A stretch of DNA of 64,000 nt from NCBI GenBank assembly GCA_014802325.1, contig JAAVCK010000005.1, forward strand, positions 62,001 through 126,000, read 5' to 3'. The translations under genes were made by a program, and so were the position numbers. The notes below the pieces were generated by a model, which was given only the letters and a program-made list of their open reading frames with translations, searched no databases and had not been told where the DNA came from. Positions 1 through 64,000 of this stretch are shown here, piece after piece. Positions within the stretch are counted from its first letter, which is position 1, and each line of letters opens with the position of its first letter. This stretch comes from Bacteroides sp. GTDB lineage: Bacteria; Bacteroidota; Bacteroidia; Bacteroidales; Muribaculaceae.

Positions 1-1
1 A

Positions 2-478
2 GCTATCCTTATAGCGCTCCCTATGACCGTGTTCGCACAGAAATACGGTGTGATCAACACTCAGACACTCCTTGAATCAATGCCTGAAATCAAGCAGATC
101 AACGAGCAGCTTCAGGCTTCAAGCAATTCATATCAGGAAGAATTCAACAAACTCACCGGTGAGTTCCAGAAGAAGTTTGAAGAATTTCAGGCTCTCTCCA
201 ACGACCCCGCTACTCCCCAGACCATCAAGGATCGCCGCACTCAGGAAATGCAGGAGCTCGAAAACAAAATCCAGCAGTTCCGTCAGACTGCCGACCAGGA
301 TCTTCAGCGTCAGCAGCAGCAGCTCATGGCTCCCCTTCAGGAAAAGGTCATGAAGGCCATCCAGTCAGTAGGTGAAGACGGCGGCTACACTTTCATTTTC
401 GAGAATGTGATTCCCGTCTACACCGGCAAGGACGTCACCGACGTCACCGAGACCGTAAAGGCTCTGCTGGTAAAATAA
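2..478 (+). CDS. OmpH/Skp-family periplasmic chaperone (5' end outside window)
   Basis: OmpH/Skp proteins hold unfolded outer-membrane proteins in the periplasm on their way to the BAM complex. The frame is open to the left edge. Codons before the first ATG (position 23) encode the hydrophobic tail of a signal peptide (AILIALPMTVFAQ), with a likely cleavage after FAQ, so the true start lies outside the window. The mature part of about 145 residues is rich in Gln and Glu and has the long alpha-helical hairpin character of the family (residues 20-110 from the visible Met), followed by a short beta segment ending in LLVK. The length fits a complete Skp-like protein minus part of its leader. In Bacteroidetes such genes often occur as tandem copies after bamA; the upstream neighbour cannot be seen here. 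Confidence 0.88.
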   Translation, partial: AILIALPMTVFAQKYGVINTQTLLESMPEIKQINEQLQASSNSYQEEFNKLTGEFQKKFEEFQALSNDPATPQTIKDRRTQEMQELENKIQQFRQTADQDLQRQQQQLMAPLQEKVMKAIQSVGEDGGYTFIFENVIPVYTGKDVTDVTETVKALLVK

Positions 479-559
479 TCAATCTCCGTCAGGAATTAAC
501 TTTATCATAATACAGATTCAGTCGGTGAACCATATCCCGGCTGAATTTGTTGGTTAATA

Positions 560-575
560 AAGGGTGTAACCACAC
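560..575. other. small hairpin in the ompH-winged helix gap
   Basis: The 143-bp gap between the OmpH-like gene and the winged-helix gene holds a 6-bp GC hairpin (GGGTGT-AACC-ACACCC). A looser inverted repeat lies just before it. Neither is followed by a T run and no TAnnTTTG element is visible, so a terminator or leader role is only a guess. Confidence 0.3.
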
Positions 576-621
576 CCCACTTAAATCGGACAACATTTCC
601 AACTAACTAAATACTACTGAG

Positions 622-831
622 ATGAACACTGAAACTATCGGCACTCTCGCCGGAAACGTATGGGTCGCTCTCAATGAAGCCGACGCTCTCGGCGTAAAGC
701 AGCTCAAGAAAATCGCTAAAGCAAAGACCGAAAAGGATCTTTACGCAGCTCTCGGATGGCTCGCCCGCGAAGGCAAGCTCGTGTTCAGCGAAAGCGAAGA
801 CGGTAAGGAACTTATCGTATCGCTCGCGTAA
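622..831 (+). CDS. small winged helix-turn-helix protein (DUF2582-like)
   Basis: A 69-residue protein consisting only of a compact winged-helix fold: a first helix (residues 5-22), a helix-turn-helix pair (around 24-52) and a beta wing (KLVFSESEDGKELIVSL). This matches the small Bacteroidetes winged-helix family I know as PF10771/DUF2582, whose biochemical role is not established. There is no partner or sensor domain. The codon usage is strongly biased toward preferred codons (CTC, GAA, AAG), like that of highly expressed genes in this window, which suggests abundant expression, perhaps as a nucleoid-associated protein (inference). It stands alone and is followed by a strong hairpin terminator. 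Confidence 0.85.
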   Translation: MNTETIGTLAGNVWVALNEADALGVKQLKKIAKAKTEKDLYAALGWLAREGKLVFSESEDGKELIVSLA

Positions 832-854
832 AAGCATCTTACTCTCTATTATCA

Positions 855-894
855 GCGACCCGTCGCGCCACCTGTATGTGACACGACGGGTCGC
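855..894. terminator. bidirectional terminator hairpin between convergent genes
   Basis: A perfect 11-bp inverted repeat, GCGACCCGTCG with CGACGGGTCGC, separated by 18 nt. It lies between the ends of the convergent winged-helix and CYTH genes. There is no long T run on either side, so termination is inferred from position and stem strength. Confidence 0.65.
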
Positions 895-903
895 AGATGT
901 CTG

Positions 904-1353
904 TCATTCTCCGGCAAGCGTGGAGTTATAGTAAGCCGGATCGCCGGTCACCTCCTGACCTGCAAAGGGTGGCAATTCCACCTCCTCAGCCTCATCGGCC
1001 AGCTCAACTTCGGCTATCACCAGCCCCTCGTGGCGCCCGTGAAACTCATCCACCTCCCACATGTGACCAGCGTAGGCAACCTTGTAGCGCGTCTTCTCTA
1101 TGCTCCAGCCGCCGGCCAGTGAAGCAAGTTCGTGCGCATCGCGGAGCGGGATCTCATATTCCCACTCGCCTCGGGTTGCACCGCGGTTGCGGCTCTTCAC
1201 GGTGAGAAATCCTCGGTTTCCGGCGCGGCGCACCCTCACCGTGGCATCAACCTGCCGCGATATATAGCATTGAGCTATCTCCACTTCGGCCTCGGCCATC
1301 AAGCGATAAATATTGTCAGTGACAAGAAATTTACGTTCTATCTCAGTTGCCAT
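904..1353 (-). CDS. CYTH domain protein (triphosphate tunnel metalloenzyme)
   Basis: CYTH proteins bind triphosphorylated substrates inside an eight-stranded beta tunnel. Bacterial members are mostly inorganic triphosphatases. The N-terminus MATEIERKFLV carries the diagnostic ExExK motif (Glu4, Glu6, Lys8), followed by repeated Arg/Lys/Glu-rich strands (VRVRR, FLTVKSR, WEYEIPL, WEVDEF, EVELADEAEEV) typical of the tunnel. At 149 residues it is a single-domain form without a CHAD domain. The start at 1353 lies about 16 nt after the expected transcription start from the palindromic promoter shared with the divergent DUF5686 gene. The physiological substrate cannot be told from sequence. Confidence 0.9.
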   Translation of the reverse strand: MATEIERKFLVTDNIYRLMAEAEVEIAQCYISRQVDATVRVRRAGNRGFLTVKSRNRGATRGEWEYEIPLRDAHELASLAGGWSIEKTRYKVAYAGHMWEVDEFHGRHEGLVIAEVELADEAEEVELPPFAGQEVTGDPAYYNSTLAGE

Positions 1354-1364
1354 ACTAATTTTTT

Positions 1365-1384
1365 GTACCTTTGCGCAAAGGTAC
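1365..1384. promoter_or_regulatory. palindromic divergent promoter (face-to-face -7 elements)
   Basis: The 20-bp sequence GTACCTTTGCGCAAAGGTAC is a perfect palindrome. It places a Bacteroidetes -7 element TACCTTTG on the plus strand (1366-1373) and the same element on the minus strand (1376-1383), only 2 bp apart. The plus copy points to the DUF5686 gene (ATG 1401) and the minus copy to the CYTH gene (ATG 1353). No well-spaced TTTG -33 element is seen on either side. Confidence 0.6.
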
Positions 1385-1400
1385 GATTTTTTCGCAAACT

Positions 1401-3968
1401 ATGAAGATTCGATTCCACCACATATTGCTCGTTACCATACTGCTTTCTTGGCTCGGAGCACACGCTGCCGTACGCCCGTTTGCATCATCGCGTATTCACG
1501 GGGTGGTGACCGACTCGGTAACAGGTGAACCCGTGGAATTTGCCACGGTATTTCTCATCGGCACCGGTCGCGGAGAGCTTACCGACGAAAAAGGTCGCTT
1601 CGACATACACACCAATCTGAGTTTCGACTCCGTGGAAGTATCAGCCATGGGCTACAACACCCGGCGTTGGGGAGTGATACCGCAGTCCGACGTGATGTTC
1701 AGCCCTATGATTTCGCCTATAGGTGTGTCGCTCGGCGAGGTTGTGGTCAAGCCCAAAAAGGAAAAATATTCAAAACGCAACAATCCGGCCGTCGATATGA
1801 TGCGTCGCATCCGCCGCGACCGTGACCTGCACTCGCCGCTCGAAAAGGAAAATTACAACTACCGCAAACACGAAGCCATATCATGGGCCTACAATGAATT
1901 TCAGACCGGCGACTCGCTTCACCCATCGGCGCTCGTGAAGCAGTTTCCGTTTCTGCGAGGATATGTCGACACCTCCGAAGTCACCGGCAAACCGATAGTA
2001 AATCTCATAAAGCGCGACAAAATTTCTGACTTCTACCGCCGCACAGTCCCCTCCACTTCCGAAAAAGAAGTAGTGCTCGGACTGCGCAACGCCGGTATCG
2101 ACGGATTTCTCGACGAGGAAAGCATGCAGCGATTCTATGAGGACGTGATGCGCGAGATCGACATTTATGCCAACGACGTCACCGTGCTCCAGAATAGATT
2201 TGTCAGCCCGCTTTCGGCTATCGCACCCGACTTCTACAAGTTTTATCTCACTGACACTATCACCATCGACTCACTGCGTTGTGCCGAACTTACGTTCGTG
2301 CCACGCAATCCTCTCAACAAGGGTTTCACAGGCCGACTATACGTGGATATCAACGACTCGACTCGCTTCATCAACCGTGTGCTTCTCCACGTGCCGCGCG
2401 ATATTAACCTAAACTTCATCGACGCCATCTACGTGACGCAGGATTTCGCCCGCGCTCCCGACTCCACCCGCATCAAGACCCGCGATGATATGGTGGTGGA
2501 GGCACGGTTGGTGCCGGGTACGCCCTCAATCTATGTGAGGCGCACCACCGACTATTCCGACCACAATTTCGAGCCTGCCACCGACCCCTCGATATTCGAG
2601 CGCCTCGGCCGCGACATCACCGTGACCGACGTGTACAACCGTGAAGACGCTTTCTGGACCGACTTCTCCAGCGACACGTCTGACGCCACCGCGCGTGTCG
2701 ACTCCATGGTCATGCAGATGAAGCGAGTGCCGCTATACTACTGGAGCGAAAAGATACTCAAGATACTGATAGGCGGATATATATCCACCGGCAGCAAGTC
2801 GAAATTCGATTACGGCCCCGTACTCTCCACCGTGAGCTACAACGACCTCGAAGGTCTGCGTCTGCGCGCCGGCGGTATGACTACTGCCAACCTCCTGCGT
2901 CGGCTCTTCCTTCAGGGCTATGGCGCCTACGGATTTAAAGACCGCAAGTGGAAATACAACGGTGTGCTCGAATATTCATTCAACGACAAGAAATACCACC
3001 GCAGCGAGTTTCCGATACATTCGCTCCGTCTGTCGCATCTCTACGATGTAGACAAACTCGGTCAGCACTATCTCTTTACCAGCCCCGACAACGGTATACT
3101 CTCGATAAGCCGAATATCCGACAAACTTATTACCTATCACCGTGTGAGCGCGCTCGAATATACACTCGAACTGCGCAACAACTTCTCGACCAAACTCAAG
3201 CTACAGCACGAACGTCAGGAGGCATCGCGTTACATCGGGTTTACCGACGGCTACGGCAACCGCCACTCTCACTACAACATGTCGTCGGCCACTGTGGAAT
3301 TGCGATTCGCCCCGGGCGAGAAATTCTATCAGCAGCCCGGCGGCGCACGAAAGTGCATCAATTTCGACGCACCCGTGTTCACACTCAGCCACACCGTGGC
3401 TCCGCGCGGCATACTCGGCAACCGCTACACCTACAATGTTACCGAGGCGAGTTTCCAGAAGCGCTTCTGGCTCTCGGCCTTCGGCGCTATCGACGCTAAA
3501 ATCAAGGGAGGACACGTGTGGAGCAGCGTGCCGTTTCCAAATCTGCTGATCCCCAATGCCAATCTTTCATACACACTTCAACCCGAGAGCTTTACCTGCC
3601 TTAATCCTATGGAATTTATCAATGACTCCTATGTGCAGTGGGGCATGACCTACTGGGCCAACGGTGTGATATTCAACTACATTCCTCTGCTCAAAAAGCT
3701 CAAGCTGAGAGAGTCGATAATGTTCAACGGCATATTCGGCCACCTGAGCCGCCGCAACGACCCGTCGCTACACCCTGAGCTGTTCGGATTTCCGGCCGAA
3801 GCCAACGTGCAGCGCATGCGCTCCAACTTGCCTTACATGGAGGCAGCCTTTGGCGTTGACAATATACTCAACCTTTTCAGAGTTGACTACGTGTGGCGAC
3901 TCACCTACCGCAACAATCCCGGCGCATGCAAGGGTGGCATACGATTCGCCCTCCACATCAGCCTCTGA
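1401..3968 (+). CDS. DUF5686 / carboxypeptidase-like regulatory domain outer-membrane protein
   Basis: A Bacteroidetes outer-membrane protein of about 855 residues. I take the ATG at 1401 rather than the upstream in-frame one at 1371 because it directly starts a signal peptide (MKIRFHHILLVTILLSWLGAHA) and the other lies inside the promoter. After the leader comes a CarboxypepD_reg-like beta-sandwich (about residues 30-105, with GVVTDSVTGEPVEFATV), the domain that precedes TonB-dependent receptor plugs. The rest matches the DUF5686 layout: a central alpha/beta part and a C-terminal half of alternating aromatic strands that should form a beta barrel. The function is not established for the family; a surface uptake or processing role is inferred. 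Its stop codon overlaps the end of the convergent flippase gene by 11 bp. Confidence 0.88.
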   Translation: MKIRFHHILLVTILLSWLGAHAAVRPFASSRIHGVVTDSVTGEPVEFATVFLIGTGRGELTDEKGRFDIHTNLSFDSVEVSAMGYNTRRWGVIPQSDVMFSPMISPIGVSLGEVVVKPKKEKYSKRNNPAVDMMRRIRRDRDLHSPLEKENYNYRKHEAISWAYNEFQTGDSLHPSALVKQFPFLRGYVDTSEVTGKPIVNLIKRDKISDFYRRTVPSTSEKEVVLGLRNAGIDGFLDEESMQRFYEDVMREIDIYANDVTVLQNRFVSPLSAIAPDFYKFYLTDTITIDSLRCAELTFVPRNPLNKGFTGRLYVDINDSTRFINRVLLHVPRDINLNFIDAIYVTQDFARAPDSTRIKTRDDMVVEARLVPGTPSIYVRRTTDYSDHNFEPATDPSIFERLGRDITVTDVYNREDAFWTDFSSDTSDATARVDSMVMQMKRVPLYYWSEKILKILIGGYISTGSKSKFDYGPVLSTVSYNDLEGLRLRAGGMTTANLLRRLFLQGYGAYGFKDRKWKYNGVLEYSFNDKKYHRSEFPIHSLRLSHLYDVDKLGQHYLFTSPDNGILSISRISDKLITYHRVSALEYTLELRNNFSTKLKLQHERQEASRYIGFTDGYGNRHSHYNMSSATVELRFAPGEKFYQQPGGARKCINFDAPVFTLSHTVAPRGILGNRYTYNVTEASFQKRFWLSAFGAIDAKIKGGHVWSSVPFPNLLIPNANLSYTLQPESFTCLNPMEFINDSYVQWGMTYWANGVIFNYIPLLKKLKLRESIMFNGIFGHLSRRNDPSLHPELFGFPAEANVQRMRSNLPYMEAAFGVDNILNLFRVDYVWRLTYRNNPGACKGGIRFALHISL

Positions 3969-5442
3969 CGAGCGATCGCAGCGTGATGCCTTCCTTTCTG
4001 AACACTATAAACACGTAGAGCAGCAGCAGCGGCGTGCGCATGGCCATCGTCAGAAACTCGTGGCCCGGTATGGCAGTCACGACCGCTATGCCGTAAAATG
4101 CCATGGCAAGCAGGAAGTAAAAGCCTAAACGCCCCACGTGATAGTCGATCGGATAGCACCGCTGACCCACCATGTAGCTGGCCACCATCATCACACCGTA
4201 GCAGCACACTGCCGCTATGGCGCAACCCATATAGCCCATCACCGGCACAAGGGCAAAGTTGAGTGCTATGGTCACAGCCAGTCCGGTGAGCGAAAACCAC
4301 GTGCCCCACTGCGTGCGGTCGGTCACCTTGTACCAAACCGAAAGATTATAGAACACGCCGAAGAAAAACTCGGCTATCATCACCACCGGTACCACTTTCA
4401 GTCCCGAGAAATAGGCCGACGAGATGAAATGGCGCAAAATGTCGAGGTAAAACATCACCCCGAGAAATATCACCATGGCGAATATCACGAAATACTTCAT
4501 GGCGTCGCTGTAGCTCTGACTCTTATCCTCGCCTCGCTCGCGCGAGCGTGCGAAGATGAATGGCTCGTAGGCGAAGCGGAATGCCTGGATAAACATCACC
4601 ATCACTATCGCTATCTTATAGTTGGCTCCATATATACCCAGCTCGGCCATGGCCTGATCGCGCGTGGGATACAGGTATGGAAACAATATCTTGTCGATGG
4701 TCTGATTCATTATGCCGGCCACACCCAGCACCAGCAGCGGGAAGCTGTAGACTATCATCTCTTTCCACAGACGGCCGTTGAAGCGGTAGCGAAATCCTCG
4801 CAACTCCGGTATGAGCAGCAGCAGATTGAGCACCGATGTAGCTAAGTTGCTAAGAAATATGTATCCGATACCGAAGTCCGGGTCATAAAACCACGCTATC
4901 CATCCCGGCGCATGCTCCCAAAGCCACGGGCACAACAATATGAAAAACAGGTTAAGACCGATGTTGAGCCCTATGTTGACGAGCCTGAGAGTGGCAAACC
5001 GTACAGGTCGCTTGCGAAACCGCAGGTATGAAAACGGCAGCGATGTGAAGGCGTCGAGCCCCACCGTCACGGCCATCATGGCCACATATATCTCATGACC
5101 GCCGCAGTCAAGAGCGTCGCTCACGGGGCGCAGCCATCCGAGCACGCAGGCTATGAATGCCGTAGAGCTCACGGCAAGAGATACCAGCGCCGTGCTGTAG
5201 ACTTCCATCGGATCAGTGTAGCGCTCATGGTTGGCGAATCGGAAAAAACCCGTCTCCATGCCATAGGTCAGTATGATGAGCGCCAAGCCCACTATGGAGT
5301 ATATATATGTGACTATACCGTATTCCTCAGCCGGAAACATGATGGTATAGAGCGGCACCAGACACCAGTTGAGAAAGCGTCCAAGAATACTGCTCACACC
5401 ATAGATTGCCGTGTCCTTAAACAGACCTCGTATACCTGCCAT
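3958..5442 (-). CDS. Wzx-like polysaccharide flippase (MOP superfamily)
   Basis: An integral membrane protein of 494 residues with about 14 predicted transmembrane helices. The N-terminus (FKDTAIYGVSSILGRFLNWCLVPLYT) matches the start of Bacteroidetes lipopolysaccharide biosynthesis/flippase proteins of the MOP superfamily, which move undecaprenyl-linked glycans across the inner membrane. A charged loop around residues 295-310 (RSRERGEDKSQ) separates two helix bundles, as in the family. No glycosyltransferases flank it, so it is an isolated flippase gene of the kind often kept as a housekeeping copy. A role in peptidoglycan lipid II or O-antigen export cannot be decided from sequence. It lies downstream of ruvB on the same strand, after a hairpin. 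Confidence 0.87.
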   Translation of the reverse strand: MAGIRGLFKDTAIYGVSSILGRFLNWCLVPLYTIMFPAEEYGIVTYIYSIVGLALIILTYGMETGFFRFANHERYTDPMEVYSTALVSLAVSSTAFIACVLGWLRPVSDALDCGGHEIYVAMMAVTVGLDAFTSLPFSYLRFRKRPVRFATLRLVNIGLNIGLNLFFILLCPWLWEHAPGWIAWFYDPDFGIGYIFLSNLATSVLNLLLLIPELRGFRYRFNGRLWKEMIVYSFPLLVLGVAGIMNQTIDKILFPYLYPTRDQAMAELGIYGANYKIAIVMVMFIQAFRFAYEPFIFARSRERGEDKSQSYSDAMKYFVIFAMVIFLGVMFYLDILRHFISSAYFSGLKVVPVVMIAEFFFGVFYNLSVWYKVTDRTQWGTWFSLTGLAVTIALNFALVPVMGYMGCAIAAVCCYGVMMVASYMVGQRCYPIDYHVGRLGFYFLLAMAFYGIAVVTAIPGHEFLTMAMRTPLLLLYVFIVFRKEGITLRSLVRG

Positions 5443-5464
5443 AAATAGTAATATTTGTTATACA

Positions 5465-5488
5465 AGCATGGCCCGGTCAGGCCATGCT
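5465..5488 (-). terminator. hairpin downstream of ruvB
   Basis: AGCATGGCC and GGCCATGCT form a perfect 9-bp stem with a 6-nt loop, 8 bp after the ruvB stop. Only a weak T-rich stretch follows on the minus strand, so this may be a partial terminator before the flippase gene or an RNA processing site. Confidence 0.5.
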
Positions 5489-5496
5489 CATGATCA

Positions 5497-6531
5497 TCAG
5501 TCGTCAAACAGCGACCCTGTCACCACCGACGGCTTCAGGCCGAGGTGAGTGTAGGCCAGCGATGTCACTTCTCGTCCGCGGGGGGTGCGGTTGATAAATC
5601 CTTCCTTTATAAGATACGGCTCATACACATCCTCTATCGTACCCGGGTCCTCGCCGAGAGCGGTAGCTATGGTATTGAGTCCCACCGGGCCGCCGCCAAA
5701 CTTGCGTATGATCGTAGTAAGAATCTTATTGTCGATCTCGTCGAGTCCGTAGCGGTCAATATTGAGAGCCTCAAGCGAGAATCGGGCTATCTCGATGTCG
5801 ATACTGCCCGACCCCTTCACCTGCGCGAAGTCGCGCACTCGGCGCAGCAGGGCGTTGGCTATACGGGGGGTACCTCGGCTGCGCATGGCTATCTCGTGAG
5901 CCGCCTCGCCGGAGCACTTCACTCCGAGCAGACTGGCCGAGCGGAGTATGATGCGCTCAAGCACCTCATGGTCATAATACTCAAGATGGCAGTTGATACC
6001 GAAGCGGGCGCGCAGAGGCGACGTAAGCAGTCCGCTGCGTGTGGTAGCGCCCACGAGCGTAAACGGCGACAGAGTGAGCTGCACCGTGCGGGCGCCCGGT
6101 CCTTTGTCTATCATTATGTCGATGCGATAGTCCTCCATGGCCGAATACAGATACTCCTCCACCACAGGACTGAGGCGGTGAATCTCGTCGATAAAAAGCA
6201 CGTCGTTCTGCTCAAGCGAAGTGAGTATGCCCGCCAGATCGCCGGGCTTGTCAAGCACCGGGCCTGACGTGATCTTGAAATTCACCCCAAGCTCCGTGGC
6301 TATGATCTGAGCCAAAGTGGTCTTGCCCAGACCGGGAGGGCCGTGGAGCAGCAGGTGATCGAGAGCCTCGCCACGCATTCGGGCCGCGGCCACAAACACT
6401 TTCAGGTTTTCCACGATCTTTTCCTGACCGCTGAAAGCCGTGAAGTTCGACGGGCGCAGGGCGCGCTCTATATCGCCCTCACGTCCTGACTCATACATGG
6501 CTGCATCGCGTATGTCGAAATTTTCTGTCAT
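5497..6531 (-). CDS. ruvB: Holliday junction branch migration ATPase RuvB
   Basis: RuvB is the hexameric AAA+ motor that, with RuvA and RuvC, drives branch migration of Holliday junctions. The 344-residue length is normal. Visible motifs are Walker [10 protein letters not shown] (residues 64-72), Walker B with sensor region FIDEIHRL (113-120), sensor 1 GATTRSGLL and the arginine finger region RARFG. A C-terminal winged-helix domain follows ([25 protein letters not shown]). ruvA and ruvC are not adjacent, as is common in Bacteroidetes. A TAACTTTG element at 6541-6548 places transcription initiation only a few nucleotides before the ATG, so the mRNA may be nearly leaderless. Confidence 0.98.
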
Positions 6532-6540
6532 AAGTAACTA

Positions 6541-6548
6541 CAAAGTTA
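6541..6548 (-). promoter_or_regulatory. -7 promoter element for ruvB
   Basis: On the minus strand this reads TAACTTTG, an exact match to the Bacteroidetes -7 consensus TAnnTTTG. The expected start site near 6534 is about 3 nt before the ruvB ATG. Confidence 0.55.
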
Positions 6549-6700
6549 GTAAAAAATCTCAGTCCGCATCACAATATTTATTATGGAGACATATTTTAAT
6601 TATTATGCAGAGATGTATTCAGTCGCCACCCTTCTGTTAAAATTTTATAAATTCAGCAATTTTTCCGGCACTTTCATATCACGTATTCGGTGAAATTGAT

Positions 6701-6708
6701 TAAATTTG
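6701..6708 (+). promoter_or_regulatory. -7 promoter element for candidate small RNA
   Basis: TAAATTTG matches TAnnTTTG and is followed by GCAG. The expected start near 6715 precedes a conserved-looking block and an intrinsic terminator. No good TTTG -33 element is seen at the usual distance. Confidence 0.5.
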
Positions 6709-6714
6709 CAGCAG

Positions 6715-6782
6715 TTTTTCATGGTATTAGATTTAAGGTAAGAAGATTATTCGTCGTGATGACGGATAATTTTTTTGTTTTT
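6715..6782 (+). ncRNA. candidate small RNA or terminated leader (family member 1)
   Basis: A possible transcript of about 65 nt begins after the TAAATTTG element and ends in an intrinsic terminator: stem ATTATTCGTC / GACGGATAAT (6746-6755 / 6761-6770, one G-U pair), loop GTGAT, then six T, G and five T. The 5' part contains ordered blocks GGTA, TTAAGGTAA and AAGATT, with TCGTGATG in the stem-loop. The same ordered blocks recur at 62753-62796. I have an unverified memory of similar blocks being repeated in Bacteroides genomes, possibly as a paralogous small-RNA family. It could instead be an attenuated leader of the downstream operon at 7012. Confidence 0.5.
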
Positions 6783-7011
6783 AGGCATGTCCCCGGTCTA
6801 TGACCCCTCTACCCGAGCACCCTGCGGCCCGAGCCGCAGGGCGCTCCAGGAAAGCCACAGAAAAACTGCCCCAATGTTAACATTATTTAATATCCGTGGT
6901 ATTTCGGCATTTTTAATTAATTTTGATGCGGTTGTTAACGCAACAATCGCGCCATGAAAATTGTTACCTTAATAACTAATCCAACGATTTCAACTAAAAA
7001 ACTCTACAATT
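6783..7011 (+). other. intergenic stretch with two hairpins before the small membrane gene
   Basis: There is no convincing gene here. A GC-rich hairpin at 6815-6846 has a 9-bp perfect core (CCCTGCGGC-CCGA-GCCGCAGGG) extended by GAGC/GCTC across one A-C mismatch. It stands out in AT-rich surroundings and has no T run after it. A second stem at 6928-6950 (GCGGTTGTT/AACAATCGC) follows a possible -7 element TAATTTTG (6918-6925) that could start the 7012 operon. A 60-codon open frame at 6775-6957 has no protein-like character. Confidence 0.4.
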
Positions 7012-7254
7012 ATGGCATCAGATCCCAAATCCACCGGTACACCCCGTACATGGAACTACATCTTCGGTATTATCATGATAGTTGTCTACCTCGCCATGGG
7101 TATCCTTTTCTTCTGTGGCTTCTTCGATCCTCTCTACGGCACGTGGACCTGGATGCGCTGGGCCGGCGGAGCATTGTTTGTAGCCTATGGTCTGTGGAGA
7201 GGCTACCGCCAGTTCTCGGGCATGGACGTTAAGACAGGTGATGACGAATATTGA
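7012..7254 (+). CDS. small two-helix inner-membrane protein
   Basis: An 80-residue protein with two clear membrane segments, about residues 17-38 (IFGIIMIVVYLAMGILFFCG) and 45-62 (a WAGGALFVAYGLW core), and a short polar tail rich in Asp. It lies 6 bp upstream of the PstS-like lipoprotein gene and is probably co-transcribed with it. In other Bacteroidales, as I recall, a small membrane protein of this type sits between exbB/exbD/tonB genes and a PstS-like gene followed by a TPR gene. Here the exbBD-tonB part is absent from this spot (another set lies at 21.9-23.8 kb). The function is unknown; an accessory role to the lipoprotein is inferred. Confidence 0.82.
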   Translation: MASDPKSTGTPRTWNYIFGIIMIVVYLAMGILFFCGFFDPLYGTWTWMRWAGGALFVAYGLWRGYRQFSGMDVKTGDDEY

Positions 7255-7260
7255 TATATC

Positions 7261-8235
7261 ATGAGACATCTCCTTACCTCAGCACTATCCGTGGCGGCTG
7301 TAGCTTTAGCACTTCTCGCCACCGGCTGCGCCAAATATGGCGAGAAGAAGCAGCAGCCTATCGCCAAGATAGCTTGCGACGCTTCGTTTGAGAATATCCT
7401 TCAGCAGGAGATAGATGTGTATGAATACATCTACCCTAAGGAAGACGTGATAGCTTACTACGTCGACGAAAATTCAGCCGTTGACTCACTTATGGCCATG
7501 TCGGGCATACGCACAGCCGTGATCACCCGCATGCTCACCCAGCAGGAGCTCGACTATCTGCGCAGCCACCGCAACACCGTGTATCAGAAAAAGATAGCCG
7601 TCGACGCAGTGGCAGTGATAGTCAACCCCGAAAATCCTGTGGAGATTCTGTCGAAGGAGGAACTCGCCGAAATCCTCTCGGGCAAATACACCCGCTGGGA
7701 TCAGATCGAGCCTTCGAAACTCGGCGATATCAACGTGATATTCGACCATCAAGGCTCGTCGGTAGTCAATTATATGCGCGACTCGGTGATGAACGGACAG
7801 CCTTTCGGACCGAACGTTTTCGCACAGAAGTCGAATACCGAGGTATTCAACACCGTGGCTAAGAATAAAAATGCCATCGGCGTGATAGGCGTAAGCTGGA
7901 TCACGAGCGACATGAATGCCCGCAATGCTTCGATCGAGGAACTCGTGCAGGCATCGCAGGCATCAGACACCACACGCCTCGACTTCAGCTCTGACGTAAA
8001 GGTGCTCAAGATACGCGGCAACGGCGAAGTGACAGCCTACCGACCGTATCAAGCCAATATATTTGACGGCTCATATCCCCTGCACCGTTCGGTATACATG
8101 ATCACCACCGGTACCGGAGCCACCACATCTCACCGGTTCTTCAGTTTCGTCACCGGATTTCAAGGACAGAAGATAATTCAGATGACCGGTATCCTCCCGG
8201 CCACTGTGCGACCGAGGATGGTGGAAGTGGAGTGA
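7261..8235 (+). CDS. PstS-like substrate-binding lipoprotein
   Basis: A type II periplasmic-binding fold protein of 324 residues resembling phosphate ABC transporter binding proteins. The signal peptide ends in a lipobox (LLATGC, Cys at about residue 23), so it is lipid-anchored. Family-like segments include VDAVAVIVNPENPV, LAEILSGKYTRW, NVIFDHQGSSVVNYMRDSV and KNKNAIGVIGVSW, the last forming part of the ligand pocket in PstS. No pst permease or ATPase genes are nearby. Members in this setting are often found with ExbBD/TonB genes and TPR proteins, so a role other than phosphate import is possible. The start at 7261 gives a proper signal peptide. Confidence 0.85.
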   Translation: MRHLLTSALSVAAVALALLATGCAKYGEKKQQPIAKIACDASFENILQQEIDVYEYIYPKEDVIAYYVDENSAVDSLMAMSGIRTAVITRMLTQQELDYLRSHRNTVYQKKIAVDAVAVIVNPENPVEILSKEELAEILSGKYTRWDQIEPSKLGDINVIFDHQGSSVVNYMRDSVMNGQPFGPNVFAQKSNTEVFNTVAKNKNAIGVIGVSWITSDMNARNASIEELVQASQASDTTRLDFSSDVKVLKIRGNGEVTAYRPYQANIFDGSYPLHRSVYMITTGTGATTSHRFFSFVTGFQGQKIIQMTGILPATVRPRMVEVE

Positions 8236-8268
8236 CATGACGACCGTTATAAAAAATACCTCATACTA

Positions 8269-8297
8269 CCCGGGGTGGCAATAAATACCGCCCCGGG
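8269..8297 (+). terminator. GC-rich hairpin after the PstS-like gene
   Basis: CCCGGGG and CCCCGGG pair around a 15-nt loop 33 bp after the stop codon. No T run follows directly, so it is a weak or partial terminator before the TPR gene. Confidence 0.45.
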
Positions 8298-8369
8298 CAC
8301 GTTTGCCTAAAAAATATACTATCTCGACATAATCTAAAAAACCATTCAATAGAAAAAACATTCTTACAA

Positions 8370-10004
8370 ATGAAACTGAAACATTTCCTTTCCTTCGTGC
8401 TGGGTGGCATCGCCCTCTCGGCCGCAGCGCAGGGTGGCTATCAGGACGGCGTGGACTACTACAACGCTGACCGCTTCGAGCAGGCCAAGATCATCCTTGA
8501 CAACACGATCAATGATCCCGCCACCAACAAGGCTGTTTCCTACTACTACCTCGGTTGCATCGAAGTGCAGAACAACAACTTTGCCGCCGCTTCCGATAAT
8601 TTCAACAAAGGTATTGAAGCCGATGCCGCATATCCGATGAACTATATCGGTCTGGGCGAACTCGCTCTCCGCAACGGCAACAAGCGCGGCGCTGAAGACC
8701 TCTTCAAGGACGCCCTTAAATATGGTAAGAAAGACGCCCGAGTGGCCACAGCCATTGCCCGCGCATACTTCAACGCCGACCCCGTGGCCTACGACAAGGA
8801 AATCTCCAAGAACGTCAACGACGCTCTCAAGTTCTCGAAAAACAAAGAGGCCGCCACTTACGTGCTCATGGGTGATATGGCCAAGGCCAACAACATCGGC
8901 CAGGCAGCCGGATACTACGAGCAGGCTATGGTATACGATGAAGAAGCCGGACGCATCAACCCCGAGGCTTACGTGAAATACGCCAACCTCTACAATAAGG
9001 TCAACCCCGACTTCGCCATCAATAAGCTCATCGAGCTCAACCAGAAGCTCCCCACCTCGGCTCTTGCACAGCGCGAGCTCGCCGAGAAATACTACGACGG
9101 CGGTAAGTTCACCCCCGCAGCCGAGCAGTACGGTAAGTATATGGCCAACCCAAACCACTTCCAGCAGGACGAACAGCGCTACTCGGGTCTCCTCTTCTAC
9201 GGCAAGAAGTATCCCGAATCGCTCGAAATCGCCAACAAAGTGCTTGCCAAAGACCCCGACAACGTATACATGCAGCGCATGGTGATGCTCAACAAGGCCG
9301 CTCTCGAAGACTACAACGGTGCTTATGATGCCGCTCAGAAGCTCTTCGCTCACAAGGGAGCCACCTTCACCACCAACGACTACGGCACTTATGGCGACGT
9401 GCTCGCAGCCCTCGGTCGCCCCGACGACGCTATCGTGGCTTACACCAGCGCTTTCGAGATCAACCCCGAGAAAAACAAAGATTATCTCGCCAAGATCTCT
9501 TCGATGTATACCGACGCTCAGAACTACGAGAAGGCAGCCGAATTCATGCAGCGCTTCGTTGACCTCGGCGACGCTTCGCTCAACGACTACTTCATTCTCT
9601 CAAACCGCTACCGCAACCTCGCCCTCTCACAGGAAGAAGGCTCGGAAGAGCGCAAGCAGAGCGCCATCAACGGTATTAAATACGTTGACCTCGCTCTCGA
9701 AAACGCCGCAAACAAAGGCCCGCTCTACCGCAACCGCGCTACTCTGCTCATGGTGCGCGACGGCGCTGCCGAGATTTCGCCCGAACTCGTAGAGACCTAC
9801 AATGCCATGCTCGAATCTTACAACGAAGATCCCGAAGCCAAGACCAAGTATGCCGACGCCTACAAGTCAGCCTACAACGCCATAGCTTCATACTATCTCC
9901 AGCAGAACGACAAGGCTAAGGCCGTGGAATACTATCAGCTCTTCCTTGAGCTCGACCCCGAAAACCAGGGTCTCCGCGACTACATCGAAAAGCTCAGCAA
10001 GTAA
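8370..10004 (+). CDS. periplasmic TPR-repeat protein
   Basis: A 544-residue protein with a signal peptide (MKLKHFLSFVLGGIALSAAAQ) followed by helical tetratricopeptide repeats throughout. Examples are the segment around SYYYLGCIEVQNNNFAAASDNF (residues 50-75), GRPDDAIVAYTSAFEINPE (around 350) and the C-terminal NDKAKAVEYYQLFLELDPE. TPR arrays are protein-protein scaffolds; no enzymatic motif is seen. It follows the PstS-like lipoprotein gene by 134 bp, a gene order I associate with Bacteroidales ExbBD/TonB loci, so it may act in the same envelope complex. Very strong codon bias creates a long but meaningless open frame on the opposite strand. A terminator hairpin follows at 10031. Confidence 0.9.
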   Translation: MKLKHFLSFVLGGIALSAAAQGGYQDGVDYYNADRFEQAKIILDNTINDPATNKAVSYYYLGCIEVQNNNFAAASDNFNKGIEADAAYPMNYIGLGELALRNGNKRGAEDLFKDALKYGKKDARVATAIARAYFNADPVAYDKEISKNVNDALKFSKNKEAATYVLMGDMAKANNIGQAAGYYEQAMVYDEEAGRINPEAYVKYANLYNKVNPDFAINKLIELNQKLPTSALAQRELAEKYYDGGKFTPAAEQYGKYMANPNHFQQDEQRYSGLLFYGKKYPESLEIANKVLAKDPDNVYMQRMVMLNKAALEDYNGAYDAAQKLFAHKGATFTTNDYGTYGDVLAALGRPDDAIVAYTSAFEINPEKNKDYLAKISSMYTDAQNYEKAAEFMQRFVDLGDASLNDYFILSNRYRNLALSQEEGSEERKQSAINGIKYVDLALENAANKGPLYRNRATLLMVRDGAAEISPELVETYNAMLESYNEDPEAKTKYADAYKSAYNAIASYYLQQNDKAKAVEYYQLFLELDPENQGLRDYIEKLSK

Positions 10005-10030
10005 AAAAATCAATTTTCACCTCTATATTG

Positions 10031-10069
10031 CAGACCCGTATCTCCAAGGTGCGGGTCTGACTATTTTTT
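10031..10069 (+). terminator. intrinsic terminator after the TPR gene
   Basis: CAGACCCG and CGGGTCTG form the base of a hairpin with inner pairing (ATC/GGT), followed by ACTATTTTTT. A classic intrinsic terminator 26 bp after the stop codon. The rest of this 309-bp gap holds only weak inverted repeats and the promoter of the next gene. Confidence 0.8.
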
Positions 10070-10242
10070 GGTGGAATGGCATGTCAGACGCCAGGCATAA
10101 AAATCCGGTTAAGCATCAGCCCCGGCGTCTAATCACTTTATTATCATAGCCGGAAGTGCACCAAAACAGCCGGATCATGACATTTTGCCGTTAAATTGCG
10201 TTAAATTCATTAAAATATTACCTCACTTTGGCAAATTTACTA

Positions 10243-10250
10243 TAACTTTG
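10243..10250 (+). promoter_or_regulatory. -7 promoter element for the T9SS cargo gene
   Basis: TAACTTTG matches the Bacteroidetes -7 consensus. The expected start near 10257 gives a leader of about 57 nt before the ATG at 10314. Confidence 0.5.
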
Positions 10251-10313
10251 CCCGAAATTCATCAAGAATAACACGAAAACATTAATCACTTACAATTTAT
10301 AATCCAATCAGGT

Positions 10314-11600
10314 ATGAAGAAATTTTACACTCTTCTTTCAGCAGCCCTTCTGGGCACCATGATGGTATCAGCCGCTGTGCGCGTTACTGAAGCCAAACCC
10401 TCTGCTACACTCGAAGCAAAGCAGTTCAACACCACTCAGACTTTCTCTACCGAAAAGGTTGCAGTCAACAAGAAAGCCACTTCTTACAAAGCTCCCGCTA
10501 AGGCTGCAGCTGCTGATGCAGCCGCTGTTACAGGCGAATATCTGTTCAAGGCTTATGCTCGTAACTTTGATTCCGCTACAAATGGTTTACCTTCTGCATA
10601 TTGGATGAACGAGTCAGTACCTTATATCGAAGTTGCCGAAGATAACTCTGTGACCATCGAAGGATTCTGGGATGCTACTTTCAACCTCACCGGTACCTAT
10701 GATCCCGAAGCTGGCACCATCACTATTCCTTATACCCAGAAGGTAACTGTACCTACTTCTACCGGATCTATTGATCTCTGCGTATATGTGATCAACTTTG
10801 ATACAAAGGTGGCTTCAGACCTCGTACTTAACGTTGACGCTTCCAACCGTCTTCTGACTTGGACTCCCGCCGACAACGGACAGCAGTATCTTGAGACCCT
10901 TATCATCGGTACTTATGGTCAGTACAGCGGATCACAGATCTACGACCAGCTGTATGACTGTGCTTTCAACAGAGTCAATGCTATCATGAGCTGGAATTAC
11001 GTGGATGAAAATGGTGATTTCGTTATCGGCGAGGATGGTAACTATGAGACTGAAAGCACCTATGTATACGCTGAAAAATCCACCGATGGCTACACCGTAT
11101 ACAACTTCTGCGACTTTTCACCCTATCAGGGCTACGAAGGTTGCTTCGACCTTCCCGTAAACCTCTCTATCGACAAAGAAGCCCATACTCTCACCGCTAC
11201 AAATCAGGCTCTTCCCTTCAGCGGTGTTGATTTCTACCTGTGTGGTGTTGATAATACCGGCTATTTCCAGCTTGAAAATCCCGAAGTTATCTTCGTTGGT
11301 GACGAGATCGAAATTGCCGAAAACTACACAGTAACGGATTTCTACACCGAAGTTCTTGGCATTCTCGGCGTAGTGGGTCAAAATATGTATGGTGCAGACT
11401 TCTATGATGTTGAGCTCCTCCTTCTTGAGCCCGCATTCTCCGGTTCTGATGATGCAGGAATTGCTTCTGTAGTAGTTGACAACAACCAGAATGCCCCCGT
11501 TGAATACTTCAACCTCCAGGGCGTACGCGTTGAGAATCCCTCTGCCGGTCTCTACATCCGTCGTCAGGGCAACCAGACTATCAAAGTCCTCGTGAAGTAA
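10314..11600 (+). CDS. secreted protein with type IX-like C-terminal sorting domain
   Basis: A 428-residue exported protein: a signal peptide (MKKFYTLLSAALLGTMMVSAA), a low-complexity Ala/Lys/Thr linker to about residue 75, then a beta-rich body of aromatic and acidic strands that I cannot assign. The last 45 residues (after DDAGIASVVVD, with VEYFNLQGVRVE, GLYIRRQG and KVLVK) form the short beta domain seen in type A type IX secretion substrates. This would make it a surface or secreted protein cleaved by PorU, whose gene is at 15072-18398. A terminator hairpin follows. The role of the body is unknown. Confidence 0.82.
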   Translation: MKKFYTLLSAALLGTMMVSAAVRVTEAKPSATLEAKQFNTTQTFSTEKVAVNKKATSYKAPAKAAAADAAAVTGEYLFKAYARNFDSATNGLPSAYWMNESVPYIEVAEDNSVTIEGFWDATFNLTGTYDPEAGTITIPYTQKVTVPTSTGSIDLCVYVINFDTKVASDLVLNVDASNRLLTWTPADNGQQYLETLIIGTYGQYSGSQIYDQLYDCAFNRVNAIMSWNYVDENGDFVIGEDGNYETESTYVYAEKSTDGYTVYNFCDFSPYQGYEGCFDLPVNLSIDKEAHTLTATNQALPFSGVDFYLCGVDNTGYFQLENPEVIFVGDEIEIAENYTVTDFYTEVLGILGVVGQNMYGADFYDVELLLLEPAFSGSDDAGIASVVVDNNQNAPVEYFNLQGVRVENPSAGLYIRRQGNQTIKVLVK

Positions 11601-11624
11601 TCAAATCCCCACTTCATATTTACC

Positions 11625-11655
11625 CGAGGGGCGCGACATCTGATCGCGCCCCTCG
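11625..11655 (+). terminator. GC-rich hairpin terminator
   Basis: A perfect 12-bp stem (CGAGGGGCGCGA with TCGCGCCCCTCG) and a 7-nt loop, 24 bp after the T9SS cargo gene. It lacks a T run, so it may stabilise the mRNA end rather than terminate strongly. Confidence 0.6.
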
Positions 11656-11733
11656 CTGTATGTATATATCCCGTCCATGGCCTCAGTTCCAGGCCTATTA
11701 TGGTTTATGCACGCAACATTCGGATAGTTTTAA

Positions 11734-11764
11734 TTGTTTTAGAGTTAGATTTTTATTTACTTTG
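11734..11764 (+). promoter_or_regulatory. promoter of the acyl-CoA ligase gene
   Basis: TTG (11734-11736), a 20-nt spacer and TTACTTTG (11757-11764) give a near-consensus Bacteroidetes promoter. The start near 11771 lies downstream of the longer open-frame start at 11700, which supports the ATG at 11814. Confidence 0.5.
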
Positions 11765-11813
11765 CAGTCGTATATTCATTCTGACTGTGCTATCATCAAT
11801 TCCAATTAGCTCT

Positions 11814-13490
11814 ATGCACAACTCTATCCTACCCGAAAATCTCCTTCAGATATACAGCGATTCGTTCAGAAATAACTGGGAACAGCCCGCCATCTCCGAA
11901 TATACCACCGGCGACACTATGACCTACTCCGACATGGCGCGACGCATCGCCGCAACTCACCTTGTGTTTAAGGAGTCAGGCATCAAGCCCGGCGACAAGA
12001 TAGCCCTAATGGGCAAAAACAGCATATCGTGGATCGTGGTCTATATGGCCACCATCACCTACGGTGCTGTGATAGTGCCCGTCCTTGCTGAATTTAACGT
12101 GCAGGACGCCCAGCACATCATCAACCACTCCGGCTCAAAACTGCTTTTCATATCCGAAAGCATATTTGAGAATATGTATTTCGATGCCATCCCGAAAGTC
12201 AGAGCGGTAATGTCGCTCGAAAAGCGCACGGTGCTCGCCGAGCATCCGGCCAACAATCACCGATTCGAGAACATCCTCAAACGCCTGCCCGAGTTTATGC
12301 AGAAGAAGTATCCCGGCGGATTCACGGCCGCCGACGTGAAATATCCATTACTACCCCCCGATTCACTGGCAGAGATCAACTACACGTCGGGCACCACCGG
12401 ATTCTCAAAAGGCGTTATGCTGACACTCGATAACCTGTGCGGCAACGTGGTGTTCGGCATCAACTCCCACCTCCACTACCGCGGATCGCGATGCCTGAGC
12501 TTCCTGCCGCTGGCTCATGCCTACGGATGCGCGTTTGATATGCTCGTGCCCCTCGCAGTGGGCACCCACATCACTGTGCTCGGCAAACTACCCACACCAA
12601 AACTGCTTCTCAAAGCGTTTGCCGACGTTCGTCCAAGCCTCATCATCACCGTGCCGCTCATACTTGAAAAGATCTACCGCAGCCGCATTCTGCCTGCCAT
12701 CAAGAAGCCATCCGTACGTCGCATGATGGCTGTACCGGGCCTCAATCGTCTGGTCTACCGTAAGATTTGCAAGCAGCTCACGGAGGCGTTTGGCGGTGAA
12801 TTTGAAGAAGTGATAGTGGGTGGTGCTCCCCTCAACCACGAAGTGGAAGCATTTCTCCATAAGATAAAATTCCCATTCACGGTAGGATACGGCATGACCG
12901 AATGCGGCCCGCTCATCAGCTACACACCTTGGCGTGAGTTTAAAGTAGGCTCGTCAGGACGCACTCTCCCCTGTATGGAAAGCAAGATCGACAGCGTGAA
13001 TCCGGAAAAAGTGCCGGGAGAGATATGCGTGCGCGGACAGAACGTGATGAAAGGATACTACCGGAATACCGAAGCCACGGAAGCCGTGCTCGACGCCGAC
13101 GGCTGGCTCCACACCGGCGACATGGGTACACGCACGCCTGACGGTACTATATTCATCCGCGGACGATACAAGACTATGATACTTTCGTCGACAGGCCAGA
13201 ACATATATCCCGAGGAAATCGAAGCGAAGCTCAACAATATGCCCTTCGTTGCCGAGAGCCTCGTGGTGGAGCGCGGCAATAATCTTGTAGCGCTCGTATA
13301 TCCCGACTATGAGGAAGTTGACCGAAACGGACTCACAAATGCCCAACTCCCCAAACTGATGGAGGGTGTGCTTGCCGAACTCAACAAACTTGTGGCTCCA
13401 TACGAAAAAATCGACCACATACAGCTCATCGCCAACGAATTTGAAAAGACTCCCAAGCGCTCTATAAAGCGCTACCTGTATAATGCGTAA
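11814..13490 (+). CDS. AMP-forming acyl-CoA ligase (FadD-like)
   Basis: An ANL-superfamily enzyme of about 558 residues that activates a fatty or other carboxylic acid to an acyl-adenylate and then the CoA thioester. Signature motifs: the P-loop-like A3 motif YTSGTTGFSKGV, the A5 motif GYGMTECGP, the A7 aspartate in LHTGDMG and the A8 hinge RGRYKTMIL. The C-terminal lysine region is KTPKRSIKRY. I start at 11814 (MHNSILPENLL) because the upstream in-frame ATG at 11700 lies before the predicted promoter. A hotdog thioesterase gene follows, a sensible partner for acyl-CoA turnover. Long-chain fatty acid specificity is likely but not provable here. Confidence 0.9.
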   Translation: MHNSILPENLLQIYSDSFRNNWEQPAISEYTTGDTMTYSDMARRIAATHLVFKESGIKPGDKIALMGKNSISWIVVYMATITYGAVIVPVLAEFNVQDAQHIINHSGSKLLFISESIFENMYFDAIPKVRAVMSLEKRTVLAEHPANNHRFENILKRLPEFMQKKYPGGFTAADVKYPLLPPDSLAEINYTSGTTGFSKGVMLTLDNLCGNVVFGINSHLHYRGSRCLSFLPLAHAYGCAFDMLVPLAVGTHITVLGKLPTPKLLLKAFADVRPSLIITVPLILEKIYRSRILPAIKKPSVRRMMAVPGLNRLVYRKICKQLTEAFGGEFEEVIVGGAPLNHEVEAFLHKIKFPFTVGYGMTECGPLISYTPWREFKVGSSGRTLPCMESKIDSVNPEKVPGEICVRGQNVMKGYYRNTEATEAVLDADGWLHTGDMGTRTPDGTIFIRGRYKTMILSSTGQNIYPEEIEAKLNNMPFVAESLVVERGNNLVALVYPDYEEVDRNGLTNAQLPKLMEGVLAELNKLVAPYEKIDHIQLIANEFEKTPKRSIKRYLYNA

Positions 13491-13541
13491 GCCCTCTTCG
13501 GGGCTTGCGCACCCGCCATTCACCGCATACACTCACAGCTT

Positions 13542-13955
13542 ATGACTGAAAAATACATCCATACATCGCGTATAAAGGTGCGCGATTATGAAATCGACGC
13601 CCAGGGAATAGTCAACAACGCCAACTATCTCCACTATCTCGAACTCACACGCCATGACTTCTGCGAGGAACATGGCTACTCGTTTGCCGCCATGCACGCC
13701 GACGGTCTTGACCCGGTGGTGCGTCGCGTGGAGATGGATTATCTGACATCGCTCCGCATGGGCGACGAGATGGTATCGTGTCTCAACTTCCGCCGTCGCG
13801 GCGCCCGGTTTTATTTCGACCAGGATATATACCGCTCATCTGATATGGCTCCGGTGCTCCGCGCGGTCATCACCATAGTATGTCTGGAAGACGGACGCAT
13901 GTCGCGCGGTGAGCGCCTTGCAGCTGCGTTTGCCGACTGCATTACCGAAGAATAA
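13542..13955 (+). CDS. acyl-CoA thioesterase (4HBT hotdog fold)
   Basis: A 137-residue single hotdog domain of the YbgC/4-hydroxybenzoyl-CoA thioesterase type. The N-terminal active-site block VRDYEIDAQGIVNNANYLHYLE contains the DxxGxVNNxxY pattern, with the catalytic aspartate in EIDAQG. This is followed by the long helix and strands typical of the fold (FRRRGARFYFDQDIY). These enzymes hydrolyse acyl-CoA or acyl-ACP thioesters. It sits 51 bp after the acyl-CoA ligase gene and 14 bp before dprA on the same strand, so co-transcription is likely, but DprA is functionally unrelated. Confidence 0.9.
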   Translation: MTEKYIHTSRIKVRDYEIDAQGIVNNANYLHYLELTRHDFCEEHGYSFAAMHADGLDPVVRRVEMDYLTSLRMGDEMVSCLNFRRRGARFYFDQDIYRSSDMAPVLRAVITIVCLEDGRMSRGERLAAAFADCITEE

Positions 13956-13969
13956 ACCGTATCGAATAC

Positions 13970-15082
13970 ATGGACCGCGAAACTCTCGTAAGCCGCATAG
14001 CCTTTGCCTCGCAGCGCAGCCTCTCGCTGCCCGCGGCGCGTGAACTTCTCGCCCGAACCGGCAGCGAGCAACGGTATTTTTCACTGTCGACTGACGAACT
14101 GCGCTCGCTCACCGGGAGCAAAAACCGCCTTTGGGACGCTGACCGACGCGCCCGTCTCATCGACGAGGCCCGACGCGAGATTGAATTCATCGAGCGCAAC
14201 TCGGTACGTTGCATTTACTTCACCGACCCCGAATATCCCCAGCGACTTCTCAACTGCGACGACGCACCTCTGATGCTCTACGCTCTGGGCGACTGCGACC
14301 TCAATGCCCAGGGAGTAATGTCAGTGGTGGGCACACGCCACGCCACTGCCTACGGCAACGACATCACGTCACGCATCATATCCGATCTGGCCGAACAGGC
14401 TGTAGATCCGCCCCTTATAGTGAGCGGTCTGGCGCTGGGTGTAGACATTGCAGCTCATCGCGCGGCGATAAAGGCGTCACTGCCCACGGTAGCCGTGTTG
14501 GCTCACGGACTCAACACCATCTACCCCGCCGTGCATCGCTCTGACGCTGTAGAGATTATCAAGAAAGGCGGAATGTTGCTGACCGACTACAGGTCGATCG
14601 ACGTCATCCACCGAGGCAACTTCCTTGCCCGCAACCGTATAGTGGCCGGCCTGAGCGACTGTCTGCTCGTGACCGAGAGTGCCGACAAGGGTGGAGCGCT
14701 CGTCACCGCCCGTCTGGCCGCAGGTTACGACCGCGAAGTCATGGCTGTACCCGGCCGTGTAGGCGACCTCTACAGCGAGGGGTGCAACCGGCTTATACAT
14801 AATCATTCGGCCCGACTTGTCACATCGGCCTCCGACATCATCGGTGCCATGCGCTGGCCCGAACGACAAGCCGAAGGCCAGCAAGGAAGCCTGTTTGAAG
14901 AACTCACCGTGGAAGAGGAAGTCGTAATGTCAACCATCCGCGAGCAAGGCGAAGTCTCGTTTGCCACACTTCTGCAGCGGCTCGACATGGCCACAGCCCG
15001 ACTGACGGGACTGCTCGTGGATATGGAATTCAAGGGCTATATCCGCTCACTTCCGGGCGGAAAATATCGCATCAGCGTATGA
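13970..15082 (+). CDS. dprA: DNA-processing protein DprA
   Basis: DprA binds incoming single-stranded DNA during natural transformation and loads RecA. It is widespread even in species not known to be competent. The 370-residue protein has an N-terminal helical SAM-like region (residues 1-90), the central Rossmann fold with SVVGTRHATAYG, VSGLALGVDIAAHRAA and AHGLNTIYP, and a C-terminal winged-helix domain (about 305-370). The Arg/Gly-rich DNA-contact segment RGNFLARNRIVAGLSD is intact. Its last 11 bp overlap the 3' end of the convergent porU gene. Confidence 0.95.
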   Translation: MDRETLVSRIAFASQRSLSLPAARELLARTGSEQRYFSLSTDELRSLTGSKNRLWDADRRARLIDEARREIEFIERNSVRCIYFTDPEYPQRLLNCDDAPLMLYALGDCDLNAQGVMSVVGTRHATAYGNDITSRIISDLAEQAVDPPLIVSGLALGVDIAAHRAAIKASLPTVAVLAHGLNTIYPAVHRSDAVEIIKKGGMLLTDYRSIDVIHRGNFLARNRIVAGLSDCLLVTESADKGGALVTARLAAGYDREVMAVPGRVGDLYSEGCNRLIHNHSARLVTSASDIIGAMRWPERQAEGQQGSLFEELTVEEEVVMSTIREQGEVSFATLLQRLDMATARLTGLLVDMEFKGYIRSLPGGKYRISV

Positions 15083-18000
15083 CGGTGAATTTCAGCGGTT
15101 TCGTCGAGCTGTAACGCGGGTGACTGCTCACCACCGCATACACGCGATATGATCCGTCGGACACCGCGCGGCCTTCGTCATCGCGAAGATCCCACTCATA
15201 CACATCACCCTTTATGGTACGCGACATCACGTGGCGTCCGCGCATATCCTCCACTACTATGCGGACGTCGGGAGCACCGATGAGAGGATGCACGAGCGTG
15301 AATACGGCATTGCCGTCGGTCACCACATCGCCGTCCATCGCAAGCGAACATGCAAACGCCTCTTCCACCACGTAGAAATCCACTTCTTCCGATACGGTAT
15401 TTCCGGCGTTGTCCGCCGCCTTTACCGTAATAGTGTGGCGTCCATCGTTGAGCGTGGGGGGAGTGAACGAAACCGTGTAGCCGCCGTAGCCATCCGGACG
15501 GAGCAGTCGGTCGATATTAGCTATATTGGTATAATTATCCAGAAGTACGCTCATGGTAGAGCCTATCACGGCACGGTTCATGCTTATGCCCGAACCGCTA
15601 TCTGAGATTCTGACGGTGATGCGCGGTGTGCGCGAGGTCTCCACCCTTACGCCGTCGGCCAAAGTATCGTCTATGCTGATTTCTATGCGGGGAGCGTCGG
15701 TGTCGGGTGTCACGAGGGCGGCATCATATGAAGCCACGGTGACGTCGGTGGTATATCCGGCAGCCATCGAGAAGCCCGAGCGGCGGCGTGCCGACATGGT
15801 CATTCGGTTTCGTCCATTCTCGTTGGCCACGGCGGGCATGGTGACATAAACCTCCCATTTTCCGGCCTTCACTTCGCAGTCAGCCTCGGCAAGTATGGTC
15901 TCGTCGAGCGTAAGCATGAAGCGATCCTCGTTGTCGGAGGTCACGTTGGCGTGTGACATAAATGTCTGAGGCACATCAAATATCTTCAGGTTGAGCCATC
16001 CGTCGAAGTCAGTGCACAGCGCTCCGTCCTCGTCGCGTATTTCTCCAGAGATAAGTGTGCGACGGCACGGTATCAGTGTCAGCAGGCCGTCAGTATCGAG
16101 CGTCACCTCAGCGTCAACGCGCGGCAGCGGTAGTGCCGGGTCGCCACCCAGATTGTAGCTCAGCGCATTGGTGCGCACCGACTGCCCTTCTCCCTGCATG
16201 GCCGACATGGTAGAGCGATACACGTCACCCACCGTACGGTTGGTGTTATCGAAATATCTGCGGGCAAATTCCTTGCAAAACTCCTGATTGTTTTTCAGAT
16301 ACACCTCCCGGGCCGGCCCTATCACGAAAGTCGAGCCACCCTCGCTGCGCAGCAACAGGTCGGAAATCAGTCCGCGATACTCATAGTCGAGCATGTAAGG
16401 GTGACAGCTCGCCGAGAGAAAGAGCGACGCCGACCCGTAATTCATGGCATCAAACAGCGATCGGGTGATAAACGCCTCCGAGAAGAGCGAACCGCGCGAA
16501 CTGTGACCTGCATAGGTTATGAGCGAGGGATTGGATGCGAATCCGGCCTTGATATGCTTGAGCAGAGCGGAATTGTAGTCCTGCCCGGTGCTCACATACG
16601 AGGCGTCGTAGCAGCGCGATATGGTGAGTCCGCTCCGGAGAGCGAGCATCTCGGCCGCCATGTCTTCAGTACCGAGGGCATGCTGATTCTCATTGCCCTG
16701 ATCGGCCATCATCATCACGAAGCCGGGATCACCCCCGAGCGCGGGATTGTCAAGATATGCTATAGCCTTGTCGACGAGCAGTTCGGCCTCGGCTACGCTG
16801 AACGCGGGGAAACGTCCCACAGCCACATCTATCACACGTGGCGTCACATTGTCGACTCGCGTACTCATATCAGGGGCTATCTCATCTTCCAGCAGTCCGA
16901 AAAACGAATCGCTCGTATAAGCCTTGGCTACATTATAAGCATTACTCTGTAATTCAGCCTGATACGTAGGCAGGTAGATATTATCGGGCGAAGCCACCGA
17001 GCTATTGTCGTAGAAGCCGGCACCTATGAGCAGCACGTATTTCAGACGGCTGTCGCGGTCGTGGAGCATCTTTATGAAGAGTCGCACGGCATTGGGTGTG
17101 AAACTACCCGACCCAAACTCATTGAGCACTTCCTCCTTGCCGGCCACGAGCACGTTGAGTCCCTGATGCGTGGCATGGGCTTCGGCCAGACGGCGCGCCG
17201 CGGGCAGGAAATCAGGCGCAGCCACGATAGCCATATCGTAACCTCCACTCACTGAATGGAGAGCGCTGTTGGTCACCTCGCCGGCAAAATGCGGTTCAGG
17301 GAGTGCCGACGATGTGTAGAAGGCCTCGATGCGGCGAGTGGAGCCGGCAGCGGGGAGCGTAAACATCACACCGCCGTCAGCCGGAGTGGTGGCGATTACC
17401 CTCACCTGATGCACATCGGTCACATCCCACACTACAGGAGAGCCCTCGCACACTATCTTCACGCCTCCGCTTACGGAGGGCAGGAAGTTCATCGAGAGCG
17501 ACGACGAGGCATCGGCCAGCTCATTGCGTCGTCGGTAAGTCACCCACATGTTGTCAAGACACATCAGAGTGACGTCGGTCGCCGGATCAGGACGGAGTGT
17601 GAATGTCACTTCATCCTTACCGGCAGCGGGGGTGAAAGCAGCCACGTTGTATTTGCTCATATACCGGTACACCTCTTTTTCGTTAGTGGCGCGGTATATG
17701 CGGTTGGTCTTGTCGGGAGTGAATTTCACACCTTCCGAGGCTGTCACCTCGGGGGCCATATAGTTGACCTCCGTATGCTTGCCTATAGCCTTGTAGCCCA
17801 TATATCCGTCGGCGGCGTAGCCCGGCAGACTGAATGCGACTTCATAGGGGGACGCATCGGTGATATTGCGTCCATACCACCACGCTCCGCCGTCGGCGGG
17901 ATTAAATTCGCGCGGATAGCACACGGCTATCGACGTGTGCGTATCTATGGTCGCGTCCGTGGCATCACTCGCTATCTGCTCCATTGCGGCAACATCGGAT

Positions 18001-18398
18001 GCGTCAGACAGGAAGTAATACGAACCGCGCGAATAGCGGTTGGTCTTCACGCTTACCGACTTGGCCGACTCTACTTCAAAACGGGTCTCGCCTTCGCCGT
18101 AGAAATAGAGCGCTCCGTCGCGATGCATCACCCGCACCTCGGGGAGAGTGGCGGGGTGAGAGGAGAACTCAAGCGACATCTCTACGCTGCCGAAACCGCG
18201 CACACCCACCTTCTCGGGATGAGCGAAACCCCACGAGCGCAACACGTCGTGCGATATGCGCTGCACACCGGTGGAGTCAACCTTCACTTTCACCCATCGG
18301 CCGGACGCGAGCGGAGTGTCCGACGGAAAATCCAAGGCAGCTCGGCATGTGAGAGAATATAAGCTTAGTAATAAGGTAATAAGGAGAGGATATTTCAT
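15072..18398 (-). CDS. porU: type IX secretion system sortase PorU (C25 peptidase)
   Basis: PorU is the outer-membrane sortase that cleaves the C-terminal domain from type IX cargo and attaches the protein to the surface. The 1108-residue length fits. A signal peptide (MKYPLLITLLLSLYSLTCRA) is followed by beta-rich N-terminal domains. The gingipain-type catalytic domain has the histidine in YAGHSSRG (His632) and the cysteine in SASCHPYM (Cys665). The C-terminal part contains Ig-like domains (DGRHTITVKAADNAGN) and a CTD-like end (SDGSYRVYAVVSS). It is the last gene of a rex-FAH-porU run (2-bp gap). Its presence supports the cargo assignments at 10314 and 50505. Confidence 0.92.
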   Translation of the reverse strand: MKYPLLITLLLSLYSLTCRAALDFPSDTPLASGRWVKVKVDSTGVQRISHDVLRSWGFAHPEKVGVRGFGSVEMSLEFSSHPATLPEVRVMHRDGALYFYGEGETRFEVESAKSVSVKTNRYSRGSYYFLSDASDVAAMEQIASDATDATIDTHTSIAVCYPREFNPADGGAWWYGRNITDASPYEVAFSLPGYAADGYMGYKAIGKHTEVNYMAPEVTASEGVKFTPDKTNRIYRATNEKEVYRYMSKYNVAAFTPAAGKDEVTFTLRPDPATDVTLMCLDNMWVTYRRRNELADASSSLSMNFLPSVSGGVKIVCEGSPVVWDVTDVHQVRVIATTPADGGVMFTLPAAGSTRRIEAFYTSSALPEPHFAGEVTNSALHSVSGGYDMAIVAAPDFLPAARRLAEAHATHQGLNVLVAGKEEVLNEFGSGSFTPNAVRLFIKMLHDRDSRLKYVLLIGAGFYDNSSVASPDNIYLPTYQAELQSNAYNVAKAYTSDSFFGLLEDEIAPDMSTRVDNVTPRVIDVAVGRFPAFSVAEAELLVDKAIAYLDNPALGGDPGFVMMMADQGNENQHALGTEDMAAEMLALRSGLTISRCYDASYVSTGQDYNSALLKHIKAGFASNPSLITYAGHSSRGSLFSEAFITRSLFDAMNYGSASLFLSASCHPYMLDYEYRGLISDLLLRSEGGSTFVIGPAREVYLKNNQEFCKEFARRYFDNTNRTVGDVYRSTMSAMQGEGQSVRTNALSYNLGGDPALPLPRVDAEVTLDTDGLLTLIPCRRTLISGEIRDEDGALCTDFDGWLNLKIFDVPQTFMSHANVTSDNEDRFMLTLDETILAEADCEVKAGKWEVYVTMPAVANENGRNRMTMSARRRSGFSMAAGYTTDVTVASYDAALVTPDTDAPRIEISIDDTLADGVRVETSRTPRITVRISDSGSGISMNRAVIGSTMSVLLDNYTNIANIDRLLRPDGYGGYTVSFTPPTLNDGRHTITVKAADNAGNTVSEEVDFYVVEEAFACSLAMDGDVVTDGNAVFTLVHPLIGAPDVRIVVEDMRGRHVMSRTIKGDVYEWDLRDDEGRAVSDGSYRVYAVVSSHPRYSSTKPLKFTVIR

Positions 18399-18400
18399 TT

Positions 18401-18958
18401 TCAGAGTATTTTTATGGAAAGTACCTCGCGCCCTGCCATCGAGGCTTCGACGCGTATACCGGGCTTAAGGTCAAGCGGCTGCCCGGCAAAGGCGGTGAGA
18501 ATCACATCGCCCATCTTCAGAGTCATGTAGCGCGACACGGCTGTCACAGCAGCCGCTATCTCGCTTGCGTAATCTACCGTAAGATCCGCCACCGGGGTAG
18601 TGACCTTAACCGGTTCAGAGCCCAGCTCTACGGTAGGAATCCAAGCACCCAGAGCCAGTGAAGAGTCCATGCCGGCAAGCAGTCCGGCCGACAGGCTCTC
18701 GTCGGTATCGGGAAGCCGCAGCCACAGAGACACCGTGGCAGCATCGACATATCGCTGCGCAAATCCGGGGGCAATATCGCGCCCAAGCCGGCCTATACGC
18801 AACGCCACTACGGGTTGCCCCTGCCAGCCCGTGCCGAGATCGGGCACGAATACGGGACGTCCCTGAAGCACCACGGCCGAATCAGGCACGATGCACGCGG
18901 GTGTTGAAGATGTGACGGGTTGTGATAATGACTGACGTAGTAGTGCTATTATTTTCAT
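18401..18958 (-). CDS. FAH-fold protein, probably without its metal site
   Basis: A 185-residue protein whose order of segments (RIGRLGRDIAPGFAQRYVDAATVSLWLRLPD, then VTAVSRYMTLKMGDVILT) matches the fumarylacetoacetate hydrolase family as found next to porU and rex in Bacteroidales. The acidic metal ligands that the family carries before the RIGRLG strand (an ExE pattern) appear as QGQPVVAL. The aspartate-rich block after RYVDA reads SLWLRLPD, and the usual TGTPAGVG loop has shrunk to LTAFAG. I infer a degenerate, possibly non-catalytic homologue. It overlaps rex by 4 bp and is translationally coupled to it. Confidence 0.7.
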   Translation of the reverse strand: MKIIALLRQSLSQPVTSSTPACIVPDSAVVLQGRPVFVPDLGTGWQGQPVVALRIGRLGRDIAPGFAQRYVDAATVSLWLRLPDTDESLSAGLLAGMDSSLALGAWIPTVELGSEPVKVTTPVADLTVDYASEIAAAVTAVSRYMTLKMGDVILTAFAGQPLDLKPGIRVEASMAGREVLSIKIL

Positions 18959-19590
18959 CGTTTTGCCGAAAGACGGTTATACATCACTGCGAGATGCGCA
19001 TAGATCGACGTATTTGTAACCACTATTTCGGGCGATGTCCTGATGCGGAAAGGAGTGAAGTTCCATAGCGCCTTGAATCCGGCTGCCACACACTTCTCAG
19101 CCACATCGGCGGCTATGTCTACAGGCACAGCTATGATAGCTATCTCGGCTCCAAGCTCTGAGCGGCGTGCGGCCAGCTCGTCGGTATGAAATATCGGCAC
19201 CTCACCTATGTCGGTGCCCACAAGAGCGGGATTGACATCAAAACCGGCTACGATATTAAGGCCGAAGCGCCTCAGACCGGAGTCGGCGATAAGTGCGGCG
19301 CCGAGCGATCCGGCACCCATTATCACCGCATTATGGCTGCGGGCGAAGCCAAGAAAATCGACAAGTACCTGCTCAAGCTCCACTACATCGTAGCCTATAC
19401 GGGTCTTGCCGCGGATATTAAGATATGAAAGATCCTTCGCTATCTGCGACGAATCCACATTCAGTTCACGCGAAATAGTGGTGGACGACACACGCTCCAC
19501 CCCGTGGGCACGCAGGCGGCTCACGCAGGCCAGATACCACGGCAGGCGCCGCAGTGTTGGCTCGGGAATGTATGGAATAGTGCTGTCCAT
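18955..19590 (-). CDS. rex: redox-sensing transcriptional repressor Rex
   Basis: Rex senses the NADH/NAD+ ratio and represses fermentation and respiration genes when NADH is low. The 211-residue protein has an N-terminal winged helix (LPWYLACVSRLRAHGVERVSS, then the SSTTISRELNVDSSQIAKDLSY recognition region) and a Rossmann domain with GAGSLGAALIAD. I choose the ATG at 19590, not the in-frame ATG at 19617, because a -7 element at 19615-19622 overlaps the longer start and puts the transcript start near 19608. The gene heads the rex-FAH-porU run. Confidence 0.94.
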   Translation of the reverse strand: MDSTIPYIPEPTLRRLPWYLACVSRLRAHGVERVSSTTISRELNVDSSQIAKDLSYLNIRGKTRIGYDVVELEQVLVDFLGFARSHNAVIMGAGSLGAALIADSGLRRFGLNIVAGFDVNPALVGTDIGEVPIFHTDELAARRSELGAEIAIIAVPVDIAADVAEKCVAAGFKALWNFTPFRIRTSPEIVVTNTSIYAHLAVMYNRLSAKR

Positions 19591-19614
19591 CTTACAAATT
19601 GCTGATTGAGTGTG

Positions 19615-19622
19615 CAAAGTTA
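19615..19622 (-). promoter_or_regulatory. -7 promoter element for rex
   Basis: Reads TAACTTTG on the minus strand. Transcription from about 19608 would exclude the upstream ATG at 19617 and fixes the Rex start at 19590. Confidence 0.55.
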
Positions 19623-19712
19623 CGAAAAATATTCCTTTTTTCCATCACTCTGCTACTTTTCACAAAAATTTAACTCACTCCAAAATCCGGATATTCTCCT
19701 GCACAGCCGGGG

Positions 19713-20597
19713 TCAGCGCTTGGTGACACCCCACAGCATCTTGGTGCGGAGCGTGTCGAAAAAGTTTCGTCCGGGGAAATGGATGAGTCTCACTTGAACC
19801 TGGGCGCGCTTCACGGTGAGGTGTGCCGTGAGCGGGAGTACCATCGTGCGTCCGTCGAGCGACACCCGATAGCTGTTGCTACGCGAACTTACGGCCAGAT
19901 CGATAGTGCGGTAATGGCTCACCACAAGCGGACGCATGGTAAGGGCGTGGGGTGCTATGGGTGAGATTACGAAAGCCGGAGCGTCAGGCTCGATCACCGG
20001 TCCGCCCACCGACAGATTGTAGGCCGTGCTACCGGTGGGGGTGGATATGATTATACCGTCGCCCTGATAGTCGGCCACCTGCATGCCATCGAGGCGGGTA
20101 TCCACCGAAATCATCGAGGCTGTGTCCTGGCGCGAGATAGCCACTTCGTTGAGCGCAAATGGATTGAAAGACCGGTTAAACGGTGTCACGTCGTCGTGCA
20201 CGCTCACTTCGAGCATCGAACGCGACTCTATGGCGTAATCGCCCGTAAAGAGTCGGGCGGTGACTTCAGAAGCATTTTCGAGCGATTCGTCGGCAAGGAA
20301 GCCGAGATGTCCGGTATTGAATCCGATGATAGGTATATCTTTACATGCGGCGGTGGACGCGCAACGCAGCAGAGTGCCGTCACCGCCGATACCGGCTATT
20401 ATGTCGGCGTCGAAATCCTCGCCTGTAAACTCTTTATAGCGGTCGGCTCCCACCGCTCCGGCTTCGCGCAGGGTGGAGAGCAGACGGCTCTCGATTAAAA
20501 TTTCAGCGCCACCTTTCTCCAGATGACTCATGAAGCGGTTGATACGCTCTATGTCGTGGGGCGACTGGCGGCGCTTGCCTATAAATGCTATTTTCAT
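19713..20597 (-). CDS. nadK: NAD kinase
   Basis: NadK phosphorylates NAD to NADP and is essential for biosynthetic reducing power. The 294-residue protein has the catalytic GGDGTLL motif (about residues 70-76), the NTGHLGFLADES segment, the dinucleotide contact NEVAISRQDTASM and the Gly-rich region TPTGSTAYNLSVGGPVIEP. It lies 7 bp after the ACT-like gene and upstream of rex. A 122-bp gap with its own promoter separates it from rex, so rex can be expressed independently. Confidence 0.97.
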   Translation of the reverse strand: MKIAFIGKRRQSPHDIERINRFMSHLEKGGAEILIESRLLSTLREAGAVGADRYKEFTGEDFDADIIAGIGGDGTLLRCASTAACKDIPIIGFNTGHLGFLADESLENASEVTARLFTGDYAIESRSMLEVSVHDDVTPFNRSFNPFALNEVAISRQDTASMISVDTRLDGMQVADYQGDGIIISTPTGSTAYNLSVGGPVIEPDAPAFVISPIAPHALTMRPLVVSHYRTIDLAVSSRSNSYRVSLDGRTMVLPLTAHLTVKRAQVQVRLIHFPGRNFFDTLRTKMLWGVTKR

Positions 20598-20604
20598 AGG
20601 TCAG

Positions 20605-21000
20605 TCATACATTTAGTAATCTGATAAGTTCGTTAACGCGTCGGCGAGCCACGGCGTCGGGACCCGAATCATCGTCGGGGTCAGAACCGGGGGCCGATGA
20701 CATGACGGAAGTCACCGTATATCCGTAGCGTTCCAGCGAGCGAGCCACAAGTTCCGGATTACGGTGATTGACACGCAGCTCCACCACCGACGGCTCTCCG
20801 AGCGCCAGACCCGAAACTACGTTGAGATTCAGCACATGGGCATCGCAGTCCTCCACGGCGCGGCTGAGCAGCGAAGCGCTGTATTGTCCGGCGGCACACT
20901 CCACGGTGAGCACGCTCCAGTCCATCACGCGTGGAAAAAGGCGCTCGGCTTGGGCCGGATATGCGGCTGGCTGATTATATGCAGGGGGAATATTAGTCAA
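20605..21000 (-). CDS. ACT-like domain protein, apparently a CBS protein that lost its CBS pair
   Basis: A 131-residue protein from a TTG start at 21000, or about 106 residues if the in-frame ATG at 20925 (MDWSVLTVEC) is used. Residues 28-100 have an ACT-like beta-alpha-beta pattern (VLTVECAAGQYSASLLSRAVEDC, then VVELRVNHRNPELVARSLERYGYTV) and a short C-terminal helix ending RRVNELIRLLNV. As I recall, the equivalent gene next to nadK and pdxJ in Bacteroides encodes a protein of about 220 residues with two CBS motifs in front of this same tail. Here the CBS part is missing and only a Pro/Ala-rich stub remains. The gene lies 7 bp upstream of nadK and probably modulates or is coupled to it (inference). 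Confidence 0.65.
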   Translation of the reverse strand: MTNIPPAYNQPAAYPAQAERLFPRVMDWSVLTVECAAGQYSASLLSRAVEDCDAHVLNLNVVSGLALGEPSVVELRVNHRNPELVARSLERYGYTVTSVMSSAPGSDPDDDSGPDAVARRRVNELIRLLNV

Positions 21001-21028
21001 AATTTTTCGGCTTTCGGTTTTAATTTCG

Positions 21029-21050
21029 TAAATTTGCAGTTACAAATTTA
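21029..21050. promoter_or_regulatory. second divergent promoter with face-to-face -7 elements
   Basis: TAAATTTG on the plus strand (21029-21036) and the same element on the minus strand (21043-21050) are separated by 6 bp (CAGTTA), making a perfect inverted repeat. The plus copy points to pdxJ (ATG 21078) and the minus copy to the ACT-like gene and nadK. Each predicted start site falls in the other's -7 element. Confidence 0.6.
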
Positions 21051-21077
21051 CAAAACAATTTTGATATACACGCTATA

Positions 21078-21794
21078 ATGACTACACTGAGTGTAAACAT
21101 CAACAAAATAGCCACCCTGCGCAACGCGCGCGGTGAAAACGTGCCAGACCTGGTAGCTACGGCTCTCGACATAGAGCGTTTCGGAGCCCAGGGCATCACG
21201 GTACATCCGCGTCCCGATGAGCGACACATACGCCGCAGCGACGTCTACGATCTGCGCCGCCACATATCCACCGAGTTCAACATCGAGGGCTATCCCTCGC
21301 CGGAATTCATCGACCTGGTGCTTACCGTGAAGCCCACGCAGGTAACTCTGGTGCCCGACGCTCCCGATGCCATCACTTCGAGCGCAGGTTGGGACGTGGA
21401 GCCCAACATGGATTTTCTCACCCACACTGTGGAGCGTTTACGCCAGGCCCACATACGCACATCCATATTCGTGGGCACCGATACCGCCAACATCCGCAGG
21501 GCCGCTGAAACCGGTACTGACCGTGTGGAACTCTACACCAAGCCCTATGCTGACCTGTATGCTAAAAATCCCGAGCAGGCTGTGGAGCCTTTCGTAGCCG
21601 CTGCCCGCGCCGCCCACAGCGCCGGACTGGGAGTAAACGCTGGCCATGACCTCAGCCTCACCAATCTGGAATTTTTCCATAAGTGTGTGCCTTATCTCAG
21701 CGAGGTGTCGATAGGTCACGCGCTGATATGTGATGCGCTCTACCTCGGTCTGCAAGAGACGGTGAAGCGCTATCTGGCTTGCCTCAAGTCTTGA
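21078..21794 (+). CDS. pdxJ: pyridoxine 5'-phosphate synthase PdxJ
   Basis: PdxJ condenses 1-deoxyxylulose 5-phosphate with 3-amino-1-hydroxyacetone 1-phosphate to form pyridoxine 5'-phosphate (DXP-dependent vitamin B6 pathway). At 238 residues it is a normal-length TIM barrel. Diagnostic segments are [32 protein letters not shown] (phosphate and substrate contacts), [12 protein letters not shown], and the C-terminal [14 protein letters not shown] and [13 protein letters not shown] loops. It is divergent from the ACT-nadK genes and shares a symmetrical promoter with them. Confidence 0.97.
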
Positions 21795-21894
21795 TTCACG
21801 ATTTATGATTCATGATTCACGATTTTTGATTTTTGATATACTTATAATTTTTACTTTTTTGATTTTTCCGGCAATCTAAATAAAACTCAGCAAA
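21792..21894 (+). repeat. degenerate short AT-rich repeats between pdxJ and exbB
   Basis: Several imperfect copies of GATTCACGATTT/GATTTTTGATTTTTGAT run in tandem from the pdxJ stop codon. They look like the simple ATT-rich intergenic sequence common in Bacteroidetes; no promoter motif or hairpin stands out. Confidence 0.45.
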
Positions 21895-22590
21895 ATGCTC
21901 CAACTCGACACCACAATAATATCAGAGACCGTGGCCACGGTGGCCGCGCCCGTAGCCGATGCTCCCACTTCTCTGTCGGTATGGGACCTCACCCTCCGCG
22001 GCGGCTTTATCATGATACCGCTGGCCATCCTCTCTTTAATCTCGATCTACATACTGGTTGAGCGCATGATAGTGCTCCACCGCGCTGCCAAGGAAGACGA
22101 TACTTTCATGCAGCAGATCCGTCACTATATACTCGATGGTGAAATCGAAAGCGCCCGCAATCTGTGCCGGCGCTCAGGCACTCCCTACGCACGCTTGATC
22201 GATAAGGGCATTTCGCGCATGGGACGTCCGATGAACGATGTGCTCGTGGCTATCGAAAACACCGGCAATCTCGAAGTGTCGAAACTCGAAAAGGGTCTGG
22301 CCTGGCTCGCCACCACAGCCTCGGGGGCTCCTATGATAGGATTTCTCGGCACGGTGATGGGTATGGTGCAGGCATTTTACAGCATAGCATCGGCAAGCAA
22401 CACGGCCAATATCGCAGTGCTGGCCGACGGTATCTACGCCGCACTCGTCACCACGGTGGCCGGTCTGGTGGTGGGTATCATAGCTCTCTTCGCCTACAAT
22501 TATCTGACGGCCCGCATCAACGGCGTCATGAACAAACTTGAGGCCAAGACAATGGAATTCATGGACCTGCTCAACGAGCCCGCACTCTGA
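21895..22590 (+). CDS. exbB: MotA/TolQ/ExbB proton channel family protein
   Basis: The five-subunit channel component that, with ExbD, converts the proton motive force into mechanical work on TonB or TolA. The 231-residue protein has three membrane segments: about residues 40-60 (GGFIMIPLAILSLISIYIL), 140-165 (the region ending SAPMIGFLGTVMGMVQAF, with the conserved GxxxGTVxGM of TolQ/ExbB) and 185-205 (GIYAALVTTVAGLVVGIIALF). A cytoplasmic loop lies between the first two. It is the first gene of an exbB-exbD-tonB run with gaps of 1 and 11 bp. Whether it serves TonB transporters or a Tol-like system is not decidable. Confidence 0.93.
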   Translation: MLQLDTTIISETVATVAAPVADAPTSLSVWDLTLRGGFIMIPLAILSLISIYILVERMIVLHRAAKEDDTFMQQIRHYILDGEIESARNLCRRSGTPYARLIDKGISRMGRPMNDVLVAIENTGNLEVSKLEKGLAWLATTASGAPMIGFLGTVMGMVQAFYSIASASNTANIAVLADGIYAALVTTVAGLVVGIIALFAYNYLTARINGVMNKLEAKTMEFMDLLNEPAL

Positions 22591-22591
22591 C

Positions 22592-23023
22592 ATGGCACTG
22601 AAACGACAGAACAATCTGATGGCAGTGTTTTCAATGGCGTCGATGACCGACGTCATATTCCTGCTGCTTATCTTTTTTATGGTGACGTCGACTTTCGTGT
22701 TTCCGACGGCACTGGAGGTGAATCTGCCGGAAAGCTCTAAGCAGACGGCACTCAAACCATCGACCCGTGTATATATCGACGCCTCGGGACAGATCTACGC
22801 CTCGTGGGACAACGACGAACCTGCCATAATGACTCTCGACAGCCTGCTGGCTTTTCTGCAACTTTCGGCCGGACGATCGCCCGAGGAGTTCATAGCCGTA
22901 TATGCTGACGAGTCTGTGACTTATGGCCGACTGATAGAAGTGCTTGACCTTGGAGCACGCAATAATCTTAAAATGGTGCTTGCCACCAAGCCGGCTCCGG
23001 CATCGGCCAAGCCCGCTGAATAA
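22592..23023 (+). CDS. exbD: ExbD/TolR family biopolymer transport protein
   Basis: A 143-residue single-pass protein with the typical layout: a short cytoplasmic N-terminus (MALKRQNNLMAVFSMASMTDV), a membrane helix (about residues 18-38, IFLLLIFFMVTSTFV) with the conserved aspartate in MTDVIF just before it, and a periplasmic domain ending in Ala/Pro-rich sequence. I start at 22592, directly after the exbB stop, because the longer open frame beginning at 22538 overlaps exbB and starts without the family N-terminus. It works with the ExbB homologue as the proton-conducting pair. Confidence 0.92.
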   Translation: MALKRQNNLMAVFSMASMTDVIFLLLIFFMVTSTFVFPTALEVNLPESSKQTALKPSTRVYIDASGQIYASWDNDEPAIMTLDSLLAFLQLSAGRSPEEFIAVYADESVTYGRLIEVLDLGARNNLKMVLATKPAPASAKPAE

Positions 23024-23034
23024 ATACTGACTAC

Positions 23035-23844
23035 ATGAGCAGCCAAAGCGACAACAGAAAATCGCACATGTGGGCGCTACTGGCCACGATATTGTTTCAT
23101 GCCGTGGTACTGGTGGTGCTTCTGTCGGTGTTTCTACGCTATTCGCCCTCTTCGCCGAGCGAACGCGAGTGGCCTCCGGTGGATTCGGCCGAGGTGCTGT
23201 TTGCCGGCGAATACGTAATGATAGGCGATGACCCCACGGCAGCCGACAATGACTCGTCAGATCCCGCAGCCGAGGCCGACGCCACAACCACCGAGACCGA
23301 AACTGCCGACAATATCGACGCCGGCACTCACGCCGAACCGTCGCCTCTTATATCCACCGAAACCCCGTCGACCGCCAAGACAAAAACCAAGCCACAACCC
23401 GAGGTCTCAGGCCCCACAAAGGCTGAGATCGAGGCAGCTGAAAAGGCGCGCCGCGAGGAGGAAAAGCGACGTGAGATAGCCGACCGAATGAAAAATACCC
23501 ACTTCGGCTCCACTGCCGGAAGCGGGTCAGGCAACCCCGGTCAGGCCGACGGCAACTCCACTTCGGGTGCCACCTCAGGAATGCCCGGATATAATCTGAA
23601 AGGACGCTCGATAGCCGTGTATGAGCAGCCGCCGCGCGGCCCGCTCGGCTCTGTCACCATACGTGTCACCGTCAATCGCAAAGGTATCGTGACCTCGGCT
23701 CGCTACGAATCGGGCACAGGCTCGGCCGCAGCAAGTGCATCCACCCGTAAAAACTGCGAACAGGCGGCTATGAAATCACAATTTTCGGTCGACGAAGACG
23801 CCCCCTCATCACAATCGGGCACTATCACATATAATTTCCGATAA
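23035..23844 (+). CDS. TonB/TolA-like energy transducer
   Basis: A 269-residue protein with an N-terminal membrane helix (residues 12-34, around HMWALLATILFHAVVLVVLL), a long periplasmic linker rich in Thr, Glu, Pro and Ala, a charged helix (KAEIEAAEKARREEEKRREIADRMKN, about 130-155), a Gly/Ser stretch, and a C-terminal TonB-like beta-alpha-beta domain (LGSVTIRVTVNRKGIV to YNFR). The charged helix is TolA-like. It is encoded 11 bp after exbD and completes the energising complex. tsaD follows 7 bp later, so the whole run may be one mRNA. Confidence 0.88.
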   Translation: MSSQSDNRKSHMWALLATILFHAVVLVVLLSVFLRYSPSSPSEREWPPVDSAEVLFAGEYVMIGDDPTAADNDSSDPAAEADATTTETETADNIDAGTHAEPSPLISTETPSTAKTKTKPQPEVSGPTKAEIEAAEKARREEEKRREIADRMKNTHFGSTAGSGSGNPGQADGNSTSGATSGMPGYNLKGRSIAVYEQPPRGPLGSVTIRVTVNRKGIVTSARYESGTGSAAASASTRKNCEQAAMKSQFSVDEDAPSSQSGTITYNFR

Positions 23845-23851
23845 CACCATC

Positions 23852-24868
23852 ATGGCAATCACTATATTAGGAATCGAGTCGTCGTGTGACGACACTTCAG
23901 CAGCCGTAATCACCGACGGGCTGCTGCTCAGCAATGTAATAGCATCGCAGAAAGTCCACGAAGAGTATGGCGGCGTGGTACCCGAACTGGCATCACGCGC
24001 TCATCAGCTCAACATCGTGCCTGTGGTCGATACGGCTCTGGCGCGTGCCGGCATATCGAAATCCGACCTTTCGGCCATAGCCTTCACCCGCGGACCCGGC
24101 CTGATGGGTTCGCTGCTCGTGGGCACATCGTTTGCCAAAGGTCTGTCGCTGGGTCTGCGCATACCGATGGTCGACGTGAATCATCTCCACGGCCACGTGC
24201 TGGCTCACTTCATACGCCGCAATCCAGACGACCGTGTGCCTGAATATCCATTTCTGTGTCTGCTCATTTCCGGCGGCAACAGCCAGCTGATACTTGTGCG
24301 CAGCTACAACGACATGGAAATTCTCGGCCATACCATCGACGATGCCGCCGGCGAGGCTTTCGATAAATGCGCCAAAGTAATGGGACTGCCCTACCCCGGC
24401 GGACCACACATTGACCGACTCGCTGCCGAGGGCGACCCTAAGGCATTCCGCTTTGCCAAGCCTCACCTGCCCGGACTCGACTACAGCTTCAGCGGACTGA
24501 AGACATCGTTTCTATACACGCTGCGCGACAATCTGAAGACCGACCCCGACTTCATAGAGCATCACCGCGCCGACCTTGCCGCTTCGCTGCAACACACCAT
24601 CATCTCCATACTGATGGATAAACTCGACAAGGCCGTGAAGCTCACCGGAGTCCGCACCGTGGCTATAGGCGGTGGCGTGTCGGCCAACTCAGGCGTGCGC
24701 GATGCCGTGGCCCAATACTGCGCCGAACATGATCTGAACGCATTTATTCCGGAGCGTACATTTACCACCGACAATGCCGCCATGGTGGCCATAGCGGGCT
24801 ACTATAAATATCTCGACAAGGACTTCTGCGCCTACTCTTCAGTACCCTACGCACGCGTCACCATATGA
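23852..24868 (+). CDS. tsaD: tRNA N6-adenosine threonylcarbamoyltransferase TsaD
   Basis: TsaD transfers the threonylcarbamoyl group to A37 of ANN-decoding tRNAs, with TsaB and TsaE. The 338-residue ASKHA-fold protein shows LGIESSCDDTSAAVI at the N-terminus, the metal-binding HxxxH in VNHLHGHVLAHF, LISGGNSQLILV, the TIDDAAGEAFDKCAK segment and GGGVSANSGVR near the C-terminus. All catalytic elements appear intact. It overlaps cinA by 4 bp (ATGA). Confidence 0.97.
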   Translation: MAITILGIESSCDDTSAAVITDGLLLSNVIASQKVHEEYGGVVPELASRAHQLNIVPVVDTALARAGISKSDLSAIAFTRGPGLMGSLLVGTSFAKGLSLGLRIPMVDVNHLHGHVLAHFIRRNPDDRVPEYPFLCLLISGGNSQLILVRSYNDMEILGHTIDDAAGEAFDKCAKVMGLPYPGGPHIDRLAAEGDPKAFRFAKPHLPGLDYSFSGLKTSFLYTLRDNLKTDPDFIEHHRADLAASLQHTIISILMDKLDKAVKLTGVRTVAIGGGVSANSGVRDAVAQYCAEHDLNAFIPERTFTTDNAAMVAIAGYYKYLDKDFCAYSSVPYARVTI

Positions 24869-26106
24869 AAATATCATTCATAGCCATCGGAACCGAGCTG
24901 CTCATAGGTCAGGTGACCGATACCAATTCAGGTGCCATCGCACGCCACATTGCTCCCTACGGCTGGGAAATCAACGACATACAGGTTATCGACGACAACG
25001 AGCCTGACATAATCCGCGCCGTGGAGCGCGCCCTTGCCACATCTGACGTGGTGGTGACCACAGGCGGTCTCGGCCCTACGAGCGACGACATCACCAAGCA
25101 TGTGCTCACCCGCTTCTTCGGCGGAAACCTTGTGGAGTCGTCCGAGGTGCTTGAAAATATCCGCCGTATTTTCCACAAAAGGGGCTTCGACCTCAACCGC
25201 CTTACTGCCGCTCAGGCTATGGTGCCCGACAACTGCACCGTGATACAAAACCGCGTGGGTACGGCACCGATCATGTGGTGGGAACGCAACGGCAAAGTGC
25301 TTGTGTCGATGCCGGGTGTACCGTTTGAGACAGAGACCATGTGGAAAGAAGAGGTATTTCCCCGACTGCTCGATCGCTTCCCGAGCGATGTGGCCATAGC
25401 TCATGCCACTCTGCTGGTGACCGACTATACCGAAAGTGCGCTTGCCGAATATATTGCCGGCTTCGAGCGCAATCTGCCCGACTATCTTCATCTGGCCTAT
25501 CTGCCAAAGCAGGGCACGATACGTCTGCGGCTCGACGGCAAGCATCCCGACGGCGACTTCATCCGCGCCGAGGTGGCCCGCTATGCCGCCAACCTCGCGT
25601 CGCAGCTGGGCGATGCCGTGATAGCCGACCGCGATGCTTCGCCGGCTGAAATCCTGATAGACGTCGCCCGCGAAAAGGGGCTGAAAATAGCCACAGCCGA
25701 GAGCTGCACGGGCGGCAATATCGCACACGCCATCACAGCCGTGGCAGGTGCTTCAGACGTGTTCACGGGCGCTGTAGTTTCATATTCCAACGAAGTGAAA
25801 ATATCGCTCCTCCACGTGGATGCCGCCACGATAGCCCGACTCGGAGCTGTGAGTGAGCCGGTAGCCGCCATGATGGCCGCCGGCGTTATCGACGCTTGCG
25901 GAGCCGATGTGGCAGTAGCTACTTCAGGTATCGCAGGTCCGGGCGGAGGCACACCGGAAAAACCGGTCGGCACCGTGTGTATGGGCGTAGCTGTAAAAGG
26001 TCATGAGCCCAAGGCTTACACCTTCACGTTTGGCGGCGACCGCAGCCGGGTGATCGAATCAGCCACCCGCCGCGCGCTTATCCTCGCCATCAAGGCTATA
26101 CGCTGA
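24865..26106 (+). CDS. cinA: CinA family nicotinamide mononucleotide deamidase
   Basis: A two-domain protein of 413 residues. The N-terminal MoCF-like domain (COG1058) has IAIGTELLIGQVTDTNS, TTGGLGPTSDDITK and SMPGVPFE; in studied members it hydrolyses ADP-ribose. The C-terminal CinA amidohydrolase domain (from about residue 255) has TAESCTGGNIAHAIT, the SYSNEVKISLL loop, VAVATSGIAGPGGG and the final GDRSRVIESATRRAL helix; it recycles NMN to nicotinic acid mononucleotide. It is translationally coupled to tsaD by a 4-bp overlap. In naturally competent species cinA can be co-regulated with recA; dprA is 10 kb away. Confidence 0.95.
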   Translation: MKISFIAIGTELLIGQVTDTNSGAIARHIAPYGWEINDIQVIDDNEPDIIRAVERALATSDVVVTTGGLGPTSDDITKHVLTRFFGGNLVESSEVLENIRRIFHKRGFDLNRLTAAQAMVPDNCTVIQNRVGTAPIMWWERNGKVLVSMPGVPFETETMWKEEVFPRLLDRFPSDVAIAHATLLVTDYTESALAEYIAGFERNLPDYLHLAYLPKQGTIRLRLDGKHPDGDFIRAEVARYAANLASQLGDAVIADRDASPAEILIDVAREKGLKIATAESCTGGNIAHAITAVAGASDVFTGAVVSYSNEVKISLLHVDAATIARLGAVSEPVAAMMAAGVIDACGADVAVATSGIAGPGGGTPEKPVGTVCMGVAVKGHEPKAYTFTFGGDRSRVIESATRRALILAIKAIR

Positions 26107-26140
26107 CGGCGCGGCCATCATCGGGCACGATTCAGAGATA

Positions 26141-27241
26141 TTAAAGCGAACCGGATATTATATTGATCACCGCATCGAGTCCGTCGGTGGCTATCACATT
26201 ATCGATAGGGCTGTCGATAACCTCGGTCTGCGGCCATGCGGCTACCTCGCTCCACGACTCATGAGCCGGAGCAAAAAGCAGCAGACGGCGCGACGACGGT
26301 GAAAGAGCATCCCATCGGGCACGCAGCGCGCCAATATCGCCGGCCACTCCTGCGGGATAGTTGGCCTCGGCGGCACGAAGCCCCAGCGGATGAGTCTCTG
26401 AATCAGTGATAAGCACCACCACATGACGCTGCACATTGCCACTTGTGGTCCACGGTGTATCGAGCGCCACCGACAGTGCCTCCAGACTATTCTCGGGGTC
26501 ATCGCCGCCGTGCGTAAGCGTCAGTCCGTCAATAAATGCAGCCATTTCCCTGCGACGGGCCGGAAGATCATACAGCTCAGACTCCACGATACGGCTGTCG
26601 ACGAAATCGCCATACGATATTACTTTCATCCTCACCTTGCGCAGCGGTTTGCCGATAGCCCGACAGCGATCCATCAGGGCGTCATACACAGTCAGAGCAC
26701 GTCGCTTCACAGCTTCATGCACCACGTCCATCGACCCGGTATTGTCGATCACCATCACTATATCCACATCGCGCGCTGTAGTGTCGGCTCGCAACGTCAG
26801 AGTAATCTCGCGGGTGAAGTGAAACAGAGCCGAAGCCGACTCGGTGGAATACGGATAAAGTTCGCCCGTGGCCGCAACCTCGGTGAGCGGAGCGAAGATA
26901 TATGAGAATACACTGCATGGCAAGGACTTATAAAGCGCCCTGCCCACGCTGTCGGTACGGGCTTCGCCATACTGCGGGAGCACGGGGAGAAAACCGTCGC
27001 GCCACAGATAGCGGGCATCGTAGGCCAAAGTGGTGTTGACGCCCTCCAGCGGATCGCCGTGCTCATCCACACACACCACGGTGATGTCTCTCTCGCATCG
27101 GATGAGCAGCAGGAGAGGCAGGAGCAACAACAGAAGCCACCACCGGCGACTCCGCGGACGCAGACGCACTTCATACAGATCACAGTCGGAACTGAACGTG
27201 ATCTTTTCCTCAAACTTTACCTGTCGGGGCTTACTTGCCAT
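26141..27241 (-). CDS. membrane-tethered von Willebrand A protein (last gene of the SrfB/SrfC-like operon)
   Basis: A 366-residue protein with a basic cytoplasmic N-terminus, one hydrophobic segment (about residues 34-50, WWLLLLLLPLLLLI) and a large C-terminal part presumably in the periplasm. Residues 55-150 look like a beta-sandwich of the transthyretin/carboxypeptidase-regulatory kind (VVCVDEHGDPLEGVNTTLAY). From about 158 a vWA domain begins, with the MIDAS metal site IDNTGSMD (Asp166, Thr168, Ser170) and the later GGDDPENSLEAL loop. vWA domains bind partner proteins in a metal-dependent way. The start follows the beta-sandwich gene's stop by 2 bp, so it is firmly part of the operon. It may be the adaptor of the periplasmic side. 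Confidence 0.85.
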   Translation of the reverse strand: MASKPRQVKFEEKITFSSDCDLYEVRLRPRSRRWWLLLLLLPLLLLIRCERDITVVCVDEHGDPLEGVNTTLAYDARYLWRDGFLPVLPQYGEARTDSVGRALYKSLPCSVFSYIFAPLTEVAATGELYPYSTESASALFHFTREITLTLRADTTARDVDIVMVIDNTGSMDVVHEAVKRRALTVYDALMDRCRAIGKPLRKVRMKVISYGDFVDSRIVESELYDLPARRREMAAFIDGLTLTHGGDDPENSLEALSVALDTPWTTSGNVQRHVVVLITDSETHPLGLRAAEANYPAGVAGDIGALRARWDALSPSSRRLLLFAPAHESWSEVAAWPQTEVIDSPIDNVIATDGLDAVINIISGSL

Positions 27242-27243
27242 AC

Positions 27244-28422
27244 TTAGCTGTTTTTTCGGCCTTTTCTGCGGTCGGCCCGCGCTTTCTGATATTCGGCCGT
27301 GAGTACGAATCTCACATTCGATTTCTTTCTGTCGACAAATGTGTCGCGCGGAAACAGGGCTACTCCGTCGGCATCGCTGATGGCTGACAGCGTCACTCCT
27401 CCGGGCTGATCTACAAAAACTTCCACCCCGTCGAGCGGCAAACCGTCCTCATCGAGTATTCTCACTCTCACTTTGCGCGGCTCAGGTTCAGGCTTTATCT
27501 CCTCGGGCAGATTCGCGGTATAGACAAACTCATTTGGCGAGTCGGGCGAAAGCATATATTCCGCATCATCGCCCTTGTCCGAGGTGACTTTCACACGGTC
27601 AGCCGACTTGTAGCTCAAGCCGGTTACGCTTACCTTACCGGTATCGTCGGTAGTGAATTGAAGTCCGTTGACATTCAGTTCGTATCCTGCCACCGGCTGC
27701 GAATTGCGATCCACAACCGCAATAGTACAGTCCACGGTCTTTACGAGTTCGATGCGGTAAAGCTCCCTGCCTGTCTCGGCTGTAAACGCGCCCAATAATC
27801 CGCCCTCGTTGTCCCTCACTTCAAAATTAATACCTGTCTTCACCTTTCCCACATGATAGCGCCCGGCCTGATCGGTGAGAAATTTTGTCACGTTATTAAA
27901 TATCACCAGTTGCATGGGGGTGTCGGCAAGCGGTGCACCGTAGTCATAAGCCACCTCCACCGTCACATCGGCAGTGGAAAGCGGCCGGGGCTGCGCGAGC
28001 AGAAATTCTATCACATCCACATCGCCCGGATCGGTAGTGCGCTTGAATCCCCACTGCGCGAGCACCACCCTCACCTCACCGTTATCGGAGCGATACCAGA
28101 AGATATTGTTTTCGTCGGGCACTCTGAACAAATATGGCGCGCCGGTGATATGTCCGGCTATCGCGGGAAGAAGACGCGCCTTGGCATTCTCGATATAGGC
28201 AGCTATCATTTCCTTTTCCACCGGCGAGGCGGCCTGATAGCGGCTCAGTGCCACGGGAGAGTCAGACAGCCACTTGCCGCGGTTGGGGAGCACGTCGACC
28301 GCGGAGAATATCTCACAGTCGGCCTGATTGAGCAGCAGAGCCAGACGGCTGCGCACACGTTTGTAATCATCGGTCAGCAGAGGCTCGATTATTGAGAAAG
28401 ATTCTTCAGAGAGGAGTTGCAT
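27244..28422 (-). CDS. multi-beta-sandwich protein of the SrfB/SrfC-like operon
   Basis: A 392-residue protein without a signal peptide or membrane segment. The N-terminal 140 residues are helical (SEESFSIIEPLLTDDYKRVRSRLALLLN). After that come at least three repeats with the cadence of Ig-like or CarboxypepD_reg sandwiches: VTVEVAYDYGAPLADTPM (about residue 150), CTIAVVDRNSQPVAGYELNV (about 230) and VRVRILDEDGLPLDGVEVFV (about 320). Each repeat ends in a DxxG turn (TDQAGRY, TDDTGKV, SDADGVA). The tail is strongly basic (KARADRRKGRKNS). I do not recognise a named family. The repeats resemble the sandwich in the adjacent vWA protein, and they may stack or compete. It is placed in the operon by a 34-bp gap on one side and 2 bp on the other. 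Confidence 0.75.
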   Translation of the reverse strand: MQLLSEESFSIIEPLLTDDYKRVRSRLALLLNQADCEIFSAVDVLPNRGKWLSDSPVALSRYQAASPVEKEMIAAYIENAKARLLPAIAGHITGAPYLFRVPDENNIFWYRSDNGEVRVVLAQWGFKRTTDPGDVDVIEFLLAQPRPLSTADVTVEVAYDYGAPLADTPMQLVIFNNVTKFLTDQAGRYHVGKVKTGINFEVRDNEGGLLGAFTAETGRELYRIELVKTVDCTIAVVDRNSQPVAGYELNVNGLQFTTDDTGKVSVTGLSYKSADRVKVTSDKGDDAEYMLSPDSPNEFVYTANLPEEIKPEPEPRKVRVRILDEDGLPLDGVEVFVDQPGGVTLSAISDADGVALFPRDTFVDRKKSNVRFVLTAEYQKARADRRKGRKNS

Positions 28423-28456
28423 GACGGGGATATTTTGTGAATGGTGATTATGAACT

Positions 28457-29650
28457 TTAGAATTGGCTGCGGATAGAGTCGACTATGCGAGTGAGTTCTT
28501 CGCCGCGCACCACGAGCTTGCCGGAGTCGCGCAACTGTCTTACGATATCGGCCTTTGCTTTTATCATGAGCGGATATGACTCGGGTATGTCGCTCACGGT
28601 GGCCATGATGGTGTTAAACTCTGGCACATCGGTACCGTTCTTAAACATCCAGCCCATACTATGATCCTTGATACGGGCAAGCGCGCCGGTGAGCTGACGG
28701 TAATAAAGCGCTCCGCTTTCGAGCTGACCTATCACGGTCTTCACCGTCGATACATGCTCTTTATTGTCGAGTCCGTGGGCATAAAAATAGTTTTTCAGCT
28801 CGTCGGCCACGGCATTTACAGCCTTCGCATCATAGCGTGAGGCCATGACCTTGCGGGCGCGGGCTAAAAGGGCGGAATATTCGGCCAGCACGGCAATATG
28901 ATTCACGGCCAGTTCGGCTTCGGCCATCTGCTGAGGATGTCCGTAGTTTGCGAGAATACTGCGGTTATCGTCGAGCAGTCCGGTTGCCTGACGGAGCAGA
29001 GGGGTGAAGTCGGCGTCGATATCCATACGCAGCGCCTCGGTCTCCATTGTATTGAGCTGATCCACCACCGTGGCGGCATGAGAGCGTCGGGCCGAGGCCG
29101 CGTCCATGATACGGGTGGCATGCTCGTTGCGCCGGGTCAGTCCGGCCGCTTCGGCACGCATATCTTCCATACCGCTGCTCAGCGCCTCGCGCTCGGAAGC
29201 ATATGCTGATATAAGCGAGTCGGTCAGCGCTTTCTTCTTGTTGATGGCTATCAGCACAGCCTGAAGCGAATCGCGGGTTACAGCCAGACGATTCTCCTCA
29301 GCTTCGCCACGCGAAGCTGTGCCTTCTATGCGGCTGTCGAGTGCGGTAAGCGTATTGCGCGTGGTGCGCAGCAGTGCCTTGAGCGTACGCACCGAGTCGG
29401 CAGCCTCGGTCGCTGTGGCCGATGTATAGGCAGTGGCCACGGCGGGCGATTCAAGATACTCGTTGATGCAGTTTTTGATAAGAATCATGCGCACCTCGGC
29501 ATCGTCCTTTTTCTTTGTGACTTTTGCGGCCACGCTGTTAATATCTTTGACCGACGGAGAGATAAGTTGCACCGATGTCTGCGCGACGATCTCAGGCGCA
29601 CCCGTAAGGAGTATGAGCGCTGCGGCCATGGTATGCTTTAACGTTTTCAT
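28457..29650 (-). CDS. exported coiled-coil protein A of the SrfB/SrfC-like operon
   Basis: A 397-residue protein with a signal peptide (MKTLKHTMAAALILLTGAPEIVAQ) and an almost entirely helical mature part rich in Ala, Glu, Arg and Leu. It includes heptad-like stretches (residues 85-190, for example LKALLRTTRNTLTALDSRIEG and LQAVLIAINKKKALTDSLIS). A C-terminal helical region (about 310-397) contains DVPEFNTIMATVSDIPESYPL. No catalytic motif is seen. It has the same length and layout as the gene just upstream (29647) and overlaps it by 4 bp, so the two probably arose by duplication and could form a heteromeric periplasmic rod. Confidence 0.8.
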   Translation of the reverse strand: MKTLKHTMAAALILLTGAPEIVAQTSVQLISPSVKDINSVAAKVTKKKDDAEVRMILIKNCINEYLESPAVATAYTSATATEAADSVRTLKALLRTTRNTLTALDSRIEGTASRGEAEENRLAVTRDSLQAVLIAINKKKALTDSLISAYASEREALSSGMEDMRAEAAGLTRRNEHATRIMDAASARRSHAATVVDQLNTMETEALRMDIDADFTPLLRQATGLLDDNRSILANYGHPQQMAEAELAVNHIAVLAEYSALLARARKVMASRYDAKAVNAVADELKNYFYAHGLDNKEHVSTVKTVIGQLESGALYYRQLTGALARIKDHSMGWMFKNGTDVPEFNTIMATVSDIPESYPLMIKAKADIVRQLRDSGKLVVRGEELTRIVDSIRSQF

Positions 29651-30840
29651 TTCTTGATTTGGGCGTTTATGCTGTCAAAAAATTCGGCGGCTTCATCGTC
29701 GGTCATGCCTGCATGGAAATTACGCGATATGAAGTCGAGCGCCCGGTTGAAGTTCACATAATAGTCGGAATACCGAGTAGCACCGGGCGAATACACACCC
29801 ACTACGGTGGCGATAAACTCATCGGTTCTGAAACCGGCCGGCGCTTCCTTGACCATGCCGTTTAACTGGCCGATCATGAAGTTAAGATTGCGCCATGCGC
29901 GCTCATAATCGGCAGCGGCGGCAGCCACCTCATCTATCTCAGCCAAGTGGGGCTTAAGCATCCTGCTCTTGGCGGCAGACGCCTTTACACTCGCCATTTC
30001 GGCTGCTATGCGCTTTGCACCGCCGTCGTCATACTTAGCGGCCATGCACGCCTCGGCATCCTTCACAGCAGCGGAGGCAGGAACCACGTCGCGCTCATAG
30101 AGGGCTACGCTGTCAGCTACCGACTTTACCTCGGCCGGACGGGTGGCGGCTATTCGTGTGGCGGCGCGGGCAAATTTCCCAGCCGCGGCGGTAAATACAC
30201 CCTCGTCCCATGCAGCCAGACCGTCAGTCACAGCCATAGCCGAACGTATCTCTTCAAGCACAATCTCATCTTCGACCGTCTTACGCACATCATCATTCTG
30301 CTCGCGGCGCTGATTTTCGGCTTGCAGGACACTTACATGAGCTCGCATACTGTCTGTAAGCGCGCGAGCGGTGACAAGCGACGCACTGTCGGCGCGGGCC
30401 GTGGCGAGGGCTATATCGAGTTCGGCACGAGCCTTCTCGATACGTGATTTCAGGTGAGCTATATCATTGTGCATCTGAGTAGTCGCGGGGTCAGCGGCAG
30501 CAGTATCGGTCAATGCTCCGAGAGCCGCCTCCCTCTCCTCCAGGACCTTGCGCATACGGCTGAGCGAGTCGGCAAGCATGTCGCGCTCCGACAGAGCTGA
30601 AAGTATCTTCTTCACATCGCCATCCTTCACGCGGGCAGTGCGAAACAGTTCGGTAAACGCCTCTATCACAGAGTGCTCGCGCACGATACGGGTGTCGGCA
30701 TCGGCTATCGAAGCCGTCTTCTCGCGGGCTATATCGCGTGCAAGTTTTTCGTCGACGCGGTAATATCCCGTAGGATCTGCACTCAATACGGATAGCGGCG
30801 TCAGAGCAGCTATTGCTATCAGTAGTCTCTTCATAATCAA
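29647..30840 (-). CDS. exported coiled-coil protein B of the SrfB/SrfC-like operon
   Basis: A 397-residue partner of the downstream gene: a signal peptide (start MIMKRLLIAIAALTPLSVLSA), a long helical section (residues 30-200, with LSERDMLADSLSRMRKVLEEREAALG) and a C-terminal helical domain (about 305-397) with the motif order of its neighbour (tyrosine-rich helix, then FRTDEFIATVVGVY, then a final amphipathic helix). Sequence identity to protein A is low by eye, so paralogy rests on equal length, architecture and adjacency. It overlaps both neighbours by 4 bp, implying coupled translation and fixed stoichiometry. Confidence 0.8.
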   Translation of the reverse strand: MIMKRLLIAIAALTPLSVLSADPTGYYRVDEKLARDIAREKTASIADADTRIVREHSVIEAFTELFRTARVKDGDVKKILSALSERDMLADSLSRMRKVLEEREAALGALTDTAAADPATTQMHNDIAHLKSRIEKARAELDIALATARADSASLVTARALTDSMRAHVSVLQAENQRREQNDDVRKTVEDEIVLEEIRSAMAVTDGLAAWDEGVFTAAAGKFARAATRIAATRPAEVKSVADSVALYERDVVPASAAVKDAEACMAAKYDDGGAKRIAAEMASVKASAAKSRMLKPHLAEIDEVAAAAADYERAWRNLNFMIGQLNGMVKEAPAGFRTDEFIATVVGVYSPGATRYSDYYVNFNRALDFISRNFHAGMTDDEAAEFFDSINAQIKK

Positions 30841-31610
30841 TGCTGATGAGTCTCTTTATATTTTGAAATCAATGCGCCGGCTTCGGCGGGTACATCGTCA
30901 ACAGCCGAGAGGATGAGAATGTTTACCGCACGCTCGTCGGCCTGCGTCCAGGGTTCGGAGCGACGGCTGTAGAGACGCGCCACATTGAGCGCGTATTCCA
31001 GACGTCGCTTTCTGAAGGCCGCCTTCACGCCCTCCCGGCTGAAAGCACGTTGCAGATAAGTGCACGCGGGATGAGCCGCGCGGTGAGCATCGATGGCCGA
31101 ATTGATATTCTTCTCGTGACGTACATCGTATTCATCGCGCCACGACGTGACTTTCTGGCGCGCGCCTATGCTTGCAGCGAAATTCATCTCGGCCTGATGA
31201 CGGTCATATCGGCTCAGCACCTCTGCGGCATCCTCAGCCATATTAAACGACCGCAACTCGCGTGCAGCCGACTCAAGCCGTGAGTGCGAGCGCTCGCAGT
31301 TGTCGCTGAGCGCAGCCTTCATATCGGCGGCTATGGCGCGGGAATAATACATGGCCAACTTTGACCGCAGCCCTTCACGCTGAGCCTTGGTGAGCACCTT
31401 CGAGCCAAGTATCTGCTCGTTGAGTATCTCATCGTAGGCAGCGCGGCTCCACGGTTTCGACGGAAGTTCGTCGATATTGGCGCTTATCGAGGCCTGCGTC
31501 TCCGACACCACCGGTCCTTTCATGCCATCTTTCTCGCCGGGCCGACGGTGGGAACAGGCCGTCAACAGCAGCCCCGCGATTATCAGACTATATATCGGCT
31601 TCATTTTCAC
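30837..31610 (-). CDS. lipoprotein of the SrfB/SrfC-like operon
   Basis: A 257-residue protein with a lipoprotein signal peptide (MKMKPIYSLIIAGLLLTACS; Cys19 in LLTAC). The mature part is helical, rich in Arg, Ala and Glu, without beta strands or catalytic motifs (LGSKVLTKAQREGLRSKLAMYY and LESAARELRSFNMAEDAAEVL). It resembles the helical parts of the two coiled-coil proteins encoded next and may anchor them to a membrane. The start codon shares one base with the stop of the 1002-residue gene, so translation is coupled. No known family recognised. Confidence 0.8.
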   Translation of the reverse strand: MKMKPIYSLIIAGLLLTACSHRRPGEKDGMKGPVVSETQASISANIDELPSKPWSRAAYDEILNEQILGSKVLTKAQREGLRSKLAMYYSRAIAADMKAALSDNCERSHSRLESAARELRSFNMAEDAAEVLSRYDRHQAEMNFAASIGARQKVTSWRDEYDVRHEKNINSAIDAHRAAHPACTYLQRAFSREGVKAAFRKRRLEYALNVARLYSRRSEPWTQADERAVNILILSAVDDVPAEAGALISKYKETHQH

Positions 31611-34600
31611 TATTTTTTAATACCCATCTCCTTCAGCTTGCCGGCTGCATAGTTGAAGTCTCGTTTGGGATCATTTTTCTTATGAATTTGCCAGTAATTG
31701 TCATAATATGCGGCGGCAGCTTTCTGTTCGGGGGTGAACAAATTCTTATGTAAGCAAGGCGATTCCTTCGGGTCAAAAAACTTCTTATAAGCACTCACCT
31801 TTGCAGCATAGACGGCGATTTCCTTGTCTATCACATTTTTATGTTCAGCCTGATAGTCTTCGATCTTATTCACATCGGCCATCGAGCAGTCCATGCGCTT
31901 GAGGCGGTCTATCAGTTTACGGTAAGGGGCGGCCACAGCTTCATATGTAGAATCGGCCTCGGCTTTACGCCTGGCCTCATCGAGCTTGGCTTGCTCCGCA
32001 CGGTCCAAGATAAGCTGCAACGAATCGACGTAGCGTGAATCGGCATAGCGGCTCACAAATTCCGCTTTGGTCTCGTCAGTCACAGGTGAGCGGCGGCCGG
32101 TGAGTTCGGCATAAAAGCGTGCGGCCGGTGTAGCCGGAAGAGTGACTGCGCGATCAAGATCCATAGGCTTTTCGGAAACCAGGAAGTTCTTGAGATCCGA
32201 CAGCGTGTCGGCTTTTATCACTTCGTCAAGACATAAGGTATCTATACCTTCATTACCGTAATTTACCACTATACGCTCCTTGCCTGTGACGGCAGCCACG
32301 GGTCCGGTGCGCAAGAAGAGCAGCGTGCGGCCCGACGAAGTCATTATCCTGTCGAGCGAGTCGAGAGCGGTCACCGAAGCCACTGTATCAGGTGCACCTG
32401 CGGTGAGATCTACGCTAAATGCATATTCCTTGCCGCCCTTGGTGAAAAGAAGCCACCCGGATACTCCGAATAAAATTGCCAGTAGCACGCCATATATCAC
32501 CATACCTGTCTTGCTGAGCAGAGCCTCGAAGATACGGCTTACCAGCGACGGGATGTAGGTGATGACATAGCGGTTTCTACCCACGTGTTTCATAGTGAAC
32601 TCTCCGCGGGTCTGAGCCTTATCGGCGGGCTTGAACTGCTCCACCGGATTGTCCTTGCTCGTCTTTATGACCACATTCTCGCCCTTCGAGAGGGTGTATT
32701 CCTTATCGTCGGCAATCTGCTTGCCGTTGATATAAAACTTGTCGCAGTTGACAAACTGCACCGTCACATCGTCGGGCGACTTCGTGCCGCCGGCCCGGCG
32801 GTCATCGACAGTGGCAGCGGCCGGCATAATCGTATAGAGGCGGAGTGCCGGAAGATTATCACACAGCAACTTATACACGTCGCCGTCAGGCTGATTGGCA
32901 AACACCACATCGGCCACACTACCCACAGCCACAAGAGCGCCCGGCATCACTTTCTTAAGATTTCCACCTATCTTCACCTGCACGGCATGCGGCGAACGAT
33001 TGGAAACTACAGTGCCTGTCAACGTAAGGCATCCGTCGGGCATCAGCACCATAGGCACGAGCACATCGCCCGTGGCGGTCTTGCAGCATAGCTCTATCGA
33101 ACCTTTCGATGCTCCGAAAGGCAATTTCACCACACCCGAACGTATCTCATAGTCCTTACCTTCATATCTCACCGCCACACGTGCATCGGTAGTCACACGG
33201 TTGAAAGCCGGCTGAATCATGACGCCGACCTGCTCAGAGAGCGGTGTGAATACATACACGCCGTCGACGGGCTTCACCTTGAAATCATCGGCACGCAGCG
33301 CCATCTTTGCCGTTGGAGGCACCATGAGCGGCTGACCTTCCACCACCCGCGTTTCGAGGGTCACGTTATCGGCATAGATCTCGGCCTCGATTTCGGGCGA
33401 CGCACCTTTAGGCAGCTGAATGCGGGGAATGAGAGCAACCGCTTTGACTTCGAGCGGCCGCTGAGCCTCGATATATTCGATGGGGCGGCACTTTCCTACC
33501 GGGAATTTGGCATTGGAAAAGCGGTTGGGAAACAGTCCCACCACATACTCGGCCGTCACCTTCGGACCGTCGAGAGGAAAAACCCATCCGCCATCCATCT
33601 GCACGGCATCCACCACACCCTCGGTCTTACTTGAGAGGCGCAGGCAGGGCGCCACAAGCGAGGTATCGCAGTCTTTCCCCTGCACCCACATGTAATATCT
33701 CACGGGTTTCATGCGGGGTGTGACCATGCGGTAGTCTACGCCCTGACGATTGAGAAATCCGCTTTTCACGAGTTCATCCACCGTGCCCGAAATCTGTCCG
33801 TCGTGGAAGTAGCGCCGGCGGAGAGCTATGTCAAGGCGGTCGTCATGTCTGAGTCCTACATCGTCGATGCGGCCTGTATAATCTATGCCATTGACTTTGA
33901 GCGACAATATTTCCACTCCTTCGTCGGCAAATGGAAACAATCGGTTCATGGGCACAGACTCCGACACTTTCTCTATAATCTCCGGCTCGCGGTTAAATGT
34001 AATATCGAAGGCGGCGCGGTTATCCACCAGGTCGCGACGGAAAAACATCACCTCCTGACAGTCAAAAAATTCCTTGTGATAAGGATTGTCGAAATAGCGA
34101 TCGACTATGGCCGGGTCGTCATATTTCACCACCTTGGGAATATTGTTCTGCACCGAGGGGCTGTAGCGGAGCATGCGGCGGTCAGGCACCACGCGGGCCA
34201 GAGTGTCGAGCATGTTCTGAAACGGGCGTATCTCGTCGAATTTACCGGGAAGCGGCGTGCCGTTGAGCGGATTGACGTACTCGCGGAAATATCGGTTGAG
34301 CATCTCGTCGAGCACCTCGCGCACATTAGTTATCATGAGCGAATGAGGCACAAACAGAGTGATGGCTATGAAAGCGCCTGCACCCGAGTCATTGCTGGAG
34401 CGATAGTGTGTATAGACCTTGTAGGCCGCGGTAAATTCCACGGCGTAATAGTCCACTCCGTGGCGGCGGACGGCTACAAACGAGCGTATATCCTTGAGCG
34501 TGTCGCTAATATCTTTCTCGTTGACGTCTACCACATTGGAGCAGAAAATACGGTAGCCGCCCTTGCAGCCCCATATCACGAGTCCTATATCTTTTATATA

Positions 34601-34618
34601 CGATGTATCGTTGTTCAT
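31610..34618 (-). CDS. 1002-residue single-pass membrane protein of the SrfB/SrfC-like operon
   Basis: A large protein with no signal peptide. The N-terminal 110 residues (WGCKGGYRIFCSNVVDV, then DSGAGAFIAITLFVPH) look like a compact alpha/beta domain. The segment with an aromatic strand, Asp-Ser-Gly-x-Gly and a FIAITLFVP strand is loosely reminiscent of the N-domain of GTPase-associated GAP1-type proteins, but I am not sure. Residues 230-690 are mainly beta-rich, ending with a possible FHA- or PEGA-like part (NCDKFYINGKQIADDKEYTLSKGENVVI). One membrane helix lies at about 699-722 (VIYGVLLAILFGVSGWLLF). A C-terminal region ends in a helical tail (about 870-1002). It lies 6 bp after the P-loop GTPase gene and is the best candidate for its direct partner. 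Confidence 0.75.
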   Translation of the reverse strand: MNNDTSYIKDIGLVIWGCKGGYRIFCSNVVDVNEKDISDTLKDIRSFVAVRRHGVDYYAVEFTAAYKVYTHYRSSNDSGAGAFIAITLFVPHSLMITNVREVLDEMLNRYFREYVNPLNGTPLPGKFDEIRPFQNMLDTLARVVPDRRMLRYSPSVQNNIPKVVKYDDPAIVDRYFDNPYHKEFFDCQEVMFFRRDLVDNRAAFDITFNREPEIIEKVSESVPMNRLFPFADEGVEILSLKVNGIDYTGRIDDVGLRHDDRLDIALRRRYFHDGQISGTVDELVKSGFLNRQGVDYRMVTPRMKPVRYYMWVQGKDCDTSLVAPCLRLSSKTEGVVDAVQMDGGWVFPLDGPKVTAEYVVGLFPNRFSNAKFPVGKCRPIEYIEAQRPLEVKAVALIPRIQLPKGASPEIEAEIYADNVTLETRVVEGQPLMVPPTAKMALRADDFKVKPVDGVYVFTPLSEQVGVMIQPAFNRVTTDARVAVRYEGKDYEIRSGVVKLPFGASKGSIELCCKTATGDVLVPMVLMPDGCLTLTGTVVSNRSPHAVQVKIGGNLKKVMPGALVAVGSVADVVFANQPDGDVYKLLCDNLPALRLYTIMPAAATVDDRRAGGTKSPDDVTVQFVNCDKFYINGKQIADDKEYTLSKGENVVIKTSKDNPVEQFKPADKAQTRGEFTMKHVGRNRYVITYIPSLVSRIFEALLSKTGMVIYGVLLAILFGVSGWLLFTKGGKEYAFSVDLTAGAPDTVASVTALDSLDRIMTSSGRTLLFLRTGPVAAVTGKERIVVNYGNEGIDTLCLDEVIKADTLSDLKNFLVSEKPMDLDRAVTLPATPAARFYAELTGRRSPVTDETKAEFVSRYADSRYVDSLQLILDRAEQAKLDEARRKAEADSTYEAVAAPYRKLIDRLKRMDCSMADVNKIEDYQAEHKNVIDKEIAVYAAKVSAYKKFFDPKESPCLHKNLFTPEQKAAAAYYDNYWQIHKKNDPKRDFNYAAGKLKEMGIKK

Positions 34619-34624
34619 TCTTAA

Positions 34625-36160
34625 TCAGAAAATACCGAAGCGCTTCACCGAGCGCGAGGGGGTGACGGTTTTGATGAAATTGATTATCTCGCGTGAGTCT
34701 GTGGGATTAAACTCAAATGTATTGCCTACATAGAAGTTGCCAAGCGAGAATGTAAGGAAATACAGGCGGTAATCATTGGCCTTGTTGCAGCCATACTGCT
34801 TGCATGTCATCTCCAGATCCTTGAGGAAAGCCCTGAAATTGGTGGTGAGATAGCGCTGAGCCTCGGCCATACGTTCGGCCACGGTGGCTTTACCCATAAG
34901 ATCGCTCTTGGTGAGGATAATAGCCACGGTCTCCACGCGGCTCATGGTGCAGCCTTCCTGCGGACGTGAGGGATTGGGGCCGTCGTAGCAGAGGGTGCGG
35001 AGAGCACTTTCGAGGGTGAGGAGCTGATCTTGCTCGGTACACTGCTGATTGATACCCTTGATGGTGGAATAATCGAGCACGAAGAAGAGCATCTTGCGGT
35101 TGTCGTTGCGGAGTATCGTCTCAGCTCCGAGCTGCTCCCAGACTCCGCGCATGGATGTGTCGGAGATACGGTTGGCGGCCGACTGGAAAGCCTCGCCGGC
35201 CATCTCTACGATCGAGAGATCGTTCTGGCGGCGGCCGTCGTTGATCTCTATCTGCATGAACGATACGGTATCGGTAGCCGTTCCCACCGGCGGCTTCTTG
35301 GTGCCTACCGAACGTATGAGTCCATTGTAGTAGGCCATGCAGGGGTCAATACCATCTACCATGTGGGGCACGTAGCGTCCGTTGCCGTCGAGACGGAGTT
35401 GGTAAAGCATACCGGCCAGGACCGAAGACTTACCCGAACGCGGCACACCGAGAAAAAAGACGTCGGTGCGGTCGCGCGGATAGTCGCCGAGCAGGTCTAT
35501 CTTGGTCTGCGGCATGGAAAACTCGGGCGACATCACATCGGTCTGCGTGAACGACTCGGGCACCACGCCGTTGTCTATCAGATCCTGATGGGTTATCGTC
35601 ATACCCTTGAGCAGAAAACGCGCTCCGATACCGCCCTGCGACTGGAGATAGTTGCGCACGTTGTCGTCGCCGAGATCCACACCGTTGTAGAAATTGCGCA
35701 TATCATCCGCACGGTATTTCCACGGCGACTCCTTCATGTCGGCAAACAGTTCGGCCTTCAGCTCCACGAGTTCGGCCTCAAGCATGTCGATATTCATCTT
35801 GGCGTCAAACGAATGTGCGCCCTGCGGATAGCGGTTGAGATACGTGCGGTAGCTCTGAGGCGTATTTCGGCTCTCGGCCCATCGCCACGTCTCGTCATCC
35901 TCAAGTTGGGCGCGGGCCATGTCGGCCTCGCCCACGAAAAATCCGTCGGGATACTTGGCAAGATAGTCGTCGATACCCTGACGCGACTGTCGGGCCATGG
36001 CCCATATGTCTTTTTCGGCAAGGAACTTGCGTATCTGATCCTGCACCAGATAGTTTACACCGATCTGGCGGAGCTCGTCAAAGGTGACTTCGCCGGAGTT
36101 GATAAATCCTATCAGGTCGGTGATGGAGTATAGTGATATATTATTGGGATCGAATGGCAT
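34625..36160 (-). CDS. P-loop GTPase-like protein of the SrfB/SrfC-like operon
   Basis: A 511-residue soluble protein. The first 140 residues contain helical repeats of the YLAKYPDGFF / YLNRYPQGAHSFDAKMNI type, a short repeat often seen next to signalling or caspase-like domains in bacteria. From about 230 a GTPase-like domain begins: G1 GVPRSGKS (238-245), a G3-like segment with Glu in place of the usual Asp (SIVEMAGEAF, Glu319-Gly322), and G4 TKSD (417-420), the guanine-specificity motif. It is probably a TRAFAC-class GTPase. It follows the four-helix membrane protein gene by 42 bp and precedes the 1002-residue gene by 6 bp. Confidence 0.82.
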   Translation of the reverse strand: MPFDPNNISLYSITDLIGFINSGEVTFDELRQIGVNYLVQDQIRKFLAEKDIWAMARQSRQGIDDYLAKYPDGFFVGEADMARAQLEDDETWRWAESRNTPQSYRTYLNRYPQGAHSFDAKMNIDMLEAELVELKAELFADMKESPWKYRADDMRNFYNGVDLGDDNVRNYLQSQGGIGARFLLKGMTITHQDLIDNGVVPESFTQTDVMSPEFSMPQTKIDLLGDYPRDRTDVFFLGVPRSGKSSVLAGMLYQLRLDGNGRYVPHMVDGIDPCMAYYNGLIRSVGTKKPPVGTATDTVSFMQIEINDGRRQNDLSIVEMAGEAFQSAANRISDTSMRGVWEQLGAETILRNDNRKMLFFVLDYSTIKGINQQCTEQDQLLTLESALRTLCYDGPNPSRPQEGCTMSRVETVAIILTKSDLMGKATVAERMAEAQRYLTTNFRAFLKDLEMTCKQYGCNKANDYRLYFLTFSLGNFYVGNTFEFNPTDSREIINFIKTVTPSRSVKRFGIF

Positions 36161-36202
36161 GACTGTATTGATTCTATGATATTAGATTTGAGATATAGGC
36201 CA

Positions 36203-37072
36203 TCACAGATTGAGCGTATTGACACTCTCGTTCTGATAGCGGCGTCCGCCCATAGTGGTATCGGGGCGGCAGAGGAAATACACCAGTAGCATCATGAGCT
36301 GGAGTACTATTATCACGAGCACCGACCAGAAGCTGAATCCTATGTGGCTCAGATTGTCGTAGACCTCGAAATCATTGTGCACCGAGCGCGGATGATAGAG
36401 TTCGCCGTCGGAGAGTGAGACTCCGAAAGCCGACAGGTCGCGTGACTTGCGGGTAAGATAGTCTTCCCACATCTCCTTGTTATCGGCCAGATAGCGGAGA
36501 TTAAATGCAATGTCCCACCACACAGGGCCGGCAATATTATCGCGCACGATATTGAGATTCTCGCTTATCTGATTGGCGCGCTGAGCATACTCTGAATCAA
36601 GGAAATATTCAGGCACCTCGTTGACACGTGTCTCAAGCGTAGAGCCTGTCACGCCGCGGCCTTCGAGCACGGTGCGGTAATCGGCCTTGAAATTCAGCAC
36701 CCATTCGCTGAAGCTGCCGGCATCGTCGCCGTAAGCGGTGAGCAATTCCGATGCCTGAGCGTCGGCCTCGGAGCGTATCTCGTCCTTCACCTTACTCTCC
36801 ACATATATATATTGATTGACATACACACACGACGCCACACTGGCTATGGCATAGACGGCTATGGCAGCCTTGGCGGTGTTGCCCGACACATTGTCGCGCT
36901 TGCCGCTCTTGAGCAACATCAGCATGATACATCCGCCCAGCACCGCAAACAGCAGCACTCCAAGCACTATGCTTGCGGCTATATTGTCTATTACAAAGTT
37001 GAGGCCTACCATGAAGGCAAACGACCAGATTAGTGTTCCGATGCCACTGAGGGCGTAAAGAAAATATTTCAT
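36203..37072 (-). CDS. four-helix inner-membrane protein of the SrfB/SrfC-like operon
   Basis: A 289-residue protein with four hydrophobic segments: residues about 5-30 (YALSGIGTLIWSFAFMVGLNF), 33-53 (AASIVLGVLLFAVLGGCIML), 67-85 (AKAAIAVYAIASVASCVYV) and about 248-270 (FSFWSVLVIIVLQLMMLLVYFL). A soluble helical domain of about 160 residues lies between the third and fourth, which by the positive-inside pattern should be periplasmic. No known family recognised. It has its own -7 promoter element 28 bp upstream, so it may head a second transcription unit that runs to 26141. Confidence 0.78.
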   Translation of the reverse strand: MKYFLYALSGIGTLIWSFAFMVGLNFVIDNIAASIVLGVLLFAVLGGCIMLMLLKSGKRDNVSGNTAKAAIAVYAIASVASCVYVNQYIYVESKVKDEIRSEADAQASELLTAYGDDAGSFSEWVLNFKADYRTVLEGRGVTGSTLETRVNEVPEYFLDSEYAQRANQISENLNIVRDNIAGPVWWDIAFNLRYLADNKEMWEDYLTRKSRDLSAFGVSLSDGELYHPRSVHNDFEVYDNLSHIGFSFWSVLVIIVLQLMMLLVYFLCRPDTTMGGRRYQNESVNTLNL

Positions 37073-37099
37073 CTTGGTTTGTTATGGAGTTTCTGAGTG

Positions 37100-37107
37100 C
37101 AAAGTTA
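37100..37107 (-). promoter_or_regulatory. internal promoter element within the SrfB/SrfC-like operon
   Basis: TAACTTTG on the minus strand, in the 50-bp gap between the subtilisin gene and the four-helix membrane protein gene. Transcription from about 37093 would run through the last eight genes. No clear -33 element is seen. Confidence 0.5.
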
Positions 37108-37122
37108 CTCTGAAAGTTTAGA

Positions 37123-39711
37123 CTAACGTATACGCACAAGGTTAAATCTTATTTTTCGATATTTTTCTTTCTGACTCATGGCCACGCCCACGGCCACACG
37201 GTTGCGGTCGGGCACGAGAGTGAAATCGTAGGGATAATACGCCCCACCCGGGCCGCTGCACCCCTCGGGCTGGTGCATATCTACCTTATCGTCGTGCACG
37301 GCCACGTCAAGCGCTCCGGTATATCGCTTGCCGTCGGGCTCCACGAGTTCGAGCACTCCACGTGGCGAGCCGTCGAATGTGAAGTAGAGCACCACATCCT
37401 CGCGGTCGTTGTTGACAAGCGGCGTAGTGCTTTTCCACGTGCCGCGCAGATCGGCCACAGTGGCGCCCTCGGGTATCTCAAGAGTGTCGACCGACTCTAT
37501 ACAGCCGGGATAATCGCGGCGCAGGCGCTCTATCTCGTCGCGGAGTTCGATATAGCGGCGGAGTATGGTCTCGCAGTCGGCCGACGGAGAGTCCTTTTCG
37601 CCCGGCGAGGTCACCGGCCCGCTCACCACGTCGGCTCCGGGCTGCGACGGTGCCGCATCAGGACCTTTCTCCTTTACAAGCTCTGCGGCGCGCCCGAAGT
37701 TGAGTATCGGGCCAATATCGTCGGTCACGGGTATACCTGTCGAGCGCATTATGTCGGCTACCTGAGGTGTGGAGAGCGAGGGCTGCATACTTTTAAGTAG
37801 CGCCACACCTCCGGCCACTATGGGCGAGGCCATCGAGGTGCCTTCGAGATATTCGTATTTTCCGCCGGGCACGGCATTGTATATGTCCACACCGGGAGCG
37901 GATATGGTGGAGCGGCGTCCGTAGTTGGAGAAGGATGCTTTGGATTTATCGGGCGTCACTGCCGACACATTGATTGTATACCCTGAGCGTTGCATGGGGT
38001 CAAGTCCTATTATGAGATTCTGATTACCGCCGGCAAGTACGAAGGTGACTCCTTCACGCTCGGCCATCTCAAATATTTTAGTCCACACATGCTCTTCTTC
38101 GAGAAACTGATTGCGCACTATCTCTTCCTGAAGCGCCGGGGGAGCAAACTGAAGCATGTTGCTGAATTCCATACCGAGCGACATGTTGACCACCTTGGCC
38201 CCGCTCTTTATGGCATAGAGCGCACCGTCGATCACCGCCGACGTGGGCATCAGACCGTTGCGGTCGCCTACCTGTATGAGCACCAGGTCACATCCCGGAG
38301 CAATACCCGACGAGCCTTCGCCGTTGTCGGCCGCCCCGGCAGCCGTGGCTGCCACGTGCATTCCGTGGCCTCCGGGTTGGGGAAATATATCGCGGTTATG
38401 ATATACGGCATTGTATACATCGGCCACCTTACCCTTTATCTCGGGATGGTCGAGGTCAAACCCGTCGTCGATCACGGCGATCCTGATATTCTTGTCGCCT
38501 CGGGTCACATCCCACGCATCATACACCTCCGTCATATCGAAATACCAGCGCTTGCGCGGATCAGAAAAAGCCGGGTCGGAGGGTACGGCCGACGTGCCGA
38601 AAAGAGTCTCGGGTAGCACCAATAGCTCCCACGACGGAAACTCTGAGGGCAACCGGTCTATCATATCCTGACGCTCTTCGGCCGGGAGTATCAGCACCAG
38701 ACGCGGTATCAGCGTGTCGGGATTGGCAAACTGATAGCGATTTTTGTCGGGATACCTGGAGCGGAACTCGCGCACGAATTCATTGACCGAGCCGCCTTCG
38801 GTGATCACGAGTATCAGACGGTTGGCCACCACGCGGGTCATGGAGTCGGGACTTTCCACCACATCGCGTGCCGGATCTATATCGGGCGGGAGCGCTACTA
38901 TTTCATGGTCGAAAGGTTCGCCCCCCTCTTCGGAGCAACTATTGAGCAACTTGCACAGCAGCCATATGAGCAGAACTGCGGCCAGGGCAATCAATATCCA
39001 TTTCAGCCAATTTCTGCGCTTGCGGTTTGCGCCTTGCGGAGCCGCCGGCGGAATTAAGGGAGGTACCGGAGGCGCAGGCGGAGTGACCGGAGGCTCTGCG
39101 GGCGGAGTTACGGGCGGTACTGCCGCAGAGTCTCGTGTATCTTTATGAGTCGCTGACTCAGGGGAAAGCGCCGGCTCTGCGGTCGACTCCGGATCATCAT
39201 GCTTCACCGCATCAGCAGGACGGCCCACCACCTTCTCCGGCTCCACATCCACGCCTAAAGGCATGCGGCTGTAGTCGCTGACATTGCGCGGGTGCATACC
39301 CCACTCGGTGATAACCACCTTTCCGTCGCCGCAATATACGGTGTCGGGCGAGTGATAGGTCACTGCTTCGGCAAGCACTTCGCGGGTCTCGTCATCGGCA
39401 CTGTCAACGGCATGTCCGAGCCTGGTCATCGTATCGGCAAGAATGCTTTCGTAGCGCTCACGCTCGTCGCCCACGAGCTGAGCGAGCGGTCGGGCCGGGC
39501 TGCTGAACTGATCCGTGCCCCATATTATCTGCTCTTTACCCGGCTGACCGGTGACCTGCGGCATGGCAAGCACGTGAGTGCAGGCCGCGTCGAGCCCCTT
39601 CAGGCGGTGAGCTATGAGCGAACTCACGCGGCTGTGCTGCATCACTACCGGCTGCTGGCCTGCATAGTGGTGCGTGAACGCGTTATAATCGCTTTGATTG
39701 AGATACTGCAT
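37123..39711 (-). CDS. membrane-anchored subtilisin (S8) protease of the SrfB/SrfC-like operon
   Basis: An 862-residue protein with an unusual layout. Residues 1-190 form a soluble, presumably cytoplasmic domain (MQYLNQSDYNAFTHHYAG start, HVLAMPQVTGQPGKEQIIWG), then comes a Pro-rich linker and one membrane helix (about 235-257, WLKWILIALAAVLLIWLLC). The periplasmic part has an inhibitor-like prodomain and a complete S8 catalytic triad: Asp415 in VIDDGFD, His449 in GHGMHVAA and Ser626 in GTSMASP, with the oxyanion asparagine in AGGNQN. A C-terminal coiled segment and beta domain follow. The cytoplasmic domain could take input from the SrfB/SrfC-like NTPases encoded just upstream (6-bp gap). 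Confidence 0.88.
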   Translation of the reverse strand: MQYLNQSDYNAFTHHYAGQQPVVMQHSRVSSLIAHRLKGLDAACTHVLAMPQVTGQPGKEQIIWGTDQFSSPARPLAQLVGDERERYESILADTMTRLGHAVDSADDETREVLAEAVTYHSPDTVYCGDGKVVITEWGMHPRNVSDYSRMPLGVDVEPEKVVGRPADAVKHDDPESTAEPALSPESATHKDTRDSAAVPPVTPPAEPPVTPPAPPVPPLIPPAAPQGANRKRRNWLKWILIALAAVLLIWLLCKLLNSCSEEGGEPFDHEIVALPPDIDPARDVVESPDSMTRVVANRLILVITEGGSVNEFVREFRSRYPDKNRYQFANPDTLIPRLVLILPAEERQDMIDRLPSEFPSWELLVLPETLFGTSAVPSDPAFSDPRKRWYFDMTEVYDAWDVTRGDKNIRIAVIDDGFDLDHPEIKGKVADVYNAVYHNRDIFPQPGGHGMHVAATAAGAADNGEGSSGIAPGCDLVLIQVGDRNGLMPTSAVIDGALYAIKSGAKVVNMSLGMEFSNMLQFAPPALQEEIVRNQFLEEEHVWTKIFEMAEREGVTFVLAGGNQNLIIGLDPMQRSGYTINVSAVTPDKSKASFSNYGRRSTISAPGVDIYNAVPGGKYEYLEGTSMASPIVAGGVALLKSMQPSLSTPQVADIMRSTGIPVTDDIGPILNFGRAAELVKEKGPDAAPSQPGADVVSGPVTSPGEKDSPSADCETILRRYIELRDEIERLRRDYPGCIESVDTLEIPEGATVADLRGTWKSTTPLVNNDREDVVLYFTFDGSPRGVLELVEPDGKRYTGALDVAVHDDKVDMHQPEGCSGPGGAYYPYDFTLVPDRNRVAVGVAMSQKEKYRKIRFNLVRIR

Positions 39712-39717
39712 GCTACA

Positions 39718-42700
39718 TCAGATTTCAGGAGACAGAGTGGAGAGTGAGTCAAGACCGTGATCGGGTCGAAGCAGCGGCTTTATGTCGGGCTGGTCTACGA
39801 TAAACTTCGTCAGCACCCGGCGCAACTCATTATTCATCGCCACGTCGTACTTAGGTATTCCGCATGTGGCAAGGAAAGCTATCTTCATCATATCGGTCCA
39901 CTCGCGAAATGAATGGTAGGCGCTGAAATATGACAGTTTTTCAGTGTCGACGGGTACGTTGTTGAGCAGTGAGTCCACATTGTCAAACACATCGAACACA
40001 TCGCCGAGTCCGGCACGCACTTTCTCGCCGTCAAATTCCACATCGTCCTTATATCCTGCCCCCACATTGACGTCAAAACCGTTGTGACTCACGGTGTCGC
40101 GCACGTCGGCCCAAAGCTCTTCCTCGAAGTAAGCCGTGCCTATGGTGTTGATAAATTTATTGAGCATCTCGGCGCATATATCGGCCAGCATCTCGGTCAT
40201 ATCGTCGAGATTTTCGCGAGCGGTGACGTATGGAGCCAGTCGCGCAGTGATGCGCTCGGTCATCTTCAGTTTGTCGGTATAGAGCACACGTATGTTAGCG
40301 AGCAACGTGTCAAGCGCCTTCTCGTTCATGCCGCGGTCTATAAATTCACGGAAATGATCGACCGTAAGATAGGTCTCCATCCAATATTTCTCAACGGCGT
40401 CGACTATAATGCGGGCCAGATTGCGCACCGCCGGAGGATTGATTATATCCTTCATGGTGAGCTTCATGTCGGTCAGATAGGCATCGAGTTCGTCGTCAGA
40501 TGCGAAGTGGTATGTCTCACGCATGCGGCGGCGGTTTTCTGCCTCGTTAGCTGCCGCATCGACGGGCACTTTGTTGCCACGCTCATCGGTGATATACGGC
40601 GGTATGATACCGGCACGGTTGCGTATGGCGAAGAGTGTTGACAGGTCGGTATCCTCAAGCACCTTTACTGAATTTACGGTAGTGAGGATAGTATCGTTGA
40701 TCTCGTCCTCGTGCACCAGGAGCGAGTTGATGAAATCGGAGAAGAAATATTTGTCTTTGCCGAACAGGGCGTCAAACACCAGTTCGATGCGTCCGGCACC
40801 TTCGAGAGCCCGGCGAAGTTCGTCGTCGGAGTTATCGTCGTGGAAATGCTTCTTGAGAGCAGCACACAGAGCACCGATGGCCTGGTCAGAGATCCGGGCG
40901 AAAGTGCGCTCACGCGATGCGCTCATCTTGCGACCCGAACGGGTGAGATTGTCAATGATCCACTTGGAGCCGTCCTTGCCGGGCGATACGGCCTCGTCCC
41001 ACGAGTGACCGGGGTCAGCGAAGTGTGTGCGGATATAGTCGTTGGATACGAATGTATCGCGCAGACGGTCAAAAAACTCGCGGTAATCTTCGCTCACACA
41101 TATCTCACCCTGGAGTTTTCCGTCGGGTGTGCGTGTCAGCAGCCAGTCGCCGTTGGCGTCTTTGGTCATATATCCGTCATACAGGCCGTCGAGACAGGAG
41201 TACTCAAACGAGCGCAGCATGTAGAAGTTTTTAAATGCCTGACCGGGAGTCCACTCGTTTTCCCACGGATTCTTTATCGATGCCGACATCACGTTTGACA
41301 GTATGCCGAATCGCTTGGTCCAGCGGTTGCGCTTCTCCTGCTCGCGCTGCTCCGCACTGCCCTTGGAGTCAACATCGCGACGCTTGAGTTCGATATTGAA
41401 CTTGGTGCCGATGATGAAGAGCGGCGATACTTCGGCTGTGGCCAGAAAGTCAGCACGTTCGGCGGGTGTCTTGCCTACGGTCTTCTCCACCCAGCTGGTG
41501 AGCAACGTGGGGAGAGTGTTCACCTCATTCTGCGTATCGTCGTGGCAGAAAAGGAGGTTGGTGATCAGATACTGCTGCGAATATTTATTGAACAGATACG
41601 CCACCTTGCCGCGGATAAGCATGAGCGAGGCATCGCGGCGCGTAATGTCGGCCTCGGAGTTTTTCTGACGCGAGCGCGCCCCGGGAAAGTCGAGTATATC
41701 GAGGTCTTTCAGAAACGGTTTCTCGGCATATAGCCGTTCCGTCTGGGCCGGATTTGTGGGATCGGTGATAGTGAAGTCCACCTCCATAGCCAGAGCGCAG
41801 AACACGGCCTTCTCAATATCCGTCACTTCGCGGCCACCGTCGGTCATCACATCCATCAGAGGCTCGGTGGCCTTTTCTATCATCACTTTTCCGCCCTTTT
41901 CATCGTCGAGTTCGTCGATGCCGAACAGCTCGTAGATGCGGTCGACATGGAGTATCGTGCCGGTGAATTTATTCACCGCCGCGAGTTTGATATAGACGGT
42001 GCGACTGAAATCGAGGCGCTGCAGCGTGGCCACGAGCTTATTGAATACCTCGGTGATAATCGGATTGCGGTTCCAGAGATATGAGAACACATCGGCCCAG
42101 CAGTCTACCGGAACGGATTGTATCACCTCGGCCAACGTCTCAAAATAGTTCTGCCTGATAAGCGCATCCTGAAAGTCGGGGCGCTGCTCCATGAGTCCGA
42201 GAGTGAAATACTCGCGCAACTCATATATATCGTCCTCGGTCACAATGGTCTGCATCGTAGGGCGGTCACCGTAAGTGTGGAGCAGACGTCTGACCTCGGC
42301 GGCTATCTCCTCCTCGCGGGGCACGTTGTGGTCCTTCACGTCGTTGAAATACGTGTCGGCCAATACGAGCACCACGTCGACCGCCGACAGCATCACTGCC
42401 TTGACCGGATAGCGGGGATCTTTCCACACCTGCCGGGTGGTGAAGCGTGATATGAGCGATGTGGCTTCCTTACCGTTGCCCGTGGGATTGATATATTCGA
42501 TAAATCCTGTGGGAGTGCCCTCAGCATCGTAGATGGTGAGGGGATTGGTATCCGACGTGAGCAGACAGTCCACCATGTACGACTTGCCCACCTGCGACTT
42601 GCCGAAGATGGCAGCGGCCGGATTGACCGACGCGGCGTAGCGTATGCGGCGCAGGTCTATTCGGTTGGTGATAAGATCGCTACGCAGCGAGCGCAGATCG

Positions 42701-42792
42701 CTGCCCTTAAGATATGCTTTACCCCAGTCAAGACCGGCGCTGTTGGCGCTGAGCTGGGCATCGATATATTTGTTTTCCATTATGTCAGTCAT
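39718..42792 (-). CDS. SrfC-like P-loop protein
   Basis: A 1024-residue soluble protein resembling the SrfC family of putative virulence factors. An N-terminal P-loop reads FGKSQVGKS (Gly64-Ser71). The G3-like segment LDILDFPGARSR has Asp368. LFIIGTKFN further on could serve as a nucleotide-base motif. The remaining two thirds are helical, with many charged residues. SrfC proteins are known from Salmonella srfABC and insect pathogens, usually next to SrfB, as here (8-bp overlap with the SrfB-like gene). The biochemistry of the family is poorly defined; a dynamin- or septin-like mechanical role is only a guess. Confidence 0.7.
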   Translation of the reverse strand: MTDIMENKYIDAQLSANSAGLDWGKAYLKGSDLRSLRSDLITNRIDLRRIRYAASVNPAAAIFGKSQVGKSYMVDCLLTSDTNPLTIYDAEGTPTGFIEYINPTGNGKEATSLISRFTTRQVWKDPRYPVKAVMLSAVDVVLVLADTYFNDVKDHNVPREEEIAAEVRRLLHTYGDRPTMQTIVTEDDIYELREYFTLGLMEQRPDFQDALIRQNYFETLAEVIQSVPVDCWADVFSYLWNRNPIITEVFNKLVATLQRLDFSRTVYIKLAAVNKFTGTILHVDRIYELFGIDELDDEKGGKVMIEKATEPLMDVMTDGGREVTDIEKAVFCALAMEVDFTITDPTNPAQTERLYAEKPFLKDLDILDFPGARSRQKNSEADITRRDASLMLIRGKVAYLFNKYSQQYLITNLLFCHDDTQNEVNTLPTLLTSWVEKTVGKTPAERADFLATAEVSPLFIIGTKFNIELKRRDVDSKGSAEQREQEKRNRWTKRFGILSNVMSASIKNPWENEWTPGQAFKNFYMLRSFEYSCLDGLYDGYMTKDANGDWLLTRTPDGKLQGEICVSEDYREFFDRLRDTFVSNDYIRTHFADPGHSWDEAVSPGKDGSKWIIDNLTRSGRKMSASRERTFARISDQAIGALCAALKKHFHDDNSDDELRRALEGAGRIELVFDALFGKDKYFFSDFINSLLVHEDEINDTILTTVNSVKVLEDTDLSTLFAIRNRAGIIPPYITDERGNKVPVDAAANEAENRRRMRETYHFASDDELDAYLTDMKLTMKDIINPPAVRNLARIIVDAVEKYWMETYLTVDHFREFIDRGMNEKALDTLLANIRVLYTDKLKMTERITARLAPYVTARENLDDMTEMLADICAEMLNKFINTIGTAYFEEELWADVRDTVSHNGFDVNVGAGYKDDVEFDGEKVRAGLGDVFDVFDNVDSLLNNVPVDTEKLSYFSAYHSFREWTDMMKIAFLATCGIPKYDVAMNNELRRVLTKFIVDQPDIKPLLRPDHGLDSLSTLSPEI

Positions 42793-45700
42793 TTATCTGG
42801 GTGATGAATTTGCCCGAGTCGAGCCAGTTGTTTTCGTCCTCGGCCCAAGTCTGGAGTCGGAGCACAAACATCTTGTTGGAAATCTCGTCGCGCTGCGAGT
42901 TGGAGATACTGTCGATTATCACTTCCTCCTTGTCGGTATTATACTCGCGCTCGATGGCAAATGTGAGCGGAGTGTTGCGCTTGGTGCGGAACTTGATGGT
43001 GTCCATCTCGGAGTTGATATAGTCGGGCGATATGTCACTCTCGCCGGCCGTAGGAGGCAGTCCGAGCTGAGTGCGGAGATTTTCTATGGCCTTGGCGCGG
43101 ATATACTTGTCGTTGAAGTCGAGTACGTAGAGCTGCTGCGACGGATATCCGCCGATATTTATCTGCTTGGCACCGATACGGATAGGGAAGCCGGATATTT
43201 CTATCGTGCCACGGCGCTCCGTGGGTGTGAGCAGCGGCGTCAGTGCGCCCGACATGGTGTTGAGTATCCCGATATAATCGGTGGTGGGCAGAATCTTCGT
43301 CTTGAGATTCTCGGTATTGAGGCGAAAGTCGTTGAGTTTGCCCGTCTCGGCCAGATATGATATCAGGGCGCCTACGGCCACCATAGATTTCTTGTCGCCG
43401 AAGTGACCTATGTCGGTCGAGCCGGGATACCATGAGCCTACACGGTAGTCGTTCATTGATATGAGTCGGTTGGGCTTCACGGCGTCGAGGCGGCGCAGCA
43501 GTCGGTGGACCTGATGGAGCGAACACGGACGTCCGGCCATGAGTACAATATCGCAGTTGTAGCGGTAGAATATCGCCGCCCACTTGCGCATGGATGGCTC
43601 AAATACCTTGCACACGATTTCATTCATGAAGTCGCGCGAATACTTTACGGGCATCTCCTCGAAGCGGAATCCCATCTGCGAGGCAAAGAAGTCGAGCAGC
43701 GCTTTCGAGGGACGGTTGACGGGAAAAATCTCGTCAAAGGTCAGTTGGCGGTCGGGGCTGTCGTGCTGAAGCAGATCGAGCAGATAATTGGCTACCGGTA
43801 TGAGCACCTGTATGTTAAACTCCTTGCGCATGCGTTTTTCCTTGACACCCATAGCCTGAGTGTCGCCAAAGAAGTGGGCTTTCACATTGGGCACGTCGCG
43901 GCATCCTATGGCACGGAGGCGCGCGGTGATGAGACCCGACGCACCCGGATAGCGCTCCTGGGGATCATTGAGCAGCACGTCGATAATTACCCGTTTGGTC
44001 AGTTCGTCGCCTGCTATATGGAATGTCTCCCAGAAGAGCGGTGTGGGTATGATGGTCTCGCCGCTATTACGGTAATTGCATATCATGATGTCGGTAGTGC
44101 CTGCACCTATGTCGATCGAGCCTACGGTGAGCGAGCAGTCCTTCTCGCCGTTACGGCGCTTGCCGTAGAGGTCGAAAAACTCGCGCGAATTGCCCAGATA
44201 GCGACGCATCTCGCTGTAGAGATATACCATCTGGCAGCATGTGGCCTCGTCGTAGATCCAGTTGCGGCGCATGTCGTAGTTGTCGGCGCTCTTGGCCAGA
44301 TCTTTTACCGAGGGGATGATTTCTATCTTGTCGCGGTCGGCCTCCGGATCGTATTTCTCGCTGTAAGTGCCGGCATAGTAGCGCGAGAGCACTATCGATG
44401 CCTCCTCCATGCAGCGGCGCAATACGAGCTGCTCCCGGCGGCTCATAGCCGTAGGACAGGTCAGTATCACGCGGCTTATGCGGCGCTTGCGCGACTCGTT
44501 GCCGTTGCGCTCGCGGAATTTCACACTGTTGATCTGCATTCTTACCTGAAGCAGTATTTCGAGGAAGCAGAATGTCATGAGCGACCGGCGCGAGTAGCTG
44601 CTGCGTACGCCGAAGTTCATCGGATCGTCCACAAACGAGCCATCGGTAGCGAACTGCTCGTCAAGCCCTTCGATGCTCACTTTCATGGCCGGGCCTATGT
44701 AGCGGTCGCGCTCCGACACGAATTTCCATTCGCCGGCAAACGGTTCGTCGTCCCACAGATAGCGCTTCGGACTGGAATAGTTGGTCTCGAATTCCTCGTT
44801 GCTGAGCAGGTCGCTGTCGCCGCCGTATATGTTGCGGAGCGCTTCCGAACCTAACCTCACGTAGCTGGGCCAGCGAAACTGACGGTCGCCGGTGGAAAGG
44901 CCGAAGAGTTCGCGACGGAAACACAGACGCATGTCAAACGGCTTGTCGTAGACCTCACCGGTCGACAGGTCACGAAGTTCAACAGGAGCGGCTTTTGAGA
45001 ACGATGCGTTGATAGGATCCTCGGCTATGAGGCCGAATGTACGCGAATTGCCCACATCGAGCACCAGATTGGTATTGATCACAGCCTGACCGGCATCATT
45101 ATAGAGCCGCACTTCGGGGAATATGTGCTTACGCTGAAGATAAGTGATGAGATATGCGTAATAAGCAAGATACTTCACACGGCTGCGCACATCTTCCTGC
45201 TTGCCGTAGGGGTCAGAGTGGAGCAGAGTGCGCAGATAGCCGTCGAGTTCGGGATTACGCTTCATGTCGACAAACTCATAGGCGCGCAGTGGCACTACCA
45301 TACTGTCAAGGCGGTTGCGCTCGCTATCGGTCATAGTGTCATAGTCGGCCATCGAGATACCGCACAGAGCATAATCTTTGAATGGCTGACCGCTGCTGAA
45401 GTGGGGACTTACACGCTCGTTGCTGAGATTACGGTCAGTGTCAAACGCCATGACCAGACGGTAGACACGCTTGTGATGAGTGGACTTGCCGGCTACGGGC
45501 ACGAGTTTCACTCTACACCAGTTGAGCGGATATGAGAGCGCCGCGTCGCGATCCTTTTCATAAAACGGTACGGGCAACCACTGATTCTCTATCTGATCAA
45601 GACCTGACAGGCGGAGATCGCCCACGGTGGTGTCAAGACTGCTGATCGAAAGGAGGTCATCGTTCTCAAGCCAGTTCACGTGATTGTTGATCACTTCCTC

Positions 45701-45937
45701 GGGCGCAAGCTCGTTGGTGCGCGCGTCAAGATAGCCTGACAGAAGCAGATCGTTGCGGCGGAGAAACTTATCTTTCATCGGAAAGTAATACACCGGATCC
45801 ATGTACACGACGTCCTTAAACTGATATACGTAGTAGCGCAGTGCTTTCATCACGTTTTCGCTCAGGTCTATCGTCACCTCTTGCTCCGGCTCATAAAACT
45901 GTATTCCGGTATTGAGAATCAATGAAAAGTCACTCAT
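42785..45937 (-). CDS. SrfB-like actin/HSP70-fold ATPase (first gene of the operon)
   Basis: A 1050-residue protein whose central part carries the three nucleotide-binding signatures of the actin/HSP70/hexokinase fold: phosphate-1 LVLDVGNSRTFG (Asp294), phosphate-2 SIDIGAGTTDIM (Asp609) and an adenosine-motif-like IVLMAGRPCS (around 800). Order and spacing fit SrfB, the large ASKHA-fold partner of SrfC. Residues 1-285 and the large insert between 300 and 600 have no recognisable domain. A promoter element at 46056 and a structured leader precede it. It is translationally coupled to the SrfC-like gene (8-bp overlap). ATP-dependent conformational switching is inferred from the fold. Confidence 0.75.
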   Translation of the reverse strand: MSDFSLILNTGIQFYEPEQEVTIDLSENVMKALRYYVYQFKDVVYMDPVYYFPMKDKFLRRNDLLLSGYLDARTNELAPEEVINNHVNWLENDDLLSISSLDTTVGDLRLSGLDQIENQWLPVPFYEKDRDAALSYPLNWCRVKLVPVAGKSTHHKRVYRLVMAFDTDRNLSNERVSPHFSSGQPFKDYALCGISMADYDTMTDSERNRLDSMVVPLRAYEFVDMKRNPELDGYLRTLLHSDPYGKQEDVRSRVKYLAYYAYLITYLQRKHIFPEVRLYNDAGQAVINTNLVLDVGNSRTFGLIAEDPINASFSKAAPVELRDLSTGEVYDKPFDMRLCFRRELFGLSTGDRQFRWPSYVRLGSEALRNIYGGDSDLLSNEEFETNYSSPKRYLWDDEPFAGEWKFVSERDRYIGPAMKVSIEGLDEQFATDGSFVDDPMNFGVRSSYSRRSLMTFCFLEILLQVRMQINSVKFRERNGNESRKRRISRVILTCPTAMSRREQLVLRRCMEEASIVLSRYYAGTYSEKYDPEADRDKIEIIPSVKDLAKSADNYDMRRNWIYDEATCCQMVYLYSEMRRYLGNSREFFDLYGKRRNGEKDCSLTVGSIDIGAGTTDIMICNYRNSGETIIPTPLFWETFHIAGDELTKRVIIDVLLNDPQERYPGASGLITARLRAIGCRDVPNVKAHFFGDTQAMGVKEKRMRKEFNIQVLIPVANYLLDLLQHDSPDRQLTFDEIFPVNRPSKALLDFFASQMGFRFEEMPVKYSRDFMNEIVCKVFEPSMRKWAAIFYRYNCDIVLMAGRPCSLHQVHRLLRRLDAVKPNRLISMNDYRVGSWYPGSTDIGHFGDKKSMVAVGALISYLAETGKLNDFRLNTENLKTKILPTTDYIGILNTMSGALTPLLTPTERRGTIEISGFPIRIGAKQINIGGYPSQQLYVLDFNDKYIRAKAIENLRTQLGLPPTAGESDISPDYINSEMDTIKFRTKRNTPLTFAIEREYNTDKEEVIIDSISNSQRDEISNKMFVLRLQTWAEDENNWLDSGKFITQIND

Positions 45938-45990
45938 TTTTCAGGGTTTAAAATATTAGGCGTGTTACTTATTTACTATATCTGCACAAT

Positions 45991-46044
45991 CGGCTACCCG
46001 ACTGAGAGAAGAATCACGTAGCCGCAGAGGCCGACTCAGACGGG
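45991..46044 (-). promoter_or_regulatory. structured leader of the SrfB-like operon
   Basis: Two interleaved inverted repeats: CGGCTAC (45991-45997) pairs with GTAGCCG (46018-46024), and CCGACTGAG (45998-46006) pairs with CTCAGACGG (46035-46043) with one mismatch. Both arms cannot form as simple nested stems, so the leader could fold as an H-type pseudoknot or switch between alternatives. Confidence 0.5.
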
Positions 46045-46055
46045 AGGCCGATAGG

Positions 46056-46063
46056 CAAAGATA
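46056..46063 (-). promoter_or_regulatory. -7 promoter element of the SrfB-like operon
   Basis: TATCTTTG on the minus strand, an exact TAnnTTTG match. Start near 46049, giving a 112-nt leader before the SrfB-like ATG. Confidence 0.5.
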
Positions 46064-46122
46064 CAAAAAAAATTCATAAATCGCCCCGTATCAGAGCAAT
46101 TTATGAATCTATACGAAGATTT

Positions 46123-48132
46123 TTAGATATTGAACGTATAGTCTTTAGGCACGAAGAGGGTGACGCGGAATACGGGCACGTTCATTTCCGGCGAAGTGAC
46201 TATACCGTCGGTCATCACCATACAGGCGCTGTTGTATTGGTCAAATGCGCTAATAATCTGATTGAGGATGCGTTGTCCGGTGCCGGTGCCTCGATGAGGA
46301 TTATAATCTTCGGCAGGTATGGTGTTGTCGACCGTGAGTCTATCACCGCCCTCCACCTGGCGCAGATCCACGCGCAGACGTTTCCCCGGATAGTCATATC
46401 CGCTCAGTCCGTGCTTCACGGCATTTTCCACAATTATCTGTATCATCATGCCCGGCACTGACACTTTCTCGGGATTGATACGGGGATCGATGTATTCGTC
46501 GTAGGTGAAGTCATCGCCCAACGACGGCGCAACGACATCGATATACGTGCGTATAAAGTCCAATTCCTCACCGAGAGTGATGATCTGCCTGTTGCACAGC
46601 TCAAGATTCAGACGCATGAGACTGACAAGATTGCGTATGTTTACGTTATCGGCCGGAAGTTCGGCATTGAGCACATTGAATATGAAGTGCGGCGAGATAC
46701 GGTTGCGGGCATTCTCGATGCGCAATTTCATCAGCGAGTTACGCAACTCTTCGAGCTGGCGCTGACTGCGACGGCGGCGCATATGCGAGTGCACGCCTAA
46801 AGCCACGGTGACGATCACGGCAAGCATCACCACTATAGCCACCCAGAAATACAGAGTGGATATTTCCTCCTCTTTCTCAGCCACACGCACACGGGTGCGG
46901 AGTATGGTGGTGTCCTGATGATAGCGGGTGTTGACCTCGGCAGTATAGTTGCTCGCTATGAAGTGTAGCACCGAGTCGTCGAGCTCCTCGGCCTTGATCA
47001 GATGATGAAGAGCCGATTTGTAGTCGCCCACGGCATCATAATATTTACGCAGGCGGTGGTGATGAAGCGCCAGGTAGCGCGGCGACAGATTTTCCGAATC
47101 GGGAGCGGCCGAGAGGAGCATACGGCGGGCTTTGTCGAGGTTGCCCGACCGCAATTCCAGCTCGCCGCGGAGAGAATTAAGATAAATCTTCTGATTGATA
47201 TAATCCACCGCTATGTCATCAAACTCTTTGACCGAACGGTCGATATATATCCGGGCCGAGTCAAGCGAGTCGATATACATGTAGCACTCTCCGATATTGG
47301 AGTGAGTCACCGCATCGAGATACGGGTCACCGATGGTATCGAGATCTTCCTGAGCGCGGAGGAAGTCTTCAAGCGCTGCCCGGTAGTCCTGACGGTAATA
47401 CATGCTGTTGCCGCGGGTAGAGTAGAAATAAAATCTATCCATGGGCGATACGCTGTCGACGCGCGGTTCGTTGAGCTTATAAAACCGGTCGGCCTCCTCA
47501 GTGTTTCCGAGGACATTGTATATGCCGGCGGCACGTGTCATTATCGAGAAGTCGAGGTCATGCTTGCCTGTGGAGTCGGCCAGCAGTATAGCCTCCCTCA
47601 TCTTCACCACACCTTCGGCCGGGTTGCCTGCCATCTCCAGCAACTCGCCGCCGTTGGCAAGATTTTTCACGGCAAGAAGCCAGTTGCGGTTTTCGCGGGC
47701 GTAGCGGGCGGCGATCAGAAAGTCGTCGGCCGATTCGGCATTTTGCCCGTGGAGCGAGTATATCACTCCCTTGATGTAGATGAGTCGTTCGCGGGCCGAA
47801 GCCGCATGGTCAGGATGAGCGGCTACGTAGCGGCCTATCACCCGTAAGAGCGAATCGCAAGCAGCGTCGTCGCCACCGGCCAGATTGGCAAGGGCTATGT
47901 GAGATGTAAGTGCATAATATGAGTCGCTGTCGGGGGCCTGAGTGTCACGCAGCTGCGTCAACGAGCCTGCCACCTCTATAGGATTGATATAAATTTCCGC
48001 ATAGCAATCGGCGGCCAGCGAGTCGAGCCTGGCCATGGCATACTTTTCGGAACGAGGATGTCGGGAGCAGCCTACCATTACTATAATCATTGATATGATT
48101 GCGGCCGCAAGAATCCGTGGAGTGTGTTTCAC
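46123..48132 (-). CDS. LytS-type sensor histidine kinase with TPR-like repeats
   Basis: A 669-residue membrane-bound sensor. The signal sequence (RILAAAIISMIIVMVGCS) ends at a lipobox-like VGC. Residues 30-410 are periplasmic TPR-like helices (for example DSVSPMDRFYFYSTRGNSMY and DYKSALHHLIKAEELD). One membrane helix lies at about 425-448 (LYFWVAIVVMLAVIVTVALG). A His kinase (LytS/YehU class) domain has the phosphoacceptor in RISPHFIFNVLN (His482), and a HATPase region has VENAVKHGLSGY and GTGTGQRILNQ. No LytTR response regulator is adjacent, so its partner is elsewhere. It precedes the SrfB-like operon on the same strand by 185 bp; a regulatory link is possible but unproven. Confidence 0.88.
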   Translation of the reverse strand: MKHTPRILAAAIISMIIVMVGCSRHPRSEKYAMARLDSLAADCYAEIYINPIEVAGSLTQLRDTQAPDSDSYYALTSHIALANLAGGDDAACDSLLRVIGRYVAAHPDHAASARERLIYIKGVIYSLHGQNAESADDFLIAARYARENRNWLLAVKNLANGGELLEMAGNPAEGVVKMREAILLADSTGKHDLDFSIMTRAAGIYNVLGNTEEADRFYKLNEPRVDSVSPMDRFYFYSTRGNSMYYRQDYRAALEDFLRAQEDLDTIGDPYLDAVTHSNIGECYMYIDSLDSARIYIDRSVKEFDDIAVDYINQKIYLNSLRGELELRSGNLDKARRMLLSAAPDSENLSPRYLALHHHRLRKYYDAVGDYKSALHHLIKAEELDDSVLHFIASNYTAEVNTRYHQDTTILRTRVRVAEKEEEISTLYFWVAIVVMLAVIVTVALGVHSHMRRRRSQRQLEELRNSLMKLRIENARNRISPHFIFNVLNAELPADNVNIRNLVSLMRLNLELCNRQIITLGEELDFIRTYIDVVAPSLGDDFTYDEYIDPRINPEKVSVPGMMIQIIVENAVKHGLSGYDYPGKRLRVDLRQVEGGDRLTVDNTIPAEDYNPHRGTGTGQRILNQIISAFDQYNSACMVMTDGIVTSPEMNVPVFRVTLFVPKDYTFNI

Positions 48133-48216
48133 GACTGTAAAGGTTAAGACAGAATTGAATAATTATTTTGCGTAAGAACTCTGGTATGGTGTCTCAGTTC
48201 TGAAAAAAAGACGAGG

Positions 48217-48224
48217 CAAAGTTA
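48217..48224 (-). promoter_or_regulatory. -7 promoter element of the LytS-type kinase gene
   Basis: TAACTTTG on the minus strand; start near 48210, about 78 nt before the ATG. Confidence 0.5.
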
Positions 48225-48250
48225 CAAAAAAATCATAATGCCGCAAAATG

Positions 48251-48291
48251 TAAAACGCCGCCACACATGTCAGCTGGCAAGTGTGGCGGCG
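48251..48291 (-). terminator. intrinsic terminator after the repeat-containing secreted protein
   Basis: An 11-bp perfect stem, CGCCGCCACAC with GTGTGGCGGCG (48256-48266 and 48281-48291). On the minus strand it is followed by TTTTAC. It ends the transcript of the gene at 48317-50500. Confidence 0.75.
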
Positions 48292-48316
48292 GGATGGAAA
48301 AAAGCTTATCGAGTCA

Positions 48317-50500
48317 TTATTCGGGTATGCGATAAGGAGTCACCTCACCCGTACCGGAATCGACGATGTATGCGAAGAGAGGGGTGGTGATACCGCCGTC
48401 GTAGCCGAACACATACACGATATACGGACCGAACGTCCAGCCGCCGTCATCGTAGGAGTATTCCGAACTGAACGCCATCTGCTTGCTGAAATCGCCGCTG
48501 TGGAGTTCGAGATTATCACCCGACAGGTCGACGTAGGTCTGCATAAACGTCTCGTCGCTCATGGTCTCGGGGAAATATGATTTGGTCATCTTGTGATAGT
48601 TGAACACATAGTTCGCATCGGGATCAGAGGGCTTGACAGTCACGGTATGATAACTGTAGAAGTCGCCAAGCTTACGGTAATCGGAAAACTCCAGCTCAAA
48701 AGTAAGCGACTTCTTCTCCGGGAGACGGTAGGGAGTCACCTCGCCGGTAGCGGTATCCACGAGGTAAGCGTAAAGCGGTGTGGTGATACCGCCGTCGTAG
48801 CCGAATACATATACTATGTATGGTTCGAACACATACTCATATGTGTTGATGTCAAATTCAGGCGAGAATGCCATCTGCTTGCCGAACTCACCGCTGTGAA
48901 GTTCGAGATATTCACCCGACACGTCGATGAAGTTCTGCATAAACTTCTCGTCGCTCATGGTCTCGGGGAAGTATGATGGGGTCATCTTGTGATAGTTGAG
49001 AACGTACTTGGCATCGGGATCAGAAGGCGTCACGGTGATATCAAGATAATGGGCATAGTTGTTATCGGCCTTGAAGTTGGCAAACTGAATGTCAAACGTA
49101 AGATCCTCATCTACCTTCTGCGAAGTGGTGAATCGGAGTTCCTTGATTTCGGTGGTACGTCCGCCTACCTCATCCAAGCCACACACGAAAAGCGAGTATT
49201 CTACACCGGCGCGGAAATACTTGCCGTCGATCACATCGTCGTGGGAGTTGAGTTCGGCAGCTCCGGTGTGGACATATTCAGTGGTAGGCCACTGGAAGGT
49301 ATTCATATAGTTGATATTGTATACCTTGTTGGCAAGATAATACGAGGGCGTGATGGCACCTTCACCGTCGAAGCGCTCTGACTCGGTCACGAAGGCAGCG
49401 TAGCGGGTATCGGCCTTTGAGGGGGTGATAGTGAATGTACCTTCCGAACCTGACTTCTGAGTAAATTCCACTTCAAATGTACAGTCGTCGGTCACCTCGG
49501 CCTCGGGTATGGTCACCACTTCCACCGACGCATCGGTAGTAGCCACGCCATATTCACAGCCGAAAGCCACAGCCACCCACTGGTCGCTTTCGCGGCGGTT
49601 GGTGTAGGTCTTTTCGCCGTGATTGCGGAATGTCACGTCGTCCCATGTATAGCCGTAATTATACACCTGATTCTCATACTGCGCAAGCGTGTTGGCCACA
49701 AGCGATGAGAGTGAGTTTTCAGCCAGCTGCTCGGGCGAATAGAGCGCGATGGCAAAAGGTATATCGGCATCGCCACCTTCGGGGTGATAGGCGTCGGCCT
49801 TCACGGTAAGAGTGGTGGAAGTAACGTCGAAAGTAATGTTGAATTTCACGCCGAGGTCTTCTACTTTCTTGGTGGTGAAGCGTATAAGCTCGGGCTCGGA
49901 GGTGAGCACAATCTCGCCGTCGGTGATAGTACCGGTATACACCACCAGGGCTATTGGAGTGTTGTCGGAGATTATCTCGGAGGGAAACCAGTCACGCGAC
50001 TTATCGCCCTGCTCGAATATTCGGGGGAGAAACGATGCGTCGAGCGTGTAGCCTGATGCAGCTGACACGTCATAGATCCAGTCGAGATCGTCCTGCACCA
50101 GATAGTCGGCCCACTCGTCTTCGGGCACACCGGCAAGACTCTTTTCGGGCATACCGCTGAAGCGGTACCAGGCGTTGGGATCGGAGGTGGTGACGTGAAG
50201 TGTGGCGCAAGCGTGGTGGGGTTCGACTTCTACCGATACGGGATTGTCGGGCAGACCGTTGACGTAGGCTACGTGGTCGATACCGTCGAGCGAATAGCTG
50301 GCCACGCTGCCATCCTGCCCTGTCACGTCAAGGTGAGTGAATCCATCCTCGTCGCCATGATAGCTGAGGTGGCTGATCGAACTGATACGGATGCTCTTGA
50401 TGATAGCATCGTTTTTCACAAGATTGAGTTTGTCGGCAGCGGCAAATGATATACCGGCTGCGGCTGCGGCAAGGCCGCAAAGAATAAGCTGTTTCTTCAT
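48317..50500 (-). CDS. secreted protein with tandem C-terminal repeats
   Basis: A 727-residue exported protein (signal peptide MKKQLILCGLAAAAAGISFAA). The body has several fibronectin/Ig-like beta domains with the phrase PSDPDA or ITPSKADTRY recurring at their starts. The last 250 residues are two near-identical tandem repeats. Each has a YHKMT-SYFPETMSDE-FMQ block, an LELHSG-F-KQMAFS block, a VYVFGYDGGITTPL block and a final TGEVTPYR-PE. No T9SS sorting domain is obvious at the C-terminus, and the protein ends right after the repeat. The gene lies 4 bp downstream of the small CTD-like protein gene. Function unknown; a surface or extracellular binding role is likely. Confidence 0.8.
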   Translation of the reverse strand: MKKQLILCGLAAAAAGISFAAADKLNLVKNDAIIKSIRISSISHLSYHGDEDGFTHLDVTGQDGSVASYSLDGIDHVAYVNGLPDNPVSVEVEPHHACATLHVTTSDPNAWYRFSGMPEKSLAGVPEDEWADYLVQDDLDWIYDVSAASGYTLDASFLPRIFEQGDKSRDWFPSEIISDNTPIALVVYTGTITDGEIVLTSEPELIRFTTKKVEDLGVKFNITFDVTSTTLTVKADAYHPEGGDADIPFAIALYSPEQLAENSLSSLVANTLAQYENQVYNYGYTWDDVTFRNHGEKTYTNRRESDQWVAVAFGCEYGVATTDASVEVVTIPEAEVTDDCTFEVEFTQKSGSEGTFTITPSKADTRYAAFVTESERFDGEGAITPSYYLANKVYNINYMNTFQWPTTEYVHTGAAELNSHDDVIDGKYFRAGVEYSLFVCGLDEVGGRTTEIKELRFTTSQKVDEDLTFDIQFANFKADNNYAHYLDITVTPSDPDAKYVLNYHKMTPSYFPETMSDEKFMQNFIDVSGEYLELHSGEFGKQMAFSPEFDINTYEYVFEPYIVYVFGYDGGITTPLYAYLVDTATGEVTPYRLPEKKSLTFELEFSDYRKLGDFYSYHTVTVKPSDPDANYVFNYHKMTKSYFPETMSDETFMQTYVDLSGDNLELHSGDFSKQMAFSSEYSYDDGGWTFGPYIVYVFGYDGGITTPLFAYIVDSGTGEVTPYRIPE

Positions 50501-50504
50501 GACC

Positions 50505-50963
50505 TTATTTCACAGTAATTTTATATGATACATTGTTGACTGTCACTACATACACGCCTGCGGTGAGACCGTCGAGCTCCACATCGGCAGCTCCTTCGGC
50601 AGCTACCGAGCGCACGAGCGCACCGGCTACGGTGTATACGTTGACCACCGAACCGGCCGGCAGCGAGTCGAAGCTCAGGGTGTTGCCGCTGAACTTCATG
50701 CCATCCTGAGCCACCTCGGCTATGCCTGAACCTGCATCGAATGTATGAACGAATTTAGCGATCGATTCGCGGGGCACTTCCACTGATACGCCTGTACCTG
50801 TGGCCACCAGATGTGTCTCCGTAAACGTGAGCTTCAGATCCGAAGCCAGCTTGACATCTACGGTAGTACCGTCGGCCAGATGCACATTCAGCATATTGTA
50901 GCTTGTAGCGCCCGCTATGAAGGCAACACAAGCCGCAATTGCAAAAAGTAATAATTTTTTCAT
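50505..50963 (-). CDS. small secreted protein with type IX-like C-terminal domain
   Basis: A 152-residue protein: a signal peptide (MKKLLLFAIAACVAFIAGA), about 55 residues resembling the N-terminal strand pattern of the neighbouring 727-residue protein (MLNVHLADGTTVDVKLASDL), and a C-terminal 70-residue T9SS type A-like domain (LSFDSLPAGSVVNVYTVAGA, LTAGVYVVTVNN, ending YKITVK). Almost nothing lies between leader and sorting domain. I start at 50963 rather than 50993 because it begins a standard signal peptide. It lies 4 bp upstream of the 727-residue gene and is probably translated with it. Confidence 0.8.
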   Translation of the reverse strand: MKKLLLFAIAACVAFIAGATSYNMLNVHLADGTTVDVKLASDLKLTFTETHLVATGTGVSVEVPRESIAKFVHTFDAGSGIAEVAQDGMKFSGNTLSFDSLPAGSVVNVYTVAGALVRSVAAEGAADVELDGLTAGVYVVTVNNVSYKITVK

Positions 50964-51003
50964 AAAAAGTGTGTTAATGATTGGAATTTTCAAATTTTCA
51001 GCG

Positions 51004-51011
51004 CAAAGTTA
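51004..51011 (-). promoter_or_regulatory. -7 promoter element of the secreted protein pair
   Basis: TAACTTTG on the minus strand; start near 50997, about 34 nt before the ATG at 50963, and it excludes the upstream ATG at 50993 as the more likely start. Confidence 0.5.
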
Positions 51012-51045
51012 GCAATTTTCCCGGAATACACGTGCATTTTGTCAT

Positions 51046-51092
51046 AAAAAATAATGCTGAACGCGAGATTTGACTCACCGTTCAGCATTATT
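51046..51092 (-). terminator. intrinsic terminator after the Ig-like lipoprotein gene
   Basis: A perfect 14-bp stem (AATAATGCTGAACG with CGTTCAGCATTATT, 51050-51063 and 51079-51092). On the minus strand it is followed by a run of T. A strong rho-independent terminator. Confidence 0.85.
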
Positions 51093-51128
51093 GTTATGAT
51101 TAATAGGGAGATAATGCTTCAGCAGACG

Positions 51129-53114
51129 TCACCTGCTGAATGCCCCGCTGCCGTAGCGCTCGCTGCCGGGATTGGTAAAGGGGTCGGAGTAATTGAATGT
51201 GTCTTCCTCCTCCTCATCATCGGTGGAGCTGAGGGCAGCCTTGCTGTCCTTAGGCTTGTTTTTCTTTATCTCAAGTGGCTTCTGAAGATCGAGGGCTTGC
51301 GCGTTTATGTCCCACGTCTGCTCGATATCCCAGTTTTTCTTCAGATTGATCTTGCGGGGGTAATAATATGTTTCCTCGGGCTGGCGGTCAAGTTCTACCG
51401 AACCGGCAGTGTAAGTGCCCGACGAATCGACATCTACATACAGTCGGGCGTAATATGTGCCTGAGTTCAGGTAGCTGAGCAGAGCCTCACCACCCTCTAC
51501 CGCAGCGGTAGCCACGGGCTTGTCGGAACTGTTGAGCAGCTCCACCATGGCAGGCACACCCTCGGGCAAGCCGTGGATCACGAAGCGCACCGATGAGTAA
51601 TCACTGAGTTTCTTAGTGGTGAATTCATGAATCAGCGGGCGGTTGACAAGGCCGTAAAGGTCGGTGACTGAAGCCGAGTCGATGGTAAGGCGATAGTGAG
51701 TATCCTCGTCCCAACGGTAGTCGGCCAGATAACTCATGGGATCACCGGGGCGTTCGAGCCTTACTGACGGGCGTGGCAGGTCGTACCACACGGAGTCGAT
51801 CATCGCGGACAGATGCACTCCGGCTGTGTCAAACTCCACTATGGGAGTGGCTGAGAAAAATGAGAGCGGACGGTGAAGTTCCTGCAACGTACCCGACGAC
51901 ACTTTCAGCGCCACCGAAGGTGTCTCTTTGGGTAGCGTGTCGGCTTCCTCCACATCTTTTTTCTTGGGTTTCTTCATACGCGCCTTTCGCATGAAAAGGC
52001 GGAGCGTATCAGTGGTCCACGATAGATTTTCAAGTGAGTCGGTGCGTCGGTAGCGGGCCTCTACGAGCAGCGAGTCATTGGCTATCAGCGTGGTATCGGT
52101 GATCCAATAGGTGAGTGTGTCAAGTCCGGCCGAAGCCTCAAGCACACTCCACTTCGATATGTCGTCGCCGCGTCGGTGGGTATTGAGCAGCTTCAGTATC
52201 GGAAGAGAGTCGGCCGGCGCTCCGAAGCGCAGATTGATCTTATTGCGCTCAGGGCGCGCATTATCGGCCAGATATTGCGTCTTATACTCTTCGTTAAACC
52301 ACGTCAGCGACACGTCGTCGGGCAGGAAATGAGTGGCGTCGCGTGTCACTATTGAGTCGGTAGCTTGGCTGCTTTCGAGCGTGTCGGTCACCTGCACGTT
52401 CATGGCAGTAGGGGTGATTACGGTGTCGTAGAATGCTATATCTTCCGAGCGATCCCAGTGATAGTCGCGATTCACGTCGTTGATAGCAAATATATGATAT
52501 GACCCAGCCTTCAGATTACGTATCGTAAACTGGCCGAGCTGATTGGTCTTGGTGATTCGCTCGAACGGCACGGTGGTGAGCGTAGTATCCGTGAAGGCCG
52601 AATATACTCCCACCAGCATACCCTGAGCAGGTTCGAGAGTGCGGGCTTCGAGCACCATGCCGCTGATGCGCAGGGTGTCGATGCTGTCGCCGGTGGCGAA
52701 GTCGAGCGCAAACCCGTCGAGCACATTGCCTTCGTTGAGATCCTTGATTGCGTCGGCGAAGTCGATGGTGTAGGTCACCCCGGGCACAAGAGTGTCGCGG
52801 AGATCCACCGTGACGCGGCGTCCGTTGGCCGATATGGCCGGCGATGTGCGCTGGGCAGGTGATATGACTATTTTCGAGCCTGGATCGTCGAGCTGCACGT
52901 TTTCATCAAAGTCGATGGTGATTCTTGACCCTGCTACGCGCGTAGCCCCGGGTCGGGGATTGCTCTTCACATACACCGGCGGCGTGACGTCGCGCGGCCC
53001 GCCTTCGGGGCGGCCTATCGAGGCGCAGGCGGCTACTATGGCGCCCACTGCCACAGCTATCACTCCCACGGCAAGCAGCCTGAGTGACGTTGCTTTATTA
53101 CGGTTGACTGACAT
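51129..53114 (-). CDS. Ig-like domain lipoprotein (SbsA-type Big_5 domain)
   Basis: A 661-residue exported protein. The signal peptide ends in a lipobox (AIVAACAS, Cys at about 31). Residues 38-140 form the SbsA Ig-like domain common in Bacteroidetes (GGPRDVTPPVYVKSNP, ITIDFDENVQLDD, VTYTIDFADAIKDLNEGN). After that comes a prealbumin-like domain (residues 150-215, QLGQFTIRNLKAGSYHIFAI). Later beta domains follow, and a C-terminal Glu/Asp/Ser-rich tail ends near RYGSGAFSR. It is a widespread single-copy Bacteroidetes lipoprotein of unknown role. The gene for ribonuclease Z lies 18 bp upstream on the same strand. Confidence 0.87.
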   Translation of the reverse strand: MSVNRNKATSLRLLAVGVIAVAVGAIVAACASIGRPEGGPRDVTPPVYVKSNPRPGATRVAGSRITIDFDENVQLDDPGSKIVISPAQRTSPAISANGRRVTVDLRDTLVPGVTYTIDFADAIKDLNEGNVLDGFALDFATGDSIDTLRISGMVLEARTLEPAQGMLVGVYSAFTDTTLTTVPFERITKTNQLGQFTIRNLKAGSYHIFAINDVNRDYHWDRSEDIAFYDTVITPTAMNVQVTDTLESSQATDSIVTRDATHFLPDDVSLTWFNEEYKTQYLADNARPERNKINLRFGAPADSLPILKLLNTHRRGDDISKWSVLEASAGLDTLTYWITDTTLIANDSLLVEARYRRTDSLENLSWTTDTLRLFMRKARMKKPKKKDVEEADTLPKETPSVALKVSSGTLQELHRPLSFFSATPIVEFDTAGVHLSAMIDSVWYDLPRPSVRLERPGDPMSYLADYRWDEDTHYRLTIDSASVTDLYGLVNRPLIHEFTTKKLSDYSSVRFVIHGLPEGVPAMVELLNSSDKPVATAAVEGGEALLSYLNSGTYYARLYVDVDSSGTYTAGSVELDRQPEETYYYPRKINLKKNWDIEQTWDINAQALDLQKPLEIKKNKPKDSKAALSSTDDEEEEDTFNYSDPFTNPGSERYGSGAFSR

Positions 53115-53132
53115 TTTCCGGAAGATTGACTT

Positions 53133-54050
53133 CTACAAAAGATCTATTTTCATGCCTTCGCGGGCTATGATTACATTATCCATCACGGTGCGGGCCTCCT
53201 CAAGCAGCACATCTTCGCTCTCATAGCGTTTGGAAAAGTGCCCGAGGATAAGCTGACGGGCTCCTGCACGCCGGGCTATGCGGGCGGCCTGCAGGGCAGT
53301 GGAGTGACCGCGCTGCATGGCCAGAGCGCGGAGCGAGTCGTCGTAGGTGGCCTCGTGATACACGGTGTCGACTCCGGCTATGGCGTCGGCCACACGGTTG
53401 TCGGCAAGGGTGTCGCTGCAATATGCGTAGCTCACAGCCGGTTCGGGGGGAGTAGTGAGCATCTCGGGTGTATAGATACGGCCCGACTCATGTGTGATGG
53501 AGCGGCCGGCCTTGAGTGCGACGCGCTGGGTAGGCGTCAGATTGAGAAATGCTGCCATCTCGCCGTCGAGATGCCGCGACTTCTCCTTCTCCCGGAATAT
53601 GAATCCGGTGCAGGGCACTCGGTGGTAAAGCGGAAAACACTCCACGGTGAGCGCTTTCTCGTCGAGAAGCACGCGGCTCTCCCCTGCTACTATCGGGTCG
53701 TAGATCACCTCCAGACCCGAGTCGCGCAGAAATGTATCGAGCCAGCTGCGGAGCAATGGCACTCCCTCCTCCAGTATGTGAATCGTGATGCGCGACACCG
53801 CATCGTGAAGTGCCATCGTGGAGAGCAGCCCCGGCAGTCCGAACAGATGATCGCCGTGGAGATGGGATATGAATATATGGCTCAGCCGCGAGAACTTGAG
53901 CGACATGCGGCGAAATTGCATCTGAGCGCCCTCGCCACAGTCTATCATCATCAGCCTGTCGCGGAAATCTATCACCTGACACGACGGCATGTGTCGCGCC
54001 GAAGGCGTGGCCGATCCGCAGCCGAGTATATTAATCTGAAATTTTGCCAT
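53133..54050 (-). CDS. rnz: ribonuclease Z
   Basis: RNase Z trims the 3' trailers of tRNA precursors. The 305-residue metallo-beta-lactamase-fold protein has the zinc ligands in ISHLHGDHLFGLPG (HxHxDH), a CPLYHRVPCTGF region, YCSDTLAD with the conserved aspartate, and HEATYDD and LGHFSKRY near the C-terminus. I start at 54050 (MAKFQINILGCGSATPS). A -7 element at 54054-54061 puts the predicted transcript start close to this ATG, so a leaderless mRNA or a different promoter is possible. Confidence 0.95.
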   Translation of the reverse strand: MAKFQINILGCGSATPSARHMPSCQVIDFRDRLMMIDCGEGAQMQFRRMSLKFSRLSHIFISHLHGDHLFGLPGLLSTMALHDAVSRITIHILEEGVPLLRSWLDTFLRDSGLEVIYDPIVAGESRVLLDEKALTVECFPLYHRVPCTGFIFREKEKSRHLDGEMAAFLNLTPTQRVALKAGRSITHESGRIYTPEMLTTPPEPAVSYAYCSDTLADNRVADAIAGVDTVYHEATYDDSLRALAMQRGHSTALQAARIARRAGARQLILGHFSKRYESEDVLLEEARTVMDNVIIAREGMKIDLL

Positions 54051-54053
54051 GCA

Positions 54054-54061
54054 CAAAAGTA
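54054..54061 (-). promoter_or_regulatory. possible -7 element at the start of rnz
   Basis: Reads TACTTTTG on the minus strand. The predicted start (about 54047) coincides with the ATG, so either the mRNA is leaderless or the match is accidental. Confidence 0.35.
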
Positions 54062-54164
54062 CTAATTTCCCGTCTCACAGCCAAAATTACGCAAATATTT
54101 ACCATTACGACGCGTATTTTAATCTGATAAAAATATATAAAGTTGCGTCGGGAAACAGTGTCGG

Positions 54165-54196
54165 CTTGCATTTTCCCAAAGATTTACGTATCTTTG
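54165..54196 (+). promoter_or_regulatory. promoter of the DUF3467 gene
   Basis: CTTG (54165-54168), a 20-nt spacer and TATCTTTG (54189-54196) match the Bacteroidetes promoter closely. The transcript would start near 54203, leaving a 70-nt leader. Confidence 0.6.
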
Positions 54197-54272
54197 TAAT
54201 TGGATTCGCTCAGGCGGGTCAGATATAATTATCATTGTTTTACCAACCACTCTTTTAAAATCACACACTATC

Positions 54273-54593
54273 ATGGACAACAAGAAAAATGAAATAAAAA
54301 TCGAACTCACTCCCGAAGTAGCTGCCGGCCACTATGCCAATCTCGCAGTAATCTCTCACTCCCCCAACGAGTTCTATATGGACTTCATAGCCATCGCCCC
54401 CAACATGCCTCAGGCCAAGGTGCAGTCACGCATCATCATGACTCCCGAAAACGCCAAAAACCTCATGGGCGCGCTGATCGAAAACGTGAAGAAATACGAG
54501 GCCACCTTCGGCGAAATCAAACCCAAGCATCCCATCAACGGCGGCGGTCAGGGCGAGATACCCAACCCCTTCATCATGGGCGGCAAGGCTTGA
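54273..54593 (+). CDS. DUF3467 domain protein
   Basis: A 106-residue soluble protein with the pattern of the DUF3467 family: LTPEVAAGHYANLAVISHSPNEFYMDF (residues 9-36), then PQAKVQSRIIMTPENAKNLMGAL (50-72) and a helix (ENVKKYEATFG). The tail is Gly/Pro-rich. The family is conserved and single-copy in Bacteroidetes and has no assigned function. Strong codon bias and a good promoter suggest high expression. cysS follows 59 bp later. Confidence 0.9.
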   Translation: MDNKKNEIKIELTPEVAAGHYANLAVISHSPNEFYMDFIAIAPNMPQAKVQSRIIMTPENAKNLMGALIENVKKYEATFGEIKPKHPINGGGQGEIPNPFIMGGKA

Positions 54594-54652
54594 TAGCTGA
54601 AAATTTCGTCTGAATAAAAAAATCTCCACACATTTCATTCATATTTGCTCTG

Positions 54653-56146
54653 ATGATCCGCGAGAATAATTTTGCAATCTACAATACTCTCTCACGCACC
54701 AAGCAGCCTTTCGTTCCCCTCCACGAGGGGCGCGTGGGTATGTATGTGTGCGGCCCCACGGTGTATGGCGACGGCCATCTCGGCCACGCACGCCCGGCCA
54801 TCACGTTTGATGTCCTGTTTCGTTATCTGCGCTATCTCGGCTACAAGGTGAGATATGTGCGCAATATCACCGACGTAGGCCATCTGGAGCATGATGCCGA
54901 CGAGGGCGAGGACAAGATAGCCAAGAAAGCACGCCTCGAACAGCTTGAGCCAATGGAAGTAGTGCAGCACTATCTCACCCGCTACCATAAGGCTATGGAG
55001 GCGCTCAACGTGTTGCCACCCTCGATAGAGCCACACGCCTCGGGCCACATCATAGAGCAGATAGAATACGTAAAGAAGATTCTTGACTCCGGCTACGCCT
55101 ACGTGTCTGACGGGTCGGTGTACTTCGATGTACCCAAATACAACCGCGACCATCCCTACGGCAAGCTCTCGGGTCGCAACGTGGAGGAACTTCTCTCCAC
55201 CACCCGCGCCCTCGACGGCCAGCAGGAGAAGCGCAATCCCGCCGACTTCGCCCTGTGGAAAAAGGCTGCGCCCGAACACATCATGCACTGGCCCTCGCCC
55301 TGGAGCGAAGGTTTTCCCGGATGGCACCTCGAATGCTCTACCATGGGCGAGAAGTATCTGGGTGAGACTTTCGACATTCACGGCGGCGGCATGGACCTGA
55401 TGTTTCCCCACCACGAATGCGAAATAGCGCAGTCAGTGGCCCACAACGGTCACGACGCCGTCAAATACTGGATGCACAATAACATGATCACCATCGACGG
55501 CAAGAAGATGGGCAAGTCGCTGGGCAATTTCATCACCCTCGATGAGTTTTTCAACGGCTCTCACCCCCTGCTCCGGCAGGCTTACTCGCCCATGACCATA
55601 CGCTTCTTCATACTTCAGGCTCACTACCGCGGCACTGTCGACTTCAGCAACGACGCTCTAAAAGGTGCTGAAAAAGCGCTCGGACGCATGCTCGAAGGCT
55701 ATCGTCGACTGCGCGACCTCAAGCCGTCGGCCACTTCCACGGTCGACGTAGCTCAGTTTGAGCGCCGCTGCCGCGAAGCGATGGACGATGATCTCAACAC
55801 TCCCGTGGTGATAGCCACGCTCTTTGACGCGCTCCGTGTGATCAATCAGATCAAGGACGGACACGCTCAGGCCACCGAAGCCGACATCAATGCTCTTCAG
55901 GAACTCTTTGATACCTATCTGGTGGATATACTGGGCATACGCCCCGATATGACCGGCGACGCCTCGGCCGACAGCTCGGCCATGAAGCCGTTTGAAGACG
56001 CCGTGGATCTGCTGCTCGAAATGCGCGCCAAGGCCAAGTCTGACAAAGACTGGGCTACGAGCGACCTCATCCGCGACCGTATGGCTGCCGCCGGATTCGT
56101 GGTAAAAGATACTAAAGACGGGGCCGAGTGGTCGCTTGCGAAATGA
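54653..56146 (+). CDS. cysS: cysteinyl-tRNA synthetase
   Basis: Charges tRNA-Cys with cysteine. The 497-residue class I enzyme has the HIGH-type motif in [15 protein letters not shown] in KKMGKSLGN (about residue 285), the zinc-site cysteine in [10 protein letters not shown] (Cys33) and the later zinc-binding segments around WHLECSTM and HHECE. The C-terminal DALR-like domain follows from about residue 370. Length and motifs are normal. It overlaps the mechanosensitive channel gene by 4 bp. Confidence 0.98.
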
Positions 56147-57351
56147 CATCGGAGATCGTCGACCCCTACTTCCTGCTTAATTACGCTATCGGGCTCCTTG
56201 ACCGCATGGGGCTCGATGCGTCTTATTGTCACCTTACGGCCACGGCTGTAGTGACGGCAGTGACTCTGCTCCTGGCTTGGGGCTTCTATTCGTTTCTCAC
56301 CCGTGTGGTGGTGAAATATGTGGTGAAACTCACCAAACTCACCTCGGCATCATGGGACGATATTCTGCTCGACGTCAAGGTGCTCAACGTGATATGCGAG
56401 GTACTGCTCACGCTTTTCCTACAGATTACCGTGCCGAGGGCACTGAGCCTTTACCCCGAATGGAGCGAAGCGTCTATGGTGATGTGTCAGCTGCTTACGA
56501 TAGTGGCTGTGGTGCATCTCGTCAACCGCATCATTCTCGCCCTCTATTATCTGCTCGAAGAGAAGCGCGGAGCGCGCGTCACTGCCCTCAAAGGTATCAG
56601 GCAGATGCTCCAGGTGATCTCGATTTTCGTAGGTCTAATAATAGTGGTGAGTATTCTGGCTCACCGCGATCCTCTCATCATCATCTCCGGACTCGGTGCC
56701 GCTGCCACGGTGCTCATGCTGGTATTCAAAGACCCGATAATGGGTGTGGTAGCCGGAGTGCAGCTCACGCTCAACGATATGCTGCGTCCGGGCGACTGGA
56801 TTTCCGTACCCTCGCGCAATATCAACGGTATAGTGCGCGAAGTGGGTCTCGCCACGGTGAAGGTGCAGAATTTCGACATGACCATAGTCACCGTGCCTCC
56901 TTACTCACTGCTCAGCGAGTCGTTTCAAAACTGGCGCGGCATGGTGGATTCGGGCGGACGCCGTGTGCAGCGGTCAGTGTGCATCGACCTCAACTCGGTG
57001 CGCTATCTCACAGCCGACGAGCGCGCAGCCATCGAGAGCGAGGAGTGGTTTGCCCCGCTGGCAGGTGGCGCCGAGGTAGCCAACGTGACAGCTTTCCGCC
57101 ACTATCTCAAGCATGCCATAGCCACTACCCCTTCCGTGAAAAAAGACATGACATGGATGGTGCGCGAACTCGCCCCTACTCCGCAGGGACTGCCTATAGA
57201 GTTTTACTTCTTCACCGCCCACACCACATGGGTGGAATATGAAGAATTTCAGGCCGGAGTGTTTGACCGCGTGCTTGCCGACGTCAACCGCTTCGGGCTA
57301 CGCATATATCAGGCTCCTTCAGGACTCGACATATTATCGCTCCGACAATGA
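56143..57351 (+). CDS. MscS-family mechanosensitive channel
   Basis: A 402-residue inner-membrane protein with five hydrophobic segments, then the MscS core: the pore helix and beta domain with [34 protein letters not shown] and [25 protein letters not shown]. The C-terminal cage part follows. The longer variant with extra N-terminal helices resembles the YbdG/YnaI group. These channels open under membrane tension to release solutes on osmotic downshock. I start at the ATG at 56143, which overlaps the cysS stop by 4 bp; the upstream GTG at 56128 lies inside cysS. Confidence 0.93.
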
Positions 57352-57788
57352 ACAAAGACGAAGTATACATGCGCATGGCCATCAACGAAGCCCGACGCGC
57401 CCTTGAAGCCGACGAGGTGCCTATCGGCGCCGTGATCGTCAGCCCGCGCGGCCTTGTTATAGGTCGCGGCCACAATCTCACCGAAGCTCTGGCCGACGTA
57501 TCGGCCCACGCCGAGATGCTTGCCATCACGGCAGCGGCCCAGACTGCCGGCGGGAAGTATCTGCGCGACTGCTCGCTGTATGTCACCGTCGAGCCATGCC
57601 TGATGTGTGCCGGCGCAATAGGCTGGAGTCAGATAAGCCGTATAGTCTACGGTGCTTCCGACCCCAAGCGAGGATACTCCACTCAGGTATCGCGATCGCC
57701 TTTTCACCCCAAGGCTGAAGTGGTAGCCGGTGTATTGGCCGACGAATGTGCCGCCCTTATGACCGACTTTTTCAAATCCAAACGATAA
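57348..57788 (+). CDS. tadA: tRNA adenosine(34) deaminase TadA
   Basis: TadA converts A34 to inosine in tRNA-Arg(ACG). The 146-residue cytidine-deaminase-fold protein has the catalytic HAE in DVSAHAEMLAI and the zinc cysteines in TVEPCLMCAGAI, with the RIVYGASDPKRG loop next to the C-terminus. The set of motifs and the length match TadA rather than guanine deaminase. It overlaps the mscS-like gene by 4 bp (ATGA). Confidence 0.92.
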   Translation: MNKDEVYMRMAINEARRALEADEVPIGAVIVSPRGLVIGRGHNLTEALADVSAHAEMLAITAAAQTAGGKYLRDCSLYVTVEPCLMCAGAIGWSQISRIVYGASDPKRGYSTQVSRSPFHPKAEVVAGVLADECAALMTDFFKSKR

Positions 57789-57797
57789 ACCCTCCTC

Positions 57798-58484
57798 ATG
57801 CTCATGAAAAAACTCGTCATCTCCACCGGCGCGGGTATCAGCGCCGAAAGCGGTATATCTACCTTCCGCGATGCCGACGGACTATGGGAAAACTATCCGG
57901 TAATGGAAGTGTGCTCGGCCGACGGTTTCGCACGCAATCCGGCACTTGTACACAAGTTTTATTCCGACCGTCGCCGCCAGTTGCTCTCCGCGCAACCCAA
58001 CGCCGCACACCGCGCCCTCGTTGATCTTGAAAAGAATTTCGACACATATATCATAACCCAAAACGTCGACGATCTACACGAGCGCGCCGGCAGCCACCGA
58101 ATACTCCACCTCCACGGCGAACTGATGAAAGTTCGCGCGCTCGATAATCCCGACCTGCTTTTCACTCTCGACGAGGAGCATATCGAGACGACACCAGACA
58201 CCGTAATCGAAGGTCATCACGTGCGTCCCCACATAGTGTTCTTTCAGGAATCAGTGCCCAACATCGAGCGTGCTATCGAGTGGGCGCAAATGGCCGACAT
58301 ATTCGTAGTGATAGGCACGTCGCTTGCCGTGTATCCCGCAGCCTCGCTGCTTCACTACGTGCGCCGAGGCGTCCCCGTCTACTACATCGATCCCCGTCCG
58401 GCAGCCGTGCCCGCGGGTGTCACCGTAATTCCCGAACCCGCCACCCGCGGCGTCGAAACCCTCAAGAAATACCTGCTGGGGTAA
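57798..58484 (+). CDS. cobB: sirtuin (NAD-dependent protein deacylase), complete copy
   Basis: Sirtuins remove acyl groups from lysines using NAD. The 228-residue protein has STGAGISAESGISTFRDADGLW, ITQNVDDLHERAG, the catalytic histidine in LHLHGE, IGTSLAVYPAA and YYIDPRPA. No CxxC zinc pairs are seen between HLHGE and the IVFFQES segment, so it is a zinc-ribbon-free form. The last 326 bp (from 58159 to the stop) occur again at 60882-61207. It starts 9 bp after tadA; an in-frame ATG at 57804 is an alternative start. Confidence 0.92.
   Translation: MLMKKLVISTGAGISAESGISTFRDADGLWENYPVMEVCSADGFARNPALVHKFYSDRRRQLLSAQPNAAHRALVDLEKNFDTYIITQNVDDLHERAGSHRILHLHGELMKVRALDNPDLLFTLDEEHIETTPDTVIEGHHVRPHIVFFQESVPNIERAIEWAQMADIFVVIGTSLAVYPAASLLHYVRRGVPVYYIDPRPAAVPAGVTVIPEPATRGVETLKKYLLG
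58159..58484 (+). repeat. 326-bp direct repeat, copy 1 (3' part of sirtuin gene)
   Basis: Identical to 60882-61207 except for seven substitutions, at 58169, 58172, 58289, 58364, 58415, 58430 and 58481. All are third-position and synonymous (Leu, Asp, Gln, Arg, Ala, Ile, Gly codons). The repeat ends exactly at the stop codon. Offset between copies is 2723 bp. Confidence 0.95.
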
Positions 58485-58518
58485 CCTTTATTTATATCAT
58501 CCTCATTTAGTTATCAAT

Positions 58519-58563
58519 AAACAAGGATTGCACGAGCTGGCAGCCATGCAATCCTTGTTTTGA
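58519..58563. terminator. bidirectional terminator between sirtuin and insert genes
   Basis: A 14-bp perfect stem (AAACAAGGATTGCA with TGCAATCCTTGTTT) around a 14-nt loop that can form an inner GCT/AGC pairing, followed by TTTTGATT on the plus strand and preceded by an A-rich stretch. It ends the sirtuin transcript and could also serve the minus-strand genes of the insert. Confidence 0.8.
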
Positions 58564-58578
58564 TTATCCTGTTTTAGA

Positions 58579-59232
58579 TCAATTTTGTGTAAAAGTCATA
58601 TCTTCTACCACTAATGTCTGTTTTCCAAAAGTATAGAATCCGATTCCTGAAAAATCAAGCGGCATATATCTAACTTTAAGAATCTCCATTCCATCAACGA
58701 AAAAAGAAAGAACATCACCATCACACACGAGTTTCCACTCTTGATCAACTTTCTTTTTATTCTCCCACTTAACTCCTTGAGTAATATTTCCTACGACATG
58801 ATTATCTACATATCGCGTAAAATTTACCATCTCGTCATTAAAAATGAAGCAATAAAAATTGCCACCATCTCTGTAATTGAATACGAAACCGCAAATTCTA
58901 TCGCTGGACAGTTTATCGATTTTTACATTTGCAATTACTTCAAATGGCTTTTTCACATCAAGAGGGGCATAACAATGTGTTTCAAAGAAAGTATTCTCGC
59001 CTACCTTTGTTGCAACTCCACTTAACGCCGTGAGAATCGCACCCGCTGCCTTGTTCTCGCCTTTTGATTTAATAGTAAGAACGCCTTTATCGATTACGGC
59101 AGAGCCCTTATTGCTTTCAAACGCACTTTCAGTCCAGCCCAAAGAATTAGCATCAAACGTATCAACAAAACTTTGTGCGCTTGTAGCAATAGTTGTAAAA
59201 GCCAAGCTTAATAAAATAAGTACTTTTTTCAT
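58579..59232 (-). CDS. secreted beta-sandwich protein in AT-rich insert
   Basis: A 217-residue exported protein (MKKVLILLSLAFTTIATSAQ) with a concanavalin-like or DUF1080-type jelly-roll pattern: VDTFDANSLGWTES start, FEVIANVKIDKLSSDRICGF, WKLVCDGDVLSFFVDGMEIL and VRYMPLDFSGIGFYTFGKQT. Such folds bind or hydrolyse glycans, but no catalytic residues can be named. It is the last of three minus-strand genes in the insert. Codon usage is AT-rich (AAA, ATT, TTT), unlike the GC-rich genes around the insert, which suggests recent acquisition. Confidence 0.75.
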   Translation of the reverse strand: MKKVLILLSLAFTTIATSAQSFVDTFDANSLGWTESAFESNKGSAVIDKGVLTIKSKGENKAAGAILTALSGVATKVGENTFFETHCYAPLDVKKPFEVIANVKIDKLSSDRICGFVFNYRDGGNFYCFIFNDEMVNFTRYVDNHVVGNITQGVKWENKKKVDQEWKLVCDGDVLSFFVDGMEILKVRYMPLDFSGIGFYTFGKQTLVVEDMTFTQN

Positions 59233-59257
59233 CGTGATAATTATTTATAATTGATAT

Positions 59258-59965
59258 TTACATACTACTTACCTTACCGATTCTGGTTTGGAGTTCTTCT
59301 ACCATTGGTTCCAGTTCTTTAGGCAGTCTGTCAACCTCATCAAATTCGCCATGACGGGCGGCCATAGCTCCGGCTACTTCTGATGAGATCTTAATTTGAA
59401 ATGCTACTCTATCAGGTGTAGACACATCCCTTACTGTCACCCTGTTTCGAACTTGCTTTTCGGATAGGTTGAATGATTTGTACTTCCAAGGAGTCTGCAT
59501 ATAACCACCATGAATATCTGTTGTCTCTATTTCTGGGAAATAGTTCAAAATAATCTGATGTAGCAATTTCCATGCAGATTCACTATTGACATTTCCAGTA
59601 GAATCAATAGAATAATACTGCGGATCCAGCATTATAGTCATGAATTTATTCACAATACCAGAAGCAGCCGATCCTCTGAAAAAACCATCCTGCATGAGGT
59701 TAAACGACAGCGCATTCCGTTCATCGCCACCATAGAATTTAGAGTGTGCAGGCGTGTATTCCTCACATTCCACCCTTATAATAGCAACTTGATTCTTTTT
59801 CTTTGGACGCGAAAATTCACCATAACCATAGCCAATCAATGTATTATCTACATAGATGGCTGCTTCTTGAGGTTGAACACTGATTTTGATGACCTTTGCT
59901 TTCCCTCCTGCATAGACAGAAAAGCTCAATAACAATGCCATCAATAAAAAAATACTCTTTTTCAT
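59258..59965 (-). CDS. exported PEGA-like protein in AT-rich insert
   Basis: A 235-residue protein with a signal peptide (MKKSIFLLMALLLSFSVYA). A PEGA-like N-terminal repeat (KVIKISVQPQEAAIYVDNTL, IGYGYGEFSRPKKKN) is followed by a longer alpha/beta part with SAWKLLHQIILNYFPEIE. No enzyme motif is recognised. PEGA-like domains usually occur on surface lipoproteins. The gene follows the small lipoprotein gene by 3 bp and precedes the jelly-roll gene by 25 bp, forming a three-gene operon. Its base composition is AT-rich like the rest of the insert. Confidence 0.75.
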   Translation of the reverse strand: MKKSIFLLMALLLSFSVYAGGKAKVIKISVQPQEAAIYVDNTLIGYGYGEFSRPKKKNQVAIIRVECEEYTPAHSKFYGGDERNALSFNLMQDGFFRGSAASGIVNKFMTIMLDPQYYSIDSTGNVNSESAWKLLHQIILNYFPEIETTDIHGGYMQTPWKYKSFNLSEKQVRNRVTVRDVSTPDRVAFQIKISSEVAGAMAARHGEFDEVDRLPKELEPMVEELQTRIGKVSSM

Positions 59966-59968
59966 TGA

Positions 59969-60307
59969 TTAAAACGGTTTACTTGAATATTTATAATTTT
60001 TAGGAATTTGTAGCTCTATAAGGTTTCCCTTGCGGTTTTTTATATTGATCCTACGGTGATATACCTCCACCCCGTTATCCCGACACGAAACTTCTATGTA
60101 CTCCCTACCATTAGGAACTGTATAGTATACCAGATCACGTCCAAGATATTCATCGTCAACGTAAATTTCTATTTGTCGCTCTTGACAGGTTAAACCAATT
60201 GTCTTGGTCGACGAACATGAAACAAGTAAAAAAGAGGGCAAGCATAACCCTGCGATTAATCCGGCTGCTAATCTAAAGGGCCTCAAACTAAATTGAAGTT
60301 TTTCCAT
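59969..60307 (-). CDS. PEGA-like lipoprotein in AT-rich insert
   Basis: A 112-residue protein starting at 60307. A signal peptide ends in a lipobox (FLLVSCSST), followed by one PEGA-like domain (IEIYVDDEYLGRDLVYYTVP, IEVSCRDNGVEVYHRR). The longer in-frame start at 60391 adds residues that do not look like a leader and lies inside a structured RNA region, so I reject it. First gene of the insert operon, transcribed from a promoter about 360 bp upstream. Confidence 0.72.
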   Translation of the reverse strand: MEKLQFSLRPFRLAAGLIAGLCLPSFLLVSCSSTKTIGLTCQERQIEIYVDDEYLGRDLVYYTVPNGREYIEVSCRDNGVEVYHRRINIKNRKGNLIELQIPKNYKYSSKPF

Positions 60308-60360
60308 GTTAACAAAATATGCCACTATGCTCCCTTTGATGGCTATAAATAAAACACAAT

Positions 60361-60452
60361 GCGTGAGAGCTATACCAGTTGCTCGTTCCACGTCCTGAGG
60401 CTCTGGTAATGCCCATCATGGTTGAACGAGCAAACCTGCAGAAGCCTCACGC
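60361..60452 (-). ncRNA. candidate structured leader RNA with interleaved stems
   Basis: GCTCGTTC (60381-60388) pairs with GAACGAGC (60424-60431), while GAGGCTCTG (60397-60405) pairs with CAGAAGCCTC (60439-60448) with one bulge; the pairs interleave. An outer repeat GCGTGAG/CTCACGC (60361-60367 and 60446-60452) partly overlaps the second pair. It lies in the approximately 360-nt leader of the insert operon. No known riboswitch class recognised. Confidence 0.45.
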
Positions 60453-60671
60453 AGAATATATGTACACTACCACGTGACTAACGCTCACGCGCCGGCCACA
60501 AGTAGAAAATACACATCCACAAGGCATCTACTGTTTGCTTCATCCTTGACCATGATTGAAATTTACCAGATTTCAGGACGTCAAGAAAGAGCGTCAAGTA
60601 AACGCATTTTCATTATGTCTGCATCCCGCCTCACAAACCCATTCGGACTTCTGCATAGCGGTACGCAATTG
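60453..60671 (-). other. upstream part of the insert leader
   Basis: A 219-bp stretch without a supported gene. The first short open frame after the predicted start is 20 codons on the minus strand (60656 to about 60594) with two Cys residues (EWVCEAGCRHNENAF). Whether it is translated is unknown. A second CTCACGC copy lies at 60484-60490. Confidence 0.35.
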
Positions 60672-60702
60672 CAAAGATAATCTATATATTTTTCTTTACA
60701 AA
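60672..60702 (-). promoter_or_regulatory. consensus promoter of the insert operon
   Basis: On the minus strand, TTTG (60699-60702), a 19-nt spacer and TATCTTTG (60672-60679): a full match to the Bacteroidetes promoter. Start expected near 60665. Confidence 0.75.
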
Positions 60703-60881
60703 ACTATTTTTGAAATAAGAGTTATTTTCATATTAATATGAATATGAATTTGATTTAGAAATAATCTCCGAATTTATTTCGTGCCATACAGAATTAGTAG
60801 AGCTGATCCGTCTAAGGACAATCAGGACGGCTGAGGCATTGATTTCCATTCCCGATTGTTCAAACCATCCTGCTTGGGCTT

Positions 60882-61207
60882 TTTTCACTCTAGATGAGGA
60901 GCATATCGAGACGACACCAGACACCGTAATCGAAGGTCATCACGTGCGTCCCCACATAGTGTTCTTTCAGGAATCAGTGCCCAACATCGAGCGTGCTATC
61001 GAGTGGGCGCAGATGGCCGACATATTCGTAGTGATAGGCACGTCGCTTGCCGTGTATCCCGCAGCCTCGCTGCTTCACTACGTGCGTCGAGGCGTCCCCG
61101 TCTACTACATCGATCCCCGTCCGGCAGCCGTGCCCGCAGGTGTCACCGTAATCCCCGAACCCGCCACCCGCGGCGTCGAAACCCTCAAGAAATACCTGCT
61201 GGGATAA
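60882..61207 (+). pseudogene. truncated sirtuin copy (3' fragment, direct repeat copy 2)
   Basis: The last 108 codons and the stop of the sirtuin gene, lacking the NAD-binding start and catalytic histidine, hence inactive. The open frame can be extended to an ATG at 60839, but those 14 codons are unrelated to sirtuin. All seven differences from the intact copy at 58159-58484 are synonymous, so this fragment has not yet decayed. It forms the right boundary of the AT-rich insert. Confidence 0.9.
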
Positions 61208-61215
61208 TATTATTT

Positions 61216-61704
61216 TTACAGCAGCTTAAGCGCTATCGCCGCGCAGGCTTCGGCATCGCATAGGGCATGGTGATGATTCTCCATATCGTAGCCGCACGCG
61301 GCGGCTGAGATGTGGAGCTGATGACTCGGCAGGTCAAGGCATCGGCGTGACGCTGCCAGAGTGCAGTGAAATTCATAGCCGGGATAGTCCATGCCATACT
61401 CGGCAAATACGGCTTTCATGCAGCTCTCGTCAAACGGTCGGTTGTGGGCCACAAGCGGCAGACCTGCAATGCGATCCTTGATCTGCTCCCACACCTCTGG
61501 AAAAGTGGGCTGGCCGTCGGTATCGTCGCGGGTCAGGCCGTGGACTTCGGTAGTCCAGTAGGTATAATAATTAGGCTCTGGGCGGATGAGGCTGTAAAAT
61601 CGGTCAACGATCTCGCCGCCTCTCACTACCACCACGCCCACGCTGCACACGCTGGAGCGTCGGCCGTTGGCCGTCTCAAAATCTATCGCTGCGAAGTCCT
61701 GCAT
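61216..61704 (-). CDS. DnaQ-like 3'-5' exonuclease (DEDDh)
   Basis: A 162-residue stand-alone exonuclease domain of the DnaQ/epsilon superfamily. The DEDDh residues are visible: Asp and Glu in AAIDFETANG (residues 8 and 10), Asp in VAHNRPFDESC, and the His and Asp of HHHALCDAEA. The aromatic and His cluster YDMENHHHALCD is typical. Such proteins act on DNA or RNA ends in repair or turnover. The gene lies 8 bp from the end of the sirtuin fragment and 2 bp downstream of the WYL gene on the same strand. Confidence 0.9.
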   Translation of the reverse strand: MQDFAAIDFETANGRRSSVCSVGVVVVRGGEIVDRFYSLIRPEPNYYTYWTTEVHGLTRDDTDGQPTFPEVWEQIKDRIAGLPLVAHNRPFDESCMKAVFAEYGMDYPGYEFHCTLAASRRCLDLPSHQLHISAAACGYDMENHHHALCDAEACAAIALKLL

Positions 61705-61706
61705 AA

Positions 61707-62612
61707 TCAGTCATTTTTATATAGTTCATACATATCCGAAATCCACCCTTTCATGGTTAGCCGCAGCGACGGCGGATATATCACTTCGAGCATCGCCCCC
61801 GAGTGGAGCAGTTTCATCACGAAGTCATACGTGGGCGACAGATACAACTCATAATCGGCATACTCGCCGCAGTCCTCCACGAGCCGCTGGCTGTGGTGGA
61901 GCGGAAGGGTAGCCAGATAATGCTTGTGGTTGCGGTCGGCGCGCACCACTATTCGCTCGGGTTTCACGTCGTAACCGCCTATCACCACACCGTAGCGCGT
62001 CGAGAAAAATTCTTCGGCCGAAAAATTCTTGGGCAGACTGAATGTATTGTCGGTCAGCTCCACATCCTCCAGTCGGTCAAGTCCGTATATCTTTATCTCA
62101 TCGCGCTCGTTGTGGGCCAGCACATACCAGCGGTTGTCAAACAACCTTACGCAGTAAGGCTCGATGGAAAACGTATATCTGCGCTGACGATTGAAAGGAT
62201 GGTATGTGATCCGCACCACGCGGTTGTCTTTCATAGCCTGAAGTATCGTGGTGAGATGGTCGCGTCCCGACGGGATTTCATCTACCATGATACGGTCTTT
62301 AAGCGACATATGCTCATTGATCAGATTACCGGCGGCCATAGTGTCGAGCATCCATTTCCGCAGCCTGTCCTCGTCGATATCCTCGGGATTCTCGATATAG
62401 TAGAGATAACCGCCGCTTTTCTGGCACGAGATAATTATGCCGAACTGCTCGAAGATTGCATCCTTCCAGCGGTTGAACGTAGCCCGGTGGAGCGGCTTGC
62501 AGTCGCTCAGATCCTTGCAGCGTTCCAACCGCTCCGACAGCTCCCTATGCGAGATCTTCCCCGCACGCCGTATCGTGTCGATCAGCCATGTATATTTCTG
62601 TAGTTGATTCAT
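61707..62612 (-). CDS. WYL-domain transcriptional regulator
   Basis: A 301-residue protein with an N-terminal winged helix-turn-helix (residues 1-60, YTWLIDTIRRAGKISHRELS, then LHRATFNRWKDAIFEQFG) and a WYL domain (about 120-210: VRITYHPFNRQRRYTFSIEP, DNRWYVLAHNERD, IYGLDRLEDVEL) with a WCX-like C-terminal part. WYL domains sense nucleic acids or nucleotides and often control DNA damage or defence genes. It lies directly upstream of the exonuclease gene, suggesting a shared function. It may be transcribed past the small-RNA terminator from 62790. Confidence 0.92.
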   Translation of the reverse strand: MNQLQKYTWLIDTIRRAGKISHRELSERLERCKDLSDCKPLHRATFNRWKDAIFEQFGIIISCQKSGGYLYYIENPEDIDEDRLRKWMLDTMAAGNLINEHMSLKDRIMVDEIPSGRDHLTTILQAMKDNRVVRITYHPFNRQRRYTFSIEPYCVRLFDNRWYVLAHNERDEIKIYGLDRLEDVELTDNTFSLPKNFSAEEFFSTRYGVVIGGYDVKPERIVVRADRNHKHYLATLPLHHSQRLVEDCGEYADYELYLSPTYDFVMKLLHSGAMLEVIYPPSLRLTMKGWISDMYELYKND

Positions 62613-62650
62613 AGCACATGATGATTATTTATCCGCAAATATAGTGAAAA

Positions 62651-62702
62651 GGTGTCGCATTTCGTGCGACACCCTTTAAGTTTTTCGCGCCCGTTTTCGG
62701 GC
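62651..62702. other. two hairpins in the WYL leader region
   Basis: GGTGTCGCA/TGCGACACC (62651-62673) and GCCCG/CGGGC (62689-62702) lie between the candidate small RNA and the WYL gene. With the small-RNA terminator they make three consecutive hairpins in the possible leader of the WYL gene. Confidence 0.5.
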
Positions 62703-62790
62703 AAAATAAAAAGGAGCGACTTCACGTAGCTCCTTTTTATGAGTTTCCAATAGGTACAATTTCTAAGGTAAAAAAGATTGTTTTAGGTTC
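62703..62790 (-). ncRNA. candidate small RNA (family member 2)
   Basis: On the minus strand a full consensus promoter (62797-62828) is followed by about 50 unstructured nt and an intrinsic terminator: stem AAAAAGGAGC/GCTCCTTTTT (62729-62738 and 62708-62717), then A and four T. The plus strand of this stretch contains GGTA, TAAGGTAA, AAGATT and TCGTGATG (62753-62796) in the same order as the plus-strand RNA at 6715-6782. So either the two RNAs are largely antisense to each other or one strand assignment is wrong. Read-through would lead into the WYL gene. Confidence 0.6.
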
Positions 62791-62796
62791 GTGATG

Positions 62797-62828
62797 CAAA
62801 GGTAAGGCCGAATGTGCACGGCAGCAAA
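62797..62828 (-). promoter_or_regulatory. consensus promoter of candidate small RNA 2
   Basis: Minus-strand TTTG (62825-62828), a 20-nt spacer and TACCTTTG (62797-62804), the best promoter match in the window. The AT-rich 130 bp from 62829 to the LpxH stop hold nothing else I can support. Confidence 0.75.
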
Positions 62829-62957
62829 TTAATTTATATGTTATCCAACATATTTTTTTAACACCCCACCTCAACTTCGGCATTTCCGCACCCCAAACAC
62901 GTATAATTCAACAATTTACCGAAATCAATAAGGAACCGCACCGATTGTTAAACAAAG

Positions 62958-63734
62958 TTAACACGAGGTACTTTCGCCTGATTCGTCGAATTTTTTGAGA
63001 GAAAACGACGTACCGTCCCACACTCCGTAAGAAAACTTATCGATCCAATCGCCAAGTACAATAACCCTTCCGCCGGCCTGCAATTCGCGGTCGAGCAGTA
63101 TGTGCTGATGGCCGAAAACGAAGTAGTCAACCTTGGCCTGCCTGTGGGTCATATTATACTCCTCGGCCCACTCCACAAGCGGATTGTCGGCCTGATCGGC
63201 GGGCAGTTTCATCTGTCCACCCTTGCGGCGGCTATGGCTCGACCATCCGTGGGCAAATCCTATGGTCAGCCGGGGCGGAAGGAAGCTGTAGAGCCATTGG
63301 GCGAATCGGTTGCGAAACAGGCGGCGCAATATTCTGAACGATGTCGGTAGTCGTCCCACGCCGTCGCCATGTTCGAGCAGGAAGCGTCGGCCGTCCCACT
63401 CGGCGGTCATTATACCATCGTGGAGAGTGAAGCCTATTTCATTCGGAAGATAATCGAATATCCATATATCATGATTACCCTTGAGCCAATGCAGCTCCAC
63501 ACCGCTGTCGGCCAGTTCGGCCAGCGCACCGAAAAAGCGCGTATAGCCGCGCGGCACCACCGTGGTGTATTCCCACCAGTAGTCAAGCACATCGCCGAGC
63601 AACACGAGCCGACGCGCCCGCGGAGCTATTGAGCGCAGAAAGTCCACCACCCGACGCTCATGCTCACGTGGCGACTCGATATACGATGCCCCCAGATGAA
63701 GGTCGGAAATGAAATATGTCAGGTCGCGGCTCAT
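62958..63734 (-). CDS. lpxH: UDP-2,3-diacylglucosamine diphosphatase (LpxH-like)
   Basis: LpxH hydrolyses UDP-2,3-diacylglucosamine to lipid X in lipid A synthesis. The 258-residue metallophosphoesterase has all metal motifs: FISDLHLG, LGDVLDYW, GNHD (in WLKGNHDIWIF), HGDG and FGHQH. The helical cap with RILRRLFRNRFAQWLYSFLP fits the Bacteroidetes members. I start at the ATG at 63734, 13 bp after the SufT-like gene; the in-frame start at 63782 would overlap that gene by 35 bp. No other lipid A genes are nearby. Confidence 0.88.
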   Translation of the reverse strand: MSRDLTYFISDLHLGASYIESPREHERRVVDFLRSIAPRARRLVLLGDVLDYWWEYTTVVPRGYTRFFGALAELADSGVELHWLKGNHDIWIFDYLPNEIGFTLHDGIMTAEWDGRRFLLEHGDGVGRLPTSFRILRRLFRNRFAQWLYSFLPPRLTIGFAHGWSSHSRRKGGQMKLPADQADNPLVEWAEEYNMTHRQAKVDYFVFGHQHILLDRELQAGGRVIVLGDWIDKFSYGVWDGTSFSLKKFDESGESTSC

Positions 63735-63747
63735 GGTCGGCGTGAAA

Positions 63748-63999
63748 TCAGAGAAATCCGAGTTCGAGTTTAGCTTCCTCACTCATCATATCCTTGTTCC
63801 ACTCAGGCTCAAATACTATACGGATGTCGACATTTTTCACACCCTCGATGCTTTCGAGCTTGATGCGGGCATCTTCCACAAGGAAATCGGCGGCCGGACA
63901 CGACGGTGCGGTCAGCGTCATGTCGATTTTCAGCTCGCCGTCGTCGTGAAGATCGATATTGTAGATAAGACCCAAATTATATATATCGACGGGGATTTC
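63748..63999 (-). CDS. SufT-like MIP18/DUF59 protein (5' end outside window)
   Basis: MIP18-family proteins assist iron-sulfur cluster assembly. The frame is open to the right edge: the codons before the listed TTG encode EIPVDIYN, continuing into LGLIYNIDLHDDGEL, the usual family start (PEIPVNIYDLGLIY). The conserved cysteine is in TLTAPSCPAAD, and the protein ends with IVFEPEWNKDMMSEEAKLELG, as typical. The missing part should be about 20 residues. It lies 13 bp upstream of lpxH. Confidence 0.88.
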   Translation of the reverse strand, partial: EIPVDIYNLGLIYNIDLHDDGELKIDMTLTAPSCPAADFLVEDARIKLESIEGVKNVDIRIVFEPEWNKDMMSEEAKLELGFL

Positions 64000-64000
64000 G

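Follow-up and report, generated by a model that had tools for sequence, protein, structure and literature searches.

SrfABC, of unclear function, carries a virulence-factor annotation, and a link between srf and tag genes has already been published (PMC3608642). SrfA, SrfB and SrfC of Xenorhabdus are reported to form a heteromeric complex in cell lysates and to be cytotoxic to cultured cells, and were proposed to act as a tripartite cytotoxin (PMC6950479). TagQRST, of the T6SS threonine phosphorylation pathway, detects polymyxin, EDTA and attacks by T6SS/T4SS (PMC11323562). It is the envelope-spanning accessory module beside SrfABC in some Proteobacteria; in Pseudomonas defluvii, SrfABC adjoined a TagQRST-like set of a vWA protein, an ABC ATPase, an FtsX-like permease, an FGE and a weakly TagQ-like protein. 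DO-GTPases have been predicted to function in membrane stress (PMC11237479), and for DO-GTPase systems two GTPase copies are reported in 38% of them, with HSP70, vWA and TM components as themes of the GAP1-N2 systems (PMC7159879). In the titles and opening abstract lines given by our literature search, no Bacteroidota SrfABC, SrfA-subtilase or srf-DO-GTPase locus was seen, which is weak evidence of absence given that subscription journals were largely uncovered.

The window, a stretch of 64,000 nucleotides from a Bacteroides sp. contig analysed here as a whole, contained an operon of eleven consecutive minus-strand open reading frames (26141-45937). The features are listed below in the direction of transcription.

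46056..46063, minus strand: candidate -7 promoter element TATCTTTG, lying ~120 bp upstream of SrfB
42785..45937, minus strand: SrfB, actin/HSP70-type ATPase, first gene, 1050 aa (PF07520, E = 1.1e-159)
39718..42792, minus strand: SrfC (Virul_Fac), P-loop protein, 1024 aa (PF10139, E = 1.3e-99)
37123..39711, minus strand: SrfA bearing an S8 subtilase insertion, 862 aa (NF040486; our own SrfA profile; Peptidase_S8, E = 4.2e-44)
36203..37072, minus strand: H, four-helix membrane protein with a ~160-aa loop, 289 aa (hydrophobic peaks at 19, 44, 76 and 259)
34625..36160, minus strand: G, predicted cytoplasmic GTPase, DO-GTPase-like, with TPR-like repeats at its N-terminus, 511 aa
31610..34618, minus strand: F, single-pass protein, 1002 aa (TM ~707-725)
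30837..31610, minus strand: E, predicted periplasmic lipoprotein, 257 aa (lipobox LTAC by eye)
29647..30840, minus strand: D, predicted secreted coiled-coil protein, 397 aa (signal peptide by eye)
28457..29650, minus strand: C, predicted secreted coiled-coil protein, 397 aa (signal peptide by eye)
27244..28422, minus strand: B, N-terminal region without a family followed by an Ig-like CarboxypepD_reg domain, 392 aa (PF13620, E = 3.1e-8)
26141..27241, minus strand: A, predicted membrane-anchored vWA protein, 366 aa (VWA_2, E = 3.6e-6)

The reading of the frames agreed with the original prediction, which had been made from the letters of the window and had described eleven minus-strand genes with gaps of at most 50 bp and overlaps of 1-8 bp: the gaps were 2, 34, 6, 42, 50 and 6 bp, and the overlaps 4, 4, 1 and 8 bp. 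For D (TTG start) and E (GTG start), translation may in fact begin a few codons further downstream, at the ATG that directly follows.

The SrfB and SrfC profiles that the prediction had named as its check both matched strongly, with 533.9 bits for SrfB against PF07520 (cut-off 27.1) and 335.1 bits for SrfC against PF10139 (cut-off 28.1). SrfB residues D294-G296-N297-S298-T300, D609-G611-G613-T614-D616 and G802/P804, which we take to be the actin/HSP70 motifs, were invariant in 13 SrfB proteins from Bacteroidota and Proteobacteria and also in 17 from Bacteroidota. A sequence search of solved structures returned no relative of SrfB at E = 10. SrfC is probably a GTPase, as suggested by the motifs G64-x-S-Q-x-G69-K70-S71 and D368-F-P-G371, invariant in 13 proteins from the same two phyla. 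Its weak match to solved guanylate-binding proteins (0.02) was rejected as noise because a nanobody scored better (0.014). By eye, neither SrfB nor SrfC carried a signal peptide.

The third gene had been described as a membrane subtilisin, and its S8 domain and membrane helix were indeed found; what had been missed was its identity as SrfA. A profile of nine proteobacterial SrfA proteins matched it colinearly at residues 4-183, 194-263 and 737-831, with an E-value of 4.9e-17 for the whole. The C-terminal piece alone was weak, at 0.001 in the window protein and a non-significant 1.3 in that of genome G002. The NCBIfam model NF040486 (SrfA_fam) would not name the protein SrfA, as its score lay far under the cut-off (E = 3.8e-7, 29.9 bits against 150). 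The predicted arrangement comprises a cytoplasmic N-terminal SrfA part, a transmembrane helix at ~238-253, a periplasmic S8 domain at 407-658 and the C-terminal SrfA part at 737-831; on these profile matches, the membrane subtilisin is an SrfA with an S8 protease placed between the membrane helix and the C-terminal domain. Catalytic D415, H449, N563 and S626 were kept in all 28 S8-bearing homologues, a count that leaves out G052_29432, which is not an S8 protein, and many solved subtilisins were found as structural relatives of the domain. No characterised system with this gene set had been known to the first analysis. Because the membrane subtilisin is itself SrfA by profile, the core of the operon corresponds to the known SrfABC triad.

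Like the SrfABC operons of Salmonella, Xenorhabdus and Deltaproteobacteria, the locus thus has adjacent SrfA, SrfB and SrfC homologues. It differs from them in the S8 protease in the periplasmic middle of SrfA, in the gene order (B-C-A here, A-B-C there), and in the neighbouring GTPase module, where those operons have TagQRST-like genes or none. FGE, FtsX-like permease, ABC ATPase and TagQ lipoprotein gave no Pfam match among the eleven proteins and no NCBIfam match among the nine scanned. Twenty-seven loci were read, namely that of the window, 23 others of its family and three further away. The order SrfB-SrfC-S8 was kept in all of them, which argues that the core is not a chance assembly, and the three genes were directly adjacent in 26 (G052 had an intervening ORF). 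SrfB, SrfC and the Srf-type S8 protein were all present in the identical 35 of the 297 genomes of the family, so that co-occurrence beyond a single strain was borne out; phylum-wide, the system occurred in 2/395 genomes, the source genome included. Linkage alone makes linked genes co-occur.

In most loci read, the core was followed by a second module of H-, G-, F- and E-type genes. Such genes were found also without Srf genes, and the operon is therefore better described as two joined modules. The H profile hit 37/297 family genomes, 33 of which belonged to the 35 with SrfB; H relatives had a similar hydrophobicity pattern, and the loop is probably periplasmic. G contains a GVPRSGKSS P-loop, the Walker B glutamate E323 and TKSD. 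It matched DO-GTPase2 (PF19993) at 0.0014 and 18.8 bits, below the 27-bit cut-off, and was not listed at E up to 1 in a whole-genome scan with that profile. Among 17 aligned G-type proteins, four matched DO-GTPase2 (best 5.6e-8) and three DO-GTPase1, and searches of solved structures with G gave only weak BamD-type repeats and EngB/Der. In all, the G profile hit 66/297 genomes, with many repeat-only matches and three non-GTPase rows in its alignment, and occurrence was counted only at 1e-60 or better. By that count G was present in 33 of the 35 SrfB genomes (exceptions: G096, at a contig end, and G284, repeat-only) and in six without SrfB (G107, G147, G223, G236, G241 and G301). F, with a weaker hydrophobic peak near 566 besides its transmembrane segment, had no family in the Pfam scan; its large N-terminal part is probably cytoplasmic and its C-terminal part periplasmic. 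In profile comparison, the N-terminal region was common to the position-6 protein of other loci (95% and 92%), and E is perhaps related to the position-7 protein (75% for cluster 7, only 14% for cluster 5). Sequence searches of solved structures returned nothing useful for F, H and B. Taken together, the proteins fit the predicted topology of cytoplasmic NTPases, membrane couplers and a periplasmic protease.

The 3' part of the operon varied. Among the 27 loci, C and D were confined to the window and G002; two sister species also had them, D in truncated form. Neither had a significant relation to the coiled-coil proteins at the equivalent place of other loci. B occurred in 13 loci, with a C-terminal transmembrane segment in some relatives, and A in six. 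A matched VWA_2 at 28 bits (cut-off 27) and has a transmembrane segment at ~34-47 after an Arg-rich stretch, and is probably periplasmic. From these counts, A, C and D cannot be essential. The claim of a single system was supported by co-occurrence, and refined by the core-less H-G-F-E modules and the few loci with C, D or A. Divergence was much faster in the envelope parts than in SrfB or SrfC: between two congeners, identities were 80% for SrfB and 77% for SrfC versus 33% for H, 32% for F and 26% for D, with CinA at 68%. Envelope proteins commonly diverge fast. In the two closest sister species the core was absent, and only F, D and C stood at the same site, partly truncated, so that core loss was accompanied by truncation of some remaining genes. 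In one of them F was intact as a 994-aa frame, and F may therefore have a use without the core. Correlations of SrfB distances with those of other genes (0.74 to 0.98) were not counted as evidence of interaction, because vertical inheritance alone gives the same.

We tentatively favour the reading that the operon combines a Bacteroidota version of SrfABC with a membrane module containing a GTPase, and would be an NTP-driven trans-envelope machine with a periplasmic protease that responds to stress or attack. By analogy with the association of the three Xenorhabdus proteins in lysates, SrfB and SrfC would dock at the cytoplasmic end of SrfA. The fast-diverging periplasmic parts (A-E and the loops of H and F) would sense envelope damage or attacker contact, and the signal would travel via H and F to G, which could license the SrfB-SrfC NTPases. 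Their NTP cycle might then move SrfA and thereby switch or position the protease, whose substrates would be envelope proteins, invading or damaged, or else an anti-factor. The sensing role is drawn by analogy, as no TagQRST-like match was found among the eleven proteins. The core is paired with TagQRST-like genes in some Proteobacteria and with a GTPase module in Bacteroidota, and this exchange of partners suggests that it listens to the envelope state. A bolder version is doubtful: an ATPase-GTPase cytoplasmic motor would drive the periplasmic subtilisin through SrfA-S8, and a second GTPase, reading the fast-diverging sensors at the surface, would gate it. The result would be an extracytoplasmic protease under NTP control, serving as a weapon or a self-destruct switch when the envelope is attacked. 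Such a mode of conflict system would, to our knowledge, have no counterpart elsewhere. The protease inserted in the periplasmic region of SrfA would offer a testable biochemical output for SrfABC; should the favoured reading hold, srf genes in many commensals would belong to an envelope defence or repair machine rather than to a virulence trait.

Envelope biogenesis or quality control is a somewhat unlikely alternative, in which the NTPases would supply the energy for assembling, extracting or folding surface proteins, clients would be removed or matured by the subtilase, and attack would not be sensed. The HSP70-type motifs, protease and lipoprotein in one operon fit this alternative, and the three-way co-occurrence of SrfB, SrfC and S8 fits an obligate complex. 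Furthermore, the best NCBIfam match of the S8 domain was the T7SS mycosin model TIGR03921, matched by 20/20 S8 members at E 0.01. T7SS mycosin is a subtilase bound to the membrane in an envelope complex of several parts, and the S8 protein would likewise be tied to the membrane in a putative complex of this kind; however, the S8 domain here lies inside SrfA and scored far below the family cut-off (111.5 against 278.75 bits), and no T7SS part was matched by Pfam among the eleven proteins. The very patchy distribution within family and phylum, the absence of the core from the two closest sisters and the variable tail speak against a biogenesis role.

An anti-phage or inter-bacterial conflict system is unlikely. 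DO-GTPase/GAP1 conflict systems were reportedly described by Kaur et al. 2020. If the operon were akin to DO-GTPase systems (PMC7159879), SrfB and SrfC would form an NTP switch and the subtilase the effector. The original prediction had also seen a likeness to NTP-dependent conflict systems, which was given some support by the DO-GTPase-like G with its Walker B glutamate beside membrane, HSP70-like and vWA genes, by zinc-ribbon-TM-variable arrays in relatives and by the fast-diverging envelope parts. The G002 operon has a true second GTPase on its 3' side (GVAGTGKS and TKCD), like the 38% of DO-GTPase systems with two copies. Matches of the S8 protein to the PADLOC subtilase model (7.9e-18) and of 9/20 S8 members to the anti-phage S8 model IteS may reflect general S8 likeness. 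The missing partners weaken the likeness: GAP1-N2 (PF20013) was absent from the locus in all eight genomes searched, with one match at 0.41 elsewhere, and the idea of F as GAP1 was dropped since none of 15 F-type proteins matched GAP1 (GAP1-N1 being covered by the Pfam scan only). Neither FNIII, despite Ig-like parts in B and A, nor the AAA/MoxR partner of a MoxR-vWA ternary system, despite the vWA protein, was matched by Pfam among the eleven proteins. In a scan of eight proteins, SrfB and SrfC had no PADLOC match and the other matches were weak (PbeC 0.036, mad8 0.027). The weakest alternative, a tripartite cytotoxin as proposed for Xenorhabdus, is very improbable despite the reported cytotoxicity of SrfABC, since SrfB and SrfC lack signal peptides by eye, SrfA is here predicted to sit in the membrane and itself carries a protease domain, and the non-pathogens Methylococcus and Fluviicola are among the relatives.

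Candidate 3'-end GTPase copies in G312 (two), G168, G190 and G180 were rejected for want of a P-loop; N-terminal repeats in common with G were shown for three of these ORFs, and that of G168 was cut by the end of its sequence stretch. By eye, the ORFs of G190 and G180 and one of G312 had outer-membrane-barrel-like ends. The TPR histidine kinase that adjoins SrfB upstream in the window and G002 was rejected as a system part, as it was kept in two sisters without the core and different ORFs took its place elsewhere. For the possible SrfB promoter, where the Bacteroidetes -7 consensus is TAnnTTTG, no -33 element was found at the searched spacing. The housekeeping genes CinA and TsaD flank the operon.

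Eleven minus-strand ORFs occupy 26141-45937, exactly where the original prediction had placed an eleven-gene operon. Neighbouring ORFs are separated by no more than 50 bp or overlap by 1 to 8 bp.

Genes of the operon at 26141-45937 in reading order (all on the minus strand)
K, first: SrfB
J, second: SrfC
I, third: membrane subtilase
H, fourth: four-helix protein
G, fifth: GTPase
F, sixth: 1002-aa protein
E, seventh: lipoprotein
D and C, eighth and ninth: coiled-coil proteins
B, tenth: Ig-like protein
A, last: vWA protein

The operon observation is correct, and the arrangement is more ordered than had been claimed; the reading first given to it holds in part. Profile searches made the proposed SrfB and SrfC identities secure (PF07520, 1.1e-159; PF10139, 1.3e-99), whereas the subtilase had to be reassigned as SrfA with an S8 domain inside. 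SrfABC is known; this form of it stands out by its protease-bearing SrfA, its GTPase module and its occurrence in Bacteroidota.

The NCBIfam model SrfA_fam matched residues 44-258 of the window subtilase (E 3.8e-7). Against a profile purpose-built from nine proteobacterial SrfA proteins, the subtilase gave colinear matches at 4-183, 194-263 (containing the membrane helix) and 737-831, with an E-value of 4.9e-17 for the whole and 0.001 for the C-terminal piece by itself. Since these matches lie in order on both sides of the S8 domain (407-658), the alignments place the protease inside SrfA, where it takes the place of model positions of about 222-337. The protein of the relative G052 matched much more strongly (E 3.9e-44; 6-168, 244-276 and 722-840, the last piece at 2.7e-21), that of the congener G002 more weakly (E 1.6e-5; C-terminal piece 1.3), and those of G028 and G080, from a second clade, significantly in the C-terminal part only. 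Of the 20 proteins in the S8 alignment from Bacteroidota, NCBIfam SrfA matched 5, which puts the relation at that model's edge. Full-length proteobacterial SrfA in the SrfABC loci compared measured 435 to 524 aa, and family models gave no S8 match in the two scanned (loci L090 and L092). Residues D, H, N and S were kept in all 28 S8-bearing homologues. One operon (G128) holds a second Srf-type S8 protein of 837 aa, and a single 1177-aa frame at a contig end in G096 comprises both S8 and H.

The NTPases retained their motifs. D294-x-G-N-S-x-T300 and D609-x-G-x-G-T-x-D616 of SrfB were invariant in 13 sequences from Bacteroidota and broad-sense Proteobacteria, as were GxSQxGKS and DFPG in SrfC. 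In the G protein the motifs GxPxSGKS and TKSD are accompanied by a Walker B glutamate. Among 17 aligned G-type proteins, DO-GTPase2 matched four (best 5.6e-8) and DO-GTPase1 three, so that by profile comparison G is related to the DO-GTPases, although the window copy itself scored under the DO-GTPase2 cut-off and did not come up when the genome was scanned with the DO-GTPase2 profile at E-values as high as 1. The G002 operon encodes a second GTPase near its end, directly behind the vWA gene (374 aa; P-loop GVAGTGKS, TKCD). G-related GTPases also occur in G147 and G241 (E 1.3e-71 and 1.1e-72), where the stretches read contain no H and no Srf genes.

SrfB, SrfC and the Srf-type S8 protein (the last with a cut-off that we set at E 1e-100) were each found in 35 of 297 Muribaculaceae genomes, and the three lists are identical. 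SrfB occurs once in the window's own genome, in 5 of 61 relatives and in 2 of 395 genomes phylum-wide, its own included in both counts. H was present in 37 of the 297 genomes, comprising 33 of the 35 with SrfB (not G177 and G284) and four without it. Neighbourhoods were read in 24 of the 35 SrfB genomes (window included) and three more distant ones, giving 27 loci, some of which end at contig ends. The order SrfB-SrfC-S8 was kept in all 27; H followed as a separate gene in 23 and lay inside the S8 frame in G096. A P-loop-bearing GTPase was encoded in 24 loci, and a related single-TM protein occupied the F position in 21; of the three groups of this protein, two were linked through profile comparison. 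The tail is variable, with B in 13 of the 27 loci, A in 6, and C and D in 2.

H, G, a single-TM protein and a lipoprotein were also found together without adjoining Srf genes in G107, G236, G223 and a second G028 locus. The cluster is accordingly made up of two modules, the Srf core and an H-G-single-TM-lipoprotein module that also occurs apart from it. A G301 stretch stops after G at a contig end; a second G262 stretch, whose contig begins within H, may continue that genome's own Srf locus; and the H profile search gave one further match in G146. Arrays of small proteins, each read by eye as a zinc ribbon, one TM and a differing C-terminal part, lie beside the G107 module and in the G232 tail, and Pfam recognised a double zinc ribbon in one array protein. 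They recall the variable parts of DO-GTPase systems as outlined in PMC7159879; the window, in contrast, has no such array. The G232 array includes one protein that looks FGE-like by eye.

The closest sisters, G005 and G018 (CinA 89% identical to that of the window), lack SrfB, SrfC, H and the Srf-type S8 genome-wide. A comparison of the eleven proteins with 20 kb around CinA recovered C, D and F alone, in the interval from CinA to the kinase that stands upstream of SrfB in the window. In G005, F has a frame of 994 aa (57% identity), while in G018 it begins at residue 220 (796 aa), D is shortened to 187 aa in both, C measures 399 and 314 aa, respectively, and a DNA scrap of about 30 bp aligns to the end of G. 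Most simply, the core was lost and the remnant then decayed, although F of G005 is still a full frame, and the reverse order is a conceivable alternative. In G002 the whole cluster adjoins a related kinase, but on a different contig from CinA. Window and G002 share 80% identity in SrfB, 77% in SrfC, 64% in S8, 57% in G, 46% in B, 37-42% in vWA, 37% in E, 33% in H, 32% in F and 26% in D, against 68% for CinA; for C, blastp returned nothing at 1e-5. The drop from SrfB to H or G was repeated in eight other close pairs (one without H), with ties and small inversions.

A search with the SrfB alignment returned at least 21 loci, the matches listed being 5 from Bacteroidota, 15 from broad-sense Proteobacteria (two of them Desulfovibrio) and 1 from Phycisphaerae. 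Alongside SrfABC, Pseudomonas defluvii (L090) encodes a single-TM protein, an ATPase of LolD/FtsE type and proteins that match vWA (4.6e-5), FtsX-like permease (1.6e-10) and FGE (3.9e-29), as well as one that matches TagQ weakly (9.5e-7, 28.4 of 300 bits). ORFs resembling these in size and helix pattern are present in L078, L083 and L084 and in part in L079, L091 and L092, profiles having been run on some L092 ORFs only (ABC ATPase). Five enteric loci (L081, L082, L085, L086 and L088) have SrfABC with no such gene run behind, judging by ORF size and strand. The literature reports a srf-tag neighbourhood already in 2013 (PMC3608642), T6SS control genes close to srfABC (PMC6950479) and membrane attack as what TagQRST responds to (PMC11323562). 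The Phycisphaerae locus pairs distant SrfB and SrfC with different neighbours, including a 786-aa ORF without Pfam match and a 1265-aa ORF.

What the sequences show is how the domains are composed, where hydrophobic helices lie, that the motifs are intact, and how the genes are ordered and co-occur. We tentatively favour an envelope-response machine. The S8 domain is probably periplasmic because the SrfA-S8 protein is Arg/Lys-rich before its helix and acidic after it. SrfB and SrfC would act on the cytoplasmic end of SrfA, G might relay a signal from H/F, and the variable tail could serve as sensor; the Xenorhabdus SrfA, SrfB and SrfC associate in lysates, according to PMC6950479. Plain envelope quality control seems unlikely, though conceivable, a dedicated anti-phage or conflict system improbable, and a toxin very improbable as an account of the cluster.

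The kinase gene at 46123-48132, directly upstream of SrfB, encodes a sensor kinase with TPR and His_kinase (PF06580, 4e-10), and related DNA is present there in G002 and both core-less sisters. The Bacteroidetes-type promoter pattern TTTG-N18..22-TANNTTTG matched five times in the window, against 0.32 expected:
48217-48247, directly upstream of this kinase
54054-54085
54644-54674
60672-60702
62797-62828
Elsewhere, 15072-18398 encodes a 1108-aa protein of the gingipain family, Peptidase C25 (5.1e-58), with Ig-like domains.
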